DNA of 61,934 nt from an uncultured Chitinophagaceae bacterium (lineage in GTDB: Bacteria > Bacteroidota > Bacteroidia > Chitinophagales > Chitinophagaceae). The notes beneath the pieces were generated by a model that searched no databases, had not been told where the DNA came from, and saw only the letters and a list, made by a program, of their open reading frames with translations. Numbering within the stretch: the first letter of the stretch is position 1; every line of letters begins with the position of its first letter. The stretch lies in contig CAITVK010000113.1 in assembly GCA_903895845.1 (NCBI GenBank), positions 1-61,934 of the forward strand, read 5' to 3'. Of this stretch, positions 1-61,934 are shown piece by piece. A program made the translations under genes and the position numbers.

Positions 1-126
1 CACAGGTCAGTCAATGGTTTCTTGTTCAATATAATGTCTGCTCTTGCAGCTTATTCATTCTTCCCAAAGAAGCCTTCCCTGAACATAAAAATGGAACATT
101 CAAACCAACTTAAACTCGCAGCTTAA
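1..126 (+). CDS. C-terminal end of an IS982-type transposase (partial, cut by window start)
   Basis: The frame is open from the first base to a TAA at 124-126, giving 41 residues. They begin HRSVNGFLFNIMSALAAYSF, followed by FPKKPSLNIK. This matches what I recall of the C-terminus of IS982-family DDE transposases, where an HRS-rich helix is followed by AYxFFPKKPS. The stop codon runs into TAACCCGAACTCACGTTAA, which could be the terminal inverted repeat of the element. Because the rest lies outside the window, I cannot say whether the insertion sequence is intact. The family call rests on a short motif and memory only. Confidence 0.6.
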   Translation, partial: HRSVNGFLFNIMSALAAYSFFPKKPSLNIKMEHSNQLKLAA

Positions 127-162
127 CCCGAACTCACGTTAAATACTAGCACCGTACCGGTC

Positions 163-309
163 AAAAGGTGTCGGCCTAAATGAGTTAGTCCTCCCCCTAA
201 ACCATCTAGGCGGTTATATTTCTCATTTAGTCCTCCCCCTAAATCATTTAGGCCCTTAACTATTTCATTTAGTCCCCCGCCTAAACCATTTAGGCGGGTG
301 TTTTTATCC
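163..309. repeat. Tandem array, 21-bp unit organised as 42-bp dimers
   Basis: Six consecutive 21-bp units run from 184 to 309, with a degenerate seventh at 163-183. Odd units carry TTAGTCCTCCCCCTAAA and even units carry TTTAGGC followed by a variable stretch, so the clearest period is 42 bp. The two half-units match at about 13 of 21 positions. The array lies between the transposase end and the cobalamin riboswitch. It is one of six arrays in this window with the same 21-bp period but unrelated sequence. No function can be assigned. Confidence 0.85.
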
Positions 310-423
310 CTCGAAACGTTTATAACCCTATTACTAACAGCTATTTTCCGAGATAGATATTGTTATTCTGTTGAAAACTTTATACCTATCAATATTTCGA
401 AACCTGCACATTTGCAATGTAAT

Positions 424-605
424 TGGTTCTGCGTATAAGAAATTATGCAAGGATTAAAAGGGAAACAGGTGTAAAACCTGTGCTATCCCCGTAGCTGTAA
501 AGCGGCCTTCAGTTTTGTTTGATTGAAGGTAAATTGCAAAAGCCACTGTTTCGCTCATCGGAATGGGAAGGTTGCAATGAACGCTAAGCCAGAAGACCTG
601 CCTTT
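424..605 (+). ncRNA. Cobalamin riboswitch
   Basis: The conserved elements of the adenosylcobalamin-class aptamer occur in order: AAAAGGGAAACAGGTG with AAAACCTGTGC (455-483), a CCCCGTAGCTGTAA block (487-500), GCCACTG (542-548), GGGAAGG (565-571), and the closing AGCCAGAAGACCTGCC (587-602). It sits about 145 bases upstream of a TonB-dependent receptor on the same strand, the usual arrangement for B12-repressed uptake genes. A GC-rich stem may follow around 615-670. The expected behaviour is lowered expression of the downstream receptor when cobalamin is plentiful. That is family knowledge, not visible here. Confidence 0.93.
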
Positions 606-748
606 TACAAGATTCATTCACGGCTTTCGGGCGAAAAGCATGGAATGTAAAAGGCTGGTTGCATACGGCCGTTTATGTTTCTCAGTTGCACATTTGTGTA
701 ACTAAATCCCTGAAAGCTCATTGTTACACTTTTAAAATTAAAAAGACA

Positions 749-2611
749 ATGAGCAAAAAATTAACGCTCCTCTCCACCGCCTTGCTAGTAGCAACGGCAT
801 TGCTGGCACAGCAAGACACCAGCACACACCCCCTCGACGAGGTGGTAGTGACTGCAAACAAAATTGCTCAGAAACAAAGTACCACGGGCAAAGTAGTAAC
901 CGTAATCTCTAAGGAACAGATAGAGAAAAGCGGGGGTAAAACAGTATCGCAACTACTAAATGAACAAGCAGGCATTGTGATTACTGGTGCCCTGCAACCG
1001 TTGGGTAGTCCCCTTACACTGAATATGAATGGCGCATTGAGTGGACATACCCTCGTTTTGATTGATGGGATACCTGTAAGTGACCCATCGGACGTCAACA
1101 ACAATTTCGACCTAACCTCTATTCCCTTAAACGGTGTAGAAAGGATAGAAATCCTGAAAGGGGCACAGAGTACTTTGTATGGGAGTGATGCTGTGGCTGG
1201 TGTAGTTAATATCATCACCCAAAAAAGCAATAGTGCAAAACCACTGAACGTCAATGCTACTGTGGCACAGGGAAACCAAAATACTTTCAGAGGCAATGTG
1301 CAGGTCTATGGCACTCAAAAAAAAGTAAGCTACAATGCTGGTTATGCAAAACTCAGCACCGATGGCTTTGCCACAGGATACGACAGCACTGGAAAGGGCA
1401 ACTTTAGAAAAGATGGTTATACAGGCGATAATGCAAATGCAAGTATTTTATTTCAACCAAGTAAGGAATGGGATATAAAGGCTTTTACCAAATACAGTCA
1501 GTATAAAGCAGGTTTTGCGGGTGCATTCTCCAACGCAGACAACTATACAACCAACTATAACTTTCTAACCGGGACAGGATTTCAATTTAAAAAAGAATTA
1601 ATTACCCTCACTGGCAACTACCAATACAATACTGTTGCTAGGAACTTATTGACGAAATATGGTTTGGATGCTTATAAATCGTACAGTGATTTTGGTGAGG
1701 TCTATGCAAACATCAAGTTGGGAAAAGGATTTAGCTTACTGAGTGGTGTAGACTATCGTTATGGTCACATGAATCAACCCTACGCTACCGATACATCCAT
1801 CCATCAGACTTCTTTTTACAGTTCTTTATTGTACAACAGCAATCATTTTAATGTTGAGTTTGGGGGCAGGTATAACAGCAATTCCCGCTACGGCAATAAC
1901 AATACATTCACGCTCAATCCATCTTATACTATCAATGACCACTTCAGGGTATTTGGAAGTATTGCCTCTGGATTTAAAGCACCTACTTTGTATCAACTGT
2001 ATGCAGGATTTGGGAGTGGCAATATCAATCTTCAACCAGAGAAATCTATCAATTATGAAGTTGGCTTTCAAGAGCAGTATACAGGATTCAGTGACAGATT
2101 AGTATTGTTTTACAGGGACTTGACAGATGCCATTGATTATAATAACAATACCTATCAATACTTTAACTATGCTTCTCAAACGGTACGTGGTATTCAATAT
2201 GAGGTGAATATTAAACCAACGCAGCAACTGACCCTTACAGGAAACTACACTTTTATTTCCGCTAGTCAGAATACAGAAAGTAGGGTAACCAACGCAGATA
2301 CAAGCTATAATTACTCACTCCGTATTCCCAAGCATACGGCAAACATTACCATTGGCTATCAAGTTACCCCTTCCTTATCTGTGAGTGTTTCTGGAAAGTA
2401 TGTAAGTAAACGATATGATGCAGTCTATGGCCTGCCCGATGTAACATTGGACAGTTATACCTTGTTTGGTGCTTCTGCACAATATATCATCAACAAACAT
2501 ATCAAGCTTTTTGCAGATGGACAGAATATTACCAACAAGAAATTTTTTGACATTTATGGGTTCAATTCTATTCCAGCTTTATTTAATGGAGGGATAACGC
2601 TTAATTGGTAG
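749..2611 (+). CDS. btuB: TonB-dependent outer membrane cobalamin receptor (BtuB-like)
   Basis: A 620-residue outer membrane receptor predicted to import cobalamin using energy from TonB. Residues 1-20 form a signal peptide (LLSTALLVATALLA). A TonB box EVVVTA lies at about 31-36, followed by the plug domain (SQLLNEQAGIVITG, VERIEILKGAQSTLYGSDAV) and a beta-barrel rich in alternating aromatic residues, ending in Trp as expected for recognition by the BAM machinery. The substrate call rests on the cobalamin riboswitch just upstream. By sequence alone it is a vitamin B12-type receptor. No btuCDF genes lie beside it. The ATG at 749 is preferred over the longer frame from 659, because the signal peptide starts there and the upstream part lies in the riboswitch leader. 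Confidence 0.9.
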   Translation: MSKKLTLLSTALLVATALLAQQDTSTHPLDEVVVTANKIAQKQSTTGKVVTVISKEQIEKSGGKTVSQLLNEQAGIVITGALQPLGSPLTLNMNGALSGHTLVLIDGIPVSDPSDVNNNFDLTSIPLNGVERIEILKGAQSTLYGSDAVAGVVNIITQKSNSAKPLNVNATVAQGNQNTFRGNVQVYGTQKKVSYNAGYAKLSTDGFATGYDSTGKGNFRKDGYTGDNANASILFQPSKEWDIKAFTKYSQYKAGFAGAFSNADNYTTNYNFLTGTGFQFKKELITLTGNYQYNTVARNLLTKYGLDAYKSYSDFGEVYANIKLGKGFSLLSGVDYRYGHMNQPYATDTSIHQTSFYSSLLYNSNHFNVEFGGRYNSNSRYGNNNTFTLNPSYTINDHFRVFGSIASGFKAPTLYQLYAGFGSGNINLQPEKSINYEVGFQEQYTGFSDRLVLFYRDLTDAIDYNNNTYQYFNYASQTVRGIQYEVNIKPTQQLTLTGNYTFISASQNTESRVTNADTSYNYSLRIPKHTANITIGYQVTPSLSVSVSGKYVSKRYDAVYGLPDVTLDSYTLFGASAQYIINKHIKLFADGQNITNKKFFDIYGFNSIPALFNGGITLNW

Positions 2612-2627
2612 TCTGCGGTAAAAAATG

Positions 2628-2668
2628 AAAGTCCATACTGCGATGCAACGCTGTATGGACTTTTTTAT
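2628..2668 (+). terminator. Intrinsic terminator after the BtuB-like gene
   Basis: The arms AGTCCATAC and GTATGGACT surround a 14-base loop and are followed by TTTTTTATTT. It begins about 17 bases after the receptor stop codon. Confidence 0.85.
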
Positions 2669-2786
2669 TTCGGAAATGGTTCGGAAAACAAATTTTCTAT
2701 TCAGAAACGTTACAGATGCAACATCAAGAGAACTTATGTAATCAATCTTCCTACATTAGCTTCTTTCTTACAGATTAATTAGGTTT

Positions 2787-4439
2787 ATGAATAAAACTAC
2801 AATGCCCCTAGTTGCTTTTTTACTGCTTTGTTTTACTAACGGTAAAGTATTGGCAAAAGGGAATTTAAGAGATACAACTGTCATTCCTCCATTTGCAACT
2901 TCAAGTTATAATGACAGTTTCTATAATTCTGTTCTGTCGGCAGCAGCGGGTATTGCACAGCCTTTTCTGTTACAACAAGGCTACTTGACTATGCCCGGTG
3001 TAACGGTTGTTGATACATCACTCATTTTTAATGGAAAGAAATATCTTACCTCCAATGTTTACTATACACCCCGAACCACTAGTCGCATAGGGTTCTATAT
3101 TTCTTCTACAGATTACCCTTATTACGGAGTAGCCAATTTTTCTTCCATCTGGTCTAAAGAATGTCCTAATATCTTTTACGATACTATTCAGAAGCTATTT
3201 CACACCAGTACAGACTGTATTGGCTTCGGAATAAGGGTTATTTCAGCTGTCGGTGGCACGTCTTCGGCTAATAATGCGTATCTCAAGTTTGCAAACGCTA
3301 TTTTAAAAGCAAAGATTTGCCATTTAGCTGCTGTAGGTCATGCGCCAGATAGTTATGAGATGGCAACATCATTTGCTACTCTTCCATCTACACCCATTAA
3401 TGGCTGGGAATATATTTCGGGTAATGGTTTGTTTACTGATATAAATACGTACAACCACACCCTCGATAATACGCTAGGCACTTATACCGGTGTACGAAAA
3501 GGTGGATTTGGGTTAGCTAAAGCCGGTGATATATTGTGTTTTGGAGATGGACCTTTGTCTACAAATAATGGGCATACAATGATTTTTGCTGATGCGCCAA
3601 TTAAATTAAGTGCGTCGGGATTAAAAACATTCTTTACAACACTTTCCTCCAGTAAAATAAATAGTTTTATCGCCAAGCATACAACGTATCAGGTAAATGT
3701 GTATGATGATTGTGATAATCTTCATTACAACGATTCAAGAACTAAATCTGGGATTACTGGTATCGGATATGGAACAATCTTGATAGTCACAGATACGCTT
3801 GATGATGCACCAATTGGCTATTTTTTCACTCCATCTACTTCGCTTACTTATACCGCTTTGGATACCGCAAAAACGTATGCTATCTGTGTTGCTAGATATA
3901 CAACAGCATCACAGTTACCCGTTGTCATTGATGCTTTTTCTGCCGAGGCAATAAATGAGTTGGTGCAACTAAAATGGCAAACTGCCTCAGAAAGTAACAC
4001 GAGTAAATTCATCGTACAACGTAGTGCCGATGCAAAGAATTTTGCAGACATCAATACCGTTAGCGCAATCGGAAATAGTGCAAACAGTTATCGTTTTGTT
4101 GATCCCCACCCATTAAATGGAATTAATTATTATAGACTGATGATTGTTGATAATATTGGTAGTAGTACTTACAGTAAAACGGTAGATGCCAATCTATCAA
4201 TTATAAATATTCATTTCTTAATCTATCCCAATCCTGCAAAAAACATCGTGACTATAAATGGGAATCACATATCTAGTGTACAACTAATAGATAATGCTGG
4301 TAAACAACTGATGAATAAATCGTTTTTAGACGCAACAAACCCAAGCATCAATATAAGCAGGTTGCATTCTGGTGTGTATTACTTACGCATCCAAATAACC
4401 GATGGAAGCACTAGAAAGATTGGGTTTGTCAAAGAATAA
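2787..4439 (+). CDS. T9SS-exported protein with NlpC/P60-like signature
   Basis: A 550-residue secreted protein. Residues 1-23 form a signal peptide. The N-terminal domain carries DCIGF with Cys144, then KAGDILCF (about 245-252) and NGHTMIF with His263. This spacing and these motifs recall the DCSGF, GDLVFF and HVGIY boxes of NlpC/P60 cysteine peptidases, so a cell-wall peptidase fold is a reasonable inference, with an unusually long insert between Cys and His. Residues about 385-470 form a fibronectin-like module often seen before sorting tails. The last 75 residues (FLIYPNPAKN to GVYYLRI) are a type A sorting domain for type IX secretion. It follows the receptor's terminator, so it is probably transcribed alone. 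Confidence 0.75.
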   Translation: MNKTTMPLVAFLLLCFTNGKVLAKGNLRDTTVIPPFATSSYNDSFYNSVLSAAAGIAQPFLLQQGYLTMPGVTVVDTSLIFNGKKYLTSNVYYTPRTTSRIGFYISSTDYPYYGVANFSSIWSKECPNIFYDTIQKLFHTSTDCIGFGIRVISAVGGTSSANNAYLKFANAILKAKICHLAAVGHAPDSYEMATSFATLPSTPINGWEYISGNGLFTDINTYNHTLDNTLGTYTGVRKGGFGLAKAGDILCFGDGPLSTNNGHTMIFADAPIKLSASGLKTFFTTLSSSKINSFIAKHTTYQVNVYDDCDNLHYNDSRTKSGITGIGYGTILIVTDTLDDAPIGYFFTPSTSLTYTALDTAKTYAICVARYTTASQLPVVIDAFSAEAINELVQLKWQTASESNTSKFIVQRSADAKNFADINTVSAIGNSANSYRFVDPHPLNGINYYRLMIVDNIGSSTYSKTVDANLSIINIHFLIYPNPAKNIVTINGNHISSVQLIDNAGKQLMNKSFLDATNPSINISRLHSGVYYLRIQITDGSTRKIGFVKE

Positions 4440-4458
4440 TTCCCCCAATCAACTGCTT

Positions 4459-4626
4459 GTCGATATTACACAATGGTATGTAGATATTGTATAATGGTAA
4501 GCCGTTAATCAATTATGGTTTGTTGACATTACAAATTGGTTTGTCAATATTGAACAATAGTATATCGATATTACAAAAAGGTATGAGAATAATACAAAAT
4601 GGGTTGCCTGTATTACATAATGGTTA
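4459..4626. repeat. Tandem array of eight 21-bp units
   Basis: Eight end-to-end 21-bp units have no length variation. Most share ATATTACA and AATGGTAT blocks, and individual units are 50-80 percent alike. The array fills the gap between two convergent genes, where a terminator would be expected. No good hairpin with a T-run is visible there. It belongs to the set of six arrays of equal period and different sequence. Confidence 0.85.
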
Positions 4627-4689
4627 GTGATATATCGATAGTTGAATGTTCCCAGAAGTAATTAACAATAAAGTGTTCGTGTTCAAATG

Positions 4690-5310
4690 CTATACTTTTT
4701 CCAATTTAATACGCTTCTCACAAACCCATAGGCTCAAGTAAATCGTTAAAACCGCTATAAACATGCCTCCGGCAATATCCCTAGGAAAATGTTCTGCCAG
4801 ATAAATCCTTGAATAGGCAACTAGAAAGGCATAGATAAATCCTACCGGAACCACCCAGCGTACCCTGATAGCCAGACAGGCAATAAAGAATACTGTAAAA
4901 GCAGCCGAGGTATGCCCCGAGGGAAAACTATGTGCTTTGTACAATTCCACGCCTTCCACTGTGTGTACTTGCTGCATATTGGTTATTGCTTTGGTGGGAC
5001 GGGCTTGTTCGGGCAATACATTCTTCAATCCCTGAACAAATATTGAAGAGATAAAAAAGCACGCTAACAACAACCAAAAGAAATCCCTTTTCCAGATAAG
5101 AATAGATGCCAATGCAACCACCCAGGGCACAACTTCGCCCCCTTTGGTGATAGTAGCAAAGAATACATCCGCCGAATGCCCAAGGTCTATGTTGAATAAT
5201 AAAAAGAAGGATTCTTTATTAAAAATGAAGGATAATGCAAACAATATCACTGCGATAATGGTGGTAAGCCAAGTGGCCGTTGTAAGATTCCGTCTATTTA
5301 TTTGTTGCAT
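4690..5310 (-). CDS. PAP2-family membrane phosphatase
   Basis: A 206-residue integral membrane protein of the type 2 phosphatidic acid phosphatase family, which removes phosphate from lipid phosphates such as undecaprenyl pyrophosphate or phosphatidic acid. All three catalytic motifs are present: KNVLPEQARP (Lys96 to Pro105), PSGH (130-133), and SRIYLAEHFPRD (Ser167, Arg168, His174, Asp178). About five to six hydrophobic segments surround them, with active-site residues placed as in other family members. The exact substrate cannot be told. A second PAP2 gene with a diverged third motif lies at 51666. The gene is convergent with the T9SS gene across a repeat array. Confidence 0.88.
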   Translation of the reverse strand: MQQINRRNLTTATWLTTIIAVILFALSFIFNKESFFLLFNIDLGHSADVFFATITKGGEVVPWVVALASILIWKRDFFWLLLACFFISSIFVQGLKNVLPEQARPTKAITNMQQVHTVEGVELYKAHSFPSGHTSAAFTVFFIACLAIRVRWVVPVGFIYAFLVAYSRIYLAEHFPRDIAGGMFIAVLTIYLSLWVCEKRIKLEKV

Positions 5311-5381
5311 TGCACTACTTATTTATTCTTCACAAAAGAAGGAAGAGTCGTTCTAGCGGATAGATTATAATAGGTAAGAAA

Positions 5382-5488
5382 GGTTTATTGTCGGCTTGAA
5401 TTAAATAGAAGAAGTGATACGTTTTACGTTCTAAGTTTTACGTAAACCATTGTTTATGCATATAACGTACTACTTAAAACGTACAACT
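5382..5488. repeat. Heptanucleotide-type repeat with inverted arms
   Basis: Variants of a 7-bp unit (ACGTTTT, ACGTTCT, AAGTTTT, ACGTAAA) run from about 5399. An oppositely oriented copy (TACTTAAAACGTACAAC) ends next to the stop codon of tmk. Between them lies TTTATGCATATAACG. It resembles the GTCGTAA-type repeats elsewhere in the window, though more degenerate. Confidence 0.6.
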
Positions 5489-5490
5489 CT

Positions 5491-6105
5491 TTACAACTTG
5501 CTTACTTCCTTCCAAACATCTTCTGCAATTTGTCCAACAGTTTGATTGCCATTAATAGTCACAATCTTTTCTTCTCCACCCAACTTTTCAAAGGCTTCCA
5601 AAAACTTATTTCGCACTTGTTGAAGGTTGTCAAGCGTTTCATAGAGCTCAATAGTGCCTCTCGTGTTGTTCAGTCTTTGCATAGAAACTTCGGGAGCAAC
5701 GTCTATAAAAATATTAACGTTTGGTTTCAAAGTAGCGGCACTCATGGCATTGGCGGCAATCACCCAATCAATGTCCACATGAACACCGTGGTAGGCATAA
5801 GAGGAAAAATAATATCGGTCAGTAACAATGGTATAACCTTCTTCCAGCTTTTTAAGTAAGCCATTTATTTCATTATGCAAATGATCCAGACGGTCAGCGA
5901 CATTCAAAGCAGCAATTGTTTTGTGGTCCGCAGCTATCCGCCCTTTGAATATATTACGTATCAAAGAGCCAATGGGGCTATCTGTAGGCTCGAAAGTGGT
6001 GTACACCTTATGTCCGGCAGCAATCAGCTTATCTGTCAGTAACTTCACTTGAGTGCTTTTGCCACTCCCATCAATCCCCTCAAATGCTATAAATAATTGT
6101 TTCAT
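5491..6105 (-). CDS. tmk: Thymidylate kinase
   Basis: A 204-residue enzyme that phosphorylates dTMP to dTDP in the cytoplasm for DNA synthesis. The P-loop EGIDGSGKST lies at residues 9-18, the TDRYYFSSYAYHG motif (DR-box plus substrate site) near residue 95, and VNIFIDVAPEVSMQRL is the typical core strand leading to the LID. The length is normal for the family. It ends SKL followed by TAA in a stretch that resembles the neighbouring heptanucleotide repeat, and another such repeat lies just upstream of its start. The gene is probably transcribed separately from, or read through from, the membrane protein gene behind it. Confidence 0.95.
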   Translation of the reverse strand: MKQLFIAFEGIDGSGKSTQVKLLTDKLIAAGHKVYTTFEPTDSPIGSLIRNIFKGRIAADHKTIAALNVADRLDHLHNEINGLLKKLEEGYTIVTDRYYFSSYAYHGVHVDIDWVIAANAMSAATLKPNVNIFIDVAPEVSMQRLNNTRGTIELYETLDNLQQVRNKFLEAFEKLGGEEKIVTINGNQTVGQIAEDVWKEVSKL

Positions 6106-6110
6106 AATAA

Positions 6111-6165
6111 AGTCGTAAGTCGTAAGTCGTAAGTCTCAAAAAATGCTTACGACTTACGACTATTT
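6111..6165. repeat. Heptanucleotide inverted repeat overlapping a gene end
   Basis: Three to four copies of GTCGTAA are followed by a 12-base spacer and the inverted copies CTTACGACTTACGAC, which can form a stem of about 15 bp. The right arm overlaps the last codons and the TAA stop of the minus-strand gene ending at 6147. That protein's final residues RKS are encoded by the repeat. Confidence 0.85.
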
Positions 6166-7394
6166 TTAAAAGGTATCATTGCCACCATTGGCGCTATCAA
6201 CAAAGGCAGCATCAAGCTTCTGTACCGAACAATTGCCCCAGTGAAAGTAACCGTATATCCATCCAAAAGCAGCACACTAAAAACAAAATAGAAACAGCAA
6301 ATATAAAAAGGAGGCATCAGTCTTTTGTGTTTGCCAAAGACTAAAAACAAAATAATGATAGATGCACTCAACAAGGTCTCTGAGAAAGCCAATGCATAAG
6401 AGGCATTTTTTATTTCCGATAGATGCGGTCTTACGAAAGCAATGTCTATGGCCGTAGGAAAGTACATAACAACACTCTCAGTAGTGGCAACGAGTGGTGG
6501 AACTTTGATGGCTGAGTTGCCATTCAGCAAGAGGAATTCATTATGCTTGTTTACTACATGAACCATCACATTGGTATGGTCTCCCAACAAAGCAATCACT
6601 ATCAATGCAAACAAACAACCCGCATAGACTGCCATGAAATAAAACTGATGTCTTTGATGGTTTCTGTCTGCCAGCCACCAGCTAAAAAGCGCAGGTACTA
6701 AAGCAATGGCAAGATAATTTTTGACTAAGAAGAGCAATAGAAAGCAAATAGTAAATGAAATCCAATGCTTGATTTCTCCTTTCTTTTTGATGATATGAAA
6801 GAAGCAATAAAACACAATTCCCAATGCTGAAAACAGCAGCCCGTCTTTATGGATACCGCTTCCCCAGAATAAAAAAGAGGGCATCAAGAATATAGCGGCT
6901 AGTAAACAGTATTTATGGGTTCGGCTATAAAACCATACAAGTTTGAAAAATGCGACCAGTCCAAACAAAAAGGAGAAGTTGAAGAAGATAACATTAGTGA
7001 AGTAATTGTTCCGGGTGAAAACATTGCAAACAGCCATCAATTTGATGATGATATTGTCTTTCAGGTCATTCCAGTAGGAGTTCTTTCCGGAGAATAAGCC
7101 TCCCGTTTCTGTGTAACCATGTGTGAAAATGGATTTGACAAACAACAGCGGATGGTGCAACAGGAGCTGTGTTTCGGGAAGACTCTCCCTGTAAAACCGC
7201 CAGGTATCTGCTTTATCAATAAAGGCAGGCGTTTTCAAATACATACCATATACAACCCCAACCGCTACTTTAACACAAAACAACCCAATCAATACCCAAA
7301 CCGAGGTCCCCGACTTCTTAAAGAAGGGTATCCAAGAAATGACAAAGCAAAACAGAATAAGGTATAATATAAAAGGGACTATGTCAATTGTCAT
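6147..7394 (-). CDS. Polytopic membrane protein, function unknown
   Basis: A 415-residue protein with roughly ten hydrophobic segments and no signal-peptidase site. Between the first segments lies a polar loop (about residues 60-120: DKADTWRFYRESLP, then GLFSGKNSYWNDLKDN). A further loop is GSGIHKDGLLF. The layout, with short loops and a conserved-looking GxGxHKDG turn, recalls membrane glycosyltransferases or O-antigen polymerase-like proteins, but I do not recognise a named family. The start is an ATG directly after a loosely AT-rich leader. The C-terminal residues RKS and the stop codon come from a heptanucleotide repeat, so the original end may have differed. Confidence 0.7.
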   Translation of the reverse strand: MTIDIVPFILYLILFCFVISWIPFFKKSGTSVWVLIGLFCVKVAVGVVYGMYLKTPAFIDKADTWRFYRESLPETQLLLHHPLLFVKSIFTHGYTETGGLFSGKNSYWNDLKDNIIIKLMAVCNVFTRNNYFTNVIFFNFSFLFGLVAFFKLVWFYSRTHKYCLLAAIFLMPSFLFWGSGIHKDGLLFSALGIVFYCFFHIIKKKGEIKHWISFTICFLLLFLVKNYLAIALVPALFSWWLADRNHQRHQFYFMAVYAGCLFALIVIALLGDHTNVMVHVVNKHNEFLLLNGNSAIKVPPLVATTESVVMYFPTAIDIAFVRPHLSEIKNASYALAFSETLLSASIIILFLVFGKHKRLMPPFYICCFYFVFSVLLLDGYTVTFTGAIVRYRSLMLPLLIAPMVAMIPFKNSRKS

Positions 7395-7439
7395 ATGGGC
7401 TATTTCTTTTCTTTTTTTCTGTGGCTTTCAGTATTGCGA

Positions 7440-7565
7440 CTTTTAAGGATAAGCCACTAATTCTACGAATAAACACGAATATGTTTTATTAGTGTTTATT
7501 AGTGAAATTAGTGGCAGACATTTTTCTTTGTGCTTCTTTCTGCATTTCAGTCTTTGTGGCAACTT
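7440..7565. repeat. Dispersed intergenic repeat remnants
   Basis: The gap upstream of the membrane protein gene holds CCACTAATTCTACGAATAAA with an imperfect inverted partner TTTATTAGTGAAATTAGTGG. This is followed by TTCTTTGTGCTTCTTTCTGC and TCTTTGTGGCAAC. The latter resembles the CACAAAG-rich stretch at 50270-50372. Both look like dispersed, non-coding palindromic repeats. Confidence 0.55.
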
Positions 7566-8849
7566 TTACCCCACTATCACCAAGTAATAATTCTTCTTTC
7601 CCTTCTGCAGCAGCACATATTTATTCTGCAATAAATCACTAGCTGTCAGGGTATTCTTCTCCATACCCATCTTCAGTTTATTCACTGCCAATCCTCCTGC
7701 TTGCAACATCTTTTTGGCTTCCCCTTTACTAGGGAATATCTGTGAGTCGGCCAAGAAGCTAACAAAATCATACCCCTCTGCCACTTGTTCTTTGGTGATA
7801 GAAACAGTAGGCACACCTTCCAGTACCTGTAACAATTGCTCTTCATTCAGCGATTGCAAGATGGCAGCCGTATCATTATTAAACAATATCTCACTCGCTT
7901 TCACTGCAAAGTCATAGTCTTCTTTGCTGTGTACAAATACCGTCAGTTCTTCCGCCAATTTCTTTTGTAAACTTCTTTGGTGAGGTGCGGCATCGTGTTC
8001 TGCAATCAATGCTTCTATGGTTTCTCTGGATAAAAGCGTAAATAGTCTTATCCATTTCTTGGCATCCTCATCGCTTGCGTTTAACCAGAACTGATAGAAC
8101 TGGTACGGACTCGTTTTCTTCGCATCCAACCAGATATTCCCCTTCTCAGTCTTGCCAAATTTACCCCCATCTGCTTTCGTTACTAGCGGACAAGTAAATG
8201 CAAAAGCCTCTCCTCCAGCCTTTCTTCTAATCAGTTCAGTGCCTGTGGTGATGTTGCCCCATTGGTCGCTACCACCCATCTGCAGTTTACAGTTCTTGTT
8301 TTTATATAGCCAGTAGAAGTCGTATCCTTGAATCAACTGGTAGGTGAATTCTGTGAAGCTGATGCCGCTTTCACCTTCAATCCGCTTCTTCACGCTGTCC
8401 TTACTCATCATATAGTTGACGGTAATATGCTTTCCTACATCACGGATAAACCCAAGGAAGTCAATCTCCTTAAACCAGTCATAGTTGTTCACCATCTCGG
8501 CGGCATTCGGTTTGGAAGCGTCAAAGTCCAGAAAACGTTCCAGTTGCTTCTTCACCCCAGCCTGATTATGTTGTAGTATTTCTGAACTCAGCAGATTCCG
8601 TTCTTCACTCTTTCCGCTCGGGTCACCCACCATGCCTGTTGCGCCACCCACCAATGCAAAGGGTTTATGACCCGCTTTCTGAAGGTGCACCAATAGTAAT
8701 ATCGGTACCAAGCTACCAATGTGCAAGCTGTCCGATGTTGGGTCAAACCCAATGTAAGCGCTCGTCATTTCCTTGTTCAGTTGTTCCTCCGTGCCCGGCA
8801 TTATATCTTGCAGCATCCCCCGCCAGCGCAGTTCTTCAATCAGTGTCAT
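7566..8849 (-). CDS. tyrS: Tyrosyl-tRNA synthetase
   Basis: A 427-residue class I aminoacyl-tRNA synthetase that charges tRNA-Tyr. The signature HIGS follows DPTSDSL (residues 43-46), GGSDQWGNI marks the tyrosine pocket, and [11 protein letters not shown] near residue 230 is the KMSKS-loop variant usual for bacterial TyrRS. The C-terminal 65 residues ([19 protein letters not shown]) form an S4 RNA-binding domain. The ATG at 8849 is chosen because it gives the family N-terminus [13 protein letters not shown]. The longer frame starts with GTG six codons earlier. The upstream gap is a long repeat array, so the promoter must lie close to the start. Confidence 0.96.
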
Positions 8850-8986
8850 CGTAATCTTATTTGCCACAAATGTAACTACTTCATCTTTGCAGACCCTATT
8901 TCCAATCCGAAACTTCCAATTTTATCTTCTTCCAACTTCCGCCTTTCCTTATGCCTTACACATAAGATTGAATACACCTACCCAGC

Positions 8987-9490
8987 ACAATCAATTGTCT
9001 TACCCAATAGGATCGATTGGCTTGACGAGAGAAGCAATCATCCCACCAGCACAATCAATTGTCTTACCCAATAGGATCGATTGGCTTGACGAGAGAAGCA
9101 ATCATCCCACCAACACAATCAATTGTCTTACCCAACATAATCGATTGTCTTGGTGAGAGAAGCAATCATCCTACCAACACAATCAATTGTCTTACCCAAC
9201 ATAATCGATTGTCTTGGTGAGAGAAGCAATCATCCTACCAACACAATCAATTGTCTTACACTATAGGATCGGTTGGCTTGGCGATAGAAGCAATTAACCC
9301 AACCACACAATCAATTGTCTTACCCAATAGGATCGATTGACTTGGCGATAGAAGCAATCATCCTACCAACACAATCAATTGTCTTACACAATAGGATTCA
9401 TTGTCTTGGTGAGAGAAGCAATTAACCTACCTAACATAATCAATTGTCTTACCTAACATGATTGATTGGCTTGGTGAGAGAAGCAATTAG
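8987..9490. repeat. Higher-order tandem array, 64-bp unit made of three 21/22-bp subunits
   Basis: ACAATCAATTG recurs at 8987, 9051, 9115, 9179, 9243, 9307 and 9371, exactly 64 bp apart, and again near 9436. Each 64-bp unit divides into 21, 21 and 22 bp. The three subunits align with each other around ATCAATTGTCTT, ATCGATTGGCTT and AGCAATCATCCC, so the array looks like a diverged 21-bp repeat later amplified as trimers. It occupies the divergent gap between tyrS and the gene at 9671. From 9490 to about 9640 I see only unremarkable AT-rich DNA. Confidence 0.9.
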
Positions 9491-9647
9491 CTTAATTTTA
9501 GTTTAGATACGAGAAATCTAACCGAGGACTGGAATCGAAATAGGATAATGAGATTTCTCCTAGCTTCGAAATGACGCTTACGGGGTTTGGAAAGGTTGAA
9601 GTTGCAACTTTCGAGTAGGTTTAATCATTACCCATTAGATATAAGGG

Positions 9648-9655
9648 TATATTTG
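9648..9655 (+). promoter_or_regulatory. -7 box TATATTTG of the PD-(D/E)XK-like gene
   Basis: It matches the Bacteroidota TAnnTTTG consensus, 15 bases before the ATG at 9671. The same arrangement is repeated in the truncated copy (TATGTTTG at 10280). Confidence 0.65.
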
Positions 9656-9670
9656 TAGAAATAGGTGATT

Positions 9671-10198
9671 ATGACAGATAACGAGTTGAAAGAAAAATTT
9701 GCAGAGTTGGCAGTTGCACAAAAAGAAACAGCAGAACAAATGAAAAGAACCGACGCTACTTTGGAGAGAATCGGCATTCGTTTGGGTAGCATCTCAGATA
9801 ATAATGGGGCAACTGCTAAGGATTACTTCTTTAATTCGCTGGGGGAGAAACCAGAACTAGGCGGTGTGCAGTATGATACTATCGTTAAGAATTTTATGCC
9901 TAAATCTAAACGCGGACAAGGCGAATTTGACATCGTTATGTTTAATGGAGAGAATCTGGCTTTAATTGAATGTAAATATAAAGCGCACATAAGTGATGTT
10001 GAAAAATTGATAACAAAACAAGTGGATAGTTTTAAGAAGCTATTTCCTAATTATGCCAACCATCACTTTTATCTAGGCATAGCAAGTTTTTCTTTTTATC
10101 CTGAATTGGAGAAGTTTGCCAGGGAAAACGGAGTTGCTATCCTAAAACAAAAAGGTGACATTGTAGTAATAGAAGCAGACAATCTGAAGGCATATTGA
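9671..10198 (+). CDS. PD-(D/E)XK nuclease-like protein with N-terminal coiled coil
   Basis: A 175-residue protein. Residues 1-35 form a charged helix, likely a coiled coil (ELKEKFAELAVAQKETAEQM). Then comes GQGEFDIVMFNGENLALIEC with K following, the D-x(n)-ExK pattern of PD-(D/E)XK nucleases. The C-terminal part YLGIASFSFYPELEKFAREN plus GVAILKQKGD fits the DUF3782-type family, whose members are common in Bacteroidota and often in several copies. Biological role unknown. A truncated second copy lies directly downstream. The ATG at 9671 is preferred over the GTG at 9665, because of promoter spacing and comparison with the copy. Confidence 0.72.
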   Translation: MTDNELKEKFAELAVAQKETAEQMKRTDATLERIGIRLGSISDNNGATAKDYFFNSLGEKPELGGVQYDTIVKNFMPKSKRGQGEFDIVMFNGENLALIECKYKAHISDVEKLITKQVDSFKKLFPNYANHHFYLGIASFSFYPELEKFARENGVAILKQKGDIVVIEADNLKAY

Positions 10199-10215
10199 TA
10201 ACTAATAATTGATAT

Positions 10216-10256
10216 AGTGCAGCTACTACCTATGGTGGGGCTGCACTTTTGTTTTA
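10216..10256 (+). terminator. Intrinsic terminator
   Basis: The arms AGTGCAGC (10216-10223) and GCTGCACT (10240-10247) are followed by TTTTGTTTT. It ends the gene at 9671. Confidence 0.8.
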
Positions 10257-10279
10257 TGGATGTTCAACTACAGAAAGGG

Positions 10280-10419
10280 TATGTTTGTAGAAATGGGTGA
10301 ATATGACAGATGATGAATTGAAAGAATTGGTAGCAGGATTGGCGGTATCTCAAGCAACCTGTACATTTGTGTTGTTATATTCTTCCAACTTGGCTTGTGC
10401 CAGTTTCTTCATCACATAG
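10280..10419 (+). pseudogene. Truncated second copy of the PD-(D/E)XK-like gene, with its promoter
   Basis: From about 10268 the DNA repeats the 5' region of the gene at 9671: AAGGGTATGTTTGTAGAAAT, then GGGTGAATATGACAGATGA, compared with AAGGGTATATTTGTAGAAAT and GGTGATTATGACAGATAAC. The copy keeps the -7 box (TATGTTTG, 10280-10287) and the ATG at 10303. It encodes MTDDELKELVAGLAVSQA, after which similarity stops and the frame runs into the reverse strand of the neighbouring gene, ending at TAG 10417-10419. It looks like a deletion that fused a duplicate's start to the convergent gene's end. Confidence 0.75.
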
Positions 10420-10925
10420 ACATTAGCGTCTAGCCAATCAGTCTCTATTCGTATATTTAAACCATTCTTTTTGAAGTCTTTAGCCACTTTCTTTTTCTTT
10501 GAAATACTCTTAAACTTATTTATCACTTCTTGCTTGTCATTGATAAAAAATACCAGATAATGGCTTTTAGAATTCAATGCACTTATTTTTTTTATGTTAC
10601 TCCATGGGATGAAACCAACGGAATGGTAACCAACCTTATCGGTAACACCATTCTCATCTATGATAAAAATGGGTTTCTTGTAAGTGTATTTTTTTAACCA
10701 GACCCTAAACAACTGATAAATAAAGTAATAGATAAATAGTATGGCAACACCGCCAATAGCTATAGCTGGTAAAAAAGCCTTGACCTGTTGTGGAGGTCTT
10801 TGCAAAATGTCATAAACCAAATTAGCCAGTCCGAGAGGTATGAAAGCGAGTAAACAAGAAAGAGGAATCAAACGTGTCTTTATCTTAGACTTATTGTAGA
10901 AAACTTCCATTGAATTCTTTTTCAT
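10350..10925 (-). CDS. STM3941-like membrane protein with PH-like domain
   Basis: A protein of 191 residues from the preferred ATG. Two hydrophobic segments (RLIPLSCLLAFIPLGLANLV and FLPAIAIGGVAILFIYYFIY) are followed by a soluble domain with ENGVTDKVGYHSVGFIPWSN, the G-x-IPW turn typical of STM3941-type proteins. These consist of a membrane hairpin plus a PH-like module and have no established function. The longer frame begins at 11021, but a -7 box (TATATTTG on the minus strand, 10954-10961) lies inside it, so translation should begin at the ATG at 10925 or 10931. Its 3' end overlaps the truncated gene copy on the other strand. Confidence 0.65.
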   Translation of the reverse strand: MKKNSMEVFYNKSKIKTRLIPLSCLLAFIPLGLANLVYDILQRPPQQVKAFLPAIAIGGVAILFIYYFIYQLFRVWLKKYTYKKPIFIIDENGVTDKVGYHSVGFIPWSNIKKISALNSKSHYLVFFINDKQEVINKFKSISKKKKVAKDFKKNGLNIRIETDWLDANVYVMKKLAQAKLEEYNNTNVQVA

Positions 10926-10953
10926 CAGCATGTGAATTTTAAAATCGATGTGA

Positions 10954-10961
10954 CAAATATA
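10954..10961 (-). promoter_or_regulatory. -7 box TATATTTG for the STM3941-like gene
   Basis: Read on the minus strand it matches TAnnTTTG, about 22-28 bases upstream of the paired ATG codons at 10931 and 10925. It decides the start choice. Confidence 0.6.
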
Positions 10962-11100
10962 TATTTTATTTATATTTCTTGAATAAAATTTTACATCTAA
11001 TGCTAGTATTAACTTTTTCATCTTCCAAAAACTTTCCTTGATATTATTCGTAAATAATGTGATTAATTAATTTTTCAATCAACTTAGTTTCACAGAACTA

Positions 11101-11108
11101 TACATTTG
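11101..11108 (+). promoter_or_regulatory. -7 box TACATTTG for hemH
   Basis: It matches TAnnTTTG 19 bases upstream of the hemH ATG. Confidence 0.65.
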
Positions 11109-11127
11109 TAATTCTTAAAAAAAGAAA

Positions 11128-12159
11128 ATGGAAGGAAAGAAAGTAAAAAGAGGTGTCATATTGATGAACCTAGGCTCGCCAGATACAACTGCTACAAAAG
11201 ATGTAAGAAAATATTTGGCGGAGTTTCTGATGGATGGTAAAGTAATAGACATCCCTTACCTCGTTCGCTTGCTATTGGTACGTGGCATCATTGTTCCTTT
11301 CCGTGCACCAAAAAGTGCTGAAGCCTACAAAACGATCTGGTGGAAGGAAGGATCACCACTAATTCAACTGACTAAACAATTGCAAACTGCTGTTCAGGCA
11401 ACGATGGACGAACCCGTTGAGATTGCTATGCGTTATGGAAATCCTACACCTAAATATGCGTATGATAAGCTATTGAAAGAGAACCCATCTATTGAGGAAG
11501 TAGTTTTGATGCCTCTGTATCCACACTATGCAATGAGTAGTTATGAAACTGCCGTCGATTATATGAAAGAAGTGCATCAAAAGCAGGGTTATACATTTTC
11601 ATTAACCACCGTAAAACCTTATTACAACAACCCAGATTATATACATGCTTTTTCAGAACATATCCGTCCTTATCTGGAGCAGGATTATGACCATATTCTA
11701 TTTAGTTATCACGGAATACCAGAAAGGCATTTGTTGAAATCGGACCCTACTAAGCAACACTGTTTACAGGTGAATGATTGCTGTAATGTAGATTCCGTTG
11801 CACATGAAACCTGCTATCGTCATCAGTGTCTGACAACCACTAAATTAACCGCAGAGGCACTGCAATTACCCAAAGAAAAGTACAGTTATTCTTTCCAATC
11901 AAGGCTGGGAAGAGACCCTTGGCTAAAACCTTATACTGATTTTCGTTTGAAGGATATGCCTAAGGAAGGCATCAAAAAACTACTAGTTATATGTCCCGCT
12001 TTTGTGAGTGACTGCCTAGAGACCTTGGAGGAAATTGCCATCCGTGGAAAAGAAGATTTTATGGAAGCTGGAGGAGAAAGCTATGAAATGATTCCTTGCC
12101 TCAACACCGATCCACTATGGGTTTCGGCAGTGAGTAAGTGGGTGCAAGAAGTGGTATAA
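11128..12159 (+). CDS. hemH: Ferrochelatase
   Basis: A 343-residue enzyme that inserts Fe2+ into protoporphyrin IX, the last step of protoporphyrin-dependent heme synthesis. The N-terminus KRGVILMNLGSPDT is typical. Active-site sequences follow in order: FSYHGIPERHL (metal-site His), YSFQSRLGRDPWLKPYTD, and CPAFVSDCLETLEEIAIRG with the catalytic Glu. A Cys-rich stretch (QHCLQVNDCCN, then CYRHQC) between residues about 210 and 235 could be an extra metal-binding insert as in some bacterial ferrochelatases. The gene has its own -7 box, and queA follows after 42 bases, so the two may be cotranscribed. Confidence 0.95.
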   Translation: MEGKKVKRGVILMNLGSPDTTATKDVRKYLAEFLMDGKVIDIPYLVRLLLVRGIIVPFRAPKSAEAYKTIWWKEGSPLIQLTKQLQTAVQATMDEPVEIAMRYGNPTPKYAYDKLLKENPSIEEVVLMPLYPHYAMSSYETAVDYMKEVHQKQGYTFSLTTVKPYYNNPDYIHAFSEHIRPYLEQDYDHILFSYHGIPERHLLKSDPTKQHCLQVNDCCNVDSVAHETCYRHQCLTTTKLTAEALQLPKEKYSYSFQSRLGRDPWLKPYTDFRLKDMPKEGIKKLLVICPAFVSDCLETLEEIAIRGKEDFMEAGGESYEMIPCLNTDPLWVSAVSKWVQEVV

Positions 12160-12201
12160 AAAGATAGTTCTCAACTAAATTGTTTGATAAAAAACAATAA
12201 C

Positions 12202-13431
12202 ATGCCCACCAATCATCCCAAGGATATCTCAATTCTGGACTACACCTACTCTCTTCCAGATGAGCAAATTGCCAAGTATCCGCTTGCAGAGCGTGATGAA
12301 AGTAAATTGCTTGTCTACAAAGGCGGAGTGATAGAGGAAAGCGTCTATAAAACCCTTGCTGAACATCTTCCTACAGACACCTTGCTGGTTTTCAACAATA
12401 CAAAAGTTGTGGAGGCAAGACTAATCTTCACTAAAGCAACAGGTGGGGTCATAGAACTTTTTTGCCTTGAACCACACGACCAATACCCAGACATCACCAC
12501 TGCAATGTTGCAAAAGGGGAAGGTTCTGTGGAAATGTCTAGTGGGAGGAGCCAAGAAATGGAAGGCAGAGACATTGGTAAAGGAAATTCAGGTTGAGGCT
12601 GAAACCATTCAACTTTCGGCTGTGATGCTGGAAAGGCTGAATGATTACTTTTTGATAGAATTGTCGTGGAATAAGGACACGCTTTCTTTTGCTGAGATAT
12701 TACACATTGCCGGATTAATTCCACTCCCACCCTACTTAAATCGTCAGGCAGACGAAAAAGATAAAGCGACCTACCAAACAATCTATGCAGCGCATGATGG
12801 TAGTGTTGCAGCCCCCACTGCCGGACTTCATTTTACCAAAAGGTTATTTGACAATCTGGAAGCGAAAGGTATCTCTCATCAATTTGTTACACTTCATGTG
12901 GGTGCAGGAACTTTTAAACCTGTGAAAGCTGCTACCATGCAAGAACATGAAATGCATGCCGAATTTATTGATGTATCTCTGGAGTTGATTGAAAGCTTAT
13001 TGACAAATAATACGATTATTCCCGTTGGCACCACCTCTTTGCGAACACTTGAAAGTTTGTATTGGCTGGGAGTGAAAGTGTTGAGTGGTGGGTTGTTAAT
13101 GGTTATTGATAATGCTGGTTTAACTCAATGGGATGCGTACGAACTGCCAAGGGATGTTAAAAAAGAAGACGCGCTAGTAGCTTTAATCCATTGGATGAAG
13201 GACAATAATCTCAACCGCCTCATCACTAAAACACAACTATTGATTGCCCCGGGTTATCAATTAAGAATCGCTAAAGGAATTGTCACTAATTTTCATCAGC
13301 CACAGAGTACGCTTTTGTTGTTGGTAGCTGCCATCATTGGTAATGACTGGCGGAAAGTATATGAACACGCATTAGCAAATAATTTCAGATTCTTAAGTTA
13401 CGGAGATGGATGCTTGCTTTTTAAGTCGTAA
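12202..13431 (+). CDS. queA: S-adenosylmethionine:tRNA ribosyltransferase-isomerase
   Basis: A 409-residue enzyme that transfers the ribosyl moiety of SAM to preQ1-tRNA to form epoxyqueuosine. Family motifs include DYTYSLPDEQIAKYPLAERD near the start, VFNNTKVVEARL, AAPTAGLHFT, TLHVGAGTFKPV, and the C-terminal TNFHQPQSTLLLLVAA with FLSYGDGCLL. The longer frame begins with TTG. The ATG at 12202 gives the normal N-terminus. The protein ends KS, with the last codons and the TAA provided by the start of a GTCGTAA repeat array, as in two other genes of this window. Confidence 0.95.
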   Translation: MPTNHPKDISILDYTYSLPDEQIAKYPLAERDESKLLVYKGGVIEESVYKTLAEHLPTDTLLVFNNTKVVEARLIFTKATGGVIELFCLEPHDQYPDITTAMLQKGKVLWKCLVGGAKKWKAETLVKEIQVEAETIQLSAVMLERLNDYFLIELSWNKDTLSFAEILHIAGLIPLPPYLNRQADEKDKATYQTIYAAHDGSVAAPTAGLHFTKRLFDNLEAKGISHQFVTLHVGAGTFKPVKAATMQEHEMHAEFIDVSLELIESLLTNNTIIPVGTTSLRTLESLYWLGVKVLSGGLLMVIDNAGLTQWDAYELPRDVKKEDALVALIHWMKDNNLNRLITKTQLLIAPGYQLRIAKGIVTNFHQPQSTLLLLVAAIIGNDWRKVYEHALANNFRFLSYGDGCLLFKS

Positions 13432-13542
13432 GTCGTAAGTGGTAAGTTGTAAGTATTAAGTTAAAAGGCACAAAGCAAAGAGTAAAACAAATTAGCTTTT
13501 TCTTCTTTTCTCGACTTACGACTTATTACTTACGACTTTTTT
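13422..13542. repeat. Heptanucleotide repeats with inverted arms between convergent genes
   Basis: The left arm (13422-13464) holds about six variants of GTCGTAA. The right arm (13511-13538) holds the inverse TCGACTTACGACTTATTACT. The arms flank about 45 bp and fill the gap between queA and the minus-strand yqgE-like gene, where they could act as a bidirectional terminator. The left arm supplies the queA stop codon. Confidence 0.85.
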
Positions 13543-14097
13543 CTAGTTCAACTGCGGATCCAACGGATAGTTTACCATCATTGTATATTCTCCACCTAAC
13601 TCCTTCAAAGCCAGTTTCCAACTGTTTTCTGGTGGAGTATTAAACAGTAATTGCTTGCTGCAATTGGATAGTATCCAGCTTTTGTCATCAATTTCTTGTT
13701 GCAACTGCCCCTCTCCCCAACCGCTATAGCCCACAAAGAAGCGTATCAACTGCGGCTTAATTTCCTGTCTTAACAAAAGCGCAATTACCTCTGCAAAATC
13801 GCCTCCCCAAAATATTCCTTTCTGTATTTCAATTCCACCTGTAATCAGTTGAGGACATCGGTGAAGAAAGTGAAGGGTGTTAGTTTGAACGGGTCCACCA
13901 AAATATACTGGAAAAGTATTACCCTCCAAGTCTTCTATCAAATCGCCCAATACTTCTTCTTTTTTCTTATTCAACACAAAACCAAAACTACCTTCAGCTT
14001 GATGGTCGCATATCAAAACGGTCGTACGAACAAAGTTGGGATCCTTCAAAAAAGGATCGGAGATAAGTAATGTTCCTGGTGCAATGTTATTTTCCAT
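13543..14097 (-). CDS. YqgE/AlgH family protein (UPF0301)
   Basis: A 184-residue protein of the conserved UPF0301 family, whose biochemical role is not settled. Family features seen here are NNIAPGTLLISDPFLKDPNF, TVLICDHQAEGSFGFVLNK, the FGGPVQTNTLHFLH loop, and FVGYSGWGEGQLQQEI near residue 125. The longer frame starts with TTG. The ATG at 14097 gives the normal family N-terminus. The gene is convergent with queA across heptanucleotide repeats and divergent from the histidine kinase gene. Confidence 0.88.
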   Translation of the reverse strand: MENNIAPGTLLISDPFLKDPNFVRTTVLICDHQAEGSFGFVLNKKKEEVLGDLIEDLEGNTFPVYFGGPVQTNTLHFLHRCPQLITGGIEIQKGIFWGGDFAEVIALLLRQEIKPQLIRFFVGYSGWGEGQLQQEIDDKSWILSNCSKQLLFNTPPENSWKLALKELGGEYTMMVNYPLDPQLN

Positions 14098-14197
14098 TGC
14101 AGAAAAGTACAAACTTTTTTTTACTTAACAAAGAGAACTTCATAGTTAAAATGTAGGTAAAGGTTTTTTTACTATCTAAATACCTATTTCTAGTATT

Positions 14198-14205
14198 TAT
14201 ATTTG
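14198..14205 (+). promoter_or_regulatory. -7 box TATATTTG abutting the histidine kinase start
   Basis: It matches TAnnTTTG and ends only five bases before the ATG at 14211. Transcription should therefore start at or very near the start codon, suggesting a leaderless mRNA. Confidence 0.6.
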
Positions 14206-14210
14206 CCTTG

Positions 14211-15539
14211 ATGAAGAAAACTTTACCCGTTATTGTCGTTCTCACAACACTGTCCTTATTGGGACTGATGGTTTTGCAAGCTTCTTGGCTTGATAACTTG
14301 TTGGTTCTTCGCCGCGGGCAACTGAATAATAAAATAAACGAAGCGGGCGTTTCTGTGGCTGTCGACTTATACAAAGGAATTAATACCGCGCCTTCTCTCA
14401 AGTTAAGAAGCAATCTTGGATTTTCACGATTCAGCAATGGAATGCCCATTATATTGAATGCCCCTACTGTTGAAGAAAAATATAAGCTGGAAGATGTTAA
14501 AGAGAAGTTGAATAAAGCCTTCTCCAAAGAAGATTTACACTATCTGAAGTTTGAATTTGCCATCATCAACAGTACCGAAGACTTTGAGATGCGTACCCCC
14601 GACTTTGAACAAGCTTATTGGGATACGGTTTCCAACAAAAGACTCTTTGTAGGCATTGGCCCTGAAACTGCTGCCGACTTAGAGGGCATCAGTGCGCCGG
14701 AACATCTTATTATTATCGTTCCAGATTTCACCAAACAAATATGGGGTTCTCTTCGATGGATTATTTTGGGAGCAATCGGCTTTATGCTTGTCATCATTGC
14801 AGCATTCTACGTTACGCTGCGAACCTTATTCAATCAAAAGAAACTGAGTGAGATAAAGAGTGATTTCATCAACAATATGACGCACGAATTCAAGACCCCG
14901 CTCGCCACTATTTCACTGGCAGTAGATGCCTTGAAGAACGAAAAAGTACAGAGCAATAAAGAGAAGATGGACTATTTCACGGGCATCATCAAAGAGGAAA
15001 ACAAACGCATGAACCGTCATGTAGAGACTATTCTACAAGCGGCTTTGCAAGAAAAACAAGAGATGAAGCTAGAACTGATGGAACTCCATGTACATCAGGT
15101 AATAGATAAAACATTGGAGAACTACAGACTGCAACTAGAAGAAAAGGGAGGTAAAGTAGAGTTGAAACTGAATGCACAGAACGACCTGATAGTTGCCGAT
15201 GAGATACATTTCACCAACCTATTGTCCAACCTGATAGACAATGCCATCAAATACAGTTACGAGAAAGTTTTAATTAAAATTTCTACACAAAGCACTTCCA
15301 GATTTATGGTTGTGACGGTGCAAGACAATGGCATTGGGATGAGCAAGGAGAGCGTAAAACACATTTTTGAGAAATTCTACCGTGCCCACACAGGCAACGT
15401 ACACAATATAAAAGGTTTTGGCTTGGGTATGAGTTATGTAAAAATGGTCATTGATGCCCATAAAGGAAGAATTAAAGTAGACAGCACCTTGGGCAAAGGC
15501 ACCACTTTCACGATAGAAATCCCTTGGAAGCAAGCGTAA
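14211..15539 (+). CDS. Membrane-bound sensor histidine kinase (orphan)
   Basis: A 442-residue two-component sensor. One membrane segment lies at residues 5-27 and a second at about 183-204, with an extracytoplasmic sensor domain of about 155 residues between them. The H-box FINNMTHEFKTPLATIS has the phospho-accepting His225. The ATPase domain follows with LLSNLIDNAIKYS (N box), VQDNGIGM (G1), IFEKFYRAHTG (F) and GFGLGMSYV (G2), so catalysis looks intact. No response regulator gene lies beside it. The nearest one, 16 kb away at 30785, is of the sigma54-activator type and not obviously its partner. The ATG at 14211 is preferred to the overlapping TTG. Confidence 0.92.
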   Translation: MKKTLPVIVVLTTLSLLGLMVLQASWLDNLLVLRRGQLNNKINEAGVSVAVDLYKGINTAPSLKLRSNLGFSRFSNGMPIILNAPTVEEKYKLEDVKEKLNKAFSKEDLHYLKFEFAIINSTEDFEMRTPDFEQAYWDTVSNKRLFVGIGPETAADLEGISAPEHLIIIVPDFTKQIWGSLRWIILGAIGFMLVIIAAFYVTLRTLFNQKKLSEIKSDFINNMTHEFKTPLATISLAVDALKNEKVQSNKEKMDYFTGIIKEENKRMNRHVETILQAALQEKQEMKLELMELHVHQVIDKTLENYRLQLEEKGGKVELKLNAQNDLIVADEIHFTNLLSNLIDNAIKYSYEKVLIKISTQSTSRFMVVTVQDNGIGMSKESVKHIFEKFYRAHTGNVHNIKGFGLGMSYVKMVIDAHKGRIKVDSTLGKGTTFTIEIPWKQA

Positions 15540-15703
15540 TAGTCAAAGAGAAATAATATGATACACCTAAGTCGTAAAGCTAAATACTGTCCTTGCAAAA
15601 CGGCATAACCAATAATTAGACTCGTATCAGTTCTAAATATCCGACGCTGTATAGTTCATAAATCATTACCTCCATCTACTCACTATTTATTTACTTTGCA
15701 GCC

Positions 15704-16612
15704 ATGCGTAAGATGTGGGTGTTTTTACTGTTGTTAATTTCTTTTGTTGCGACGAAAAAGACCGCTGCGCAAACGAGTCCTTTGGATGGCAACTGGTATA
15801 GCAATGGAACCGTAATCATTGAGGGTAGTACCAATAGTTACCTCGGCGAGCTAAGGCTGAAGCAAAAAGGACGGGAGATAAAAGGGCAATTCAACTACTA
15901 TTTCAGGGATAGTCTTTTTACCACCGAAATAAATGGTATTATCGACATGAATTCCCGTTATGTTTTTTTTACACCATTCCCCATTATACTCCACTCATCT
16001 ACAAGTACCAAAACGGGGGTTGATTGTTCCATGACTGGTGAGTTTATGCTGCGGATATCACGAGTAGGTTCATACTTGGCTGGTAAGTTTGTGGCAGAGC
16101 CAAAATATAAATACACCTGTCCTGAAATTGCTTTTGATTTTGAAAAGAACAACGATTCTATCACACCCATTGAAGAAGCCAAGCAAGCGACTATCATAGC
16201 AAAAGCTACAGATACAGCCATCATTGCCAAAGACCCTGTCGCAGAAATTACTAAGCAACAATTTGATGAAAGGCCCAAGGATTATTTTAAGGAAGTAGCA
16301 GTTGATTCCAAGACAATCAAGATTGAATTGTATGATAATGGAGTGATAGATTATGATTCCATCAGTGTGTTTTTGAACAATAAACTAATTCTAAAGGAGA
16401 CAATGCTTTCTCACACCGCCATCAAATTGACCCTCACACTCGATGATAGTTTACCCTACAACGAATTGGGTGTTTTTGCAAATAATGAAGGGTTGATACC
16501 TCCCAATACCTCTACACTTGTTTTGATAGATGGCGACAACAGGCAGGAGATAGAAATGAACAGTAGCCTGCATAGTACTGCTACTTTGAGACTGACAAAA
16601 AGGAAGAAATAG
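15704..16612 (+). CDS. Exported protein of unknown function
   Basis: A 302-residue protein with signal peptide MRKMWVFLLLLISFVATKKT up to AAQ. The N-terminal domain (about residues 25-150) alternates short strands: SPLDGNWYSNGTVIIEG, LRLKQKGREIKGQFNYYF, VFFTPFPIIL. This suggests a beta-sandwich or lipocalin-like fold. After a linker rich in A, T and D, the C-terminal domain contains IKIELYDNGVIDYDSISVFL and TLTLDDSLPYNELGVFANNE, plus GLIPPNTSTLVLIDGDNR. That pattern recurs in Bacteroidota hypothetical proteins, but I know of no assigned function. It is transcribed alone, with no clear operon partners. Confidence 0.7.
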   Translation: MRKMWVFLLLLISFVATKKTAAQTSPLDGNWYSNGTVIIEGSTNSYLGELRLKQKGREIKGQFNYYFRDSLFTTEINGIIDMNSRYVFFTPFPIILHSSTSTKTGVDCSMTGEFMLRISRVGSYLAGKFVAEPKYKYTCPEIAFDFEKNNDSITPIEEAKQATIIAKATDTAIIAKDPVAEITKQQFDERPKDYFKEVAVDSKTIKIELYDNGVIDYDSISVFLNNKLILKETMLSHTAIKLTLTLDDSLPYNELGVFANNEGLIPPNTSTLVLIDGDNRQEIEMNSSLHSTATLRLTKRKK

Positions 16613-16660
16613 ATATTGCCACTGAGGCATAGAAAGAAGAAAATTAGCAGCCTTTTAAAA

Positions 16661-16763
16661 CCTCATCCAAATCTTTCTCCAAGGTAGAAGGATAACCATA
16701 CTGAGCGATTGATATTTAGTCAGGGTGTAAAGTCCTCTCTTTTGGAAAGGATTTAGGTGAGGT
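16661..16763. repeat. Imperfect inverted repeat, non-coding
   Basis: CCTCATCCAAATCTTTCTCC (16661-16680) is inverted as GGAAAGGATTTAGGTGAGG (16744-16762). The arms are about 60 bp apart. The sequence resembles dispersed repeats of the CCTCACCTAAATCC type seen in Bacteroidota intergenic DNA. The rest of the gap from 16613 to 16878 holds nothing else I can identify. Confidence 0.6.
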
Positions 16764-16878
16764 CTAAACAAGAGAGCTTACGTTAATATTGAGAATACTT
16801 TTTTTAGTTTAACAAAAAAAGCCTTTCTTTAGCCCAACGATTAAGCTGCCGTTTAAACAAGTTAAACAAACAACAATT

Positions 16879-19800
16879 ATGGCTATACGCGTAGCAATCA
16901 ACCACAAGACTACTTACAGTTACGACAGACCAGTGTCTTTGTCTCCCCACATTTTCAGGTTGCGCCCGGCTGTACATTCCCGAACACCCATTGAGGCTTA
17001 TGCCTTTAAGATATCTCCCAAGAATCATTTTATCAACTGGCAACAAGACCCGTTTGGTAACTATCAGGCAAGGGTGGTTTTTCCTGAACAGACTACAGAA
17101 TTGAGTGTGGAAGTGGAAGTGATTGCCGATATGGTAGTCATCAATCCGTTTGATTTCTTTGTGGAGGAATATGCCGAGAAGTTTCCATTTACCTATGCGG
17201 CGCATTTGCAAAAGGAGCTGATTCCTTACTTCGAAATAACAGATGATGGCGAATTGTTGAATGAATGGCTGGAGAATCTGGAAGTGGAACCAAAGATGAG
17301 TATCAACGACTTTCTGGTATTCATTAATAGAAAAGTTTATTTAGATATTAACTACTCTATCCGGATGGAAGCGGGTGTACAGACTGCCGAAGAAACGCTT
17401 GAAAAGAAGCTAGGGTCTTGTAGAGATAGTGCTTGGTTATTGGTACAGATACTTCGTCACTTAGGATTAGCGGCCAGGTTTGTTTCGGGTTATTTAGTTC
17501 AATTAACTTCTGATATAAAATCATTGGATGGTCCTTCAGGTCCTGAACAAGATTTTACCGATTTGCACGCCTGGACAGAAGTTTATATTCCTGGTGCTGG
17601 CTGGATAGGATTAGATCCTACTTCGGGATTGTTTGCTGGTGAAGGGCATATTCCATTGGCTTGTACGCCGCATTATACCAGTGCGGCCCCTGTGGTTGGC
17701 GCGACTGATAAATGCGAAACGACCTTTGATTTCTCCAATACGGTTACCCGTATTCATGAAGATCCACGAGTAACCAAACCATATACCGAAGCGCAATGGG
17801 CAGCCATTGATGCAACGGGCTATTTGATAGATGCAGACTTAGAAGCGGGCGATGTGCGTATGACGATGGGAGGGGAGCCAACCTTTGTTTCGGTTGACGA
17901 TATGGAAGATCCTCAATGGAATACCACTGCCGATGGTTTACACAAACGTATTCTGGCGCATGACTTAATATTCAGACTGAGAGATCAGTTTGGAAAAGAT
18001 GGAATGTTGCATTATGGTCAGGGTAAATGGTATCCAGGTGAGCCATTGCCTCGTTGGCAATATGGGTTATTCTGGCGTAAGGATGGGCTGCCAGTCTGGA
18101 AGAATAAAGACCTGATGGCATTGGAAACCCATAAAAAGAAATACAATTATAAAGATGCCGAGAAAGTAGCAAAGGAACTAGCTAAACGTTTGGCGGTGCA
18201 TACCGATAATGTGATGCCTGCTTATGAGGATACGTTTTACTTTTTATGGACCGAAGGAAAGTTGCCCGTAAATGTAGATCCACTGAAGGCGAATCTTAAA
18301 GACAGTATTGAACGCAGAACGTTGGCTACACTGTTAGATAAAGGATTGGAAAATCCAACAGGTTTTGTATTGCCATTGGAATGGAATTATTGGAACCAGA
18401 AATGGCGTAGTTGTCAGTGGCAACTAAATAGACTACACCTTTTCTTGATTCCGGGTAACTCGCCTGTGGGTTTGCGTTTGCCTTTAGATTCTTTGCCAGC
18501 AGTAGCCAAAGAAAAAGAGCCGCAACAAGTAGAAAGAAGTTTGTTTGAAGATTTGCCAGAACTGGAAGATTACCATACGAGTATTGAAAGCCGATATGGT
18601 GAAGTAACGGTGCATGAAGCGCCCCCAGACAGACTAAAACAATACGAAGAAGAACGTAAGAAAGACGCAGAAGCAAAGAAGGGTATCAAAGAAAAGGAAG
18701 GAGTAAAGAAACCAGAGCCTAAGAAAGAAGAGGAGAAAGCGGCAGGTAATGAACCGGTATTTGAAGTATACACCATCAAGAAAAGCTTGTGTGTAGAAGC
18801 AAGAGAAGGGATCATCTACATATTTATTCCGCCAGTAGATTATATAGAGCATTACTTGGATTTAGTTGCTTCTATAGAGGCTACGGCAGAGAAGTTGAAG
18901 ATACCAGTTCGTATTGAGGGGTATGAACCACCAAGAGATTACCGTATGGAACGCATGGTTGTTTCGCCAGATCCGGGGGTAATTGAAGTGAATATTCATC
19001 CATCTAGAAACTGGGACGAACTAAAGAGTAATATCAATACCCTTTATGAGCAAGCCTTCTTATCTCGTTTAGGGACTGAGAAGTTTATGATTGATGGAAG
19101 GCATACAGGCACTGGCGGTGGTAACCACATTACCATTGGTGGTGCTGTGCCAAGTGATAGTCCCATCCTGCGCCGCCCCGATGTGTTGCGAAGTCTCATT
19201 ACATACTGGCAACATCATCCGGGATTATCCTATCTGTTCTCTGGTTCTTTTATTGGACCAACTAGTCAGGCGCCCCGTTTTGATGAAGGCTTGAATGAGA
19301 AATTGTACGAAATGGAGATTGCCTTTAGTCAGGTACCAGAAGGCGGATTCATTCCTTTCTGGATGGTGGACAGGTTGTTTAGGCATTTGTTAACTGACTT
19401 AACGGGCAATACGCACCGTGCAGAGTTCTGTATAGACAAATTATTCTCTCCAGACTCTTCCTCGGGAAGGTTAGGTATTCTGGAACTACGCGCCTTCGAT
19501 ATGCCACCTCACAAACAGATGAGTCTGGTACAGATGATATTAATCCGTGGATTGATAGCTATGTTCTGGAATAATCCATACAAACACGACCTGGTGCGTT
19601 GGGGTACAGAATTGCATGACAAGTTTATGTTGCCTTACTACGTTAGGGAAGATTTAAAACAAGTAGTAAAAGACTTGAACGGAGCAGATTATCCATTCGA
19701 TATCAGTTGGTTCGAACCATTCTTCGAGTTCCGTTTCCCTCACTATGGCACCATTAAAGTGCAAGGTGTTGAGCTAGAAATAAGAATGGGTATTGAACCT

Positions 19801-20406
19801 TGGAATGTTTTAGGAGAAGAGATGAGTAGCAGCGGCACGGCTCGCTTTGTAGATTCTTCTTTGGAAAGAGTTCAGGTAAAACTCACAGGAATGAATGATG
19901 CCCGTTATATCCTTTTATGCAATGGTGCAAGAGTTCCATTAAGAGCTACTGATATAAAAGGAGAATATGTTTGTGGCGTTCGTTATCGGGCCTGGCAACC
20001 ACCGAGCGCCTTGCATCCGACTATTGGCGTAGATACACCGCTAACTTTTGATATAGTAGATGTTTGGAATGGACGAAGCATTGGCGGTTGTACTTATTAT
20101 GTTTCTCATCCGGGTGGTAGAAGTTATGATACATTCCCTATCAATAGTTATGAGGCAGAATCCAGACGTGTGAATCGTTTCTGGAATCAAGGCTTCACAC
20201 CAGAAGCATTGCAGGAACATATCTCTGAGATTATCCTACAGCCTAGAAGTTTACCTAATAAAGAGGCATTGGCAAGTGTTCAGCACTACATAAAAGAGAA
20301 CAGAATTCCGTTTCTTTTCGATCCTCCACCATTAGAAGTGAACAAGGAATACCCAGCTACCTTAGATTTGCGCCAAAGTTGGAGTAAGAGAAACAAGGGG
20401 AATTGA
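16879..20406 (+). CDS. Transglutaminase-like protein with C-terminal DUF2126 domain
   Basis: A 1175-residue cytoplasmic protein. Residues 1-90 form the Bact_transglu_N beta domain (NHKTTYSYDRPVSLSPHIFR). The transglutaminase core follows with a full Cys-His-Asp triad: Cys181 in KLGSCRDSAWLL, His230 in FTDLHAWTEVY and Asp246 in GWIGLDPTSG. Residues about 320-1100 form the large DUF2126 region (GDVRMTMGGEPTFVS, GGNHITIGGA, RFPHYGTIKVQG), interrupted at about 575-625 by a Lys/Glu-rich low-complexity insert. Proteins of this type are probably peptidases or amidases, often encoded with alpha-E and circularly permuted ATP-grasp genes. None of these partners is next to it here. The length is normal for the two-domain form. 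Confidence 0.93.
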   Translation: MAIRVAINHKTTYSYDRPVSLSPHIFRLRPAVHSRTPIEAYAFKISPKNHFINWQQDPFGNYQARVVFPEQTTELSVEVEVIADMVVINPFDFFVEEYAEKFPFTYAAHLQKELIPYFEITDDGELLNEWLENLEVEPKMSINDFLVFINRKVYLDINYSIRMEAGVQTAEETLEKKLGSCRDSAWLLVQILRHLGLAARFVSGYLVQLTSDIKSLDGPSGPEQDFTDLHAWTEVYIPGAGWIGLDPTSGLFAGEGHIPLACTPHYTSAAPVVGATDKCETTFDFSNTVTRIHEDPRVTKPYTEAQWAAIDATGYLIDADLEAGDVRMTMGGEPTFVSVDDMEDPQWNTTADGLHKRILAHDLIFRLRDQFGKDGMLHYGQGKWYPGEPLPRWQYGLFWRKDGLPVWKNKDLMALETHKKKYNYKDAEKVAKELAKRLAVHTDNVMPAYEDTFYFLWTEGKLPVNVDPLKANLKDSIERRTLATLLDKGLENPTGFVLPLEWNYWNQKWRSCQWQLNRLHLFLIPGNSPVGLRLPLDSLPAVAKEKEPQQVERSLFEDLPELEDYHTSIESRYGEVTVHEAPPDRLKQYEEERKKDAEAKKGIKEKEGVKKPEPKKEEEKAAGNEPVFEVYTIKKSLCVEAREGIIYIFIPPVDYIEHYLDLVASIEATAEKLKIPVRIEGYEPPRDYRMERMVVSPDPGVIEVNIHPSRNWDELKSNINTLYEQAFLSRLGTEKFMIDGRHTGTGGGNHITIGGAVPSDSPILRRPDVLRSLITYWQHHPGLSYLFSGSFIGPTSQAPRFDEGLNEKLYEMEIAFSQVPEGGFIPFWMVDRLFRHLLTDLTGNTHRAEFCIDKLFSPDSSSGRLGILELRAFDMPPHKQMSLVQMILIRGLIAMFWNNPYKHDLVRWGTELHDKFMLPYYVREDLKQVVKDLNGADYPFDISWFEPFFEFRFPHYGTIKVQGVELEIRMGIEPWNVLGEEMSSSGTARFVDSSLERVQVKLTGMNDARYILLCNGARVPLRATDIKGEYVCGVRYRAWQPPSALHPTIGVDTPLTFDIVDVWNGRSIGGCTYYVSHPGGRSYDTFPINSYEAESRRVNRFWNQGFTPEALQEHISEIILQPRSLPNKEALASVQHYIKENRIPFLFDPPPLEVNKEYPATLDLRQSWSKRNKGN

Positions 20407-20447
20407 GAATTGATAATTTAGGAGGAACCGAAATCCATTTTAGTGAG

Positions 20448-20576
20448 ATGAATATTATTGCTGATAAGATAAAACGGTCAAAAGTTAAATACAATAGACT
20501 TAAATGGGGATTAGCCTGTGTTAATATTGCCTATGTTGTCATAGTAATTGGGCTATTTTTTATGATAAAGCACTAG
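20448..20576 (+). CDS. Small single-pass membrane protein
   Basis: A 42-residue frame reads MNIIADKIKRSKVKYNRLKW, then one hydrophobic helix GLACVNIAYVVIVIGLFFMI and KH. The basic N-terminal part followed by a membrane segment suggests a small inner-membrane protein with its N-terminus inside. It lies between the transglutaminase gene and the membrane protein gene at 20607. Its stop codon is 30 bases before the latter, so the two probably form a unit. A purine-rich GGAGGAACC occurs 18 bases upstream of the ATG. There is no similarity I can name. Confidence 0.5.
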   Translation: MNIIADKIKRSKVKYNRLKWGLACVNIAYVVIVIGLFFMIKH

Positions 20577-20606
20577 TTGAATTTTTGTTTGAAAATAACT
20601 AAACTT

Positions 20607-21092
20607 ATGGTATTAAGTGGAACTACTAAGGACTATATCATATTGAAGGTATTGCCAATTTCTTTGTTTTTTGGTCTGGGATTTTACTTTCTTTTAAAAG
20701 AAAATATTGAGACATCAATTATAATAGCTGTTTTGTTTAATCTAATAGGAATAGTTGTTTTTAGTGTAAGAATCTATTTTAAAAAACTAAAATCATTAAA
20801 AATAGTTGACGGGATAATTCAAATAGACGAAGAGGAAGTTTCCCCCAAAAGTATAATGACATTAACTCCTTATGTTTATTCCGGACAGCGAAGTTTGGTC
20901 TCATTAGAGACATTACAGATATGGATTAAAAAAAATGATGCCAACGAAACTCTTGAGACTCATTACATTTTGCTGAAACCGACTACAATAATCAATAAGA
21001 AATCAAAAACACTAACTACCCTTTTTGCGGTGTTTCCTGAACTTGAAAGCAAATTGAAAATAGAAATTGATATAGATACAAGTAATACTTGA
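20607..21092 (+). CDS. Two-segment membrane protein, function unknown
   Basis: A 161-residue protein with two hydrophobic segments near the N-terminus (ILKVLPISLFFGLGFYFLL and SIIIAVLFNLIGIVVFSVRI). A cytoplasmic domain follows (LKSLKIVDGIIQIDEEEVS, HYILLKPTTIINKKSK) that reads like a short beta-rich PH-like module. The general design matches the STM3941-like gene at 10350, but the signature residues are absent. The ATG at 20607 is preferred over a TTG ten codons upstream that abuts the preceding small gene. Confidence 0.55.
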   Translation: MVLSGTTKDYIILKVLPISLFFGLGFYFLLKENIETSIIIAVLFNLIGIVVFSVRIYFKKLKSLKIVDGIIQIDEEEVSPKSIMTLTPYVYSGQRSLVSLETLQIWIKKNDANETLETHYILLKPTTIINKKSKTLTTLFAVFPELESKLKIEIDIDTSNT

Positions 21093-21180
21093 TTACATAA
21101 AACACCCATGTTTGCGTATTATTCAACTGCGTAAAAAAAGGTAATAATATCGAATAGTTGATTCTTCTATACCTTTCGGT

Positions 21181-21188
21181 TACATTTG
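21181..21188 (+). promoter_or_regulatory. -7 box TACATTTG upstream of prfC
   Basis: It matches TAnnTTTG 82 bases before the prfC start. The hairpin at 21202-21238 lies between this box and the gene. Confidence 0.6.
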
Positions 21189-21201
21189 CCACGACAACGA
21201 G

Positions 21202-21238
21202 AGAGCCTATAAGGTTTAAAAACTTTATAGGCTCTTTT
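21202..21238 (+). terminator. Terminator-like hairpin in the prfC leader
   Basis: AGAGCCTATAAGG and CTTTATAGGCTCT form a stem around TTTAAAAA and are followed by TTTA. Because it sits downstream of a promoter box and upstream of the ORF, it may be a leader attenuator or stabilising hairpin, not just the end of the previous unit. Confidence 0.55.
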
Positions 21239-21270
21239 ACACAAAAGAAAGTGGAACAATTAATTTAGAC

Positions 21271-22860
21271 ATGAAATTTGAGAAGGAAATAAATCGCCGT
21301 AAAACGTTTGCCATCATATCCCACCCCGATGCGGGAAAGACGACACTGACTGAAAAGCTGTTGTTGTTTGGAGGTGCCATACAAACTGCTGGTGCTGTAA
21401 AGAGTAATAAGATTAAGAAACATGCCACCAGTGACTTCATGGAAATTGAACGTCAAAGGGGTATCAGTGTGGCAACGAGTGTGATGACTTTTGAGTATGA
21501 AGGCTTTCTCATTAACCTCTTGGATACTCCTGGTCACAAGGACTTTGCCGAGGATACTTACAGAACCCTTACCGCAGTGGATTCTGTTATCTTGGTGATT
21601 GACAGCGTGAATGGGGTGGAAGACCAGACCCGCAGACTGATGGAGGTTTGCCGTATGCGTGATACCCCTGTGATTGTATTTGTAAACAAGATGGATAGGG
21701 ATGGTAAGAATCCTTTTTACCTGATGGAAGAGATAGAGAATGAACTGAAACTAACCCTTCATCCAATGACTTGGCCTATCAATAGTGGGAAGGATTTTAA
21801 GGGCGTGTATAATCTCTCCAATAAAAGTCTTCGCTTATTTGCTGCTAGTACAAAGGGGGAAGAAGAGGAAACTACTTTCGCTATTTCTGATTTGAGCGAT
21901 TCTATCCTTCAAGCAAAAATTGGTGATAGAGATGCCAGTCAACTGCGTGAAGATGTGGAACTGATTGATGGCGTTTATGGAGAATTGAAAAACGATGATT
22001 ACTTGACTGGTAAAGTGGCTCCTGTATTCTTTGGTAGTGCGGTTAATAACTTTGGGGTACAGGAAATGCTGGATACCTTTATCAAGATTGCACCGGTGCC
22101 TCGTAGCAGAGAGACTTCTGTTCGGTTATTAGAAGTAGGAGAAGACAAATTCAGTGGGTTTATCTTTAAGATACATGCCAACCTTGACCCTAAACACCGC
22201 GACCGTATTGCTTTCCTTCGGGTATGTAGCGGTCGTTTTGAGCGTAACAAATACTTCCATCATGTGCGTTTAGATAAGGACATCCGTTTTAGTAATCCGT
22301 ATTCTTTCCTCGCTCGTAGTAAAGATGTAATCGACGATGCCTATCCTGGTGATGTGGTTGGTTTGTTTGATACGGGTAACTTCAAGATTGGCGATACCTT
22401 GACCGAAGGTGAGAACTTTTACTTTACTGGTATTCCTACTTTCTCCCCTGAGATATTTAAGGAGTTGGTTAATAAAGACCCCATGAAGACCAAGCAACTA
22501 GAGAAAGGGATTAGTCAGTTAACGGATGAAGGAGTTGCACAGTTGTTTACCCAGTTTGGAGGCAATAAAAAGATAATAGGTTGTGTGGGAGATCTACAAT
22601 TTGAGGTGATTCAATACCGTCTGTTACAAGAGTATGGTGCGGCGTGTGAGTTCAGGACGATGCCTTTCTATAAAGCTTGCTGGTTGACCAGTAAGGATAG
22701 TAAAAAACTGGAAGACTTCCTTCGTTTCAAACAACAGAACAGTGCCGCCGACAAAGACGGAAACCCTGTTTACCTAGCCCAAAGTGAATGGTTTTTGAAT
22801 ACAGAAATCACCAACAATCCCGACATACAGTTCCACTTTACGAATGAGGTGAATAAGTAA
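21271..22860 (+). CDS. prfC: Peptide chain release factor 3
   Basis: A 529-residue translational GTPase that recycles RF1/RF2 from the ribosome after termination. GTPase motifs are G1 [13 protein letters not shown], the switch region [21 protein letters not shown]3 [16 protein letters not shown] and G4 NKMDRDG. The RF3-specific [16 protein letters not shown] follows G1, and the C-terminal domain carries [20 protein letters not shown] plus [13 protein letters not shown]. The length agrees with the family (about 528). It has its own promoter box and a hairpin-containing leader. Confidence 0.96.
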
Positions 22861-22861
22861 G

Positions 22862-22977
22862 CACTAAGTTATGAGTTATAAGTTATATGTCATGGAAGAA
22901 AAAAGTGTATACTATAATTTTTACTTTACTCCTTTTTGCTTAAAACTCATAACTCATAACTTATAACTTATATCTAC
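22862..22977. repeat. Heptanucleotide repeats with inverted arms
   Basis: The left arm (about 22863-22890) reads CTAAGTTATGAGTTATAAGT. The right arm (about 22944-22970) reads AACTCATAACTCATAACTTA, then TAACTTATA. Both have a 7-bp period and are inverses of each other. They fill the gap between prfC and the convergent hydrolase gene. Confidence 0.8.
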
Positions 22978-22980
22978 TAT

Positions 22981-24207
22981 CTATTCCTCCGTACTCGTAG
23001 TGTCTATTTTGCCATTAAAGACAGAAGTAATTCTTCTAGAACCGTAGATGCTTTTATTGAATTTGTTACCTAATACAATTAGGGTGGCGCTGTCTTTTAC
23101 CAAGCGGGTAAATACAGTGTTATTGCCATGCCACCAACCATTATGATACACGATAGTCTCATTCGGGCCAATCAATAATCTCCAGCCTAGTCCGTAGTTA
23201 CGTTCGCCACGGTGTTCATTGCTGTAACCTTTAAACGCCATTTCAAGCGAAGGCTTACTCACAAAACTTCCTTCATACAAGGCTTTATCCCATTGCAACA
23301 TATCCCTCACCGTACTGTAAACGCATTTGTCACCATACACGCAATCAAACTTTTCTACTCGTTGTGGCGTCTTGCCCATGTAGGAAGGATTGAAGTTGGG
23401 GATGTCTTTCTTGGTGAATATAAAAGTATTAGTCATCCCCAAAGGGGTAAAAACACTGTCCTTCATAAATTGAGGGAATGGTGTACCCGTCACTTTTTCT
23501 ACAACCAATGCCAGCAGCACATAGTTGGTGTTACAATACTTAAATACCCTGTTTGGGCTAGCTTCTATCGGTGGTCTTTTGTTTGCCATCCAATCCAATA
23601 CATCTTGGTTGGTGGCCAATCCTTCAAAGCCTTTTCCTTTATTAACAACACCAGTTTTTACCAAGATACTCCTACCGCGTTTGTTTAACTTTCTAACGTA
23701 CTGATAGCTTCTACCCCCTTCCATAAACTCCAGGTAGTTAGGAAGTCCACTTCTATGCGTCAACAAATCTTTGATAGTCACGCCCTCATAAGGGAAAGTT
23801 GGTAAGTATAGTTTTACATTGTCGTCAAGATTTATCTTTCCTTCATCCATCAACCTCAAAACAGTCATAGCTGTGAATGTTTTTGATATGGATGCCAGGT
23901 GAAAAGTAGTAGTGGCAGTAATGGGTTCTTTAGTACTGAAGTTGGCATATCCATGATAATCTTCAAATACGATATCACCATTCTTTGCAGCCAATATAGC
24001 TCCATTGAAGCCTCTTTGCAACAACACATTCTTGTATAGCGGAGTGATGGCGTTGTAATAATATTCCTTTTCCTTCTTAGTAAGCTCTGTAAAGTGTGAG
24101 GTCGTGTCAATGCCAGCATAGTGCTTTACCACTGGTGCTTTTGGCGTAGCCGTTCCACAAGACATTAACAGATAAATAAGAAAAGGAAAAATCATTTTTT
24201 GAAACAT
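22981..24207 (-). CDS. Lipoprotein serine hydrolase of the class C beta-lactamase fold
   Basis: A 408-residue protein with a lipoprotein signal ending LLMSCG (Cys17), so it is probably anchored in the cell envelope. Catalytic motifs of the beta-lactamase/DD-peptidase (family S12) fold are present: SISK (Ser106 to Lys109), a Tyr-x-Asn motif in KYCNTNYVLL, and HNGWWHG near residue 350 in place of KTG. Supporting sequence includes LLTHRSGLPNYLEF and FTPLGMTNT. Members range from D-aminopeptidases to esterases. True beta-lactamase activity is not implied. The gene is convergent with prfC across heptanucleotide repeats. Confidence 0.85.
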   Translation of the reverse strand: MFQKMIFPFLIYLLMSCGTATPKAPVVKHYAGIDTTSHFTELTKKEKEYYYNAITPLYKNVLLQRGFNGAILAAKNGDIVFEDYHGYANFSTKEPITATTTFHLASISKTFTAMTVLRLMDEGKINLDDNVKLYLPTFPYEGVTIKDLLTHRSGLPNYLEFMEGGRSYQYVRKLNKRGRSILVKTGVVNKGKGFEGLATNQDVLDWMANKRPPIEASPNRVFKYCNTNYVLLALVVEKVTGTPFPQFMKDSVFTPLGMTNTFIFTKKDIPNFNPSYMGKTPQRVEKFDCVYGDKCVYSTVRDMLQWDKALYEGSFVSKPSLEMAFKGYSNEHRGERNYGLGWRLLIGPNETIVYHNGWWHGNNTVFTRLVKDSATLIVLGNKFNKSIYGSRRITSVFNGKIDTTSTEE

Positions 24208-24642
24208 TATTTAGTGATACAATTGGTAATGCAACAAATATAGGGGGTGGACTAAAGGATACCAAACGAAAACGGTAATATGTGGATAGTTATTGTGAGC
24301 AAAGTAATGTCAGTAAGGTATACTTAAAAAAGGATTAAATACGGCAACAACAGAGTCATTTGCACGTAGGAAAGCATCATTTTGCACGAGTCAATATATA
24401 GACTAGGTTTATTTACAGATAGAATATTCCGCTTTAACTGCACATTCGCATAGCGCACAGACCCTTTTCATAGCTTACTAAGGTAATTGCAAAGCCCTTG
24501 ATGGTGTTACAGGGGATTGGCTTTATTAGCTTTGAAATTGACCAGCCTATATATAACATTTGACTTGGCAAGGTCTATCAACCATCAATGATGCTTCCTT
24601 TAATTCACTAGCCATATAATTGGCAGAATACACTTACTACTC
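24208..24642. other. Non-coding gap, nothing recognised
   Basis: This AT-rich stretch of 435 bases lies between the start of the hydrolase gene and the end of the RND gene, both on the minus strand. It should contain the hydrolase promoter, but I see no clear TAnnTTTG box, array, hairpin terminator or conserved RNA. Confidence 0.5.
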
Positions 24643-26982
24643 CTACACCTTATCCTCTTTCTTAGAAGTCCCTAATATTAATACAGGTAATAAAATCAGG
24701 TTAGTAAGTGTTCCAACCACTAAAGTCAGTGACGTGAGCCATCCCAGAGAAGTAGTGCCGCCAAAACTACTGAAGCAAAAGATGATGAAACCTGCAATCA
24801 ATACCAAGGAAGTATAGATGATGCTGATGCCTGTATGACGGATAGTTTGTTCGAGCGTGGGCGTTACTTTTCCATTGAAATGAGGCAGTTCCTGCTTGTA
24901 ATTAATGAGGAACCTTATCGTGACATCAATGGCAATGCCGAGTGCCACACTAAAGACGAGTACCGTTGATGGCTTTAGGGTGATGCCTGCCCAGCCCATG
25001 ACCCCTGCCGTAATAACAAGCGGAATAATGTTGGGAATTAAGGAACATACTAATATCTTGAAGGACTTAAAGAGATATAACATACATAATGTTATAAGTA
25101 AAAATGCCCAACATATACTATCTCTCAACCCTTTGATGATGAAAGAAGAGCCTTCCAAAAAGGTGACGCAACTACCTGTCAGCGTGACTTTATAGGAAGC
25201 CGTATCGAATATTTCATGACTCTTATTTTCCAAATCCGCTATGAACTTAGGCAATTCGTAACTGCCAATATCTTTCATGTTTACACTGATACGTGCTACT
25301 TGTTTGGTACTATCCACAAACCTGCTCATCAGTTTAAGTGCAGCATTACTATTTGCTACAGGCTTAGCTCCACTATCTTGTTTGGGAGCGAGGTAGGCAC
25401 CTAGAAAAGCCATATCTACATCTGCAGGTACATTATAGCTCATACTATCTCCATCAAAATAGGCTTGTTTGGCAAACTTTAATCCTTCTACCAAACTTAG
25501 TGGGCGACCTGCTTCGGGCTTGTTGGCAATGTATTCAGAAAACTCATCAATCTTGGCTAATGGTCGTGTACTACGGATTAGTCCCTTCTTCTTTTTTGTA
25601 TCTACCATTATCTCCAAGGGCATAATCCCTTTGAAGTTGGTTTCAAACCATTTCAGATCAACATATAACTTGTCTGTCTTGGGCATATCATCCACCACAA
25701 ATCCTTCACTCTTTAGCCTGAACAATCCCACAACTGCAAAGATGGTAATAGCGATAGTAATGCCATAAACCCAACGTGCATGATTGAATACCCAATAATC
25801 TACCTTCACCAGAATATCTTCCAGAAACTTATTGCTTAAATAACGAACGTGCTTGGGTTCTGGAGCAGGCAGATAACTAAGTACCGCTGGGATGAAAATG
25901 AGCGAGATGACAAACAGCAACATGATATTGATGCCACTAACCACCCCAAACTCTTGCAGCAAGGCACTGCGTGTGAAGGAAAACACAGCAAACCCGATAG
26001 CGGCAGCAATATTGCAGAAAAGCGTAACAATACCCATACGTCCAACCATGGTTTTGAGGGCTTCTTCTTTATTGCCTGTATCAAGGTAGGCCGTATGGTA
26101 TTTATTGAGGAAGTAAATACAGTTTGGAATGCCAATCACCACAATCAATGGCGGAATAAGGGCTGTTAACAAGGTAATTTTATAGCCACACAACACCATT
26201 GTTGCTACGCTGAATACAACGCCCATCCCCACCACCAATAAACTCATGATAGTAGCACTCACACTACGAAAGAAAAGGAACAAGGTGAAAGCCGATAATA
26301 ACAAGGACCCGATTAGAAAGAACTTCATTTCATCCTTAATCTTATCGCCAATTACCACACGTAGATAAGGCAGTCCACTGATTCGGGTAGTAATACCCGT
26401 TTCCTTCTCGAACCTTCTGATTGGTTCCAGCATGGTGTTAATCAGATAAGTTCGCCTCGGGCTATTAACTGTATCCTGATTCAACGTAATCGCAACAATG
26501 TAACTATTGGTCTGAGGGTTGTAAAGTAAGGTTCTATAAAAAGGCAATCCTTCAAAGGTTCTTCTGTCACTATCCAACGCAGCTTGCGAGGTGTAATTAC
26601 TTTGAAAGATAGACTTAGACCTGAACTTCTTGTTGATGGTATCATTAATCAAATTCAAGGTTACCGGTACACTCAATACATCTTGCACATTAGGGACTGT
26701 CTTCAGCTCCTTACCTAACTGAACAACTGCATTAAAGACTTTAGGTGTAAAGAAATCCTTACTCTCAATGCCTACAACCACTGCTGCTGCGTCTTCGCCA
26801 AACTTATCTTTAAAAGCTTGGAACTCCATAAACTTTGGGTTGTCTACAGGAACAGCACGAGAGAAATCATAGCTCATCTTCACCTGAGATGCCTTGTAAA
26901 CAGCAAATACATTTGCCAACAGCAAGGCAATTAATAACGCAACTCTATTTTTTAAAACAAACGCTCCTAAACGATACCACAT
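24643..26982 (-). CDS. RND-superfamily exporter (MMPL/hydrophobe type)
   Basis: A 779-residue inner membrane protein with the duplicated RND layout. A first helix (residues 14-31) and large loop (about 32-215) precede helices 2-6. A seventh helix (VYGITIAITIFAVVGLFRL) and second large loop (about 430-620) precede the last five helices. Typical stretches are KDKFGEDAAAVVVGIESKDF, IVVIGIPNCIYFLNKYH in helix 4, and VALGIAIDVTIRFLINYKQE in the second half. The group exports hydrophobic molecules such as lipids or hopanoids. Cargo cannot be inferred, and no membrane-fusion or outer-membrane partner is adjacent. Confidence 0.87.
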   Translation of the reverse strand: MWYRLGAFVLKNRVALLIALLLANVFAVYKASQVKMSYDFSRAVPVDNPKFMEFQAFKDKFGEDAAAVVVGIESKDFFTPKVFNAVVQLGKELKTVPNVQDVLSVPVTLNLINDTINKKFRSKSIFQSNYTSQAALDSDRRTFEGLPFYRTLLYNPQTNSYIVAITLNQDTVNSPRRTYLINTMLEPIRRFEKETGITTRISGLPYLRVVIGDKIKDEMKFFLIGSLLLSAFTLFLFFRSVSATIMSLLVVGMGVVFSVATMVLCGYKITLLTALIPPLIVVIGIPNCIYFLNKYHTAYLDTGNKEEALKTMVGRMGIVTLFCNIAAAIGFAVFSFTRSALLQEFGVVSGINIMLLFVISLIFIPAVLSYLPAPEPKHVRYLSNKFLEDILVKVDYWVFNHARWVYGITIAITIFAVVGLFRLKSEGFVVDDMPKTDKLYVDLKWFETNFKGIMPLEIMVDTKKKKGLIRSTRPLAKIDEFSEYIANKPEAGRPLSLVEGLKFAKQAYFDGDSMSYNVPADVDMAFLGAYLAPKQDSGAKPVANSNAALKLMSRFVDSTKQVARISVNMKDIGSYELPKFIADLENKSHEIFDTASYKVTLTGSCVTFLEGSSFIIKGLRDSICWAFLLITLCMLYLFKSFKILVCSLIPNIIPLVITAGVMGWAGITLKPSTVLVFSVALGIAIDVTIRFLINYKQELPHFNGKVTPTLEQTIRHTGISIIYTSLVLIAGFIIFCFSSFGGTTSLGWLTSLTLVVGTLTNLILLPVLILGTSKKEDKV

Positions 26983-26984
26983 AC

Positions 26985-27179
26985 TAGTTAATAGTTATTA
27001 GTTATTAGTTATTAGTTGTAAGTCATGAGACATTGAACAACTTAAACCACCACTACATTCTTACAAACTTTGAATTATATATATATTTCTGCTTCCTTAT
27101 AGCCTATTCCTCATGCCTCATGCTTTATAACTTATAACTTATAACTTATAACTTACGACTTATGACTTATAACTTACGA
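26985..27179. repeat. Heptanucleotide repeats with inverted arms
   Basis: The left arm (about 26987-27030) is TAGTTAT repeated four to five times, ending GTAAGTCATGAG. The right arm (about 27112-27179) is CTCATGC followed by ATAACTT repeated and CTTACGACTTATGACTTAT. The right arm overlaps the stop codon of the gene ending at 27174. Each run has a 7-bp period. Confidence 0.85.
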
Positions 27180-27809
27180 CACAAACCAATACCCTATCAA
27201 CTGACAAACGACTCCGAGTAACACACCTGAATAAATCTCCAATTTTGTATGATCGCTTACCAAAAAGCGGGCGGTACATACAATGCCTGTCAGCAAAACC
27301 ACTGCCGTAATAGCATAGCCAGTTGCTACCTGATAGATGAATGCAAACATGATGATTGCAGCCATGGCGCCCCCCATTGCAATGCCGTGTAAACTGATTT
27401 TGATGTAATTATTAATGAAAACCCCAAAACATGTTGCTGCAAATATGCCAAAATAAAAGAACTTTAGTACCGCAGGCTGATCGGTGAATGTTCTGCTGAG
27501 GTAATACATCCACCAATAAAAGAACATGGAGATGAAGTAAGGGATGATTCTTTCTTTTTGTGTACGGAGGAAAATGCTATCGCTAAACTGAAGTTTCCAT
27601 AAAAGAAACACTGCAAAAGCAGGGAAAAATGCCGTCATCCAGAACACACTAAACAGCTTCATCTTCAACTGCCAATCGGTTATCCCTACGAACTCATACG
27701 GAAACTGATGCACCAGATACATAAAAACATAAGTAGGTATAAACAGCGGATGAAGAACGTAGGAAACTATCTTAGCAATTATAGTCGTAAGTCGTAAGTC
27801 GTAAGTCAT
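27174..27809 (-). CDS. Membrane protein, distant PAP2-like
   Basis: A 211-residue integral membrane protein with about six hydrophobic segments. The C-terminal half shows KISLHGIAMGGAMAA and ARFLVSDHTKLEIYSGVLLG. The His-x-x-x-x-Gly-Gly and Arg...His pattern resembles a reduced PAP2 phosphatase core without the KX6RP motif. The first eight codons (MTYDLRLT) read straight through a heptanucleotide repeat, and the final Ser and TAA also come from such a repeat. The ancestral protein probably began near IIAKIVSYVLHPLF. It lies between the RND and four-helix-bundle genes on the same strand. Confidence 0.6.
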   Translation of the reverse strand: MTYDLRLTTIIAKIVSYVLHPLFIPTYVFMYLVHQFPYEFVGITDWQLKMKLFSVFWMTAFFPAFAVFLLWKLQFSDSIFLRTQKERIIPYFISMFFYWWMYYLSRTFTDQPAVLKFFYFGIFAATCFGVFINNYIKISLHGIAMGGAMAAIIMFAFIYQVATGYAITAVVLLTGIVCTARFLVSDHTKLEIYSGVLLGVVCQLIGYWFVS

Positions 27810-27871
27810 AAGTCGTAAGTCATAAGTGAAGAATTAAGCATGAGGCATAAGTCATAAGTCATAAGTGAAGA
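27782..27871. repeat. Heptanucleotide repeats, GTCGTAA orientation
   Basis: At least eight variants of GTCGTAA/GTCATAA occur in two blocks, each ending CATAAGTGAAGAATTA (about 27821 and 27858). They lie between the four-helix-bundle gene and the downstream membrane protein, whose start codon they provide. Confidence 0.85.
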
Positions 27872-27872
27872 A

Positions 27873-28238
27873 TTAGACAGTAGGCAATTTATTACCCAAT
27901 GATTTTATTAGCCCTCTGGTGATGCGAGATACTTCATTTGCTTTATCCATAAGTATATTCTTTTGAAGGAGGTTGATATAGCTTAACCTTTCAGCTAGAT
28001 AAAGCATCGACTTGGTTTCACTGCAAGAAGCAGTTGCAATAAAAAGAAATCTAGAAAAATCGGCATCAGAACTTCTATCAAACCCCTCAGCAATATTGTT
28101 GGATATAGAAACTACAGCCCTACAAATTTGATCCTTAAAGCCATAATCTTTCAAGCTTCCAAAAGATTGGTAAATGTCTACAGCATAATCTTGAGCCTTT
28201 TGCCATGCAATAATATCCTCAAACCTCCTTATTATCAT
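27873..28238 (-). CDS. Four-helix-bundle protein (S23/IVP family)
   Basis: A 121-residue protein of the family first seen encoded in intervening sequences of 23S rRNA genes. Signature stretches are RRFEDIIAWQKAQDYAVDIY, LKDYGFKDQICRAVVSISNN, IAEGFDRSSDADFSRFLFIA, and the final helix ITRGLIKSLGN. Members form pentameric four-helix bundles. Avd, the accessory protein of diversity-generating retroelements, is a relative. Free-standing copies like this one have no known role. The gene is flanked by heptanucleotide repeats pointing in opposite directions. Confidence 0.88.
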   Translation of the reverse strand: MIIRRFEDIIAWQKAQDYAVDIYQSFGSLKDYGFKDQICRAVVSISNNIAEGFDRSSDADFSRFLFIATASCSETKSMLYLAERLSYINLLQKNILMDKANEVSRITRGLIKSLGNKLPTV

Positions 28239-28261
28239 ACCCTTTCTATTTACTTTTTTTC

Positions 28262-28312
28262 TTGGCTTACGACTTATGACTTACAACTTTCGACTCAAGA
28301 TTTATAACTCTT
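28262..28312. repeat. Heptanucleotide repeats, inverse orientation
   Basis: GGCTTACGACTTATGACTTA, then CAACTTTCGACTCAAGATTT: about five 7-bp variants running opposite to the block at 27782-27871. They reach into the last codons of rpoN, whose TAA lies at 28302-28304. Confidence 0.75.
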
Positions 28313-29792
28313 TTCTCAGTCTTGCGACTGGAATATTTAATTGTTCCCTGTATTTTGCCACTGTTCTTCTGGCAATGTTATAGCCCTTTTCGTTGAGCAT
28401 ATCTGTCAAGAATTCATCGCTCAATGGCTTGTGTTTGTCTTCCGCATCAATCATGTTGCTCAAAATTTCCTTTACTTCTCGGGTACTTACTTCTTCGCCA
28501 CTATCGGTACTCAGGCTTTCACTGAAGAAATATTTCAACCGATAAGTGCCAAATTCTGTTTGCACAAACTTACTGTTTGCCACACGGCTCACGGTACTGA
28601 TGTCTAGTCCTGTTCTTTCGGCAACATCTTTCAGAATCATTGGTTTCATGTTCAATACATCACCGGTAAGGAAAAATTCCTCCTGATGCCGCATGATGGC
28701 TCCCATGGTAGAGAGTAAGGTCTGTTGCCTTTGCTGAATCATTTCGATGAACCATTTGGCGCTGTCTATCTTTTGTTTGATGAACATAACGGCCTCTTTC
28801 TGACGTTTATCTTTCTTGCTGCCACGGTCGTATTGCTTCATCATTTCCCGGTAACCTTCACTAATTTTCAGTTCGGGCGCATTGCGCGAATTGAGGGAAA
28901 GCTCTAGTATACCGCCATTATTCATAATATAAAAATCCGGAACAATATAGGTCTCACCTTTATTCATCTCGCCAATTGTTCCACCGGGCTTAGGATTTAA
29001 TTTGATGATCTGATGGATAACATCCTTCAGTTGCTCATCAGAAAGATTCAATCCACGTTGTATTTTCTCATAATGCTTCTTGATGAACTCATCGTAGTAT
29101 TTTGTCAATACTTCAATGGCTACCTGAACGCTGACGCCTTCCCCTTTCTTACGTTTCAGTTGCAGAATCAAACATTCCTGTAAGTCTCTGGCGGCAATGC
29201 CGGGCGGGTCAAACTGTTGGATTTCTCTGATAATGCTTTCTATCTCATTTTCATCCGTCAATACGTTTTGTCTGAACGCAAGGTCATCTGCAATAGAACT
29301 CAACTCACGACGCAGGTAACCATCATCATCCAAACTACCCACAATCTGTTCGGCTATTTTAAAGCGGCGTTCATCCAGTTCCAGCATCCCCAACTGGTCG
29401 AGAACTAAATCGAAGAAGCTGTTCTCTAGTTTGATGGGCAGCGTTTGCTTGTCGTCCATTTCGGGATAGTTGTCATCCTTCATTTTATAGTCCGCAATTT
29501 CGCCGTCATCATCTACCACATATTCGCTCACATCAGGGTTTTCGTATTCATCTTCGCTTCCATCCAAATCAAAATCCTCTTCTTCTTCCGTCTCAAATTC
29601 ATCTTTTATTTCGTCATCCGCCTCTTTTGTATCCTCATCTTCCCCCATTTCCAAGGCTGGATTTTCTTCTAGTTCTTCCTTAATTCTTTCCTCCAGATTA
29701 GCCGTAGGCACCTGAAGCAATTTCATTAATTGTATCTGCTGAGGGGATAATTTCTGTAGAAGCTTTTGCTGTAATGATTGTCCTAATGCCAT
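28302..29792 (-). CDS. rpoN: RNA polymerase sigma-54 factor
   Basis: A 496-residue alternative sigma factor that directs RNA polymerase to -24/-12 promoters and needs AAA+ activators. The Gln/Leu-rich region I is at the N-terminus (QQKLLQKLSPQQIQLMKLLQ), followed by an acidic region II of about 70 residues, the core-binding domain, and the helix-turn-helix around DVAERTGLDISTVSRVANSK. The RpoN box ARRTVAKYRE lies near the C-terminus. All functional parts are present and the length is normal. A sigma54 activator is encoded 1 kb upstream at 30785, on the same strand. Confidence 0.96.
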   Translation of the reverse strand: MALGQSLQQKLLQKLSPQQIQLMKLLQVPTANLEERIKEELEENPALEMGEDEDTKEADDEIKDEFETEEEEDFDLDGSEDEYENPDVSEYVVDDDGEIADYKMKDDNYPEMDDKQTLPIKLENSFFDLVLDQLGMLELDERRFKIAEQIVGSLDDDGYLRRELSSIADDLAFRQNVLTDENEIESIIREIQQFDPPGIAARDLQECLILQLKRKKGEGVSVQVAIEVLTKYYDEFIKKHYEKIQRGLNLSDEQLKDVIHQIIKLNPKPGGTIGEMNKGETYIVPDFYIMNNGGILELSLNSRNAPELKISEGYREMMKQYDRGSKKDKRQKEAVMFIKQKIDSAKWFIEMIQQRQQTLLSTMGAIMRHQEEFFLTGDVLNMKPMILKDVAERTGLDISTVSRVANSKFVQTEFGTYRLKYFFSESLSTDSGEEVSTREVKEILSNMIDAEDKHKPLSDEFLTDMLNEKGYNIARRTVAKYREQLNIPVARLRKEL

Positions 29793-29973
29793 AATCTAGT
29801 ATCCTATTACGATAGTAATTGGGCGTAAAAATATGGTAATTTGCAAATGGAAGGATGCGATTGGAGTAAAAGGTTGTGTGAGGGAGGCAAAACGATGGTT
29901 GATTGGCAATCAAAGTACAATGACAAGGTCAGTTCGAAGGCTGATTTGAGGCCTTTTCCAACTAATTTATAGG

Positions 29974-30183
29974 ACTTAGACAAGTTTCTAAGTCCATTAT
30001 TACTTTGTTCAACACACTTAGAAAAGTTTTTAAGTACTTTATTACTTTATTCAACACACTTAGAAAAGTTTTTAAGTGCTTTATTACTTTGTTCAATACA
30101 CCTAGAAAATTTTTTAAGTGCTTTATTACTTTATTCAACACACTTAGAAAAGTTTTTAGGTGCTTTATTACTTTGTTCAACAC
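29974..30183. repeat. Tandem array of five 42-bp units
   Basis: Five exactly 42-bp units start at 29974, 30016, 30058, 30100 and 30142, with a partial sixth to about 30202. Each contains ACTTAGAAAAGTTTTTAAGT and CTTTATTACTTTGTTCAAC. The 42-bp length is twice the 21-bp period of the other arrays, although similarity between the two halves is weak (about 9 of 21). Because the period is divisible by three, the array is open in several frames. I do not think these frames are genes. Confidence 0.88.
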
Positions 30184-30277
30184 ACTTAAAACTTTTCGCG
30201 ACATACCCGGATTATCGCAAAAAGCAGAGAAATGAATCAATCCGTCTTAATTCACTATCATTTGGAGGGAATCAGAC

Positions 30278-30457
30278 GGATTATAATCCAATGTCGTTTA
30301 GTTAAGGATGCTTTCCAATAATACTCCATTAAATACGGGGTGTCAGCCTGAGCTTGTCGAAGGCATATAAAGAATGAATGAACCTTTATTATATCCGGTT
30401 TCGACAAGCTCAACCTGACAGTCGTTCCCTTAACTAAGCGAAATTGGATTATAATCC
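30278..30457. mobile_element. MITE-like nested palindrome (180 bp)
   Basis: Terminal inverted repeats of 30 bp (30278-30307 and 30428-30457) match at 28 of 30 positions and begin with the self-palindrome GGATTATAATCC. Inside them is a second inverted pair, TGTCAGCCTGAGCTTGTCGA (30341-30360) and TCGACAAGCTCAACCTGACA (30401-30420). The inner sequence is like a dispersed repeat known from many bacterial genomes. No reading frame is present. The whole can fold into one long hairpin, so it may be a non-autonomous element or a structured repeat. No target duplication was identified. A further small stem (TCCGTCT/AGACGGA, 30241-30279) abuts it on the left. The rest of the 29793-30784 gap outside this and the array shows nothing clear. 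Confidence 0.65.
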
Positions 30458-30784
30458 GCCTCTACAGCGGCTTTATTTCCTAAAATAGATCTGGCAACCG
30501 ATGGATTTTGTATTGACTGAATGATTATATGGATATAGTTGTTTATTAATGCGTAGATGGCAAGCTTAAAGAAAACTTTTGCCACCAGCTAATTGATAAA
30601 GAAGAATAATTACCTCAACGTTTTCGTTTGTGTAAACGGAAAGATTTACCCCCCTCCTTTTTGTTTTTCCGTGATATTGTTCCTACAAAAGCAGCCACTA
30701 CCAAATTGAACATAAGAGTAACCATTGTTAGTATTGTTTTAGATGAAAAATGATTTTTATAACCGAACTAATGCACTACCAAAT

Positions 30785-32152
30785 TCAGGAAAGTTGCATC
30801 CCATTCCCAATATGGTATTCGTTTAGTTTTCTGTAAAGCGTTGTGATAGCTATGTTTAATAGTCTCGCAGCTTCTGTTTTATTGCCGTTGGTATAATTTA
30901 TTACGTTTTCGATATGCTTCTTTTCAGCATTGGCCAGATCAAAGGCAGTAATTTCTTTGCCAGTAGATTTATTTGCAAAGAAACTTTTGAAAGTACTCGG
31001 CAAACTGTCGATGTCTATTATTTTACCATCAGACACAATCACGCTACGTTCAATCACATTTCTAAGTTCCCTGATGTTTCCTTGCCAGGAGTGTTGCCTC
31101 AAGGCTTCAACAAAGTTTTCGGAAAGGCTCAGCCCTTTTTTGTTTGTTTTGTTGGAATATATTGTCAAGAAATGATTGGCTAACTCCTCAATATCTACAA
31201 TTCGCTCCCTCAATGGAGGAAGTGCTATCTGAAAAACAGACAACCTGTAAAACAAATCTTCCCTGAAGTTACCAGATTCAATCTCTTTTTGCAAGTCTCG
31301 GTTGGTGGCAGCTATTATACGTACATTCACTTTAGTTGCCTTGCTCTCCCCAACTTTCAAGAACTCCCCACTCTCCAGTACGCGTAATAGTTTTGCTTGT
31401 AACTCCGTGGGCATTTCGCCTACTTCATCCAGGAAGACAGTTCCATTTGTTGCTTCTTCAAATATACCTTTCGTATCTTTTACTGCACCCGTAAATGCCC
31501 CTGCCTTATGGCCAAAGAATTCGCTTTCCAATAAATCCTTACTAAAGGCTGCACAGTTTACTGCAACAAAGTTGTTTTTACTACGGTGACTACAATCGTG
31601 TATTGCTCTTGCAAATACTTCTTTTCCCGTACCTGTTTCACCACTCAGCAAAACTGTTGCGTCTGTTACTGCCACTTTTTTACCTAACTCTATTGATGCA
31701 AGTAAAGTCTTCGATTTGCCTATTACACCATCAAAGCATTTGTTAGTAGCCAGCCTTGTGGTAGCTATATGTAGTTTTTTGGTTGCGGCTACTTTCTCCA
31801 TTGCCTGATACAGCAAAGGCAATATCCTGTTGTTATCATCCCCTTTGGTAATATAATTAAACGCACCATTTTTCATGGCAAGCACACAATCTGCAACACT
31901 ACCGTATGCTGTAATTAAAATCACTTCTACATAAGGGTATTTCTCCTTTATAACTTTGGATAACTCTATTCCATTACCATCAGGCAAGCGTACATCGCAC
32001 AGCACAACATCAATATCCGTATGTGCTATCTTTTTTAGTCCCGATTTAAAATCATAAGCTTGTATAACTGAGAAACCTTCATTCGAAATTATTTTGCCTA
32101 GTAATGTCCGATGTTTTTCTTCATCATCAACTATCAAAATATTACCATTCAT
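30785..32152 (-). CDS. Sigma54-dependent response regulator (NtrC family)
   Basis: A 455-residue transcription activator. The receiver domain (1-115) has the acidic pocket VDDEE, the phospho-acceptor Asp in VVLCDVRLPDGNG and Lys in YITKGDD. The AAA+ domain has Walker A GETGTGKE, the sigma54-contact loop GAFTGA, Walker B TVFLDEVGEM, and an arginine-finger region. The C-terminal Fis-type HTH is KTEAARLLNIAITTLYRKLN. No histidine kinase is adjacent. Upstream on the same strand lies the porin-ACP operon (gap 143 bases), downstream the MITE and rpoN. It is a candidate regulator of its upstream neighbours, but I found no -24/-12 site. Confidence 0.94.
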   Translation of the reverse strand: MNGNILIVDDEEKHRTLLGKIISNEGFSVIQAYDFKSGLKKIAHTDIDVVLCDVRLPDGNGIELSKVIKEKYPYVEVILITAYGSVADCVLAMKNGAFNYITKGDDNNRILPLLYQAMEKVAATKKLHIATTRLATNKCFDGVIGKSKTLLASIELGKKVAVTDATVLLSGETGTGKEVFARAIHDCSHRSKNNFVAVNCAAFSKDLLESEFFGHKAGAFTGAVKDTKGIFEEATNGTVFLDEVGEMPTELQAKLLRVLESGEFLKVGESKATKVNVRIIAATNRDLQKEIESGNFREDLFYRLSVFQIALPPLRERIVDIEELANHFLTIYSNKTNKKGLSLSENFVEALRQHSWQGNIRELRNVIERSVIVSDGKIIDIDSLPSTFKSFFANKSTGKEITAFDLANAEKKHIENVINYTNGNKTEAARLLNIAITTLYRKLNEYHIGNGMQLS

Positions 32153-32295
32153 CCCTTTGTTTTTTAAGTCTTAAATATTTCGCAGCTAATCATGAAACGG
32201 TTTAATAGGAAATATTTAGTAAATAAGCTAGATAAAAACACGGTACTAAACCATAGGGTAAAATACCGTGCTTAATCTACGGTTGGGGGTTGTTG

Positions 32296-32925
32296 TTATA
32301 ACATTGGCTTGTATACATTCTTTGCTTGAACGCCCTCTTTCAATGAAGTTTCATAAACAAACTTAACCTTGTATTCTTTTGCTTGGGCATCAAAGGCTAT
32401 CAGGTCTTTATCAGACTTAAAGAAAGCATCCAGATAATAACGAAACCTGCTATTGTCGGCAAATTCAGCCTTCAGGTTTTCTTTGGTAAGTTGTTTTACA
32501 ACCGAGGTGGCGTCTTTACTGAAGTAGTATACAGTTTCTTTTGTATCGTGTCCCTTCATGCCTGCAATTGTTTTAACATTGCTGTAAATTACAAATGAGG
32601 CAGCGTCTACAATAGTGTATGCATTGTCGCCAACAATACGATAATCCACACCATTTTCTTTGTAGCCATAAATTTCGCTTCTCAAGTAAGAGGCTTTCAC
32701 TCCAGCATCTACAACATCTATTTTATTAGAACCAAACATTGCATGCAATGCCAGATGGTTCTTTTTATCAATTGAATAAATAGGGTGTGTCAACTTTTTC
32801 TGTGCAAAATCATTGGCGGTCTGATAGATTCCAGATACTGGATCTTTTGAGGGAACAACACTTGCACTCAGGGTTGTAATAATAAAAACTGTAGCCAATA
32901 AAAGGCTGATTCTTCTGTTTTTCAT
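32296..32925 (-). CDS. Exported protein of unknown function in the porin-ACP operon
   Basis: A 209-residue protein with signal peptide MKNRRISLLLATVFIITTLS up to ASA. The mature part is compact, with YSIDKKNHLALHAMFGSNKI, LRSEIYGYKENGVDYRIVGD and KTIAGMKGHDTKETVYYFSK. It looks like an alternating beta/alpha soluble domain of periplasmic or surface type. I recognise no family. The longer frame begins with TTG. The ATG at 32925 is used because the signal peptide starts there. It follows the ACP gene by 30 bases, so the two are very probably cotranscribed. Confidence 0.65.
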   Translation of the reverse strand: MKNRRISLLLATVFIITTLSASVVPSKDPVSGIYQTANDFAQKKLTHPIYSIDKKNHLALHAMFGSNKIDVVDAGVKASYLRSEIYGYKENGVDYRIVGDNAYTIVDAASFVIYSNVKTIAGMKGHDTKETVYYFSKDATSVVKQLTKENLKAEFADNSRFRYYLDAFFKSDKDLIAFDAQAKEYKVKFVYETSLKEGVQAKNVYKPML

Positions 32926-32955
32926 GTTTTTTCTTTTTAGTTGTTTATTAATCAA

Positions 32956-33219
32956 TCAATTTTGATGTACGCTCCCTCCATTTAAAACGAGGGAGCATAT
33001 ATCACCAATTGTTTCTAGCCTTTCTGCATCTTCATCCTCAATTTTTATATTAAAAGCTTTCTCGGCTTCTAATAATATTTCCATCAAATCCAAAGAATCT
33101 ATTGATAAATCTTTGTGTAACGATGCACTGTCTATCAACTTGGCTTGCTCAATGCCTGTCTTGTGATGCAGTATTTCCAACAGTTGCTCTTTCTGCTTTG
33201 CGATAGATGCTCGTTTCAT
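32956..33219 (-). CDS. Acyl carrier protein (non-canonical locus)
   Basis: An 87-residue acyl carrier protein. The 4'-phosphopantetheine attachment Ser42 lies in LSIDSLDLMEILLEAEKAFN, the standard DSL motif at the start of helix 2, followed by acidic helix 3 (KIEDEDAERLETIGDI). Housekeeping ACPs sit beside fabF or fabG. This one lies between an outer membrane porin gene and a secreted-protein gene, with gaps of about 30 bases on both sides. It is therefore probably a specialised carrier and not the fatty-acid synthase ACP. What it carries is unknown. No synthase, ligase or acyltransferase is visible nearby. Confidence 0.85.
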   Translation of the reverse strand: MKRASIAKQKEQLLEILHHKTGIEQAKLIDSASLHKDLSIDSLDLMEILLEAEKAFNIKIEDEDAERLETIGDICSLVLNGGSVHQN

Positions 33220-33248
33220 GAAAAGATAATTAAGATGGAAAATAAATT

Positions 33249-34913
33249 TTAAAATCGAACAAGGAGTGCAAGGATTGCTCTGTTGTCATTATTGCTCAAA
33301 TCTGGCATCCATCCACCTTGTGATGCTAGTGGAGGGGCTACGGCACCTCCATTGGAAGCATAAGTATATCCTGCTCCTAATTGATAGCCAGAAGGACCCG
33401 AAACACCACCATGTCCAGCAAAGTAGCCCTTCAGATCGAAGGTTCCTGGTGCACCATGAATATCTATAATATGACGATGTACCAATTCAAACTTCAAGGT
33501 AAGGTTCTGGTTCACATCCCACTCAAAAGTTGTAGAACCATCCCAAGCATCAAACTTTGAACCTGTACCAGTTTGTTGTTGGAACAAAGTATCTGCATAT
33601 CCAGTAGGAGCAAGAATTAGATACTGTCCGGGATTGTGCATGAAGCCTCCGCCAATTGTCCATGCAAAGTGTTGACCAAACCAAAGTCTATTATATGCCA
33701 TTGCACTGATGAAGTTTTGAGCATAGGTACCTGACTTGTGTCCAAAAGGACTTACACCTGCACCATTTTCACCACCAAAGTCTGTAGTAAAGCTAAATGC
33801 AGCTTTGTTTAAGCCTTTTTTATTTGGCACGTTATAGTATCTATTTAAGAAGCTATAATCTAAGTGATAGCGCAATCTTGTTGGCGCACCTGCATCATCA
33901 TGACCATAATAATTGTTAAATACCCAAGCGATAGATTCTGTAGGTCTGTAGTAAATAGAAGCTCCTAAACCTGGCGCATGGTTGAATGTACCGTAGCTCT
34001 GCCATCCATTAACCAACCAAAACTCTACCTTCAAACGGTCTGTAGGAAATGTTTGAAGCCTGATACCATTAAAGAACCAAGGCGTATTATCCGAGGTAAA
34101 AGACGGTTGATAACCCCAGTTTTCAAAGTTATTATAAGAAAATAGACCTACATAAGACATAAAGATACCCGCATCTAGGTTGATGCCATGCCATTTATCC
34201 CAGTGATAACCAGCATAAGCCTCACTGATGTATCGATAAATAGTCTGCATATCATATTGCCCTTTGTAAGAACTAATATCATTACGTGGTACAACGGTAG
34301 ACCGGTTACCAAACTGCATCATTAATCTCCCTCTAACATTACCGTAGTGAATATCACCTCCCACACCGGCAAAAGAAAGTTGCAGTTCATTGTTTCTTGC
34401 CACAGCCGTAGAACCAACTACTGTATTATCAATAGGATCCGCAAAGGAGTAAGTACTGTTTAAATCAAAAGTTACGTCACCAGTAAAATACTTCGAATCA
34501 AATGCAGGTGCACTTGTCTTTCTACTTTGTCCCATCATCCAAGAAAAATCCCCCCAAGCAAATGGATCTGCTGAATGTGGGATACTGTCCTTATACTTCT
34601 TTTTCCTGTAAGCACCACTAGACCCTTTGTCAGAATAAATCCTGTAAAGAGTCTCATCCTCATTCTCAAGTTTGGGTGGAGCTTCGTTAACCTTCACTAG
34701 TTCCCCGGCTACTACAGTGTAAGTTGTTTGGGGGGTTGAGGTGGTCGAACCAACGTTACCCAAATTTTCTTTTGCATCAACTACATTGTTCTCTACTGTG
34801 CCACTTGTATTCCGGATGCTTTTGGCATCCGATAAACTCTGTGTTAAATTCTGGCCATTTGCTACACATAACAATGCCATTGCCGCACTTACTGTTAGTA
34901 CTTTTCTCAACAT
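33249..34913 (-). CDS. Outer membrane beta-barrel porin (OmpL/BBP2-like)
   Basis: A 554-residue outer membrane protein. Signal peptide MLRKVLTVSAAMALLCVANG is followed by a flexible Ser/Thr-rich stretch to about residue 110, then a barrel from about residue 130 (FTGDVTFDLNSTYSF). Repeated aromatic-rich strands include GINLDAGIFMSYVGLFSYNN, WFFNGIRLQTFPTDRLKVEF, NYYGHDDAGAPTRLRYHLDY and FAWTIGGGFMHNPGQYL. It ends in Phe (LALLVRF), as required for barrel assembly. The pattern fits the putative beta-barrel porin-2 group. It is the first gene of an apparent operon with the ACP and exported protein, ahead of the sigma54 activator. Confidence 0.8.
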   Translation of the reverse strand: MLRKVLTVSAAMALLCVANGQNLTQSLSDAKSIRNTSGTVENNVVDAKENLGNVGSTTSTPQTTYTVVAGELVKVNEAPPKLENEDETLYRIYSDKGSSGAYRKKKYKDSIPHSADPFAWGDFSWMMGQSRKTSAPAFDSKYFTGDVTFDLNSTYSFADPIDNTVVGSTAVARNNELQLSFAGVGGDIHYGNVRGRLMMQFGNRSTVVPRNDISSYKGQYDMQTIYRYISEAYAGYHWDKWHGINLDAGIFMSYVGLFSYNNFENWGYQPSFTSDNTPWFFNGIRLQTFPTDRLKVEFWLVNGWQSYGTFNHAPGLGASIYYRPTESIAWVFNNYYGHDDAGAPTRLRYHLDYSFLNRYYNVPNKKGLNKAAFSFTTDFGGENGAGVSPFGHKSGTYAQNFISAMAYNRLWFGQHFAWTIGGGFMHNPGQYLILAPTGYADTLFQQQTGTGSKFDAWDGSTTFEWDVNQNLTLKFELVHRHIIDIHGAPGTFDLKGYFAGHGGVSGPSGYQLGAGYTYASNGGAVAPPLASQGGWMPDLSNNDNRAILALLVRF

Positions 34914-35588
34914 GTTTTTTTTCGTTTTAAAGTGTTAATGAATGAATAAAAAAATAGGAACTGATTGCGAAACAATCCAAACTTGGATCAGAAGTTCAGA
35001 CTTAATAGCTTACAATCAGTTCCCGAACCAGGTTAATATCTTATCTAACAATTTAAACAAAAAAATAAGATGATAACACGATTCCGCATTAACCAATTTG
35101 CGAACCAAACTTGTTAAGAAATAGTGAAACGCTTTGCTGCATTGATTTTCATAGATGTGCCGATCATTTTGGTTATTAATTATATTGTCATTATGAAATG
35201 GCAAATCGTAGCATTTTGAAATAAATCATTTTTTTAATACTTTAATGTATTTTACAGATGTATAAAATGATTTAATGTTTTGAAACGAAAAATGGTGATT
35301 GTATTAAATCGCTGTTGCAATTCAGTATATATATAATTTATTTTGTTATATACTGGCGAAAGAGGAGTAGAGATTGTTCTGGGATTCTTGGTAGGGTTGT
35401 ATTAGTAGAAAGTTCTGCGCTAATAGAAACAAGAACAACTAAAGGGCAGCACAACAAAATAACTAGTAAGGATGTCAAAATAAAACGTGGAATTGGCATA
35501 CATAACAAAATGAATGTTGATTATATACTTGAAAAGTAATGTTTCGTTTGAAATGTGGTCTGATAGATGTTAAAAATGTAACACAGCA
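34914..35588. other. Long AT-rich non-coding gap upstream of the porin operon
   Basis: There are 675 bases with very AT-rich stretches (for example 35220-35300) and no convincing gene. Open frames of 60-75 codons occur but show no protein-like composition. It must contain the promoter of the minus-strand porin operon. I looked for a sigma54 -24/-12 site because of the neighbouring activator. The nearest candidates (such as TGGCAAATCGTAGCA around 35199) have the wrong GG-GC spacing. Confidence 0.5.
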
Positions 35589-36638
35589 TTATACCAAACC
35601 TTCGCAAATACGCTTGGCAATAGCAGGGCCTTCATATACAAAGCCGGTCCATACTTGTATCAAAGTGGCACCTACCACTAGCTTCTCTTTTGCATCATCA
35701 CTTGTAAAGATTCCCCCACTTGCAATAATAGGTATCTGTCCGTTTAGTTGTTTGGATAGATAAGCAACCACCTCGGTGCTACGCTTCTGCACAGGCTTTC
35801 CACTCAATCCTCCCATTCCGATAGCTTCTACTTCAGCAGCAGGCGTTACTAAATCATTCCGGCTGATAGTTGTGTTCGTTGCGACTAATCCAGCTAGTTT
35901 CACCTCAAGGGCAAGATCCACAATATCATCTAGTTGTTCGTTGGTTAAATCTGGTGCTATCTTTAATAGAAGTGGCTTGGGATTTTCTTTTTGTTGATTA
36001 ATGGATTGCAGATTAGCCAATATCTTTCTTAATGCATCTTTCTCTTGCAATTCCCTCAGACCAGGTGTATTAGGACTACTCACATTCACCACAAAATAAT
36101 CAACCACATCAAAGAGAGCATTAAAACAAATCTCATAGTCTTTCCACGCATCCTCATTAGCCGTCACTTTATTCTTTCCAATGTTGCCACCAACGATAAA
36201 CGGTAAACGGTTAACGGTAGACAGCCTCTGCTGCTTCCATTCCCCCAACCTTTTCGCAATCACCTCAACGCCGTCATTATTAAAGCCCATTCTGTTTATC
36301 AGGGCTTTGTCCTTTGGCAAACGAAAGAGACGTGGTTGCTCATTGCCCGATTGTGGTTTAGGTGTTACGGTTCCTATTTCTACAAAGCCAAAGCCAAGGG
36401 CTTCCAATTCCGTCAGGTACAACGCATTCTTATCAAAGCCAGCACCCAACCCCACCGGATTACTAAACTTCAATCCAAAGACTTCTTTTTCTAGCTTTGG
36501 ATGCTGATAAGAGAACTGATTGCTGATTAGCTTCCTCAACCAGCCAATCTTACAAGCAAAAGAAAGGCTGCCCATGCTAAAATGATGGACAGCCTCTGTA
36601 TTAAAATTGAATAAAATAGATCTGAGTAGTTTGTACAT
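35589..36638 (-). CDS. pyrD: Dihydroorotate dehydrogenase, class 2 (quinone)
   Basis: A 349-residue membrane-associated flavoenzyme that oxidises dihydroorotate to orotate with quinone as acceptor, in pyrimidine synthesis. The N-terminal helix extension (residues 1-45) is specific to class 2 and binds the membrane. FMN and substrate motifs are NPVGLGAGFDKNA, EIGTVTPKPQSGN, NRMGFNNDG, NVSSPNTPGLRELQ (with the catalytic Ser of class 2), LLKIAPDLT, TNTTISR and GGLSGKPV, plus IIASGGIFT. The gene stands alone. No other pyr genes are nearby. Confidence 0.96.
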   Translation of the reverse strand: MYKLLRSILFNFNTEAVHHFSMGSLSFACKIGWLRKLISNQFSYQHPKLEKEVFGLKFSNPVGLGAGFDKNALYLTELEALGFGFVEIGTVTPKPQSGNEQPRLFRLPKDKALINRMGFNNDGVEVIAKRLGEWKQQRLSTVNRLPFIVGGNIGKNKVTANEDAWKDYEICFNALFDVVDYFVVNVSSPNTPGLRELQEKDALRKILANLQSINQQKENPKPLLLKIAPDLTNEQLDDIVDLALEVKLAGLVATNTTISRNDLVTPAAEVEAIGMGGLSGKPVQKRSTEVVAYLSKQLNGQIPIIASGGIFTSDDAKEKLVVGATLIQVWTGFVYEGPAIAKRICEGLV

Positions 36639-36746
36639 GGTTGCAAAGAACCACGATTTGCAGGAAATAGAAAAGAAGATTTTTTCTTAATTCAACAGTA
36701 CAACTGTATTATTTCGTACTGCGTGTGCAAAACATAGTATACTTTG

Positions 36747-37796
36747 TTAATAGTGCGGTAAGAAAAGGTTGAAGAAATAATAAATCAATGCAGCCATCAC
36801 AGCCGAAATAGGGATTGTTACCACCCAAGCCCACATTAAGTTTACAGTTACTCCCCATCTTACTGCGCTTAAACGCTTAGTTGCTCCAACACCAATGATA
36901 GAGCCGGTAATGGTATGTGTAGTTGATACTGGTATTTTAAAATGTTCGGTAAGAAACAAGGTAATAGCACCTGCAGTTTCAGCGGCAACCCCTTCCAAAG
37001 GAGTTACTTTGGTAATCTTAGTACCCATTGTTTTCACAATCTTCCAACCACCACTCAAAGTACCCAATGCAATGGCTAAAAAGCTACAAAAGGGAACCCA
37101 AGGATATTCGTCTGCAAACTGATTGAAGGTTAATTTGTGTCCTAGCTTACCTTGGTAGAAGATAATGGCTGCACCGATAATACCCATCACCTTTTGTGCA
37201 TCATTGCCACCATGCCCCAAACTAAAAGCAGCACTAGATAATAACTGTAGTTTCTTAAACCATTTATCTGCCTTGTAAGGGTTACTCTTCTTACAGATAT
37301 GTACAATAATGATTGTAATAAAGAAGGCAATTACCATCCCAATCAATGGAGCGAGAAAGATGAACAAGAAAGTAGGAACAACTTTAGCATAGTTGATGAC
37401 TGTAACAGTACCATTTGTAAATCCGCCAGCGTGTGCCAATGCTGCACCCACAAAACCACCCATCAAAGTATGAGAGGAACTAGAAGGGATACCAAACCAC
37501 CACGTAATCAGATTCCAGATGATGGCTGCTACTACTCCAGAGAGTATCACTTGAAGGTTAATAAAGTCGGCATTCACCCACTTGGCAACTGTGTTACCAA
37601 TACCAAACTCGTGGTATACATATTTAGAAATGAAGAAGGCAGCAAAATTGAAGAAAGCAGCCCAAACCACCGCCTGAAATGGGGTTAGTACCTTAGTAGA
37701 TACGATGGTTGCAATGGAATTGGCAGAATCGTGAAATCCATTAATAAAATCAAAGATGTAAGAAAGTACTATGATTACGATTAGTAAAATAAACAT
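36747..37796 (-). CDS. Inorganic phosphate transporter, PiT family
   Basis: A 349-residue membrane carrier that imports phosphate, usually as a metal-phosphate with H+ or Na+. It shows the two inverted PiT signatures: DFINGFHDSANSIATIVSTK in the first half and SLGHGGNDAQKVMGII in the second, plus VSTTHTITGSIIGVGATKR. It has about ten hydrophobic segments and a short central loop, giving the compact bacterial form. The DUF47 gene 80 bases upstream on the same strand is the usual partner and probably shares its transcript. Confidence 0.93.
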   Translation of the reverse strand: MFILLIVIIVLSYIFDFINGFHDSANSIATIVSTKVLTPFQAVVWAAFFNFAAFFISKYVYHEFGIGNTVAKWVNADFINLQVILSGVVAAIIWNLITWWFGIPSSSSHTLMGGFVGAALAHAGGFTNGTVTVINYAKVVPTFLFIFLAPLIGMVIAFFITIIIVHICKKSNPYKADKWFKKLQLLSSAAFSLGHGGNDAQKVMGIIGAAIIFYQGKLGHKLTFNQFADEYPWVPFCSFLAIALGTLSGGWKIVKTMGTKITKVTPLEGVAAETAGAITLFLTEHFKIPVSTTHTITGSIIGVGATKRLSAVRWGVTVNLMWAWVVTIPISAVMAALIYYFFNLFLPHY

Positions 37797-37876
37797 AAAG
37801 TAGCTAGTTTTTGATTGCCTTCAATAAACGTTCAGTTGTTTATGTAAGCGCAAATTCGCTCTGAGAGAGTAATCAA

Positions 37877-38524
37877 TTAAGAGTATTTGATGATGATACT
37901 TTCTATAACATTGGCAGCATCTTCGCACTTATCTGTAGCAATTTCCATTGCCTGATAAATCTCTCTTTTCTTGATTACTTCTTTAGCATCAACTTCAGTT
38001 TCAAATAAATGCTCAATACACATATCAAAAACATCATCTGCTTGATTTTCCACACTGTTCACTTTTACCAAAGCTTCTGTCATTCTACGTAGGTTATTCA
38101 TATCACGCAGACCATAAACAGCTATTTTTATTTCACTACATCCTTGTCCTATCAGGTCTGCCATTTTCTGGATTCCTGTGTCATTTGGATTAATGTTATA
38201 AAAGTTTATCTTCTTGGCAGAGCTATAAATCAAATCGCAGATGTCATCTAAAGCAGTAGCCAGATAATGAATGTCTTCCCTATCAAATGGAGTAATGAAG
38301 TTTCTACCTAGTTCTGTAAATAGTTTGTGGGTATGGTCGTCGTTTCTATGCTCCAGGTCTTCTACGTACTTAATGAGTGGAAGTCTTTTATCACGGTCTG
38401 GTTCTGCCACAACTTTCTTCAACTGTTCTCCCATTTCTTCAACGGTATCCGCTACTTGTTCAAACAATTCGTAGAAGATTTTATTCTTCGGCATAAAGAA
38501 ACTGCCAATTGTGTTAAGTCCCAT
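37877..38524 (-). CDS. DUF47/PhoU-like phosphate transport regulator
   Basis: A 215-residue alpha-helical protein resembling PhoU. The family features are FMPKNKIFYELFEQVADTVE at the N-terminus, EDLEHRNDDHTHKLFTELGR, NFITPFDREDIHYLATALDD with IYSSAKKI, and DKCEDAANVIESIIIKYS at the end. Repeated ExxxD/H patterns bind metal clusters in PhoU proteins. Proteins of this type are encoded with PiT transporters and are thought to modulate them. Here the transporter follows directly. The gene starts at the ATG at 38524, and the upstream gap of 374 bases separates it from the divergent gene at 38899. Confidence 0.9.
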   Translation of the reverse strand: MGLNTIGSFFMPKNKIFYELFEQVADTVEEMGEQLKKVVAEPDRDKRLPLIKYVEDLEHRNDDHTHKLFTELGRNFITPFDREDIHYLATALDDICDLIYSSAKKINFYNINPNDTGIQKMADLIGQGCSEIKIAVYGLRDMNNLRRMTEALVKVNSVENQADDVFDMCIEHLFETEVDAKEVIKKREIYQAMEIATDKCEDAANVIESIIIKYS

Positions 38525-38694
38525 CTATAGTAAAATTTATGCGGCAAAAATAGAGGTATAGCCCCGTAATGTTTTAAACAATTTATTAGTTAACAATAAG
38601 ATAATATTGACTTAATAAAAAAATCCCTAAAGAATATTACAGATTACTAACATAAATATCACATTGGCTTAATAATTCCTTAACACGACTCTAT

Positions 38695-38781
38695 CACTTT
38701 TGCACCGGTTCATTCAATAGCAAAAAGTACAGTAGGATTTTCTCATGTTCCGGCCCTTGTCTTTACAAGGGCTTTTTTTTT
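38695..38781 (+). ncRNA. Candidate short transcript or leader with intrinsic terminator
   Basis: A near-consensus -7 box (CACTTTTG, 38695-38702) is followed about 50 bases later by a strong terminator: GCCCTTGT (38753-38760), loop CTTT, ACAAGGGC (38765-38772) and nine T residues. The implied transcript would be about 70 nucleotides. The next gene starts 118 bases further on. It could be a small RNA or an attenuated leader. I recognise no RNA family. The rest of the 38525-38898 gap has no other clear feature. Confidence 0.45.
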
Positions 38782-38898
38782 ATCTCTTATTAAGGATGTG
38801 AATTTTATGTAGAAAATAATAACCCGTTTATCAGGCAAATTTTATTGCGAAAACAAATTTTATTACTACATTGTCCTCCAAAATAAATTGCTACCATT

Positions 38899-39297
38899 AT
38901 GATTAAGTTTCAAGACATTCAAATCGGCGATTACCTTCAGGCCGAGTACGAGGGAAAAGTATGGGACGGTGAAGTTATCGGACTTCAAAAGGATCAACAA
39001 CTAGTACAAGTTTTGACCGATGTTCAGGACTTTTGGTTTGAACCAAGTCACCTGATTCCCATCCCTTTATCTACAAAGGCAATGCTCGACCTGAATTTTA
39101 CACCAGTAAGAGATGAACAAGGACAGATTAAGTTTACCAAGGGGGCCTTCAGGTTGGTAACACCAGATTCTGGCGATTTCTCCCATTTCGAAATGTGGTA
39201 CAGGGAAGATAAACGGCACAACCCACATATTCAATACGTACACGAATTACAGAATCAGTATTATGATATGACTAAAGTTCATTTAACGAAGGATTAA
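38899..39297 (+). CDS. Conserved hypothetical protein with YVHELQNQYY motif
   Basis: A 132-residue soluble protein with no signal peptide or membrane segment. The N-terminal 45 residues (FQDIQIGDYLQAEYEGKVWD, GEVIGLQKDQQLVQV) read like a small beta-barrel. LSTKAMLDLNFTPV follows, then HIQYVHELQNQYYDMTKVHL at the end. The last motif recurs in many small Bacteroidota and phage-derived proteins, which points to a shared module but not a function. Its leader contains a terminator-like hairpin. The DUF6526 gene follows. Confidence 0.65.
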   Translation: MIKFQDIQIGDYLQAEYEGKVWDGEVIGLQKDQQLVQVLTDVQDFWFEPSHLIPIPLSTKAMLDLNFTPVRDEQGQIKFTKGAFRLVTPDSGDFSHFEMWYREDKRHNPHIQYVHELQNQYYDMTKVHLTKD

Positions 39298-39306
39298 TAA
39301 AAGTAG

Positions 39307-39314
39307 TATTTTTG
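39307..39314 (+). promoter_or_regulatory. -7 box TATTTTTG upstream of the DUF6526 gene
   Basis: It matches TAnnTTTG and lies just after the preceding gene's stop, with a hairpin between it and the next start. Confidence 0.6.
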
Positions 39315-39325
39315 GCTTATAAAAC

Positions 39326-39366
39326 AGAGGGCAGTTGGTTATTAAATAACCAACTGCTCTTTTATA
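39326..39366 (+). terminator. Perfect hairpin with T-run, between promoter box and DUF6526 gene
   Basis: GCAGTTGGTTATT (39331-39343) pairs perfectly with AATAACCAACTGC (39345-39357) and is followed by TCTTTTATATTT. The stem is 13 bp with a one-base centre. It may terminate the preceding gene or attenuate the next. Confidence 0.7.
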
Positions 39367-39390
39367 TTTAAACACTCAAAAAACAATAAA

Positions 39391-39819
39391 ATGAAAGAAC
39401 AGAATTTCAAGAATCACGCCCGTTTTGTCATTGGTTACCACGTCATCTCCTTTGTAGCTATTCTGGCTTTATTAATTGGCTCATTTATCAACTTAGCGCA
39501 TTCGGCAAAGGAAAACCTTTATTCTGCCTCCCTTATTTGTCTGATTGCATTGATACTTGCTTTGTTCTTTATTTATCTAAGAACATTCCCACTAAAAGCG
39601 CAGGATAGGGCCATCCGTGCAGAAGAAAACTTACGTCACTTTATCCTTACAGGCAAACCTTTAAGCGACAAGTTGACTATCAATCAGATTATCGCGCTTC
39701 GCTTTGCTTCAGATGCAGAATATTTAGATTTAGTAACGAAGGCTATTGAGCAAAATCTTGCTCCCAAACAAATTAAAGAATCTATCAAAAACTGGCGTGC
39801 CGACCACCACAGGGCATAA
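39391..39819 (+). CDS. DUF6526 family membrane protein
   Basis: A 142-residue protein. The N-terminus MKEQNFKNHARFVIGYHVIS and two hydrophobic segments (FVAILALLIGSFINL and LICLIALILALFFIYL) precede a cytoplasmic helical tail: LKAQDRAIRAEENLRHFILT, INQIIALRFASDAEYLDLVT, KQIKESIKNWRADHHR. This is the pattern I recall for the DUF6526 family of Bacteroidota. Function unknown. It ends just before a perfect inverted repeat shared with the convergent ychF gene. Confidence 0.75.
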   Translation: MKEQNFKNHARFVIGYHVISFVAILALLIGSFINLAHSAKENLYSASLICLIALILALFFIYLRTFPLKAQDRAIRAEENLRHFILTGKPLSDKLTINQIIALRFASDAEYLDLVTKAIEQNLAPKQIKESIKNWRADHHRA

Positions 39820-39824
39820 AAGCT

Positions 39825-39864
39825 AATTGACAATTGATAATTAATAATTATCAATTGTCAATTT
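39825..39864. terminator. Perfect inverted repeat between convergent genes
   Basis: AATTGACAATTGATAATTA (39825-39843) and its exact inverse (39846-39864) form a 19-bp AT-rich stem with a two-base loop. This suits a bidirectional terminator between the DUF6526 and ychF genes. Confidence 0.7.
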
Positions 39865-39865
39865 C

Positions 39866-40969
39866 CTATACATTAAACCTGAAGTGCATCACATCGCCAT
39901 CCTTCACGATGTATTCTTTTCCTTCAATTCTCAATCTTCCATTGTCTCTGCAAGCAGCTTCACTACCATATTTTACAAAGTCTTCAAAAGCGATAACTTC
40001 CGCTTTAATGAACCCTTTTTCAAAATCAGTATGTATTACACTTGCTGCTTGAGGCGCTTTCCAACCCTTGTGAATCGTCCATGCGCGCACTTCCTGTACC
40101 CCTGCCGTAAAGTAGGTTTCCAAACCTAATAGATTGTATGCTGATAGAATCAAACGGTTCAAGGCAGGTTGCGTCATTTTGTATTCATCCATAAACATTT
40201 CCTTGTCTTCTGCATTCTCCAACTCAGCAATCTGTGCTTCAATGCTGTTATTCATTACAATCACTTCTGCACCTTCTTCTTTCACAGCCGCTTTTAAAGC
40301 TTCTGAATATTTATTACCCGTGTGCATACTTGCTTCATCTACATTGGCAACATACAATACAGGCTTATCTGTCAATAAAAACAAATCAGCTGTTGCCAGT
40401 TTCTCTTCTTTTGTCAAACCCAATGTGCGGATACTCTTTCCTTGCAATAAACAATCTTTGCAACGAGTCAGGATTTCAAATTCAGCCTTGGCTTTAGCGT
40501 CACTACCCACTCTTGCCATCTTTTCTACCTTACTCCATTTCTTTTCTACACTATCCAGATCTTTCAGTTGAAGTTCGGTATCTATTATTTCTTTATCACT
40601 CACCGGGTTGATAGCCCCTTCTTCACGCAATACATTTTCGTCTTCAAAACATCTGATAACGTGTATGATAGCATCCACCTCTCTGATGTTACCCAAGAAT
40701 TTATTACCCAATCCTTCTCCTTTGCTTGCCCCTTTCACCAATCCGGCAATGTCAACTATTTCCAACTGAGTAGGCACGGTACGGTTGGGTTTTACCAGTT
40801 CTGCCAGTTTATCAATCCTTGTGTCGGGCACATCTACCAATCCCACATTTGGTTCGATAGTACAGAAGCGATAGTTGCTCGCCTGTGCTTTCGCGCTATT
40901 ACTTACTGCATTAAACAAGGTCGATTTACCCACGTTTGGCAACCCCACTATTCCTGCTTGCAAACTCAT
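39866..40969 (-). CDS. ychF: Redox-regulated ATPase YchF (Obg-like)
   Basis: A 367-residue P-loop NTPase of the Obg-related class that prefers ATP. It has the Walker A GLPNVGKSTLFNAV, the switch I region NYRFCTIEPNVGLVDVPDTR, Walker B DIAGLVKGASKGEGLGNKFL, and NVDEASMHTG in place of the GTP-specific NKxD, as expected for ATP specificity. The C-terminal TGS domain carries VRAWTIHKGWKAPQAASVIH and ends DGDVMHFRFNV. The ATG at 40969 gives the family start MSLQAGIVGLPN. The longer frame begins with TTG inside the -7 box TACATTTG (40991-40998, minus strand). Confidence 0.96.
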   Translation of the reverse strand: MSLQAGIVGLPNVGKSTLFNAVSNSAKAQASNYRFCTIEPNVGLVDVPDTRIDKLAELVKPNRTVPTQLEIVDIAGLVKGASKGEGLGNKFLGNIREVDAIIHVIRCFEDENVLREEGAINPVSDKEIIDTELQLKDLDSVEKKWSKVEKMARVGSDAKAKAEFEILTRCKDCLLQGKSIRTLGLTKEEKLATADLFLLTDKPVLYVANVDEASMHTGNKYSEALKAAVKEEGAEVIVMNNSIEAQIAELENAEDKEMFMDEYKMTQPALNRLILSAYNLLGLETYFTAGVQEVRAWTIHKGWKAPQAASVIHTDFEKGFIKAEVIAFEDFVKYGSEAACRDNGRLRIEGKEYIVKDGDVMHFRFNV

Positions 40970-40990
40970 TACTATATATTTTTTGAGGTG

Positions 40991-40998
40991 CAAATGTA
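40991..40998 (-). promoter_or_regulatory. -7 box TACATTTG for ychF
   Basis: It matches TAnnTTTG on the minus strand, 21 bases upstream of the ATG at 40969, and settles the start choice. Confidence 0.65.
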
Positions 40999-41009
40999 AC
41001 GGAGAGGAA

Positions 41010-41065
41010 GATATGAAATATGAAGTATGAAATATGAGGGGTAAGTTGTGAGTGATAAGAAGATA
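41010..41065. repeat. Degenerate heptanucleotide run
   Basis: ATATGAA variants with a 7-bp step (ATATGAA, ATATGAA, GTATGAA, ATATGAG, then GGGTAAG, TTGTGAG, TGATAAG) continue upstream of ychF. It is the weakest member of the heptanucleotide family in this window. Confidence 0.5.
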
Positions 41066-41144
41066 GTATAGGGTAGGATTGACCTTGTTTCGTACAATAT
41101 GAACATTCTTTTCAGGGAGCTACCGCGTATGGCAACCATTATCT

Positions 41145-41170
41145 ACCTTTTGAAGGTTGTTGACCATTAT
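41145..41170. repeat. Left copy of a 26-bp direct repeat flanking an accessory gene
   Basis: A 26-bp sequence containing CCTTTTGAAGGTTGTTGACC occurs here and again, identically, at 42285-42310. The two copies bracket the gene at 41301-42173. The surrounding 41066-41300 region has a 62-codon frame (41099-41287) that I cannot support as a gene. Confidence 0.75.
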
Positions 41171-41300
41171 AAGCCTATCCTAGTTAGAAGATGCTTTATG
41201 CAACTTCCGAAACTACTGCTAAAAGAAAGTGCTGAAGCCGAGTTTGTTCCGTTACCAGCCATATTTGCTGATACTGATATTGGCTGACTGTAGTTCGTCG

Positions 41301-42173
41301 TCACATGCTACCAGAGTCTGGCCAATTTGTCCAATGCGTATTAGGTTTTAATGTCGGTTTGTATAAAGTAGTGTCCCCAGTTGTAATAACCTTAGCTATA
41401 AGTTGCCATGTTTCATATGAACTTGGTCGGTTATCTTGATATTGATTTTGGTTATATTCACTTGTGGATTTTTCTTGTTGCCGAAACATAGAAGCAAAAT
41501 CTTCATAGTCAAATGGATATTCACCACCAGCAAGATTCTTGTTAAACTCATAAGTTGTTCCTAGCTGCTCGTCAGTCATTTTCGGCTGAATTATTTCATT
41601 GAAGTCACGATGGTACCACTCATCAATTACTAATATTTTATTGAGTTCTTTAGGAATGGATTTGTAAAGTTCCTCGTCAGTTGCTCTAAATAAGTCGCGG
41701 TGTTTTGTTATGAGTAGTCTACCAACTTCTTCTAATGAAATCTCGCCAGGCTCGTATTCTTTAAGTTCAATTCCAACATTTAGATATTCGGTCTTGTCGT
41801 GGGTAAGCTCAATTTGTTTACCTCTAATACTCCAAAATCTGGCGTCGGGTTTTAGAACCTCACCATCAACAGTATCGTCAAAGTCATTCCAATTAATCGG
41901 ATAAACTGTATAATAGTTTGAGTCTTGCCCGTTGTAATGCTCTAAATTAGTTAAGCAGTTCCCGAAATAACATATGTCCAGAATAATGCCGACGCCACTT
42001 GGGTTGTAACCTAATCGTTCGGCTGCAATTGCCCATTTGTCATTGTCACCTTTGAAAATATTAAGTCGACTATCTATCAAATATGAATATACATGACCTA
42101 AGCCTACAAAATGGCAGTAGTAACCTAATTTATAATCATCAAGCTTTGCAAGAATTTGTTCTTCTGTAATCAT
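41301..42173 (-). CDS. Hypothetical protein, DUF7003-like
   Basis: A 290-residue soluble protein. The N-terminal region YYCHFVGLGHVYSYLIDSRL with DNDKWAIAAERLGYNPSG resembles what I recall of the DUF7003 family, whose role is unknown. There is no signal peptide and no catalytic motif I can name. The middle and C-terminal parts are acidic and Tyr/Asp-rich (YPFDYEDFASMF). The start is set at the ATG at 42173, because the next gene upstream (42553) begins alike (MITEEQIL versus MTNEEIL) and shares the DNA just before the ATG. The longer frame begins with GTG. The gene lies between two direct repeats. Confidence 0.6.
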   Translation of the reverse strand: MITEEQILAKLDDYKLGYYCHFVGLGHVYSYLIDSRLNIFKGDNDKWAIAAERLGYNPSGVGIILDICYFGNCLTNLEHYNGQDSNYYTVYPINWNDFDDTVDGEVLKPDARFWSIRGKQIELTHDKTEYLNVGIELKEYEPGEISLEEVGRLLITKHRDLFRATDEELYKSIPKELNKILVIDEWYHRDFNEIIQPKMTDEQLGTTYEFNKNLAGGEYPFDYEDFASMFRQQEKSTSEYNQNQYQDNRPSSYETWQLIAKVITTGDTTLYKPTLKPNTHWTNWPDSGSM

Positions 42174-42274
42174 TGTAGAATGTCGCTTTACAATAGCAGC
42201 CAATAGATGTATTAGCGCAGGTTTGTTATAAAATCCTAATTTCACTAATAGGAAATAGGTAGCTGTTCTTTGCT

Positions 42275-42310
42275 ATGGTCAACAACCTTTTGAAGGTTGT
42301 TGACCATTAT
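42275..42310. repeat. Perfect 33-bp palindrome containing the right direct-repeat copy
   Basis: ATGGTCAACAACCTT (42275-42289) pairs perfectly with AAGGTTGTTGACCAT (42293-42307) around TTG. The right copy of the 26-bp direct repeat covers 42285-42310. Only the right half of the palindrome is kept in the left copy at 41145. Confidence 0.85.
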
Positions 42311-42358
42311 GGTTAAGGTCAAGCATTAACGCAAATACATTTTTGTTTGAAAGTTCCA

Positions 42359-42553
42359 TTAGTGTAAAATTTTTTCAATAGAAGCTTTGTCAACTTGCAG
42401 CAATTCTAAAATGTACGCAGCTTTTATTTTGTCATTAATTATTGATTGGTCAAATTCGTAAGTAAGTCCACTTACAAATAGTCGTTCGTTTACTGTCATT
42501 CCTCCAAGTCCCTCTACTTGTCCAACAGCATATAAAATTTCTTCATTTGTCAT
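42359..42553 (-). CDS. Small hypothetical protein sharing its 5' region with the neighbour
   Basis: A 64-residue frame: MTNEEILYAVGQVEGLGGMT, then VNERLFVSGLTYEFDQSIIN and a helical tail ending IEKILH. It has no signal peptide and looks like a compact helical protein. The DNA immediately upstream (GGCTGCTATT, then AAACGACGCCCTACAATGA) closely matches that upstream of the ATG at 42173 (GGCTGCTATTGTAAAGCGAC, then CTACAATGA). The two genes therefore share a common 5' block and a related first few codons. The frame upstream is closed by a TAA except for a TTG, supporting the ATG at 42553. Confidence 0.55.
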   Translation of the reverse strand: MTNEEILYAVGQVEGLGGMTVNERLFVSGLTYEFDQSIINDKIKAAYILELLQVDKASIEKILH

Positions 42554-42741
42554 TGTAGGGCGTCGTTTTAAAATAGCAGCCAACTCTTAAATATGAGAAG
42601 GTTTTATTCTGTTCTAAACTTTCGCTTTGTTTGAAACCCTTTTCTGCATAGGATTCCGGCAATTGTTTTTGTTGATTAAACCCTTCTTCAATACAAATCT
42701 AAGGGAATCTATTGATTGGCAAAGTTGGATTTATGGCATCG

Positions 42742-42951
42742 ACTGAGCAAATATTGGCATTCGCAGTGCAAACATTGGGGTACGCAGCATAAACATTGAG
42801 GTACGCAGTGCAAACATTGGGGTACGCAGTGTAAACATTGGGGTACGCAGCATAAACATTGAGGTACGCAGTGTAAACATTGGGGTACGCAGTACAAACA
42901 TTGGCATGCGCAGTATAAACATTGAGGTACGCAGTGTAAACAGCGGTTTGT
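42742..42951. repeat. Tandem array of ten 21-bp units
   Basis: Ten consecutive 21-bp units have no length change. Most carry GCAGTGTAAACATTGGGGTA with a final C. GCAGCATAAACATTGAGGTA alternates with it at 42784 and 42847, so units recur in a partly ordered pattern. The array lies in the divergent gap between the small gene at 42359-42553 and the oxidoreductase gene. It is the best preserved of the six arrays. Open frames across it read as heptapeptide repeats and are not considered genes. Confidence 0.92.
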
Positions 42952-43000
42952 ACATTTTAGGTCGAAAGTGGGAGGTATCAGTAGGAAGGCATACGTAATA

Positions 43001-43036
43001 AAGAAGCCCTTGGAATTGATTTTTCAAGGGCTTCTT
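43001..43036. terminator. Hairpin between array and oxidoreductase promoter
   Basis: AAGAAGCCCTTG and CAAGGGCTTCTT form a 12-bp stem around GAATTGATTTTT. On the minus strand it is followed by TATTACG, so it is not a classic T-tract terminator in either direction. Confidence 0.5.
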
Positions 43037-43084
43037 ATCTGATAACTACTATGGCATATCTACTAACTAAACTCTATCAATAGC

Positions 43085-43092
43085 TATATTTG
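43085..43092 (+). promoter_or_regulatory. -7 box TATATTTG of the oxidoreductase gene
   Basis: It matches TAnnTTTG 21 bases before the ATG at 43114. The longer frame would start inside this box. A purine-rich AAGAGGAG lies directly before the ATG. Confidence 0.65.
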
Positions 43093-43113
43093 CCAACTTT
43101 AAATAAGAGGAGT

Positions 43114-44091
43114 ATGCTTAATGTTGGCGTTTTTGGAGTAGGACACTTAGGGAAGTTTCACCTGAACAACTGGAAAGAGATAGCTGGTGTAAACATTGTT
43201 GGTTTCTTTGACCCTAATAATGAAGTAGCCAAAGAAGTTGCTGAGAAATATAATCTGAAACGTTTTCTGGACGAAGACAAGCTGCTGGATGCTTGTGACA
43301 TTGTAGATATTGTGGTTCCTACCGACCATCATTTTAGTATCTGCATGCGCGCCCTTAGAAAAGGGAAGCACGTATTTGTAGAAAAACCTTTGGCCAACAC
43401 CATGCAGGAAGCCAAAGACATTATGAATATGGCGCGCGAAGCAAATGTGAAGGTACAAGTGGGGCATGTAGAGCGCTTTAACCCCGCATTTCTGGCGTTG
43501 AAAGACGTGAACATAAAGCCTATGTTTATTGAAGTACATAGGCTGGCACAGTTTAATCCAAGAGGCACAGAAGTGAGTGTGATACTCGATCTGATGATAC
43601 ACGACATAGACATTGTGTTGAGCATTGTGAAAAGTGGCGTTAAGAATATCCATGCCAGCGGCGTTGCTGTAATGACAGATACGCCAGATATTGCCAACGT
43701 GCGCATTGAATTTAACAATGGCTGTGTGGCCAACCTAACCAGTAGCCGCATCAGTATGAAAAAGATGCGTAAAATCAGGTTGTTTCAAAAGGATGCGTAC
43801 ATAGGAATTGATTTTCTGGAAAAGAAAACGGAGATTATCAAGCTGAAAGAAGCAAAGGATACCAATGCTTTTTTCTTTGATCTGGAAACACCTAATGGCA
43901 CCAAAACAATATCTGTCTGCACGCCAGAAATACCAGAAACAAACGCAATAAAGATGGAACTGGAGGCATTTGTGGATAGTATCCTCAACAATAAAACGCC
44001 TGTAGTAAGCGAGATAGACGGATACCTTGCCATGGAAGTTGCCCATCAGATAATAGAAAAGATAAACAACACCAACAGACAGTCAAAATAG
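43114..44091 (+). CDS. Gfo/Idh/MocA-family NAD(P)-dependent oxidoreductase
   Basis: A 325-residue enzyme with an N-terminal Rossmann fold (VGVFGVGHLGKFHLNNW) and the family Lys-Pro motif GKHVFVEKPLANT near residue 95. VGHVERFNPAFLALK and LDLMIHDIDIVLSI follow, with the catalytic His region of the C-terminal domain. Members oxidise or reduce sugars, often nucleotide-activated ones. The precise substrate is not evident. Five bases later comes a sugar transferase gene, so a role in making or modifying the sugar transferred to a lipid carrier is a reasonable inference. Confidence 0.88.
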   Translation: MLNVGVFGVGHLGKFHLNNWKEIAGVNIVGFFDPNNEVAKEVAEKYNLKRFLDEDKLLDACDIVDIVVPTDHHFSICMRALRKGKHVFVEKPLANTMQEAKDIMNMAREANVKVQVGHVERFNPAFLALKDVNIKPMFIEVHRLAQFNPRGTEVSVILDLMIHDIDIVLSIVKSGVKNIHASGVAVMTDTPDIANVRIEFNNGCVANLTSSRISMKKMRKIRLFQKDAYIGIDFLEKKTEIIKLKEAKDTNAFFFDLETPNGTKTISVCTPEIPETNAIKMELEAFVDSILNNKTPVVSEIDGYLAMEVAHQIIEKINNTNRQSK

Positions 44092-44096
44092 TTATT

Positions 44097-44675
44097 ATGC
44101 TAAAACGCCTTGTTGATGTGGCGGTGGCATTTGTGGCTATCGTACTTTTATCTCCACTTTTTTTGGTGTTGTTCATCATCACGGCACTATCTACGGGCGG
44201 CACTATCCTATACAGGCAGGAAAGGATTGGGCACAAAGGCGTTCCATTTACAATGTATAAGCTGGTGAGCATGCGTGCCGATGCCGAAAAAGATGGCCCC
44301 CGCCTTTGGGTAGAAGGGGACAAAAGGCAAACTAAGTTGGGTGAGTTTATGCGGAAACATCGGTTTGATGAATTGCCACAACTATGGAATATCTTGAAAG
44401 GTGATATAAGCTTTGTGGGTTCTACCAGACCAGAAAGAAAGTTTTACATCGATCAGATTGTGAAGATTGCTCCCGAATATCTTTCTTTACTGGAGGTGAA
44501 ACCCGGTTTGGTCTCTATCGGCATTGTGGAGTATGGCTACGCATCCTCGGTGGAACAGATGATAGAACGAATGAGGTTTGATTTGCAATACCTGGATAAC
44601 CCCTCTCCTTTCAGGGATTTACACATACTGGGAAAGGCTTTCTGGCGAGTTGTGTTGGCGAAAGGGAAAAAATAA
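44097..44675 (+). CDS. Polyprenyl-phosphate sugar phosphotransferase
   Basis: A 192-residue short-form bacterial sugar transferase. It has one N-terminal membrane helix (VAVAFVAIVLLSPLFLVLFI), the catalytic-domain start YRQERIGHKGVPFTMYKLVS with MRADA, LGEFMRKHRFDELPQLWNIL, KGDISFVGSTRPERKFY and GLVSIGIVEYGYA. Such enzymes transfer a sugar-1-phosphate to undecaprenyl phosphate to start polysaccharide or glycan synthesis. The usual VGPRPE is here VGSTRPE, one residue longer, and the end of the protein diverges from capsule-type enzymes. It pairs with the upstream oxidoreductase, but no glycosyltransferase cluster is nearby. Confidence 0.88.
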   Translation: MLKRLVDVAVAFVAIVLLSPLFLVLFIITALSTGGTILYRQERIGHKGVPFTMYKLVSMRADAEKDGPRLWVEGDKRQTKLGEFMRKHRFDELPQLWNILKGDISFVGSTRPERKFYIDQIVKIAPEYLSLLEVKPGLVSIGIVEYGYASSVEQMIERMRFDLQYLDNPSPFRDLHILGKAFWRVVLAKGKK

Positions 44676-44685
44676 TAAAAAGAAT

Positions 44686-45081
44686 ATGATTAAATCAACA
44701 ATAGCACTATTCCTTGCTTTCTACTTTCTGGTGGGAAGCACCGTATTGCCATTGGGTGATTTCTCTTTGATAAGTGACCTTCCTGGCATGTACAAATCAT
44801 ACTGTGAAGTCACTGCCGAAAAGCCCGACTTCATAGATTTTGTTGGGGACTATGTGATGGGAGGAAAATACATTTTTGGTCATAACAAACACGATGCACC
44901 CGCTAAGTCGGATGGCTCTACCCAGTTTCAACATCAGGCAACATCTTTTTTATACTATACAGTTTCCAAATATCAATTGCAAGTGAAGCCTGTAATCATA
45001 CTGGTTAAACCTGCAATCCCAAGCTTATTATTATTTACAACTGATTATCAAAGCGAATCGCTCAGGCCACCGATTGCCTAA
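44686..45081 (+). CDS. Small exported protein upstream of a TonB receptor
   Basis: A 131-residue protein with a hydrophobic N-terminus (STIALFLAFYFLVGSTVLPL) that is either a signal peptide or an anchor. It then has DFSLISDLPGMYKSYCEVTA and a stretch with several His residues (FGHNKHDAPAK, TQFQHQAT). Small His-bearing exported proteins are sometimes encoded ahead of metal or heme receptors, and here a TonB receptor follows after 104 bases. I do not recognise the family. The ATG at 44686 is used. A longer frame from 44578 only overlaps the transferase gene. Confidence 0.6.
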   Translation: MIKSTIALFLAFYFLVGSTVLPLGDFSLISDLPGMYKSYCEVTAEKPDFIDFVGDYVMGGKYIFGHNKHDAPAKSDGSTQFQHQATSFLYYTVSKYQLQVKPVIILVKPAIPSLLLFTTDYQSESLRPPIA

Positions 45082-45185
45082 GTTTCTTCTATTACTTTAT
45101 TGGTACAATCAATTTTACAAACCGTTATTGCGGCTTTGCGCATATACTTTTATGGCAAAGCCAACAGAACAAAACTATTTATTTA

Positions 45186-47366
45186 ATGAAAATAATCTCA
45201 TTTATAGTGGGGATGCTGTTTACAATGGTATCCTTTTCGCAAAATACATTTAAAGCACTCGTTTATGACGCCAAAACAAAACTTCCGCTACTTGGTGCAA
45301 CAGGAAATATCCCCGACCTGAAGAAAGGAGCTAGTTCCGATTCTACAGGACTGCTTATCATCAACAATATTCCCAATGGCAGATATGAATTGGAAATAAC
45401 TGTTGTTGGTTATGCTAAGTTGGAGAAGACATTTAGTTTTCCTATCACGAAGGAGAGTCAGCCATTGGAAGTTTTTTTAGATGTAAAAACAGGGGAGTTG
45501 GCTGATGTAGAAGTACAGAGTACCCGAACGAATCAAAACATCAAAGACGTACCTACCCGAATTGAAGCTTTGCCATTGGAGGAGCTGGACGAAAAGGGAA
45601 CCATGCGCCCGGGCGACATCAAGATGCTTTTGGGAGAAAGCACCGGAATCACTGTTCAGCAAACATCAGCAGTGAGTGGCTCGGCAAACTTTCGTATTCA
45701 GGGATTGGATAGCAGGTACACCCAGTTGTTAAAAGATGGCATGCCTTTGTACCAGGGCTTTTCTGGGGGATTGAGCATTTTGCAAGTAACCCCATTAGAC
45801 CTAAAACAAGTGGAGTTTATCAAGGGTTCGGCCTCTACCCTTTTTGGGGGCGGTGCGATTGCCGGGTTAGTCAATTTGATTAGTAAAACGCCTACTAAAG
45901 ACCCAGAGTTGACCTTTTTATTGAATGGCAACAGTGCAAAAGGTACCGATGCAAGTGGCTTCTATTCGCAGAAATGGAAACATATTGGTACTACCATCTT
46001 TGGTGGCTATAATTATAATGGCGCTTATGACCCTTCCAATCAAGGCTTCTCTGCTATCCCCAAAACAAATCGTTTTACCTTGAATCCAAAAGTATTTCTA
46101 TATCTTGATGACAAGAATACAGGATGGTTTGGCATAAATACAACTTACGAAAATCGTTTTGGTGGCGATATGAACGTAATTGATGGAAAGGGGGATAGCA
46201 CACACCAATATTTTGAAAGAAATGAATCATACAGGATGTCTAGCCAGCTATCTTTTACGCATAAAATAGATGCACAAAGTCAACTGAATTTCAAGAATAC
46301 CATTGGGTACTTTGACCGTAACCTTTCCGAACCGGGTTCTGTTTTTGCGGGCAAAGAGTTGTCCTCTTTTAGTGAGGTCAATTATGTCTCCCATCGCAAA
46401 CAATTGGATTGGGTTGCAGGTGCCAATTTTATAACAGATCATTTCACTACCTCCATTCCATTAAATAAATACAACTACACACTCACCACGGTAGGCATCT
46501 TTGTACAGAACACGTTTAAGGCGTCTAAATGGTTCTCTTTGGAAAGCGGATTGAGAGCAGATTACAATACCCCTGCTCCTGATAGCAAACCCAATGGCAC
46601 TTTTATATTGCCGAGAGTAAATGGTTTGTTTAAACTAAATGAGCATTGGACAAGTAGAATTGGTGGTGGATTAGGGTACAAAATGCCTTCTTTATTTAAC
46701 GACCAGAGCGAAGAAAAGGGGTACCAAAACATCACTCCATTGTCTGTTGGTAACATTAAGGCAGAGCAATCACTTGGGGGCAATGCGGACATCAACTATC
46801 GAAAAGCAATAGGCGATGTGTTCTTTAATCTCAATCAACTTTTCTTTTATACACATGTAAACGATCCACTCATTTTAAAAAACAATACATTTATAAATGC
46901 ACCTGGCAACCTGACTTCACAAGGAGCTGAAACGAATGTGAGATTGAGTATTGATGAATTGAACATCTATTTTGGTTATACATATACAGATACCAAACAA
47001 CATTTTGGCGGACACACAACTACACAACCACTCACCGCAAAGACGCGTCTGAGCTTTGATGCGACTTATGAGATAGAAGATTATTTCAGGGCAGGTATAG
47101 AGGCATTCTATACTGGAGAACAACTATTGGATAATGGCACAACAGGTAAAGGCTTTGTAACTTTTGGTTTTCTGGTTCAAAAGATGTGGAAGTCTTTTGA
47201 TGTATTTATAAACGCTGAGAACATGACAGACCAACGACAATCACGCTGGGGAAATATCTATTCAGGCACAATCACTAAGCCCGTTTTCAAGGATATCTAT
47301 ACGCCGATAGAAGGTGCAGTCATCAATCTGGGCGTTAAGATAAAATTGAGTGCAGACAATGATTGA
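45186..47366 (+). CDS. TonB-dependent receptor with N-terminal carboxypeptidase-like domain
   Basis: A 726-residue outer membrane receptor. Signal peptide (KIISFIVGMLFTMVSFSQ), then a CarboxypepD_reg-like beta-sandwich at about 20-105 (TFKALVYDAKTKLPLLGATG, RYELEITVVGYAKLEKTF). The plug follows with TRIEALPLEELDEKGTMRPG, FRIQGLDSRYTQLLKDGMPL and VEFIKGSASTLFGGGAIAGL, then a 22-strand-type barrel. This domain order is typical of Bacteroidota receptors for iron complexes, heme, copper or other small ligands. There is no SusD-like partner, so it is not a SusC polysaccharide system. The ligand is unknown. The small His-bearing exported protein upstream may belong with it. Confidence 0.88.
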   Translation: MKIISFIVGMLFTMVSFSQNTFKALVYDAKTKLPLLGATGNIPDLKKGASSDSTGLLIINNIPNGRYELEITVVGYAKLEKTFSFPITKESQPLEVFLDVKTGELADVEVQSTRTNQNIKDVPTRIEALPLEELDEKGTMRPGDIKMLLGESTGITVQQTSAVSGSANFRIQGLDSRYTQLLKDGMPLYQGFSGGLSILQVTPLDLKQVEFIKGSASTLFGGGAIAGLVNLISKTPTKDPELTFLLNGNSAKGTDASGFYSQKWKHIGTTIFGGYNYNGAYDPSNQGFSAIPKTNRFTLNPKVFLYLDDKNTGWFGINTTYENRFGGDMNVIDGKGDSTHQYFERNESYRMSSQLSFTHKIDAQSQLNFKNTIGYFDRNLSEPGSVFAGKELSSFSEVNYVSHRKQLDWVAGANFITDHFTTSIPLNKYNYTLTTVGIFVQNTFKASKWFSLESGLRADYNTPAPDSKPNGTFILPRVNGLFKLNEHWTSRIGGGLGYKMPSLFNDQSEEKGYQNITPLSVGNIKAEQSLGGNADINYRKAIGDVFFNLNQLFFYTHVNDPLILKNNTFINAPGNLTSQGAETNVRLSIDELNIYFGYTYTDTKQHFGGHTTTQPLTAKTRLSFDATYEIEDYFRAGIEAFYTGEQLLDNGTTGKGFVTFGFLVQKMWKSFDVFINAENMTDQRQSRWGNIYSGTITKPVFKDIYTPIEGAVINLGVKIKLSADND

Positions 47367-47407
47367 CGCTGACTGTTGTAAACGATGCGTGTGCAACTGA
47401 TAAACAA

Positions 47408-47461
47408 ATAGCGACTACTACAGATGATTCTATTATCATAAATAGTAGTCGCTATATTTTA
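47408..47461 (+). terminator. Intrinsic terminator after the TonB receptor
   Basis: ATAGCGACTACTA (47408-47420) pairs with TAGTAGTCGCTAT (47443-47455), followed by ATTTTA. The 13-bp stem and 22-base loop start about 42 bases after the stop. Confidence 0.75.
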
Positions 47462-47531
47462 TGCTGGTTGTATCTCAAATCAGCCAAAGTATTCGTTAAT
47501 TGGAGTTCCTTATGGTGCTTAGAAATTGTCG

Positions 47532-48305
47532 TTAGCCTTTGCCAGCTTCAATCATACGCATTTGTTTGGCATCCTGCAAGAAATCTGAAGCGAAGATGAA
47601 CTTATTCAGTAACTCATTATCACTAAAAATAATTTCTTTGTTACTGCCTTCCCATTGTTTTTTCCCTTTATGGACATAGACAATGTTATCGCCAATTTCC
47701 ATTACACTATTCATGTCGTGGGTAACAACAATTGTGGTAATATTATATTCTGTGGTAATTTCCTTAATCAATTTATCAATCAGCAAAGAGGTTTGAGGAT
47801 CAAGTCCCGAGTTGGGCTCATCGCAAAATAGATATTTAGGATTCAACACAATCGCCCTTGCAATACCAACTCTTTTCTTCATCCCTCCACTCAATTCAGC
47901 AGGGAATTTCTTGTTGGAGCCTACGAGGTTTACTTTCTCCAGCACTTCATTTACGCGTTTCTTCTTTTCCACTTGGGTTTGTTTAGTAAACATATCCAAG
48001 GGGAACAGAATATTTTGTTCCACCGTCATACTATCAAATAAAGCCGAGCCTTGAAACAGCATTCCTATTTGTCTGCGAAGTGCTTTCCGTTCATCATCCG
48101 TCATTTCGATAATACTCTTTCCATCAAAAACAATCTCCCCACTGTCCGGTTGAAACAGGCCTATCATACATTTTGTCAATACTGTTTTACCACTACCACT
48201 TGCACCAATAATCAGGTTGCATTTGCCAGTTTCCATCACAGCAGATATGTCGTCGAGTACTACCCGACCATCAAATGACTTTTGTATGTTGCGAATTTCA
48301 ATCAT
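47532..48305 (-). CDS. ABC transporter ATPase, MlaF-like
   Basis: A 257-residue ATP-binding subunit. Walker A GASGSGKTVLTKCM, Q-loop LFQGSALFDSMTV, signature AELSGGMKKRVGIARAI, Walker B YLFCDEPNSGLDPQT and the switch His in VVTHDMNSV are all intact. The signature LSGGMKKR and the SALFDSMTV loop are characteristic of MlaF, the ATPase of the MCE-type system that moves phospholipids between membranes. The permease (MlaE) and MCE subunits are not beside it. Its upstream neighbour on the same strand is lysA, nine bases away, so it is probably cotranscribed with an unrelated gene. Confidence 0.88.
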   Translation of the reverse strand: MIEIRNIQKSFDGRVVLDDISAVMETGKCNLIIGASGSGKTVLTKCMIGLFQPDSGEIVFDGKSIIEMTDDERKALRRQIGMLFQGSALFDSMTVEQNILFPLDMFTKQTQVEKKKRVNEVLEKVNLVGSNKKFPAELSGGMKKRVGIARAIVLNPKYLFCDEPNSGLDPQTSLLIDKLIKEITTEYNITTIVVTHDMNSVMEIGDNIVYVHKGKKQWEGSNKEIIFSDNELLNKFIFASDFLQDAKQMRMIEAGKG

Positions 48306-48314
48306 AGCGCTAAA

Positions 48315-49523
48315 CTAAAGTACTTCTATCTGATTTTTCAATAAATCTTCAAAAACATCCCTTCTTCTTATCAAATGAAACTGATCATCCTTCACCAAAA
48401 TCTCTGCAGGCTTGTAACGACTATTAAAATTGCTACTCATTTCAAATCCGTAAGCGCCCGCATTGGCAAAAACAAGGTAGTCGCCTTCCCGCACCTCATT
48501 CAGTTTTCTGTCCCAGGCAAACGTATCTGTCTCACAAATATTTCCCACAACGGCATAGTGTTTTTCTTCGCCATCAGGATTACTGATGTTGGCAATGTTG
48601 TGGTGTGCATCGTAAAACATTGGGCGGATCAAATGGTTGAAACCACTATTTACACTTACAAAATGGATAGCTTTTGTTTCTTTCAAAACATTTACTTGCG
48701 TAATTAGGTAACCAGCCCCACTTACCAGATATTTTCCTGGTTCAAACCAAACCTGCAAAGGTTTTCCATTGGGGTTGGGATGATTGGCAAAAGCTTCACC
48801 CACTTTTTGTGCCAATAAGGTAATGTCTGTTTCATGATCGCCTTTTTTGTAAGGTACTTTAAAGCCACCGCCCAAATCAATAAACTCAAGTTCTCCCAAT
48901 AAGGGTATGACATCAAACAACACTTCAATCCCTTTTATAAATACTTCCACATCCTTTATCTCACTGCCTGTATGGATGTGTAGCCCTTGTATAAAAATAT
49001 TGTTCTCCTTGATGATAGCAAGTAATTCTTCGATCTGATCAATCGGAATACCAAATTTGCTTTTATCATGTCCGGTAGATATTTTCAAGTTGCCTCCCGC
49101 CATGATGTTAGGTCGTAAACGTACGCCAACAGGATAGCTATGTCCATATTTCTCACCAAACTTTTTAAGGTTAGAAAGACTGTCGATATTAATGTGGACT
49201 CCCAAGCTTTGTGCTTCTTCTATTTCGTCGAAGCCAATACCGTTACTGGTGTAAAGGACTCTCTCTGGTGGAAAGCCAGCATGTAGCGCCAATTTTACTT
49301 CGTTGATGGAACTACAATCCACATTCGAACCTAATTGTAAGAAATGTTTAAGAACATTGATATTGGTCAAGGCTTTACAAGCATAAAAAATCTTCACATC
49401 TTGTCCGGCAAAGGCAGTTGTCAGGTTATTATACTGTTGAGCCATTTTTTCGGCATGATAAACATATACAGGTGTGCCAAACTGTTGTGCAATACTTGTA
49501 AGCTGTTGATTTGTTAACGTCAT
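48315..49523 (-). CDS. lysA: Diaminopimelate decarboxylase
   Basis: A 402-residue PLP enzyme that decarboxylates meso-diaminopimelate to lysine. It has the TIM-barrel and beta-domain layout of fold-type III decarboxylases: PLP Lys50 in FYACKALTN, the phosphate-binding GGGFKVPY, HTGSEI with the PLP-stacking His, EPGKYLVSGAG, and the second-subunit Cys in NICETDTFAWDR (usually CESSD or CETGD). The length is normal. Nine bases separate it from the downstream MlaF-like gene. Confidence 0.94.
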   Translation of the reverse strand: MTLTNQQLTSIAQQFGTPVYVYHAEKMAQQYNNLTTAFAGQDVKIFYACKALTNINVLKHFLQLGSNVDCSSINEVKLALHAGFPPERVLYTSNGIGFDEIEEAQSLGVHINIDSLSNLKKFGEKYGHSYPVGVRLRPNIMAGGNLKISTGHDKSKFGIPIDQIEELLAIIKENNIFIQGLHIHTGSEIKDVEVFIKGIEVLFDVIPLLGELEFIDLGGGFKVPYKKGDHETDITLLAQKVGEAFANHPNPNGKPLQVWFEPGKYLVSGAGYLITQVNVLKETKAIHFVSVNSGFNHLIRPMFYDAHHNIANISNPDGEEKHYAVVGNICETDTFAWDRKLNEVREGDYLVFANAGAYGFEMSSNFNSRYKPAEILVKDDQFHLIRRRDVFEDLLKNQIEVL

Positions 49524-49578
49524 TCTTCTAATAATAATTGTAGGGAAATGTGTGTAAACCTGTCAGGTTTAATCGTTT

Positions 49579-50253
49579 TTATTCGGTTGTATCTAGCGCC
49601 CCGTCCTTATTTACCACAATGTTGGAGGGTTGTTCGTCCTCATTAAGTGGCTGTTTTGCAGAAGCAAAATCTTCTGGCATTACAATAGTGCCTTGTGTAA
49701 ATTGCTCGGCCAGCACTTCTTTTATTTTAGGTAAATCATCGGCAGAATTAATGCCGAAGTAGTCCATAAAGTTCTTGGAAGTCGTGTACAAAAGTGGATG
49801 TCCTGGAAGCTTTTCATTACGTCCAGAAATTAGTATGAGTTCTTTTTCCAATAGTTTCTGAACGCTGTAATCACTATTCACGCCACGGATGCTTTCTATT
49901 TCTCCCTTGGTAATCGGTTGTTTGTAAGCGATGATTGCCAGAGTTTCCAATGCGGCATTCGATAAACGTTTCAAGAACTTGTCGCCATTCAACTGTGCAA
50001 CAGTCTTGTGGAAGTTGGGTTTGGTAAGGAACTGCAATCCGCCGCCGCTCTCTTTTATTTCAAAAGGATAAAACTCCGAGCTGTATTTCTCCTTGATGCC
50101 GCCGATGCAGGTTTCCACTTGCTCAAACGAAACCCGTTGCTCCATAAAACCAAATGCATTGTTTATCAATTCCACAATCTCCAAAGCCGTCAATGGCTTG
50201 TCGCTTGCAAAAATGAGTACTTCAATGTGTGGTATTATTTCGCTTAACTCCAT
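49579..50253 (-). CDS. scpB: Segregation and condensation protein B
   Basis: A 224-residue subunit of the SMC-ScpAB condensin complex, which acts in chromosome compaction and segregation. Two winged-helix domains are visible. The first is in HIEVLIFASDKPLTALEIVE and the following 70 residues. The second is in NAALETLAIIAYKQPITKGE with IESIRGVNSDYSVQKLLEKE, the most conserved part of the family. LISGRNEKLPGHPLLYTTSK follows. A low-complexity acidic tail ends the protein. No scpA lies beside it. A CACAAAG-type repeat and atpG are upstream. Confidence 0.94.
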   Translation of the reverse strand: MELSEIIPHIEVLIFASDKPLTALEIVELINNAFGFMEQRVSFEQVETCIGGIKEKYSSEFYPFEIKESGGGLQFLTKPNFHKTVAQLNGDKFLKRLSNAALETLAIIAYKQPITKGEIESIRGVNSDYSVQKLLEKELILISGRNEKLPGHPLLYTTSKNFMDYFGINSADDLPKIKEVLAEQFTQGTIVMPEDFASAKQPLNEDEQPSNIVVNKDGALDTTE

Positions 50254-50269
50254 TTGTATCTAAATATAA

Positions 50270-50372
50270 TCGCCACAAAGACCCAAAGGCAGAAAGTAGC
50301 ACAAAGAGTTGGTTAGATTTCTTTTTTCTTAGTGCTCCTTTGAGGCTTAGTGCCTTTGTGGCGAAACTGTGT
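50270..50372. repeat. CACAAAG-type inverted repeat
   Basis: CGCCACAAAGACCCAAAGGC (50271-50290) at the left and TGCCTTTGTGGCG (50351-50363) at the right are inverses, with AGTGCTCCTTTGAGGCT between. It resembles the remnant at 7540-7562 and looks like a dispersed intergenic repeat between scpB and atpG. Confidence 0.7.
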
Positions 50373-50384
50373 AGAAAGGGAATA

Positions 50385-51266
50385 TTATCCTTCCAATGCT
50401 GCTGCACCGCTCACAATTTCTGTAAGCTCGGTTGTGATGGCTGCTTGTCTTGCCCTGTTGTAGCTTAGTTTCAAGCTCTTCAACAATTCGTTTGCATTTT
50501 CGCTCGCCTTGTCCATTGCTGTCATTCTAGCACCGTGTTCGCTAGCGTTTCCATCCAATACAGCTTTATATAGTTGTGTGTTCAATATCTTCGGCATCAA
50601 CTCAGCAATCAAAACATCTTGTGCAGGCTCAAATATAAAGTCGGCCTTCTTGGCACCTGCCTTACTAGTTACTTTTGGAATAGGCAAAAATTGTTCTGCC
50701 TTAAATTGTTGGGTAGCTGCATTCTTAAATTCACTATAAATTAATTCTACTGCATCAAATTCTTTGTTTTCAAATGCTTTCATGGCAGCTACTGCAGCCG
50801 CTTGCACGTTTTCAAAGTTCAGGTGCAAGTAAATATCTTTAAATGTAGCATCTGTATTATAGCCAGACTTAGTTAAACTCTCCCAGCCTTTCTTACCAAT
50901 ATTCCAAACGGCAACATTACCTTTTGCAAACTGGCTGCTATATTTTTCTTCAACTACAGCTTTAGCTTGTTTTACAATGTTGGCATTGTATGCGCCACAC
51001 AATCCCCTGTCGCTGGTAATCACTATCAACAACACTTTTTCAACTGCTCTTTCTTCCGCTAGTTTCATCTCCACATTTCCATCTGCATTACTCACGATAT
51101 TGCTTAACATCTCCTGCAACTTTTGTGAGTAAGGCCTCATTTGTAGAATGGCATCTTGTGCTTTACGAAGTTTTGCAGCACTCACCATCTTCATAGCTTT
51201 AGTGATTTGCTGTGTACTCTGAACACTCTTTATCCTGTTGCGTACTTCTTTTAATTGAGCTCCCAT
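50385..51266 (-). CDS. atpG: ATP synthase F1 gamma subunit
   Basis: A 293-residue central stalk subunit that couples rotation in F0 to catalysis in F1. The N-terminal helix QLKEVRNRIKSVQSTQQITK with AMKMVSAAKLRKAQ and the C-terminal helix MTAMDKASENANELLKSLKL with YNRARQAAITTELTEIVSGA are strongly conserved. VLLIVITSDRGLCGAYNANI marks the Rossmann-like domain. The gene is usually just after atpA. Here it stands alone, with its own promoter box (51335-51342) and unrelated neighbours. Confidence 0.96.
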   Translation of the reverse strand: MGAQLKEVRNRIKSVQSTQQITKAMKMVSAAKLRKAQDAILQMRPYSQKLQEMLSNIVSNADGNVEMKLAEERAVEKVLLIVITSDRGLCGAYNANIVKQAKAVVEEKYSSQFAKGNVAVWNIGKKGWESLTKSGYNTDATFKDIYLHLNFENVQAAAVAAMKAFENKEFDAVELIYSEFKNAATQQFKAEQFLPIPKVTSKAGAKKADFIFEPAQDVLIAELMPKILNTQLYKAVLDGNASEHGARMTAMDKASENANELLKSLKLSYNRARQAAITTELTEIVSGAAALEG

Positions 51267-51334
51267 TGTTTTTTATTTCGTATTTGTTTAACCAGAACCG
51301 AACGTTTCTCGGACGAACCTATCCCATTCGGTCG

Positions 51335-51342
51335 GCAAAAGT
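51335..51342 (-). promoter_or_regulatory. -7 box TACTTTTG for atpG
   Basis: On the minus strand it fits TAnnTTTG, about 70 bases before the atpG ATG. The leader between them can form a stem ACCGAA/TTCGGT. In the rest of the 51267-51665 gap I see only unremarkable sequence. Confidence 0.55.
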
Positions 51343-51665
51343 AACTGAAATGCTTTATAAGTTTAAATCCTTTTTTTAGTCAGTAATCTGCTATTGCCTA
51401 TCAGTTATTCTATCTAAAACAAATTTATTTTATGCCATCATTGCATCTAAGATGACTGCAATTTTAAAATCGTACAACCTTTTTTAGAAAGAGTGCTACA
51501 GGGGTTTGGTTATTTGCCATAGTTGATGGTCACGGTCTGGAGAAGGGGGGTAGTATGTAGAAACCGACGATTGAGTGAGTAATGATCGTTCATACCTATC
51601 AAGGCAACTAAACACAACTATTCTTTGCATTTCATTTCTTGTTGGGTTCTAAAAACTACCTCTAA

Positions 51666-52286
51666 TCACTCATAACTAAGCACCAATGGATACCGGGTTG
51701 CCACTCTTCTGTTGTAAAATGAGGCAACCATATAACCAATGCCGCATCCTAAAAATGCACCCACAACAATATCCAATGGATAATGCACGCCCACATACAC
51801 TTGTCCGTAAGCAATAGTTCCTGCCCACACAAACAGAATCCAGCGATATTTAGTGATATATGGCTTTAATGTTTGTGTGACAAACATGGCAAACCCAAAA
51901 TGATTGGTGGCATGAGACGAGGTAAAACTGTATCCCCCCGAACAATAGTTCAACAAGAGCCGCACTTTGAACTCCATCTCTGGATCTGCACATGGGCGAA
52001 GCCGCATGAAGTAGTTTTTGAAGAATGTACTGCTAATTTGATCCGACAAGAGGATATTGAATAAAACAAATGCCACCCATGGCCAGGCACGCTTGCCAAA
52101 GTTGAGGAACATAAACGCCAGAAAGAAAACATATAAAGGAACCCAAGTATTGGCTTCCCGCCACCAAGGATAGATGGCATCCAACCAAGGAGTTGTGAGG
52201 GTATTATTAATGAGTAAGAATAGTTTTTTGTCGGCCTGAATCAGCCATTCTACTATTGGTGGTATATTCTTGAACAACAACTGCAT
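51666..52286 (-). CDS. PAP2-family membrane phosphatase with variant third motif
   Basis: A 206-residue membrane protein. Motif 1 is KNYFMRLRPC, motif 2 is SFTSSHATNHFGF (SSH in place of SGH), and motif 3 is GQVYVGVHYPLD, where the usual Ser-Arg before the YVGVHYPLD is Gly-Gln. The catalytic His and Asp remain, but the phosphate-binding Arg of motif 3 is missing, so activity may be changed. About six membrane segments are present. The longer frame starts with TTG. The ATG at 52286 is used. It follows the coiled-coil gene by about 40 bases and may be cotranscribed. Confidence 0.85.
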   Translation of the reverse strand: MQLLFKNIPPIVEWLIQADKKLFLLINNTLTTPWLDAIYPWWREANTWVPLYVFFLAFMFLNFGKRAWPWVAFVLFNILLSDQISSTFFKNYFMRLRPCADPEMEFKVRLLLNYCSGGYSFTSSHATNHFGFAMFVTQTLKPYITKYRWILFVWAGTIAYGQVYVGVHYPLDIVVGAFLGCGIGYMVASFYNRRVATRYPLVLSYE

Positions 52287-52327
52287 TCGGTAAAGATAAT
52301 AGCTGTCTCGAAACAAGCCACAATTTG

Positions 52328-53659
52328 CTATTCAGACGATGAGGGTTCTAGGTTTTTCTTTACCTCTTCTATCTTCTGTGCCAACTCTTCTACGCTTTTA
52401 TCAATATTCGCCAGCTTTTCGGTTATATCAATCACATCCTTTTCTACATCAGTTATTTTCACTTTTACATCTTCAATATCGGTGCTTACTTCAATAATCT
52501 TCGTTTCCTTGAAAGCAATCTTTTCGGTCATTCTTTCCTTAAACGTATCTGTCCAGGCCGTATTTATCTTCTCTTGCATATCAGCTAGGTCTTCTCGTAT
52601 CTTTTGTAGAAACCCTATCTGATTTTGTAATCTGCCTTGTTGTCTTGTCAGGAAATCTTTTTTACTGACTAGGATCCGCTCTAAGTTGACTTTGTCGGAA
52701 TTGCGCTTCTCTAATTTCTCCTCTAGTACTTTCAAGAAGTCACCTTGTTTCTTCAACCAGTCAGCACGCTTTACTTCACCCAACTTCTTTCGTTCCTCCC
52801 ATTCAGCCTGTTTCTTTTGTTGTTCTTCCCTGTGAATATCCCATGCCTTGTTCAGTTCAGTGCTTATTTCTTCCAGCTTAGCATAAATCCGTTGCTTGTC
52901 GTCACGGGTTATGTCTTCGCGATTCTCGTTTAATAGTTTTCTCACCTCTCGCAGCCCTTCCGACTTCATTTTTAATGGCGTCCTTGGCTCTGCTTCTTTG
53001 TTAACGAGAATCCATGCTACCGATTCCTCCGTAAAACCAATACTGATTAAGTGTGCCGTTAGTTGTTGTAGTAATTGGAAAAGTATTGTAGTGCTGGAAT
53101 CTGGATGACAAGCATCAATGGTTTCAAGAATGATGGACGATAGCTGATGCGAACGCTCTGTTTGAGCAACTTTCTTTTCTCTCAGAACCGAGTAAAAACT
53201 ATCTTCTTCCTTCCTTAGTTTTTCTCTAAGTCCATTAAAGTTGTCCCACACTTTGGTTCGTCTTTCTTTTGATGGCCATCGGGATTGTTTAAAATAGTCA
53301 AATGCCTTTTCAATCAATCCTTTCAGTTCCGTTATAGCTTCTTTCTCAGGATTATTTATATAGAAACCTTCACCAATTATCTCCTTAATCCTATTCACTA
53401 GTTGCTCTGCTTCTTCGGCAAACTTTTCATTATCAAGGGTCACAGCATCCTGTTTGTCTTTAAGGGATTGGGCCAACGACTCAAATCTATCCCAAGCAGT
53501 TTTCTTTTCATCGGCATCGGCAAACATAGTTCCTCTGAAGTGCTCACTGATTTCACTTTTCATTTGCCAAAGGATCTTGCTATTAAAGCTTTCGTCGCCA
53601 AACCCTTTGATTAATTCATCAAACTTGTCAATTTTTTGTTGAAGTTCAAGTGTCGTCAT
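52328..53659 (-). CDS. Coiled-coil protein, DUF349-like helical repeats
   Basis: A 443-residue, highly charged, almost entirely helical cytoplasmic protein. Repeated segments around KTAWDRFESLAQSLKDKQD, RRTKVWDNFNGLREKLRKEE and ISTELNKAWDIHREEQQKKQ resemble the W...F...L pattern of DUF349 repeats. The last 150 residues (LQNQIGFLQKIREDLADMQE, then KITDVEKDVIDITEKLANID) have clear heptad periodicity and should form a long coiled coil. There is no membrane segment or signal. Role unknown. Structural or scaffold functions are possible. The PAP2 gene follows. A 21-bp array lies in the divergent gap upstream. Confidence 0.7.
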   Translation of the reverse strand: MTTLELQQKIDKFDELIKGFGDESFNSKILWQMKSEISEHFRGTMFADADEKKTAWDRFESLAQSLKDKQDAVTLDNEKFAEEAEQLVNRIKEIIGEGFYINNPEKEAITELKGLIEKAFDYFKQSRWPSKERRTKVWDNFNGLREKLRKEEDSFYSVLREKKVAQTERSHQLSSIILETIDACHPDSSTTILFQLLQQLTAHLISIGFTEESVAWILVNKEAEPRTPLKMKSEGLREVRKLLNENREDITRDDKQRIYAKLEEISTELNKAWDIHREEQQKKQAEWEERKKLGEVKRADWLKKQGDFLKVLEEKLEKRNSDKVNLERILVSKKDFLTRQQGRLQNQIGFLQKIREDLADMQEKINTAWTDTFKERMTEKIAFKETKIIEVSTDIEDVKVKITDVEKDVIDITEKLANIDKSVEELAQKIEEVKKNLEPSSSE

Positions 53660-53871
53660 TTCTTCTAATAGTCTTAAAGTAATAAAATTCCTTTCACATG
53701 TCTACCAAAATATCCGCCCTTAGCATCACCTCTTCTGTTCACTTTTCAAATTGTTCTAACGCTTCTTAACCTAACAAATATATTAATTCATATTATTTCG
53801 AAGAAAATTTTATAATTCAATCTTTCTTATGTCATGTTCCCAACTTAAACTTGACTTTCTCCAATAATATT

Positions 53872-54039
53872 TTCGTTGTATCAGATGTAATCTTCGTTGT
53901 ATCAGATATAATCTTCGTTGTATCAGATAAGATCTTGCTTGTATCGGATATTATCTTCGTTGTATCAGATAAGATCTTGCTTGTATCGGATATAATCTTG
54001 TTTGTATCGGATATAATCTTGATTGTATCGAACATGATT
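53872..54039. repeat. Tandem array of eight 21-bp units
   Basis: Eight 21-bp units without length variation each carry TTGTATCAGATATAATC or a close variant (TTGTATCGGATATAATC, TTGTATCAGATAAGATC). Two variants alternate from 53914 onward. The array lies in the divergent gap between the coiled-coil gene and the galactanase gene and ends 57 bases before the latter's ATG, so it overlaps the expected promoter region. Peptide frames across it (heptads such as SDTTKII) are artefacts of the period. Nothing else stands out in 53660-53870. Confidence 0.92.
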
Positions 54040-54096
54040 CTGCCCCAAATCCATATAACTTTGCCTCGCTTCAAATGAAGCAAGAAAGATTTTGCC

Positions 54097-55278
54097 ATGA
54101 AAAAAAGCTTCGGTTTACTTCGTTGTATTGCCTTTATGCTGTTGGTTGCTTCTTGCAAAAAGAACGTATCTGCAACACCTTCCAACATCGATACACTGCC
54201 CGCCACTACTTCAAAAGTATTTTATGATTGGGGCAAATTTGTAATGGGAGCCGACCTCTCTTTCTCCAATCAGGTGCAGGATTATGGGGGCATTTATAAA
54301 GATTCGGGTGTATCGAAAGACCCATTTGTGATTTTTAGGAATCATGGAACGAATACAGTACGGGTAAGACTCTGGAACAATCCTCAATGGATGGCATCCT
54401 ACAACAACGGACGGGTTTATAGTGACTTGAACGATGTAACAAAGACAATACAAAGAGCGAAAGTAGCAGGAATGGCTGTTTGCCTGGATTTGCATTATTC
54501 TGATACCTGGGCCGACCCCAACAATCAAAACATACCCGCCGCTTGGGTGGGATTATCCCTCGCCACCTTGCAGGATTCTGTGTATCAATACACTTTGTAT
54601 GTGTTGAATAATCTTAAAGCTAAAAACCTTACCCCAGAGATGATTCAGATTGGAAATGAAACCAATCAAGGGATGCTTTGGCCAATTGGAAAAGTAGTGA
54701 ACAACGATTTTACCGCCTTCAGTAAGTTGTTGCAAAGTGCCATCAAAGCCGTACGGGATTTCTCTTCAACTTCCTCTATTAAGCCATTGATAATTCTTCA
54801 TGTGGCACAGATTCAAAATGCAGATTGGTATGCTAATGGAGTCATCCAGGCAGGTGTTACTGACTTTGACATACTGGGTATCTCGCATTATGCAGATTAT
54901 ACCACCCTCACTTCTATGAGTCAGGTGAGTAGCTATATCAGTTCATTGAAAACGAAATATAATAAGAAGGTTATGCTGGCGGAAGCTTCCTATCCGTGGA
55001 CGTTGCAAAATGCCGATAGCTATGCCAATATAGGTAATGCTGCATTTGCAGGTTATACCATATCACCACTTGGGCAGTACCAGTACATGAAGGATCTTGC
55101 CCAGCAAGTGATCTTAGGTGGTGGTTCTGGAATAATGTATTGGGCACCAGACTGGATTAGTACTTCGATGAAGGATAAATGGGGGACGGGCTCTAGCTGG
55201 GACAACAATACCTTCTTTGATTTCGGCGGAAACACACTACAGGGAATTGATTACATGACCTTTAAATACACTTTTTAA
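54097..55278 (+). CDS. Arabinogalactan endo-beta-1,4-galactanase, GH53, lipoprotein
   Basis: A 393-residue secreted glycosidase that cuts beta-1,4-galactan of pectin side chains. A lipoprotein signal ends LLVASC (about residue 25), so the enzyme is likely attached to the outer membrane. The (beta/alpha)8 domain starts FVMGADLSFSNQVQDYGGIY and shows TVRVRLWNNP and DLHYSDTWADP. The acid/base Glu lies in QIGNETNQGMLWP and the nucleophile Glu in VMLAEASYPWT, both conserved in family 53. No other pectin or galactan genes and no SusC/SusD pair are adjacent. A 21-bp array lies just upstream. Confidence 0.92.
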   Translation: MKKSFGLLRCIAFMLLVASCKKNVSATPSNIDTLPATTSKVFYDWGKFVMGADLSFSNQVQDYGGIYKDSGVSKDPFVIFRNHGTNTVRVRLWNNPQWMASYNNGRVYSDLNDVTKTIQRAKVAGMAVCLDLHYSDTWADPNNQNIPAAWVGLSLATLQDSVYQYTLYVLNNLKAKNLTPEMIQIGNETNQGMLWPIGKVVNNDFTAFSKLLQSAIKAVRDFSSTSSIKPLIILHVAQIQNADWYANGVIQAGVTDFDILGISHYADYTTLTSMSQVSSYISSLKTKYNKKVMLAEASYPWTLQNADSYANIGNAAFAGYTISPLGQYQYMKDLAQQVILGGGSGIMYWAPDWISTSMKDKWGTGSSWDNNTFFDFGGNTLQGIDYMTFKYTF

Positions 55279-55480
55279 TCTTCATCAATTACTTAGTAAA
55301 CTAATCCTTCCGAAAAATACTATTACATCCTTCTATTTTATAGCACTTTTATTTCGATTTGAATAAAAATGTATCTCATTATAAAATAAAGTTTGTAGAT
55401 AAAAGACCATTCTATTATTTTCGCATTCCCCACATAGTCAATAGGGTATTAATATTTTCATTTAATCAACATAACAATAG

Positions 55481-57586
55481 ATGCAAAGTTTCCGCACCGA
55501 GTTAGAGAATCCTTTAGTAGAAAAGGATATCATTGAATTAGAACAGAAGATCAGGGCTTTCCGTGAGGGCAAGATTCCTGATGAAAAGTTCCGTAGCCTT
55601 CGTTTGGCACGTGGCGTTTATGGTCAGCGTCAACAAGGGGTACAAATGGTTCGTATTAAGTTGCCTTATGGCAAAATGACTTTTGCTCAATGGAAGCGTA
55701 TCTCTGATGTATCCGATGAATTTTCTATAGGTAATCTACACCTTACCACACGTCAGGATGTTCAGATTCACTATGTGAGTCTAGAACGTACCCCCGAATT
55801 GTGGAGTTTGCTGGAAGAAGAAAGCATCACCATGCGGGAAGCTTGTGGTAATACGGTGCGTAATGTTACTGGTTCTGATATTGCAGGTGTTGATCCCGAA
55901 GAACCTTTTGATATTACCCCTTACGCTCATGCTATCTTCGAATATTTCTTGCGCAAACCTTTCGGGCAAGAACTAGGACGTAAATTTAAGATAGCTGTTT
56001 CTAGCAGCGAAAAGGATACTGCACTTGTTTTCATGCACGACTTAGGTGCTATCCCTCGCGTTAAAGTTGTAGATGGCAAGGAAGTTCGTGGCTTTAAGGT
56101 AGTAGTTGGTGGCGGATTAGGTGCACAACCTTTCCTTGCACATACTACCCACGAGTTTTTGGAAGAAGACTTATTAATCCCTTACATAGAGGCGGTTATT
56201 CGTGTGTTTGACAGAAATGGAGAGCGTAATAGTCGTCATAAAGCGCGTATCAAATTCTTGATTAATCAAATAGGTATCGATGCCTTCAATGAGTTGGTGG
56301 CCGCTGAACAAAAGGCTGTTTCTGTAAAGACTTATAAAATTGACAGAAGCGCTCATGCAGCAACTGCCTTGCCTTCTGGTGTACTTCCTGCTGGCGATAT
56401 CAAGATAAAGAATCCTCTGAACTTTGAACTTTGGAAGAAAACAAATGTGAAAGAACAAAAGCAAAAGGGTTATTATCTGGCATTTGTTCGTGTACCAAAC
56501 GGAAACATCAGTACTGAGATTAGTCGCAGATTGATTGAAAAATTACAGGGAGTTATTGCAGATGATGTACGTGTTACCATCACGCAAAACTTACAGTTCC
56601 GTTATATCAAGCCAGAGCATCTGGGATATGTTTACAGTGTTTTAGAAGCAGAGAATCTAGCCGCTCCTGGTTATGGTAGTGCTGCTGACATTGTTTCTTG
56701 CCCTGGTACCGACACTTGTAACCTTGGAATCTCTAACAGTACAAGCTTGGCTGTGGTATTGTCTTCTTTGATTGAAGATGAGTATCCCGAGTTATTGCTG
56801 AATGAAGATATTGCCATCCGCATCAGTGGATGTATGAATTCTTGTGGTCAGCATGGCATTGGTACTATTGGTTTTCATGGTAGCTCTTTGAAAGTAAAGG
56901 ATAAAGTTGTTCCAGCTGTTCAGGTGTTGATAGGTGGCGGAAACCTTGGCGGTGGTGAAGGTCGTATTGCAGATAAGGTATTGAAAGTACCTAGTAAGCG
57001 TGCGCCAGAAGTAGTTCGTTATGTAATTAACGACTTTAACGCCAACAAACAAGGTGATGAAACTTTGTTACAATATACCTTCCGAGTAGGAGACAGGTAC
57101 TACTACGAATTATTAAAACCATTGACAAATACGGCTACATTGGAAGCTGAAGAATATATTGACTGGGGTCATGTAGAAACTTTTGCTACTGCCATTGGTG
57201 TTGGTGAGTGTGCTGGTGTGATGATTGATTTGGTTTCTACTTTGATTTTTGAGGCAGAAGAAAAGATTGATTTGGCTATTTCAAGCATAGAAAACGGTGC
57301 TTATGCAGATAGTATTTACTATACTTATGCAGGCTTCATCAATACGGCAAAGGCTTTGTTGCTAAACCATCAGGTGCAGTGCAATACCCAAACAGGAATC
57401 TTGAAAGACTTTGATGCACATTTTACCGAAAAGGGTTTGTATAGTGGAACCGATAGCTTTAAAGAACTTGTTTTGCAGATAAACAAGAACGAGCCTGGTG
57501 CCGAATTTGCATCCTCTTATTTGCAACAAGCAAAAGATTTTGTGACGTATGCAAAAGCATATAAAGAAGAAGCTGTGACAGCGTAA
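55481..57586 (+). CDS. Sulfite/nitrite reductase with C-terminal HEPN-like extension
   Basis: A 701-residue assimilatory siroheme enzyme, probably reducing sulfite to sulfide. The two ferredoxin-like halves are seen at RLARGVYGQRQQGVQMVRIK with HLTTRQDVQIHYV, and at GYYLAFVRVPNGNIS with VTITQNLQFRY. The 4Fe-4S/siroheme cysteines lie in CPGTDTCNLGIS and ISGCMNSCGQHGIG. Residues from about 570 on (DWGHVETFATAIGVGECAGV, then IENGAYADSIYYTYAGFINT) form an extra helical HEPN-like domain that plain sulfite reductases lack. Bacteroidota homologues are often annotated this way. No cysteine-pathway genes are adjacent. It ends at a strong terminator. Confidence 0.88.
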   Translation: MQSFRTELENPLVEKDIIELEQKIRAFREGKIPDEKFRSLRLARGVYGQRQQGVQMVRIKLPYGKMTFAQWKRISDVSDEFSIGNLHLTTRQDVQIHYVSLERTPELWSLLEEESITMREACGNTVRNVTGSDIAGVDPEEPFDITPYAHAIFEYFLRKPFGQELGRKFKIAVSSSEKDTALVFMHDLGAIPRVKVVDGKEVRGFKVVVGGGLGAQPFLAHTTHEFLEEDLLIPYIEAVIRVFDRNGERNSRHKARIKFLINQIGIDAFNELVAAEQKAVSVKTYKIDRSAHAATALPSGVLPAGDIKIKNPLNFELWKKTNVKEQKQKGYYLAFVRVPNGNISTEISRRLIEKLQGVIADDVRVTITQNLQFRYIKPEHLGYVYSVLEAENLAAPGYGSAADIVSCPGTDTCNLGISNSTSLAVVLSSLIEDEYPELLLNEDIAIRISGCMNSCGQHGIGTIGFHGSSLKVKDKVVPAVQVLIGGGNLGGGEGRIADKVLKVPSKRAPEVVRYVINDFNANKQGDETLLQYTFRVGDRYYYELLKPLTNTATLEAEEYIDWGHVETFATAIGVGECAGVMIDLVSTLIFEAEEKIDLAISSIENGAYADSIYYTYAGFINTAKALLLNHQVQCNTQTGILKDFDAHFTEKGLYSGTDSFKELVLQINKNEPGAEFASSYLQQAKDFVTYAKAYKEEAVTA

Positions 57587-57605
57587 ATTTTTGTGAGTGA
57601 TATTC

Positions 57606-57640
57606 AAAGGCTGCTTCCTGTTGGGAGGCAGCCTTTTTTA
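57606..57640 (+). terminator. Intrinsic terminator after the sulfite reductase gene
   Basis: AAAGGCTGC and GCAGCCTTTTTT, with TTCC/GGAG extending the stem, begin about 20 bases after the stop codon. Confidence 0.88.
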
Positions 57641-57857
57641 TTTGTTATTCTTTCTTTATCTCTTTTTTACTGATTTATTTCAGGAAAAGTAACCAATAAA
57701 CTATAAGTTATTGAGAATATTCACAAGGTTATTGGGGTTGGTGAAAAGTATGCTGAGTTTTATTTGAACGTAACTCCCTATTTTTACTTTGTTGTGAAGG
57801 GGCATCGTCTATTGCTTCACAGTGAAAATAATTAGTAAATTAATATCGGCTCAGGGG

Positions 57858-58319
57858 ATGAGATACGTTTTTTCTTTCTTATTGCTTTTCTGCATCATTC
57901 AAAAAGGGATGTCGCAATTGAGTTCAAATCCAACCGATTTGCAACTCATTGAAAGTACTTCTTTTTCGGGCACCGATACTGCAAAGTATTATAAAGGCGA
58001 GTTGAATAGCCAAAAAATGATGCATTCACCAAATGGGAGAACGATTTCAAAAATAAATCCATTACTTTTTGTTGCAAGGACTGGGATGTGGGTGTATCAG
58101 AATACACTTTCACCGCAATTGTCGAGAGAGTGTCCTTATGAAATTACCTGCTCCAACTTTAGTAAACAAGCTATTGAACGGTTTGGATTATTGAAAGGGG
58201 TGCTTATTTCGGCCGATAGATTGATGCGTTGTAACCCGTTTAGTTTATCGAGGGTGGATGACAGTAAAATAAACATTAATACCCAAAAAATCATTGATTA
58301 TCCATGGTGGTACAAATAA
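57858..58319 (+). CDS. Exported YidD-like protein
   Basis: A 153-residue protein whose second half matches the YidD family (membrane protein insertion efficiency factor): MWVYQNTLSPQLSRECPYEI, TCSNFSKQAIERFGLLKG, and ADRLMRCNPFS. The three Cys in CPY, TCS and RCNP are kept. YidD proper is about 85 residues and cytoplasmic. This one adds an N-terminal signal peptide (YVFSFLLLFCIIQKGMSQ) and a 50-residue linker, so it should be exported. The ATG at 57858 is preferred to a GTG twelve codons earlier. The next gene overlaps its end by 16 bases, indicating an operon. Confidence 0.82.
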   Translation: MRYVFSFLLLFCIIQKGMSQLSSNPTDLQLIESTSFSGTDTAKYYKGELNSQKMMHSPNGRTISKINPLLFVARTGMWVYQNTLSPQLSRECPYEITCSNFSKQAIERFGLLKGVLISADRLMRCNPFSLSRVDDSKININTQKIIDYPWWYK

Positions 58320-59218
58320 AAATCATCAGATCAGCCTTGCCCTTCACTGCCCGTTGTTTAATTTTAATACTCTTTGCTATTGATATTCATGTTGACATTA
58401 TTGCTCAGAAGACTTCGTTTTTGAGTGATGTAAAATATGTTGACTATCTGAAGGAGCGGAAAATGTATGCCGAGGCGCAATATGTGCTTACTCAAATGGA
58501 TACTGCGATGTTGACTGTACAACAGAAAGACTCGATAATTTTTTTGCTTGGGGGTGTTTATTTGTTGTCCAGCAAGGCAGATAGCTCAATTAAATTGTTC
58601 AATAAAGTATCGGAAGTAAGTATTTGTTATGGTAAGGCCTTGGTAGCGAATGCTTATAATTATTGGCATAACAAACAGTATAATTTATCCGAAGGCTTGT
58701 TGAGGAAGACGTTGAATAATGCGAATGATAGTAGTTTACAATATTTGACCTTACTGATGTTGTCTGCAAATGAATTGCTGAAATACAATCCCGCTGGATA
58801 CAATACTTATTCGGGGTTAATTGAAACGAGTGATGAAATGATTCTGAGTAAAAAAAATGCGCTAAGGAAAGTCTATCAAACGGAAATCTCTTTTCATAAG
58901 AAATCGCCGGTGGTTGCAGGTCTGCTCAGTGCAATAGTGCCTGGACTTGGAAAGTGGTATGTGGGCAAGCCCAATGAGGCTTTGGGGGCTTTTATTCCGG
59001 TTGCATCGCTAGGGCTTTTAACGTATGAAGCATATAGAAAGGGAGGTACAGGAAGTTTAGGTTTTGTGAGTTTTGCTTCTATGTTTTCGATTTTCTACTT
59101 TGGAAACATCTGGGGTAGTATCGTATCTGTTAAGTTGCGAAATGAATCTTACACTATTAATAATGAAAAGAATATTGTCGTCAGTATGCTTGTGCCTATT
59201 GATCGTCTGCTTCGCTAA
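58304..59218 (+). CDS. TPR-like membrane protein with PGLG-motif hairpin (first of pair)
   Basis: A 304-residue protein: an N-terminal signal or anchor (ARCLILILFAIDIHVDII), then a helical repeat domain to about residue 200 (YVDYLKERKMYAEAQYVLTQ, KQYNLSEGLLRKTLNNANDS) that looks TPR-like. It ends with a membrane region starting KSPVVAGLLSAIVPGLGKWY, then VGKPNEALGAF. The PGLGxxYxGKP turn between two hydrophobic stretches resembles TM2/DUF5683-type hairpins. The next gene encodes the same arrangement. It overlaps both the YidD-like gene and the next gene, so translation is probably coupled. Function unknown. Confidence 0.68.
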   Translation: MVVQIKIIRSALPFTARCLILILFAIDIHVDIIAQKTSFLSDVKYVDYLKERKMYAEAQYVLTQMDTAMLTVQQKDSIIFLLGGVYLLSSKADSSIKLFNKVSEVSICYGKALVANAYNYWHNKQYNLSEGLLRKTLNNANDSSLQYLTLLMLSANELLKYNPAGYNTYSGLIETSDEMILSKKNALRKVYQTEISFHKKSPVVAGLLSAIVPGLGKWYVGKPNEALGAFIPVASLGLLTYEAYRKGGTGSLGFVSFASMFSIFYFGNIWGSIVSVKLRNESYTINNEKNIVVSMLVPIDRLLR

Positions 59219-60020
59219 GGGGCAGAAGATGGAGTTGAAGGTGGCAGATAGTTTATTTGGAAGCGGAAAACTTTTTGAGGCTTCGGTATGGTATGAGCGT
59301 TGTCTGTTTGGAGCACCAGACCCGCATCTTGGTATGCAAGCAGTGAAAGGAAAGATTAATTGTTTGAAAGTACAGAGGAGGTTTGATGAAGAATTGGACT
59401 TTATAACTAGAAGCAGGGCGCTTGACATACCAGACAGCTTTAGGCAATGCCTTGCTTACGATGAGATGCTAGCAAGTTATCTGAGTGGTAAGTTTGTGAG
59501 CTCGATAGAAGATGCCAAGAATCTAGATACATTAGTTTTTTCATTTCAGGAGATAAAAAATTCAAGAATTATACGGATTCTTTCTTACAACGAATTGTGC
59601 AGATGGGATGAAGCTGAAAGTGCATATAAAGAATATCTGGACAAGTATGTGGGAGATGCCGCTACTGCAACAGATAGAGGACTGTATTTGGCGAAACCTA
59701 AACTAAAGAGTGAAGATAAGGCAAGATTACTAGCCAACTTACTCCCTGGATTGGGTCAAGTATATGCGGGAAAACCATTGGAGGGGGTTGTTAATCTGGT
59801 ATTACAAGTGGGTACACTATGGTTTTCTGTAAATGCATGGCAAGAGGGGTATCATTTAACTTCTTTGTTGGTTGGTGGCAGTTCATTTGCGGCCTTTAGG
59901 AGCGGTGGAAAGAGACGCGCTGTAAATTTAATTAAGCAACAGAACGAAATAATCATTGATAAATACAACGATTATCTGAGAAGACAACTACTGGTTTCTT
60001 GTGTTTCAAAAACGTTGTAG
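59163..60020 (+). CDS. TPR-like membrane protein with PGLG-motif hairpin (second of pair)
   Basis: A 285-residue paralogue-like protein with signal peptide MKRILSSVCLCLLIVCFAKG. A helical repeat domain follows (VADSLFGSGKLFEASVWYER, then LGMQAVKGKINCLKVQRRFD), and the C-terminal hairpin is LLANLLPGLGQVYAGKPLEG. The start is set at the ATG at 59163, inside the end of the previous gene (56-base overlap, different frame), because the signal peptide begins there. Together with the two upstream genes it forms a tightly packed operon. The protease gene follows after 68 bases. The role is unknown. Association with envelope assembly is inferred from the YidD partner only. Confidence 0.68.
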   Translation: MKRILSSVCLCLLIVCFAKGQKMELKVADSLFGSGKLFEASVWYERCLFGAPDPHLGMQAVKGKINCLKVQRRFDEELDFITRSRALDIPDSFRQCLAYDEMLASYLSGKFVSSIEDAKNLDTLVFSFQEIKNSRIIRILSYNELCRWDEAESAYKEYLDKYVGDAATATDRGLYLAKPKLKSEDKARLLANLLPGLGQVYAGKPLEGVVNLVLQVGTLWFSVNAWQEGYHLTSLLVGGSSFAAFRSGGKRRAVNLIKQQNEIIIDKYNDYLRRQLLVSCVSKTL

Positions 60021-60088
60021 CTAAATTTATTTTTTTTAACAAATTGCAGGTAATACATTTGTTTCTTACCCCAAATAAAAAACTAATT

Positions 60089-61660
60089 ATGAGGAAAGTC
60101 TATTTAAATTTATTTGCCGTTGTTTCTGTGCTATTTGTTACGAGTTGTGCTACAATTCTGGCGCCAAAAAATCAAACAATTCCTATCAATACAGGCAATA
60201 CAAAGGCGACTGTATATGTTGATGATGACAACAGAGGAACTGGCGATGTGGTGGAAACTAAAATTGTGAAAGATGGTGGTGCGAAACAAATTAAGATTGA
60301 GGCTCCAGGATTTAAGCCTGCCTATTATGCAGCGCTTCCACACATTATGAACCCATTGGTTTGTGTTTCTTGTTTGTTTCTTTATTACCCGATGGGTGTC
60401 GATGCTGTTAATTCGAAGTCATATAGTTACAGTAAGCCAATTGAGTGCCCGTTATTGAACAAAAGAATAATAAGAAAGCCAACTCAAAAATATATCAGTG
60501 TTGATGAGGTAAGTTTTGATATTAAAAACAAAGATTTCAAGTATGTGAATATTGATTATAATAACTACTTGAAAAAAATTGATAAGGAAGAGGAGAAAGA
60601 GCAAAATGGAAAAGACAAAAAGACAAAGCATGTAGATGAAGACATACAAGTAGATAACAGCATATTTGGATATGAGCTAGATAAAGTGTTGAAAGAAACC
60701 GGTTTTATCGATACAGTAAATCAAATTTTCAGGGATAATGAAAATACGATTAGCTTGAAGGCGAATGTTAAATCGATAACTTTTTATTCTGTTTCAACAC
60801 ATGCGGGTAATGATTATCCTAGCTTCTATATTGTAAAATCCGACATCAAGTGGGATGTTTTGAATACTTATGGAGAGGTATTAAAAACGATTACAGTCAG
60901 GTCTCAGTCTGGGGAGTTTGTAATTCATCCTACTACAAAGGATCATGATTTCAGGGCTATGTTTAGTGATATGATTGAGAACTCATTGGATCAGGCTTTA
61001 ACCAATCCCGGTGTTGCAAGTGTAAGCCAGATGGAGCAAGCAGCTGCCGAAGCTAAACTGCCTACCACTACTATTTCCAAGCCAACTGCCTATGTAACGG
61101 CTGCGGCAGATGCGCAAAATAGTACTGTTATTGTGAAAACCAAAGATGGTCATGGTAGTGGATTTGCTATCAGTAATGATGGTTACATTATTACTAACTT
61201 CCATGTAATTGCAAGTGAGGATCCAAAGAAGCAAAATACCATAACTGTTATTTTGAGTAATGGTCAAAAAGTAAATGCTTCAATTGTTAAATATTCTAGA
61301 TTAGGAGATCTTGCTTTATTGAAGATTGATTCTCATTTTGATAAATGTTTTGAGTTGCCGACTGGTAAAAGCTTCAGTGCCTTGGAAGAGGTATATATAA
61401 TGGGGGCACCCAAGTCAATTGAGTTAGGGCAGTCTGCTGCAAAAGGTATCATCTCAAGTGAAAGGAATGTAAATAATGTAAACCTTATTCAGACCAATAT
61501 CAGTGTTAGCCCTGGAAACAGTGGAGGGCCAATGTTTAGCAAGGATGGTAAATTGTATGGTGTTGTTGTTTCCAAATTGATTGGAGGCGGTGCAGAAGGT
61601 GTTGCTTTTTGTATACCAGCTTACCGAATCACAGATTTTTTAAGTATTGAGTTCAGGTAA
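60089..61660 (+). CDS. Lipoprotein trypsin-like serine protease
   Basis: A 523-residue protein. The N-terminus MRKVYLNLFAVVSVLFVTSC is a lipoprotein signal with Cys20. Residues 21-330 form a poorly recognised domain containing PIPINTGNTKATVYVDDDN-like strands, a membrane-like segment (LVCVSCLFLYYPMGV) and a Lys/Glu-rich stretch. The C-terminal 190 residues form an S1/HtrA-type protease domain with full triad: His in ITNFHVIAS, Asp in RLGDLALLKID, Ser in SVSPGNSGGPMF. No PDZ domain follows. The start is at the ATG at 60089. A longer frame overlapping the previous gene lacks a plausible N-terminus. It is expected to act in the periplasm or at the outer membrane. Confidence 0.82.
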   Translation: MRKVYLNLFAVVSVLFVTSCATILAPKNQTIPINTGNTKATVYVDDDNRGTGDVVETKIVKDGGAKQIKIEAPGFKPAYYAALPHIMNPLVCVSCLFLYYPMGVDAVNSKSYSYSKPIECPLLNKRIIRKPTQKYISVDEVSFDIKNKDFKYVNIDYNNYLKKIDKEEEKEQNGKDKKTKHVDEDIQVDNSIFGYELDKVLKETGFIDTVNQIFRDNENTISLKANVKSITFYSVSTHAGNDYPSFYIVKSDIKWDVLNTYGEVLKTITVRSQSGEFVIHPTTKDHDFRAMFSDMIENSLDQALTNPGVASVSQMEQAAAEAKLPTTTISKPTAYVTAAADAQNSTVIVKTKDGHGSGFAISNDGYIITNFHVIASEDPKKQNTITVILSNGQKVNASIVKYSRLGDLALLKIDSHFDKCFELPTGKSFSALEEVYIMGAPKSIELGQSAAKGIISSERNVNNVNLIQTNISVSPGNSGGPMFSKDGKLYGVVVSKLIGGGAEGVAFCIPAYRITDFLSIEFR

Positions 61661-61696
61661 TAAGTAATATAGGTAACATCATATTAACTAGTTTTG

Positions 61697-61731
61697 GAGC
61701 ACAACGGATAATTTCTGTTGTGCTCTTTTTT
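61697..61731 (+). terminator. Intrinsic terminator after the protease gene
   Basis: GAGCACAAC (61697-61705) pairs with GTTGTGCTC (61717-61725), followed by TTTTTTA. Confidence 0.88.
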
Positions 61732-61849
61732 ATTGAATAGATAATAAAGTAGCTTAGGTTTAAATTTATTGCTGCTATATTTACACCCATTAAAGTTGTT
61801 GCTGGTAACAATTGCCTTCAACAGTAAATCAATCTTAAAAAGAATAAAA

Positions 61850-61934
61850 ATGAAAAGTAAATACACTATACTGTTATCAGTTGTAATGCTAGTAAGTTTT
61901 GTGGCATGTACAAAAAGTAATAATTCTGCTCCTG
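61850..61934 (+). CDS. Start of a lipoprotein gene (partial, cut by window end)
   Basis: From the ATG at 61850 the frame reads MKSKYTILLSVVMLVSFVAC, then TKSNNSAP, a typical lipoprotein signal with Cys20, and runs out of the window open. A possible -7 box (TATATTTA) lies about 70 bases upstream. The mature protein is not visible, so nothing can be said of its function. Confidence 0.65.
   Translation, partial: MKSKYTILLSVVMLVSFVACTKSNNSAP

Follow-up and report, generated by a model that had tools for sequence, protein, structure and literature searches.

Intergenic tandem arrays with a common 21-bp period and many sequence families in a genus of Chitinophagaceae

Six tandem arrays between the genes of the window

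The window, i.e., the whole stretch of 61,934 nucleotides that was analyzed, derives from an uncultured Chitinophagaceae bacterium and contains six tandem repeat arrays (A1–A6). A sequence-only reading had located these arrays and claimed that they share a 21-bp period but not a sequence. By using Tandem Repeats Finder and direct lag counts, all six arrays were recovered in their places, with autocorrelation peaks at 21, 42, 63, or 64. Base-shuffled controls of the six arrays yielded a mean lag-21 identity of only 0.26–0.32 (z 3.3 to 18), and the arrays are thus real. Neither the arrays nor the conserved block next to A4 (see below) has a strand assignment.

Array A1 (163..309) has a 42-bp period built from 21-bp halves (identity 0.50 at lag 21 and 0.67 at lag 42) and is dyad-symmetric (CCTAAA...TTTAGG; dyad z 4.3). 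A2 (4458..4626) lies between convergent genes and consists of approximately eight units with a 21-bp period (lag-21 identity 0.62; dyad z 0.6). A3 (8977..9490) is located between divergent genes, the left of which is the tyrosyl-tRNA synthetase gene, and comprises eight units of 64 bp (21 + 21 + 22), with an identity of 0.39 at lag 21 and 0.81 at lag 64 (dyad z 1.6). A4 (29974..30191) is situated upstream of rpoN between two same-strand genes, encoding sigma-54 (rpoN) and a sigma-54-dependent response regulator, and shows a 42-bp period with approximately five units (identity 0.42 at lag 21 and 0.91 at lag 42). It is followed by a conserved tail block of the ACTTTTCGCSACATACCCGRATTATYG type (30192..30227), which was recognized by the homology of A4 copies past the array. 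A5 (42734..42951) and A6 (53869..54039) are both located between divergent genes and have a 21-bp period. The former has about ten units with a 42/63-bp higher order (lag-21 identity 0.79) and no dyad (z -0.9), the latter eight units with a 42-bp higher order (lag-21 identity 0.84; dyad z 0.8) and a GH53 glycosidase gene as its right neighbor. Overall, A1 is clearly dyadic and A3 borderline, and the other four arrays are without a clear dyad. The arrays present the features by which prokaryotic satellites are defined, namely at least four tandem and internally regular repeats of 10–200 nt: Tandem Repeats Finder counted 7.4–9.3 units of 21 bp in A2, A5, and A6, 8 units of 64 bp in A3, and 5.1 units of 42 bp in A4, and the count is low in A1, with 2.7 units of 42 bp or 3.4 units of 21 bp in its best part.

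The intergenic position that had been ascribed to all six arrays holds, with the caveat that mechanical ORFs overlap part of A3 (8721-9074 and 8773-9156; 117–127 aa) and A6 (53832-54206; 124 aa). As for gene orientation, the assignments stood for A2 (convergent), A3, A5, and A6 (divergent), and A4 (same strand), whereas A1 was left without a class because its left gene lies beyond the window edge. The overlapping ORFs, together with the fact that most periods are multiples of three, would be in line with coding repeats, whereby 21 bp would equal seven codons and the arrays would be parts of unannotated proteins. However, periods of 20, 22, 41, 43, 64, and 65 bp break the frame, and some of the sites are empty or carry an unrelated sequence in sister species, so that we consider a coding origin extremely improbable. 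A CRISPR array was dismissed as well, since the units follow each other directly, with no unique spacers in between. An Rfam search of the whole window at the gathering score gave a cobalamin riboswitch at 407-619, outside of the arrays, as the sole match.

The 21-bp period in the genome and in the genus

The genome of the bacterium is a draft of 4,012,082 bp in 138 contigs, from which 735,078 bp were sampled and scanned at lags 5–130. An array was assigned to the 21-bp class if |period - 21k| <= k, a rule that is wide at large k and under which the 105-bp array of locus L059 and the 81-bp array of L253 are doubtful members. In the sample, 65 arrays belong to the 21-bp class and 17 are heptamer arrays; one further array, with a period of 36 bp, is located in coding sequence. 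As seven of the stretches had been chosen for array hits, an unbiased figure was derived by dropping these and the window, which left 592,277 bp. There, all 53 non-heptamer arrays have periods of 20–22 bp or multiples thereof (23 at 21, 17 at 42, 5 at 63, 5 at 41, 2 at 20, and 1 at 22), 45 of them exactly 21, 42, or 63 bp; 12 heptamer arrays and no arrays of other periods were found besides. The density of 21-bp-class arrays amounts to ~89 per Mb, which extrapolates to ~350 per genome, and arrays occupy 1.8% of the own-genome sample. After the first 294,211 bp had been block-shuffled, no arrays reached the threshold applied in that control. A period histogram had been named as a check of the original claim; its peak is sharp, so that the outcome that would contradict the claim was not observed, and a period that is common to arrays of different sequence is strongly supported for this genome.

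For the genus, 127 arrays were collected from draft assemblies, of which three that repeat other records were removed; one of 20 stretches consisted entirely of N and was dropped. The subunit measures 21.0 bp in 100 of the remaining 124 arrays and between 20 and 22 bp in the other 24, so that the unit is mostly, but not strictly, 21 bp. The median array length is 199 bp in this set, with 70% of the arrays within 140–260 bp, and a typical array has 8–10 copies of a 20–22 bp unit (mostly 21 bp) over ~200 bp. Genes were called mechanically as longest-first ORFs, and based on these calls, 20 of 32 assigned arrays lie between same-strand, 10 between divergent, and 2 between convergent genes. Both an intergenic placement, seen in these 32 gene-flanked arrays, and several copies per genome, seen in the multi-member families of the own genome, are thus features of the class.

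Bacterial minisatellites are commonly regarded as chance products of slippage whose unit lengths are arbitrary. That such minisatellites share a length by chance had been offered as an alternative; mere coincidence does not account for the data, but a mutational bias of the lineage could. This is the main rival explanation: ordinary slippage or tandem duplication, with a replication or repair bias of the lineage toward a step of ~21 bp, would duplicate any sequence present, and long spacers would gain, lose, and regain arrays without any mobility or function. The orientation classes of the 32 arrays are approximately proportional to intergenic length, which is what such a process would produce. 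Taking into account the evidence from families and addresses presented below, we rate slippage as rather improbable.

For the taxonomic range of the period, the rpoN gene beside A4 was used as a query, which gave 77 named loci (1,284,862 bp), mostly from Chitinophagaceae or Bacteroidetes MAGs. Arrays were counted at a score of 26 or more, and L086 (40-bp array, 6.3 kb) was set apart from the counts. Among the loci with an rpoN identity of at least 82%, 8 of 10 harbor 21-bp-class arrays, one of them only by virtue of the doubtful 105-bp array. Such arrays also occur in L072, whose length and arrays agree with those of a contig from G011, a member of the genus. The 65 more distant rpoN loci (57–81% identity; 1,118,694 bp) contain no class arrays and seven arrays of other periods. 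Other genera of the family (378,574 bp) yielded one weak 22-bp array and six arrays of other or heptamer type, other families (137,745 bp) a single array (81 bp, doubtful, and coding), and 100,000 bp of Escherichia coli K-12 no class array. As far as sampled, the period peak is confined to the genus. A peak in unrelated genomes, the second check that had been named, is thus missing from the sampled relatives and the E. coli stretches. Within the genus the density is uneven, with no arrays in 33 kb of G005 and in 8 kb of G008, one doubtful array in 40 kb of G012, and six arrays in 53 kb of G006.

Dispersed families and different arrays at the same addresses

By similarity grouping, the six arrays of the window fall into six different sequence families. 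Grouping of the 127 collected arrays led to 75 families, including 55 singletons, in what is a partial sample, whereby one record is counted twice in each of three two-member families. Family sizes within the sample are ten for A3 and A5, five for A4 and A6, three for A1, and two for A2, the only relative of A2 being from the sister species G001. Members of the A3 family were found on four further contigs of the own genome and in two congeners out of 12 (G001 and G010), but in none of 26 other genomes. The assertion that the unit sequences are unrelated therefore applies among the six arrays, whereas each of them has relatives elsewhere, and “not a sequence” is better expressed as “many dispersed sequence families.”

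The A4 family provides the most detailed picture of such dispersal. Copies of A4 with 87–90% identity occur in G001 and at other positions of the own genome, and their homology extends 34–36 bp beyond the array wherever the contig continues. The tail block is present in L147 and also in L148, where no array was detected, and in L142, a copy of the A4 family, the tail stands inverted at both ends as read by eye from this one copy. The rpoN site of G010 contains a single degenerate A4 unit. For six other families that were compared, homology mostly stops within a few tens of base pairs of the array edge, and no target-site duplication was found. The family of the own array L157:10550 is present at a different place in G010, whereas the orthologous G010 site is empty. 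These data show that the arrays form many dispersed sequence families at non-orthologous sites. Slippage leaves such near-identical families at non-orthologous sites as well as the A4 tail block unexplained.

In order to compare orthologous positions, six own stretches were aligned with the collinear loci of the two sister species G001 and G010. Seven of 19 own array sites were comparable collinearly in this way. The sister stretches had been selected for their position around own array sites, and the resulting pairs are not independent of one another. The stretches of G001 and G010 were mostly fetched for hits, and the array densities of the two species are biased accordingly. An array was present in the sister species at own array sites in 10 of 12 comparisons (G001 7/7, G010 3/5), compared to 1 of 30 own array-free gaps (p = 5e-7) and 1 of 16 if only gaps of at least 120 bp are considered (p = 5e-5). 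These numbers were obtained after removal of two heptamer rows, one own and one sister, which changed 10/13 and 2/30 to 10/12 and 1/30. Among the own array-free gaps, only one has an array in a sister species (L265:14722 of G010); conversely, G010 lacks two of the own arrays.

In the ten comparisons with an array on both sides, four pairs belong to the same family and six, at four sites, are unrelated in sequence. The similarity scores are bimodal: some pairs rank within the top 1% of a background of 2,080 pairs, and the others score as unrelated pairs do. The four sites with swapped arrays are L158:1138, L158:10408, L207:10037, and L157:10550. At L158:1138, the same genes enclose three unrelated arrays in the three species; at L158:10408, G001 and G010 have the same array and the own array is different; at L207:10037, the own array belongs to the A5 family and that of G001 is unrelated and AT-rich; at L157:10550, the own array and an unrelated one in G001 end at the same flank, and the site is empty in G010. 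One family is common to all three species at L158:5405, and at L210:14843 an array common to the own genome and G001 has a hairpin in its place in G010. For the window itself, a homologous array is present at the G001 site of A1, where only the right flank is conserved, and A6 can be aligned unit by unit with the array at its G001 site, the two differing by point changes with a stable copy number.

These data show that the same intergenic addresses are occupied in the sister species, while the sequence at these addresses is sometimes wholly different. The point changes at stable copy number in the orthologous A6 arrays would be in agreement with slippage, but the replacement of an array by an unrelated one at an orthologous site is not readily explained by plain repeat slippage. 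The data also imply a warning, as arrays at orthologous positions are not necessarily homologous. Unrelated arrays were likewise seen upstream of rpoN in L122 and L055, where likeness of the loci is known for the promoter side only.

Array symmetry, a possible mechanism, and comparison with known systems

Analysis of dyad or hairpin potential against permuted unit columns revealed z > 1.64 for 20 of 43 arrays, and a second measure of dyad symmetry did so for 31 of 65. Dyad symmetry is thus common but not defining, and its excess is a further observation that slippage leaves unexplained. In one family the inner pair covaries (A-T 13, G-C 5, G-T 1), and a modest excess of double complementary changes is seen over the 51 arrays that reach z ≥ 2 (30 vs. 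21.9; reached by 21 of 1000 shuffles). The covarying pair of the one family, the terminator-like hairpins formed by some families, and the hairpin that replaces the array at L210:14843 in G010 would suit elements that work at the RNA level, as arrays of hairpins or terminators in transcripts. Such a role is nevertheless very unlikely. Terminator-like hits are hardly more frequent in arrays than in array-free intergenic regions (8.8 vs. 7.9 per kb; column-permuted arrays 5.6), 10 of the 32 arrays lie between divergent genes, and G-T and A-C mismatches are equally frequent (61 and 68), although the latter is a weak test due to the ambiguous transcribed strand.

It had also been suggested that 21 bp, corresponding to two turns of B-DNA, could let the units present the same face to a protein. 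This is not borne out: the arrays show no 10–11 bp sub-period, and some long homogeneous arrays have periods of 20 or 22 bp, so that their units would gradually rotate away from a common helical face. Both findings weaken a strict helical-face model. DNA bending by half-period phasing was ruled out for the same lack of a 10–11 bp signal. More generally, the arrays could be binding sites under selection for a protein that needs them every two helical turns at certain addresses, for example, for insulation or nucleoid organization, while their sequence drifts or is exchanged. Occupancy of addresses that is conserved beyond sequence (10/12 vs. 1/30), dyads in about half of the arrays, and the rather uniform length (70% at 140–260 bp) would be consistent with this. 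However, the sub-period is lacking, the 20- and 22-bp arrays do not stay on one helical face, a single protein is hard to reconcile with 75 or more unit families, and two sites are empty in G010, so that selected binding arrays appear unlikely.

Further candidates were tried for the origin of the arrays. HUH/Y1 transposases were rejected as a driver because PF01797 matches occur in 32 of 39 genomes without tracking the arrays, and no transposase was found for the arrays. An origin from heptamers was rejected since the excess at lag 7 is slight (median +0.008; positive in 57% of 98 arrays) and most pronounced in a few arrays. The indications for rearrangement hot spots are suggestive only.

As judged from sequence comparison, we give about an even chance to the explanation that the six arrays are members of a class of dispersed, mobile-type intergenic minisatellites that extends across the genus and has a fixed period and an exchangeable sequence. 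Arrays would be copied between sites as non-autonomous mobile satellites, which we infer from the dispersed families, with the conserved end block of A4 alongside. New arrays would settle at permissive addresses or displace old ones there, as the swapped addresses point to exchange in place. Copies might then be re-amplified in place in steps of ~21 bp, as suggested by the 42- and 63-bp higher orders and by L072, where a homogeneous and a decayed block stand in one register. The same higher orders and blocks also fit local amplification by slippage. The step could be set by a putative lineage-specific enzyme or DNA-binding protein that acts on the unit and, in many families, specifically on the dyad or hairpin of the unit; under such step-setting, the period would persist while the sequence turns over. 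Against a mobile reading, clear conserved end blocks are seen in one family only (A4). Likewise, unrelated arrays at one address may represent independent gains in long permissive spacers.

More tentatively, the genus might possess a dedicated system that writes arrays in ~21-bp steps and swaps unrelated whole arrays at fixed addresses, i.e., a satellite defined by its geometry. It is possible, though again only tentatively proposed, that address, period, and often dyad symmetry are what is inherited and that the sequence is disposable. That dozens of families have one period, and that sites are kept while the sequence is exchanged, speaks for a process that determines the unit length. What fixes the unit size of minisatellites thereby becomes testable in congeners with many and with few arrays.

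The described system that appears nearest is BrickBuilt of Porphyromonas gingivalis, where a MITE harbors a minisatellite of 23-nt units; the source describes one family with 19 copies per genome (PMC4596501). Both occur in Bacteroidota, are intergenic, and consist of imperfect tandem units of ~21 bp or twice that in scattered copies, and the leader and tail blocks of BrickBuilt with their inverted ends may have a parallel in the tail block of the A4 family, which was read by eye as inverted in one copy. In contrast to BrickBuilt as described there, the arrays sampled here share one period across 75 or more families, extrapolate to ~350 per genome, are mostly without flanking blocks, and include unrelated arrays at orthologous sites; a 23-nt unit does not occur, as the subunits of the 124 arrays range from 20 to 22 bp.

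The survey of 261 prokaryotic species by Subirana and Messeguer describes transposed non-coding satellite families with long repeats as rare, and a transposition mechanism was inferred there in Leptospira interrogans and Methanocella conradii (PMC6749651). Those satellites are likewise tandem non-coding repeats that partly form dispersed families, but a common period across families is not seen in the available portions of that text. The density of ~89 per Mb found here compares with 23 per Mb in the densest bacterium and 89 in the densest archaeon (PMC6749651, Table 1), whereby the detection methods differ. The repeats of archaeal Borgs also constitute many arrays of different sequence; according to the portions of the source at hand, they form independently, turn over fast between relatives, are perfect and virtually all unique, lie in genes in about half of the cases, and have variable units including 18, 20, 21, and 36 nt (PMC9879509). 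Unlike in Borgs, units differ within arrays here. Short satellite arrays are spread by non-autonomous mobile elements in the Helentrons of oysters, which is a further likeness; these are, however, eukaryotic and described as having recognizable element ends, which most families here do not have (PMC7492417).

Heptamers, the most abundant intergenic periodic repeats reported in prokaryotes in the source portions available, share with the 21-bp arrays the intergenic location and the period as the common feature, and 21 equals 3 x 7 (PMC4679880, PMC6344855). The 21-bp arrays do not have the 7-bp unit, and the heptamer arrays that occur in these genomes form a class of their own. A description of 21-bp arrays of many sequences in one genome was not found in the open-licence literature searched, and the available portions of the sources on the compared systems do not describe a combination of one period, kept addresses, and exchanged sequence. 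What is new is that the arrays form dispersed families at non-orthologous sites, that about half are dyadic, and that their addresses are kept in sister species with a sometimes unrelated sequence. In bacteria, they would correspond to the dispersed satellite families known from eukaryotes. P. gingivalis also has a second type of MITE, MITE464/PgRS, with 41-nt repeats, and the 23- and 41-nt repeats of Porphyromonas, as far as described in that source (PMC4596501), hint at a size class that may recur in Bacteroidota.

Array sites and gene order

At many array sites, the gene order of the source genome differs from that of both sister species compared (G001 and G010). These include the regions 4439-4690, 8867-9643, and 42245-43077 of the window, as well as 17610-18240 of L158, another stretch of the source genome. 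Gene-order breaks without arrays exist too, for example at 15.5-16.8 kb and 22.9-24.6 kb of the window. Spacer length is a confounder here, and the association between arrays and breaks is suggestive only.

Heptamer arrays

Degenerate heptamer arrays, mostly RAGTYRT-like, are located at 13422-13538, 22858-22983, 26974-27033, 27106-27176, and 27783-27866 of the window, and are also present in the sampled stretches L207, L209, and L212. They are a second intergenic class defined by period, found in the same genomes as the 21-bp-class arrays. Several form inverted pairs (e.g., 13422-13462 versus 13512-13538 of the window), which could fold into long hairpins.

Unusual arrays in congeners

A congener carries an array with a 46-bp period (L059, 17409-17705, the same array as L237, 3783-4079), which falls outside the 21-bp class. 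At 7988-8516 of L072, which matches a contig of another genus member, two 21-bp blocks adjoin in one register, both with GTATCA, whereby one is nearly homogeneous and the other decayed. This pair may represent an array replacement in progress.

Neighboring elements

Between A1, the first array of the window, and the gene at 659 lies a cobalamin riboswitch (407-619; RF00174, 90.9 bits). The gene at 9665-10198 has no Pfam match. It is a member of a repeated family, given that numerous sites in G001 and G010 match its 3' part (9923-10357). A MITE-like element lies at 30274-30461: its ends are inverted (GGATTATAATCC), its core is REP-like (TGAGCTTGTCGAA), and 22 other matches to it are listed in the source genome.
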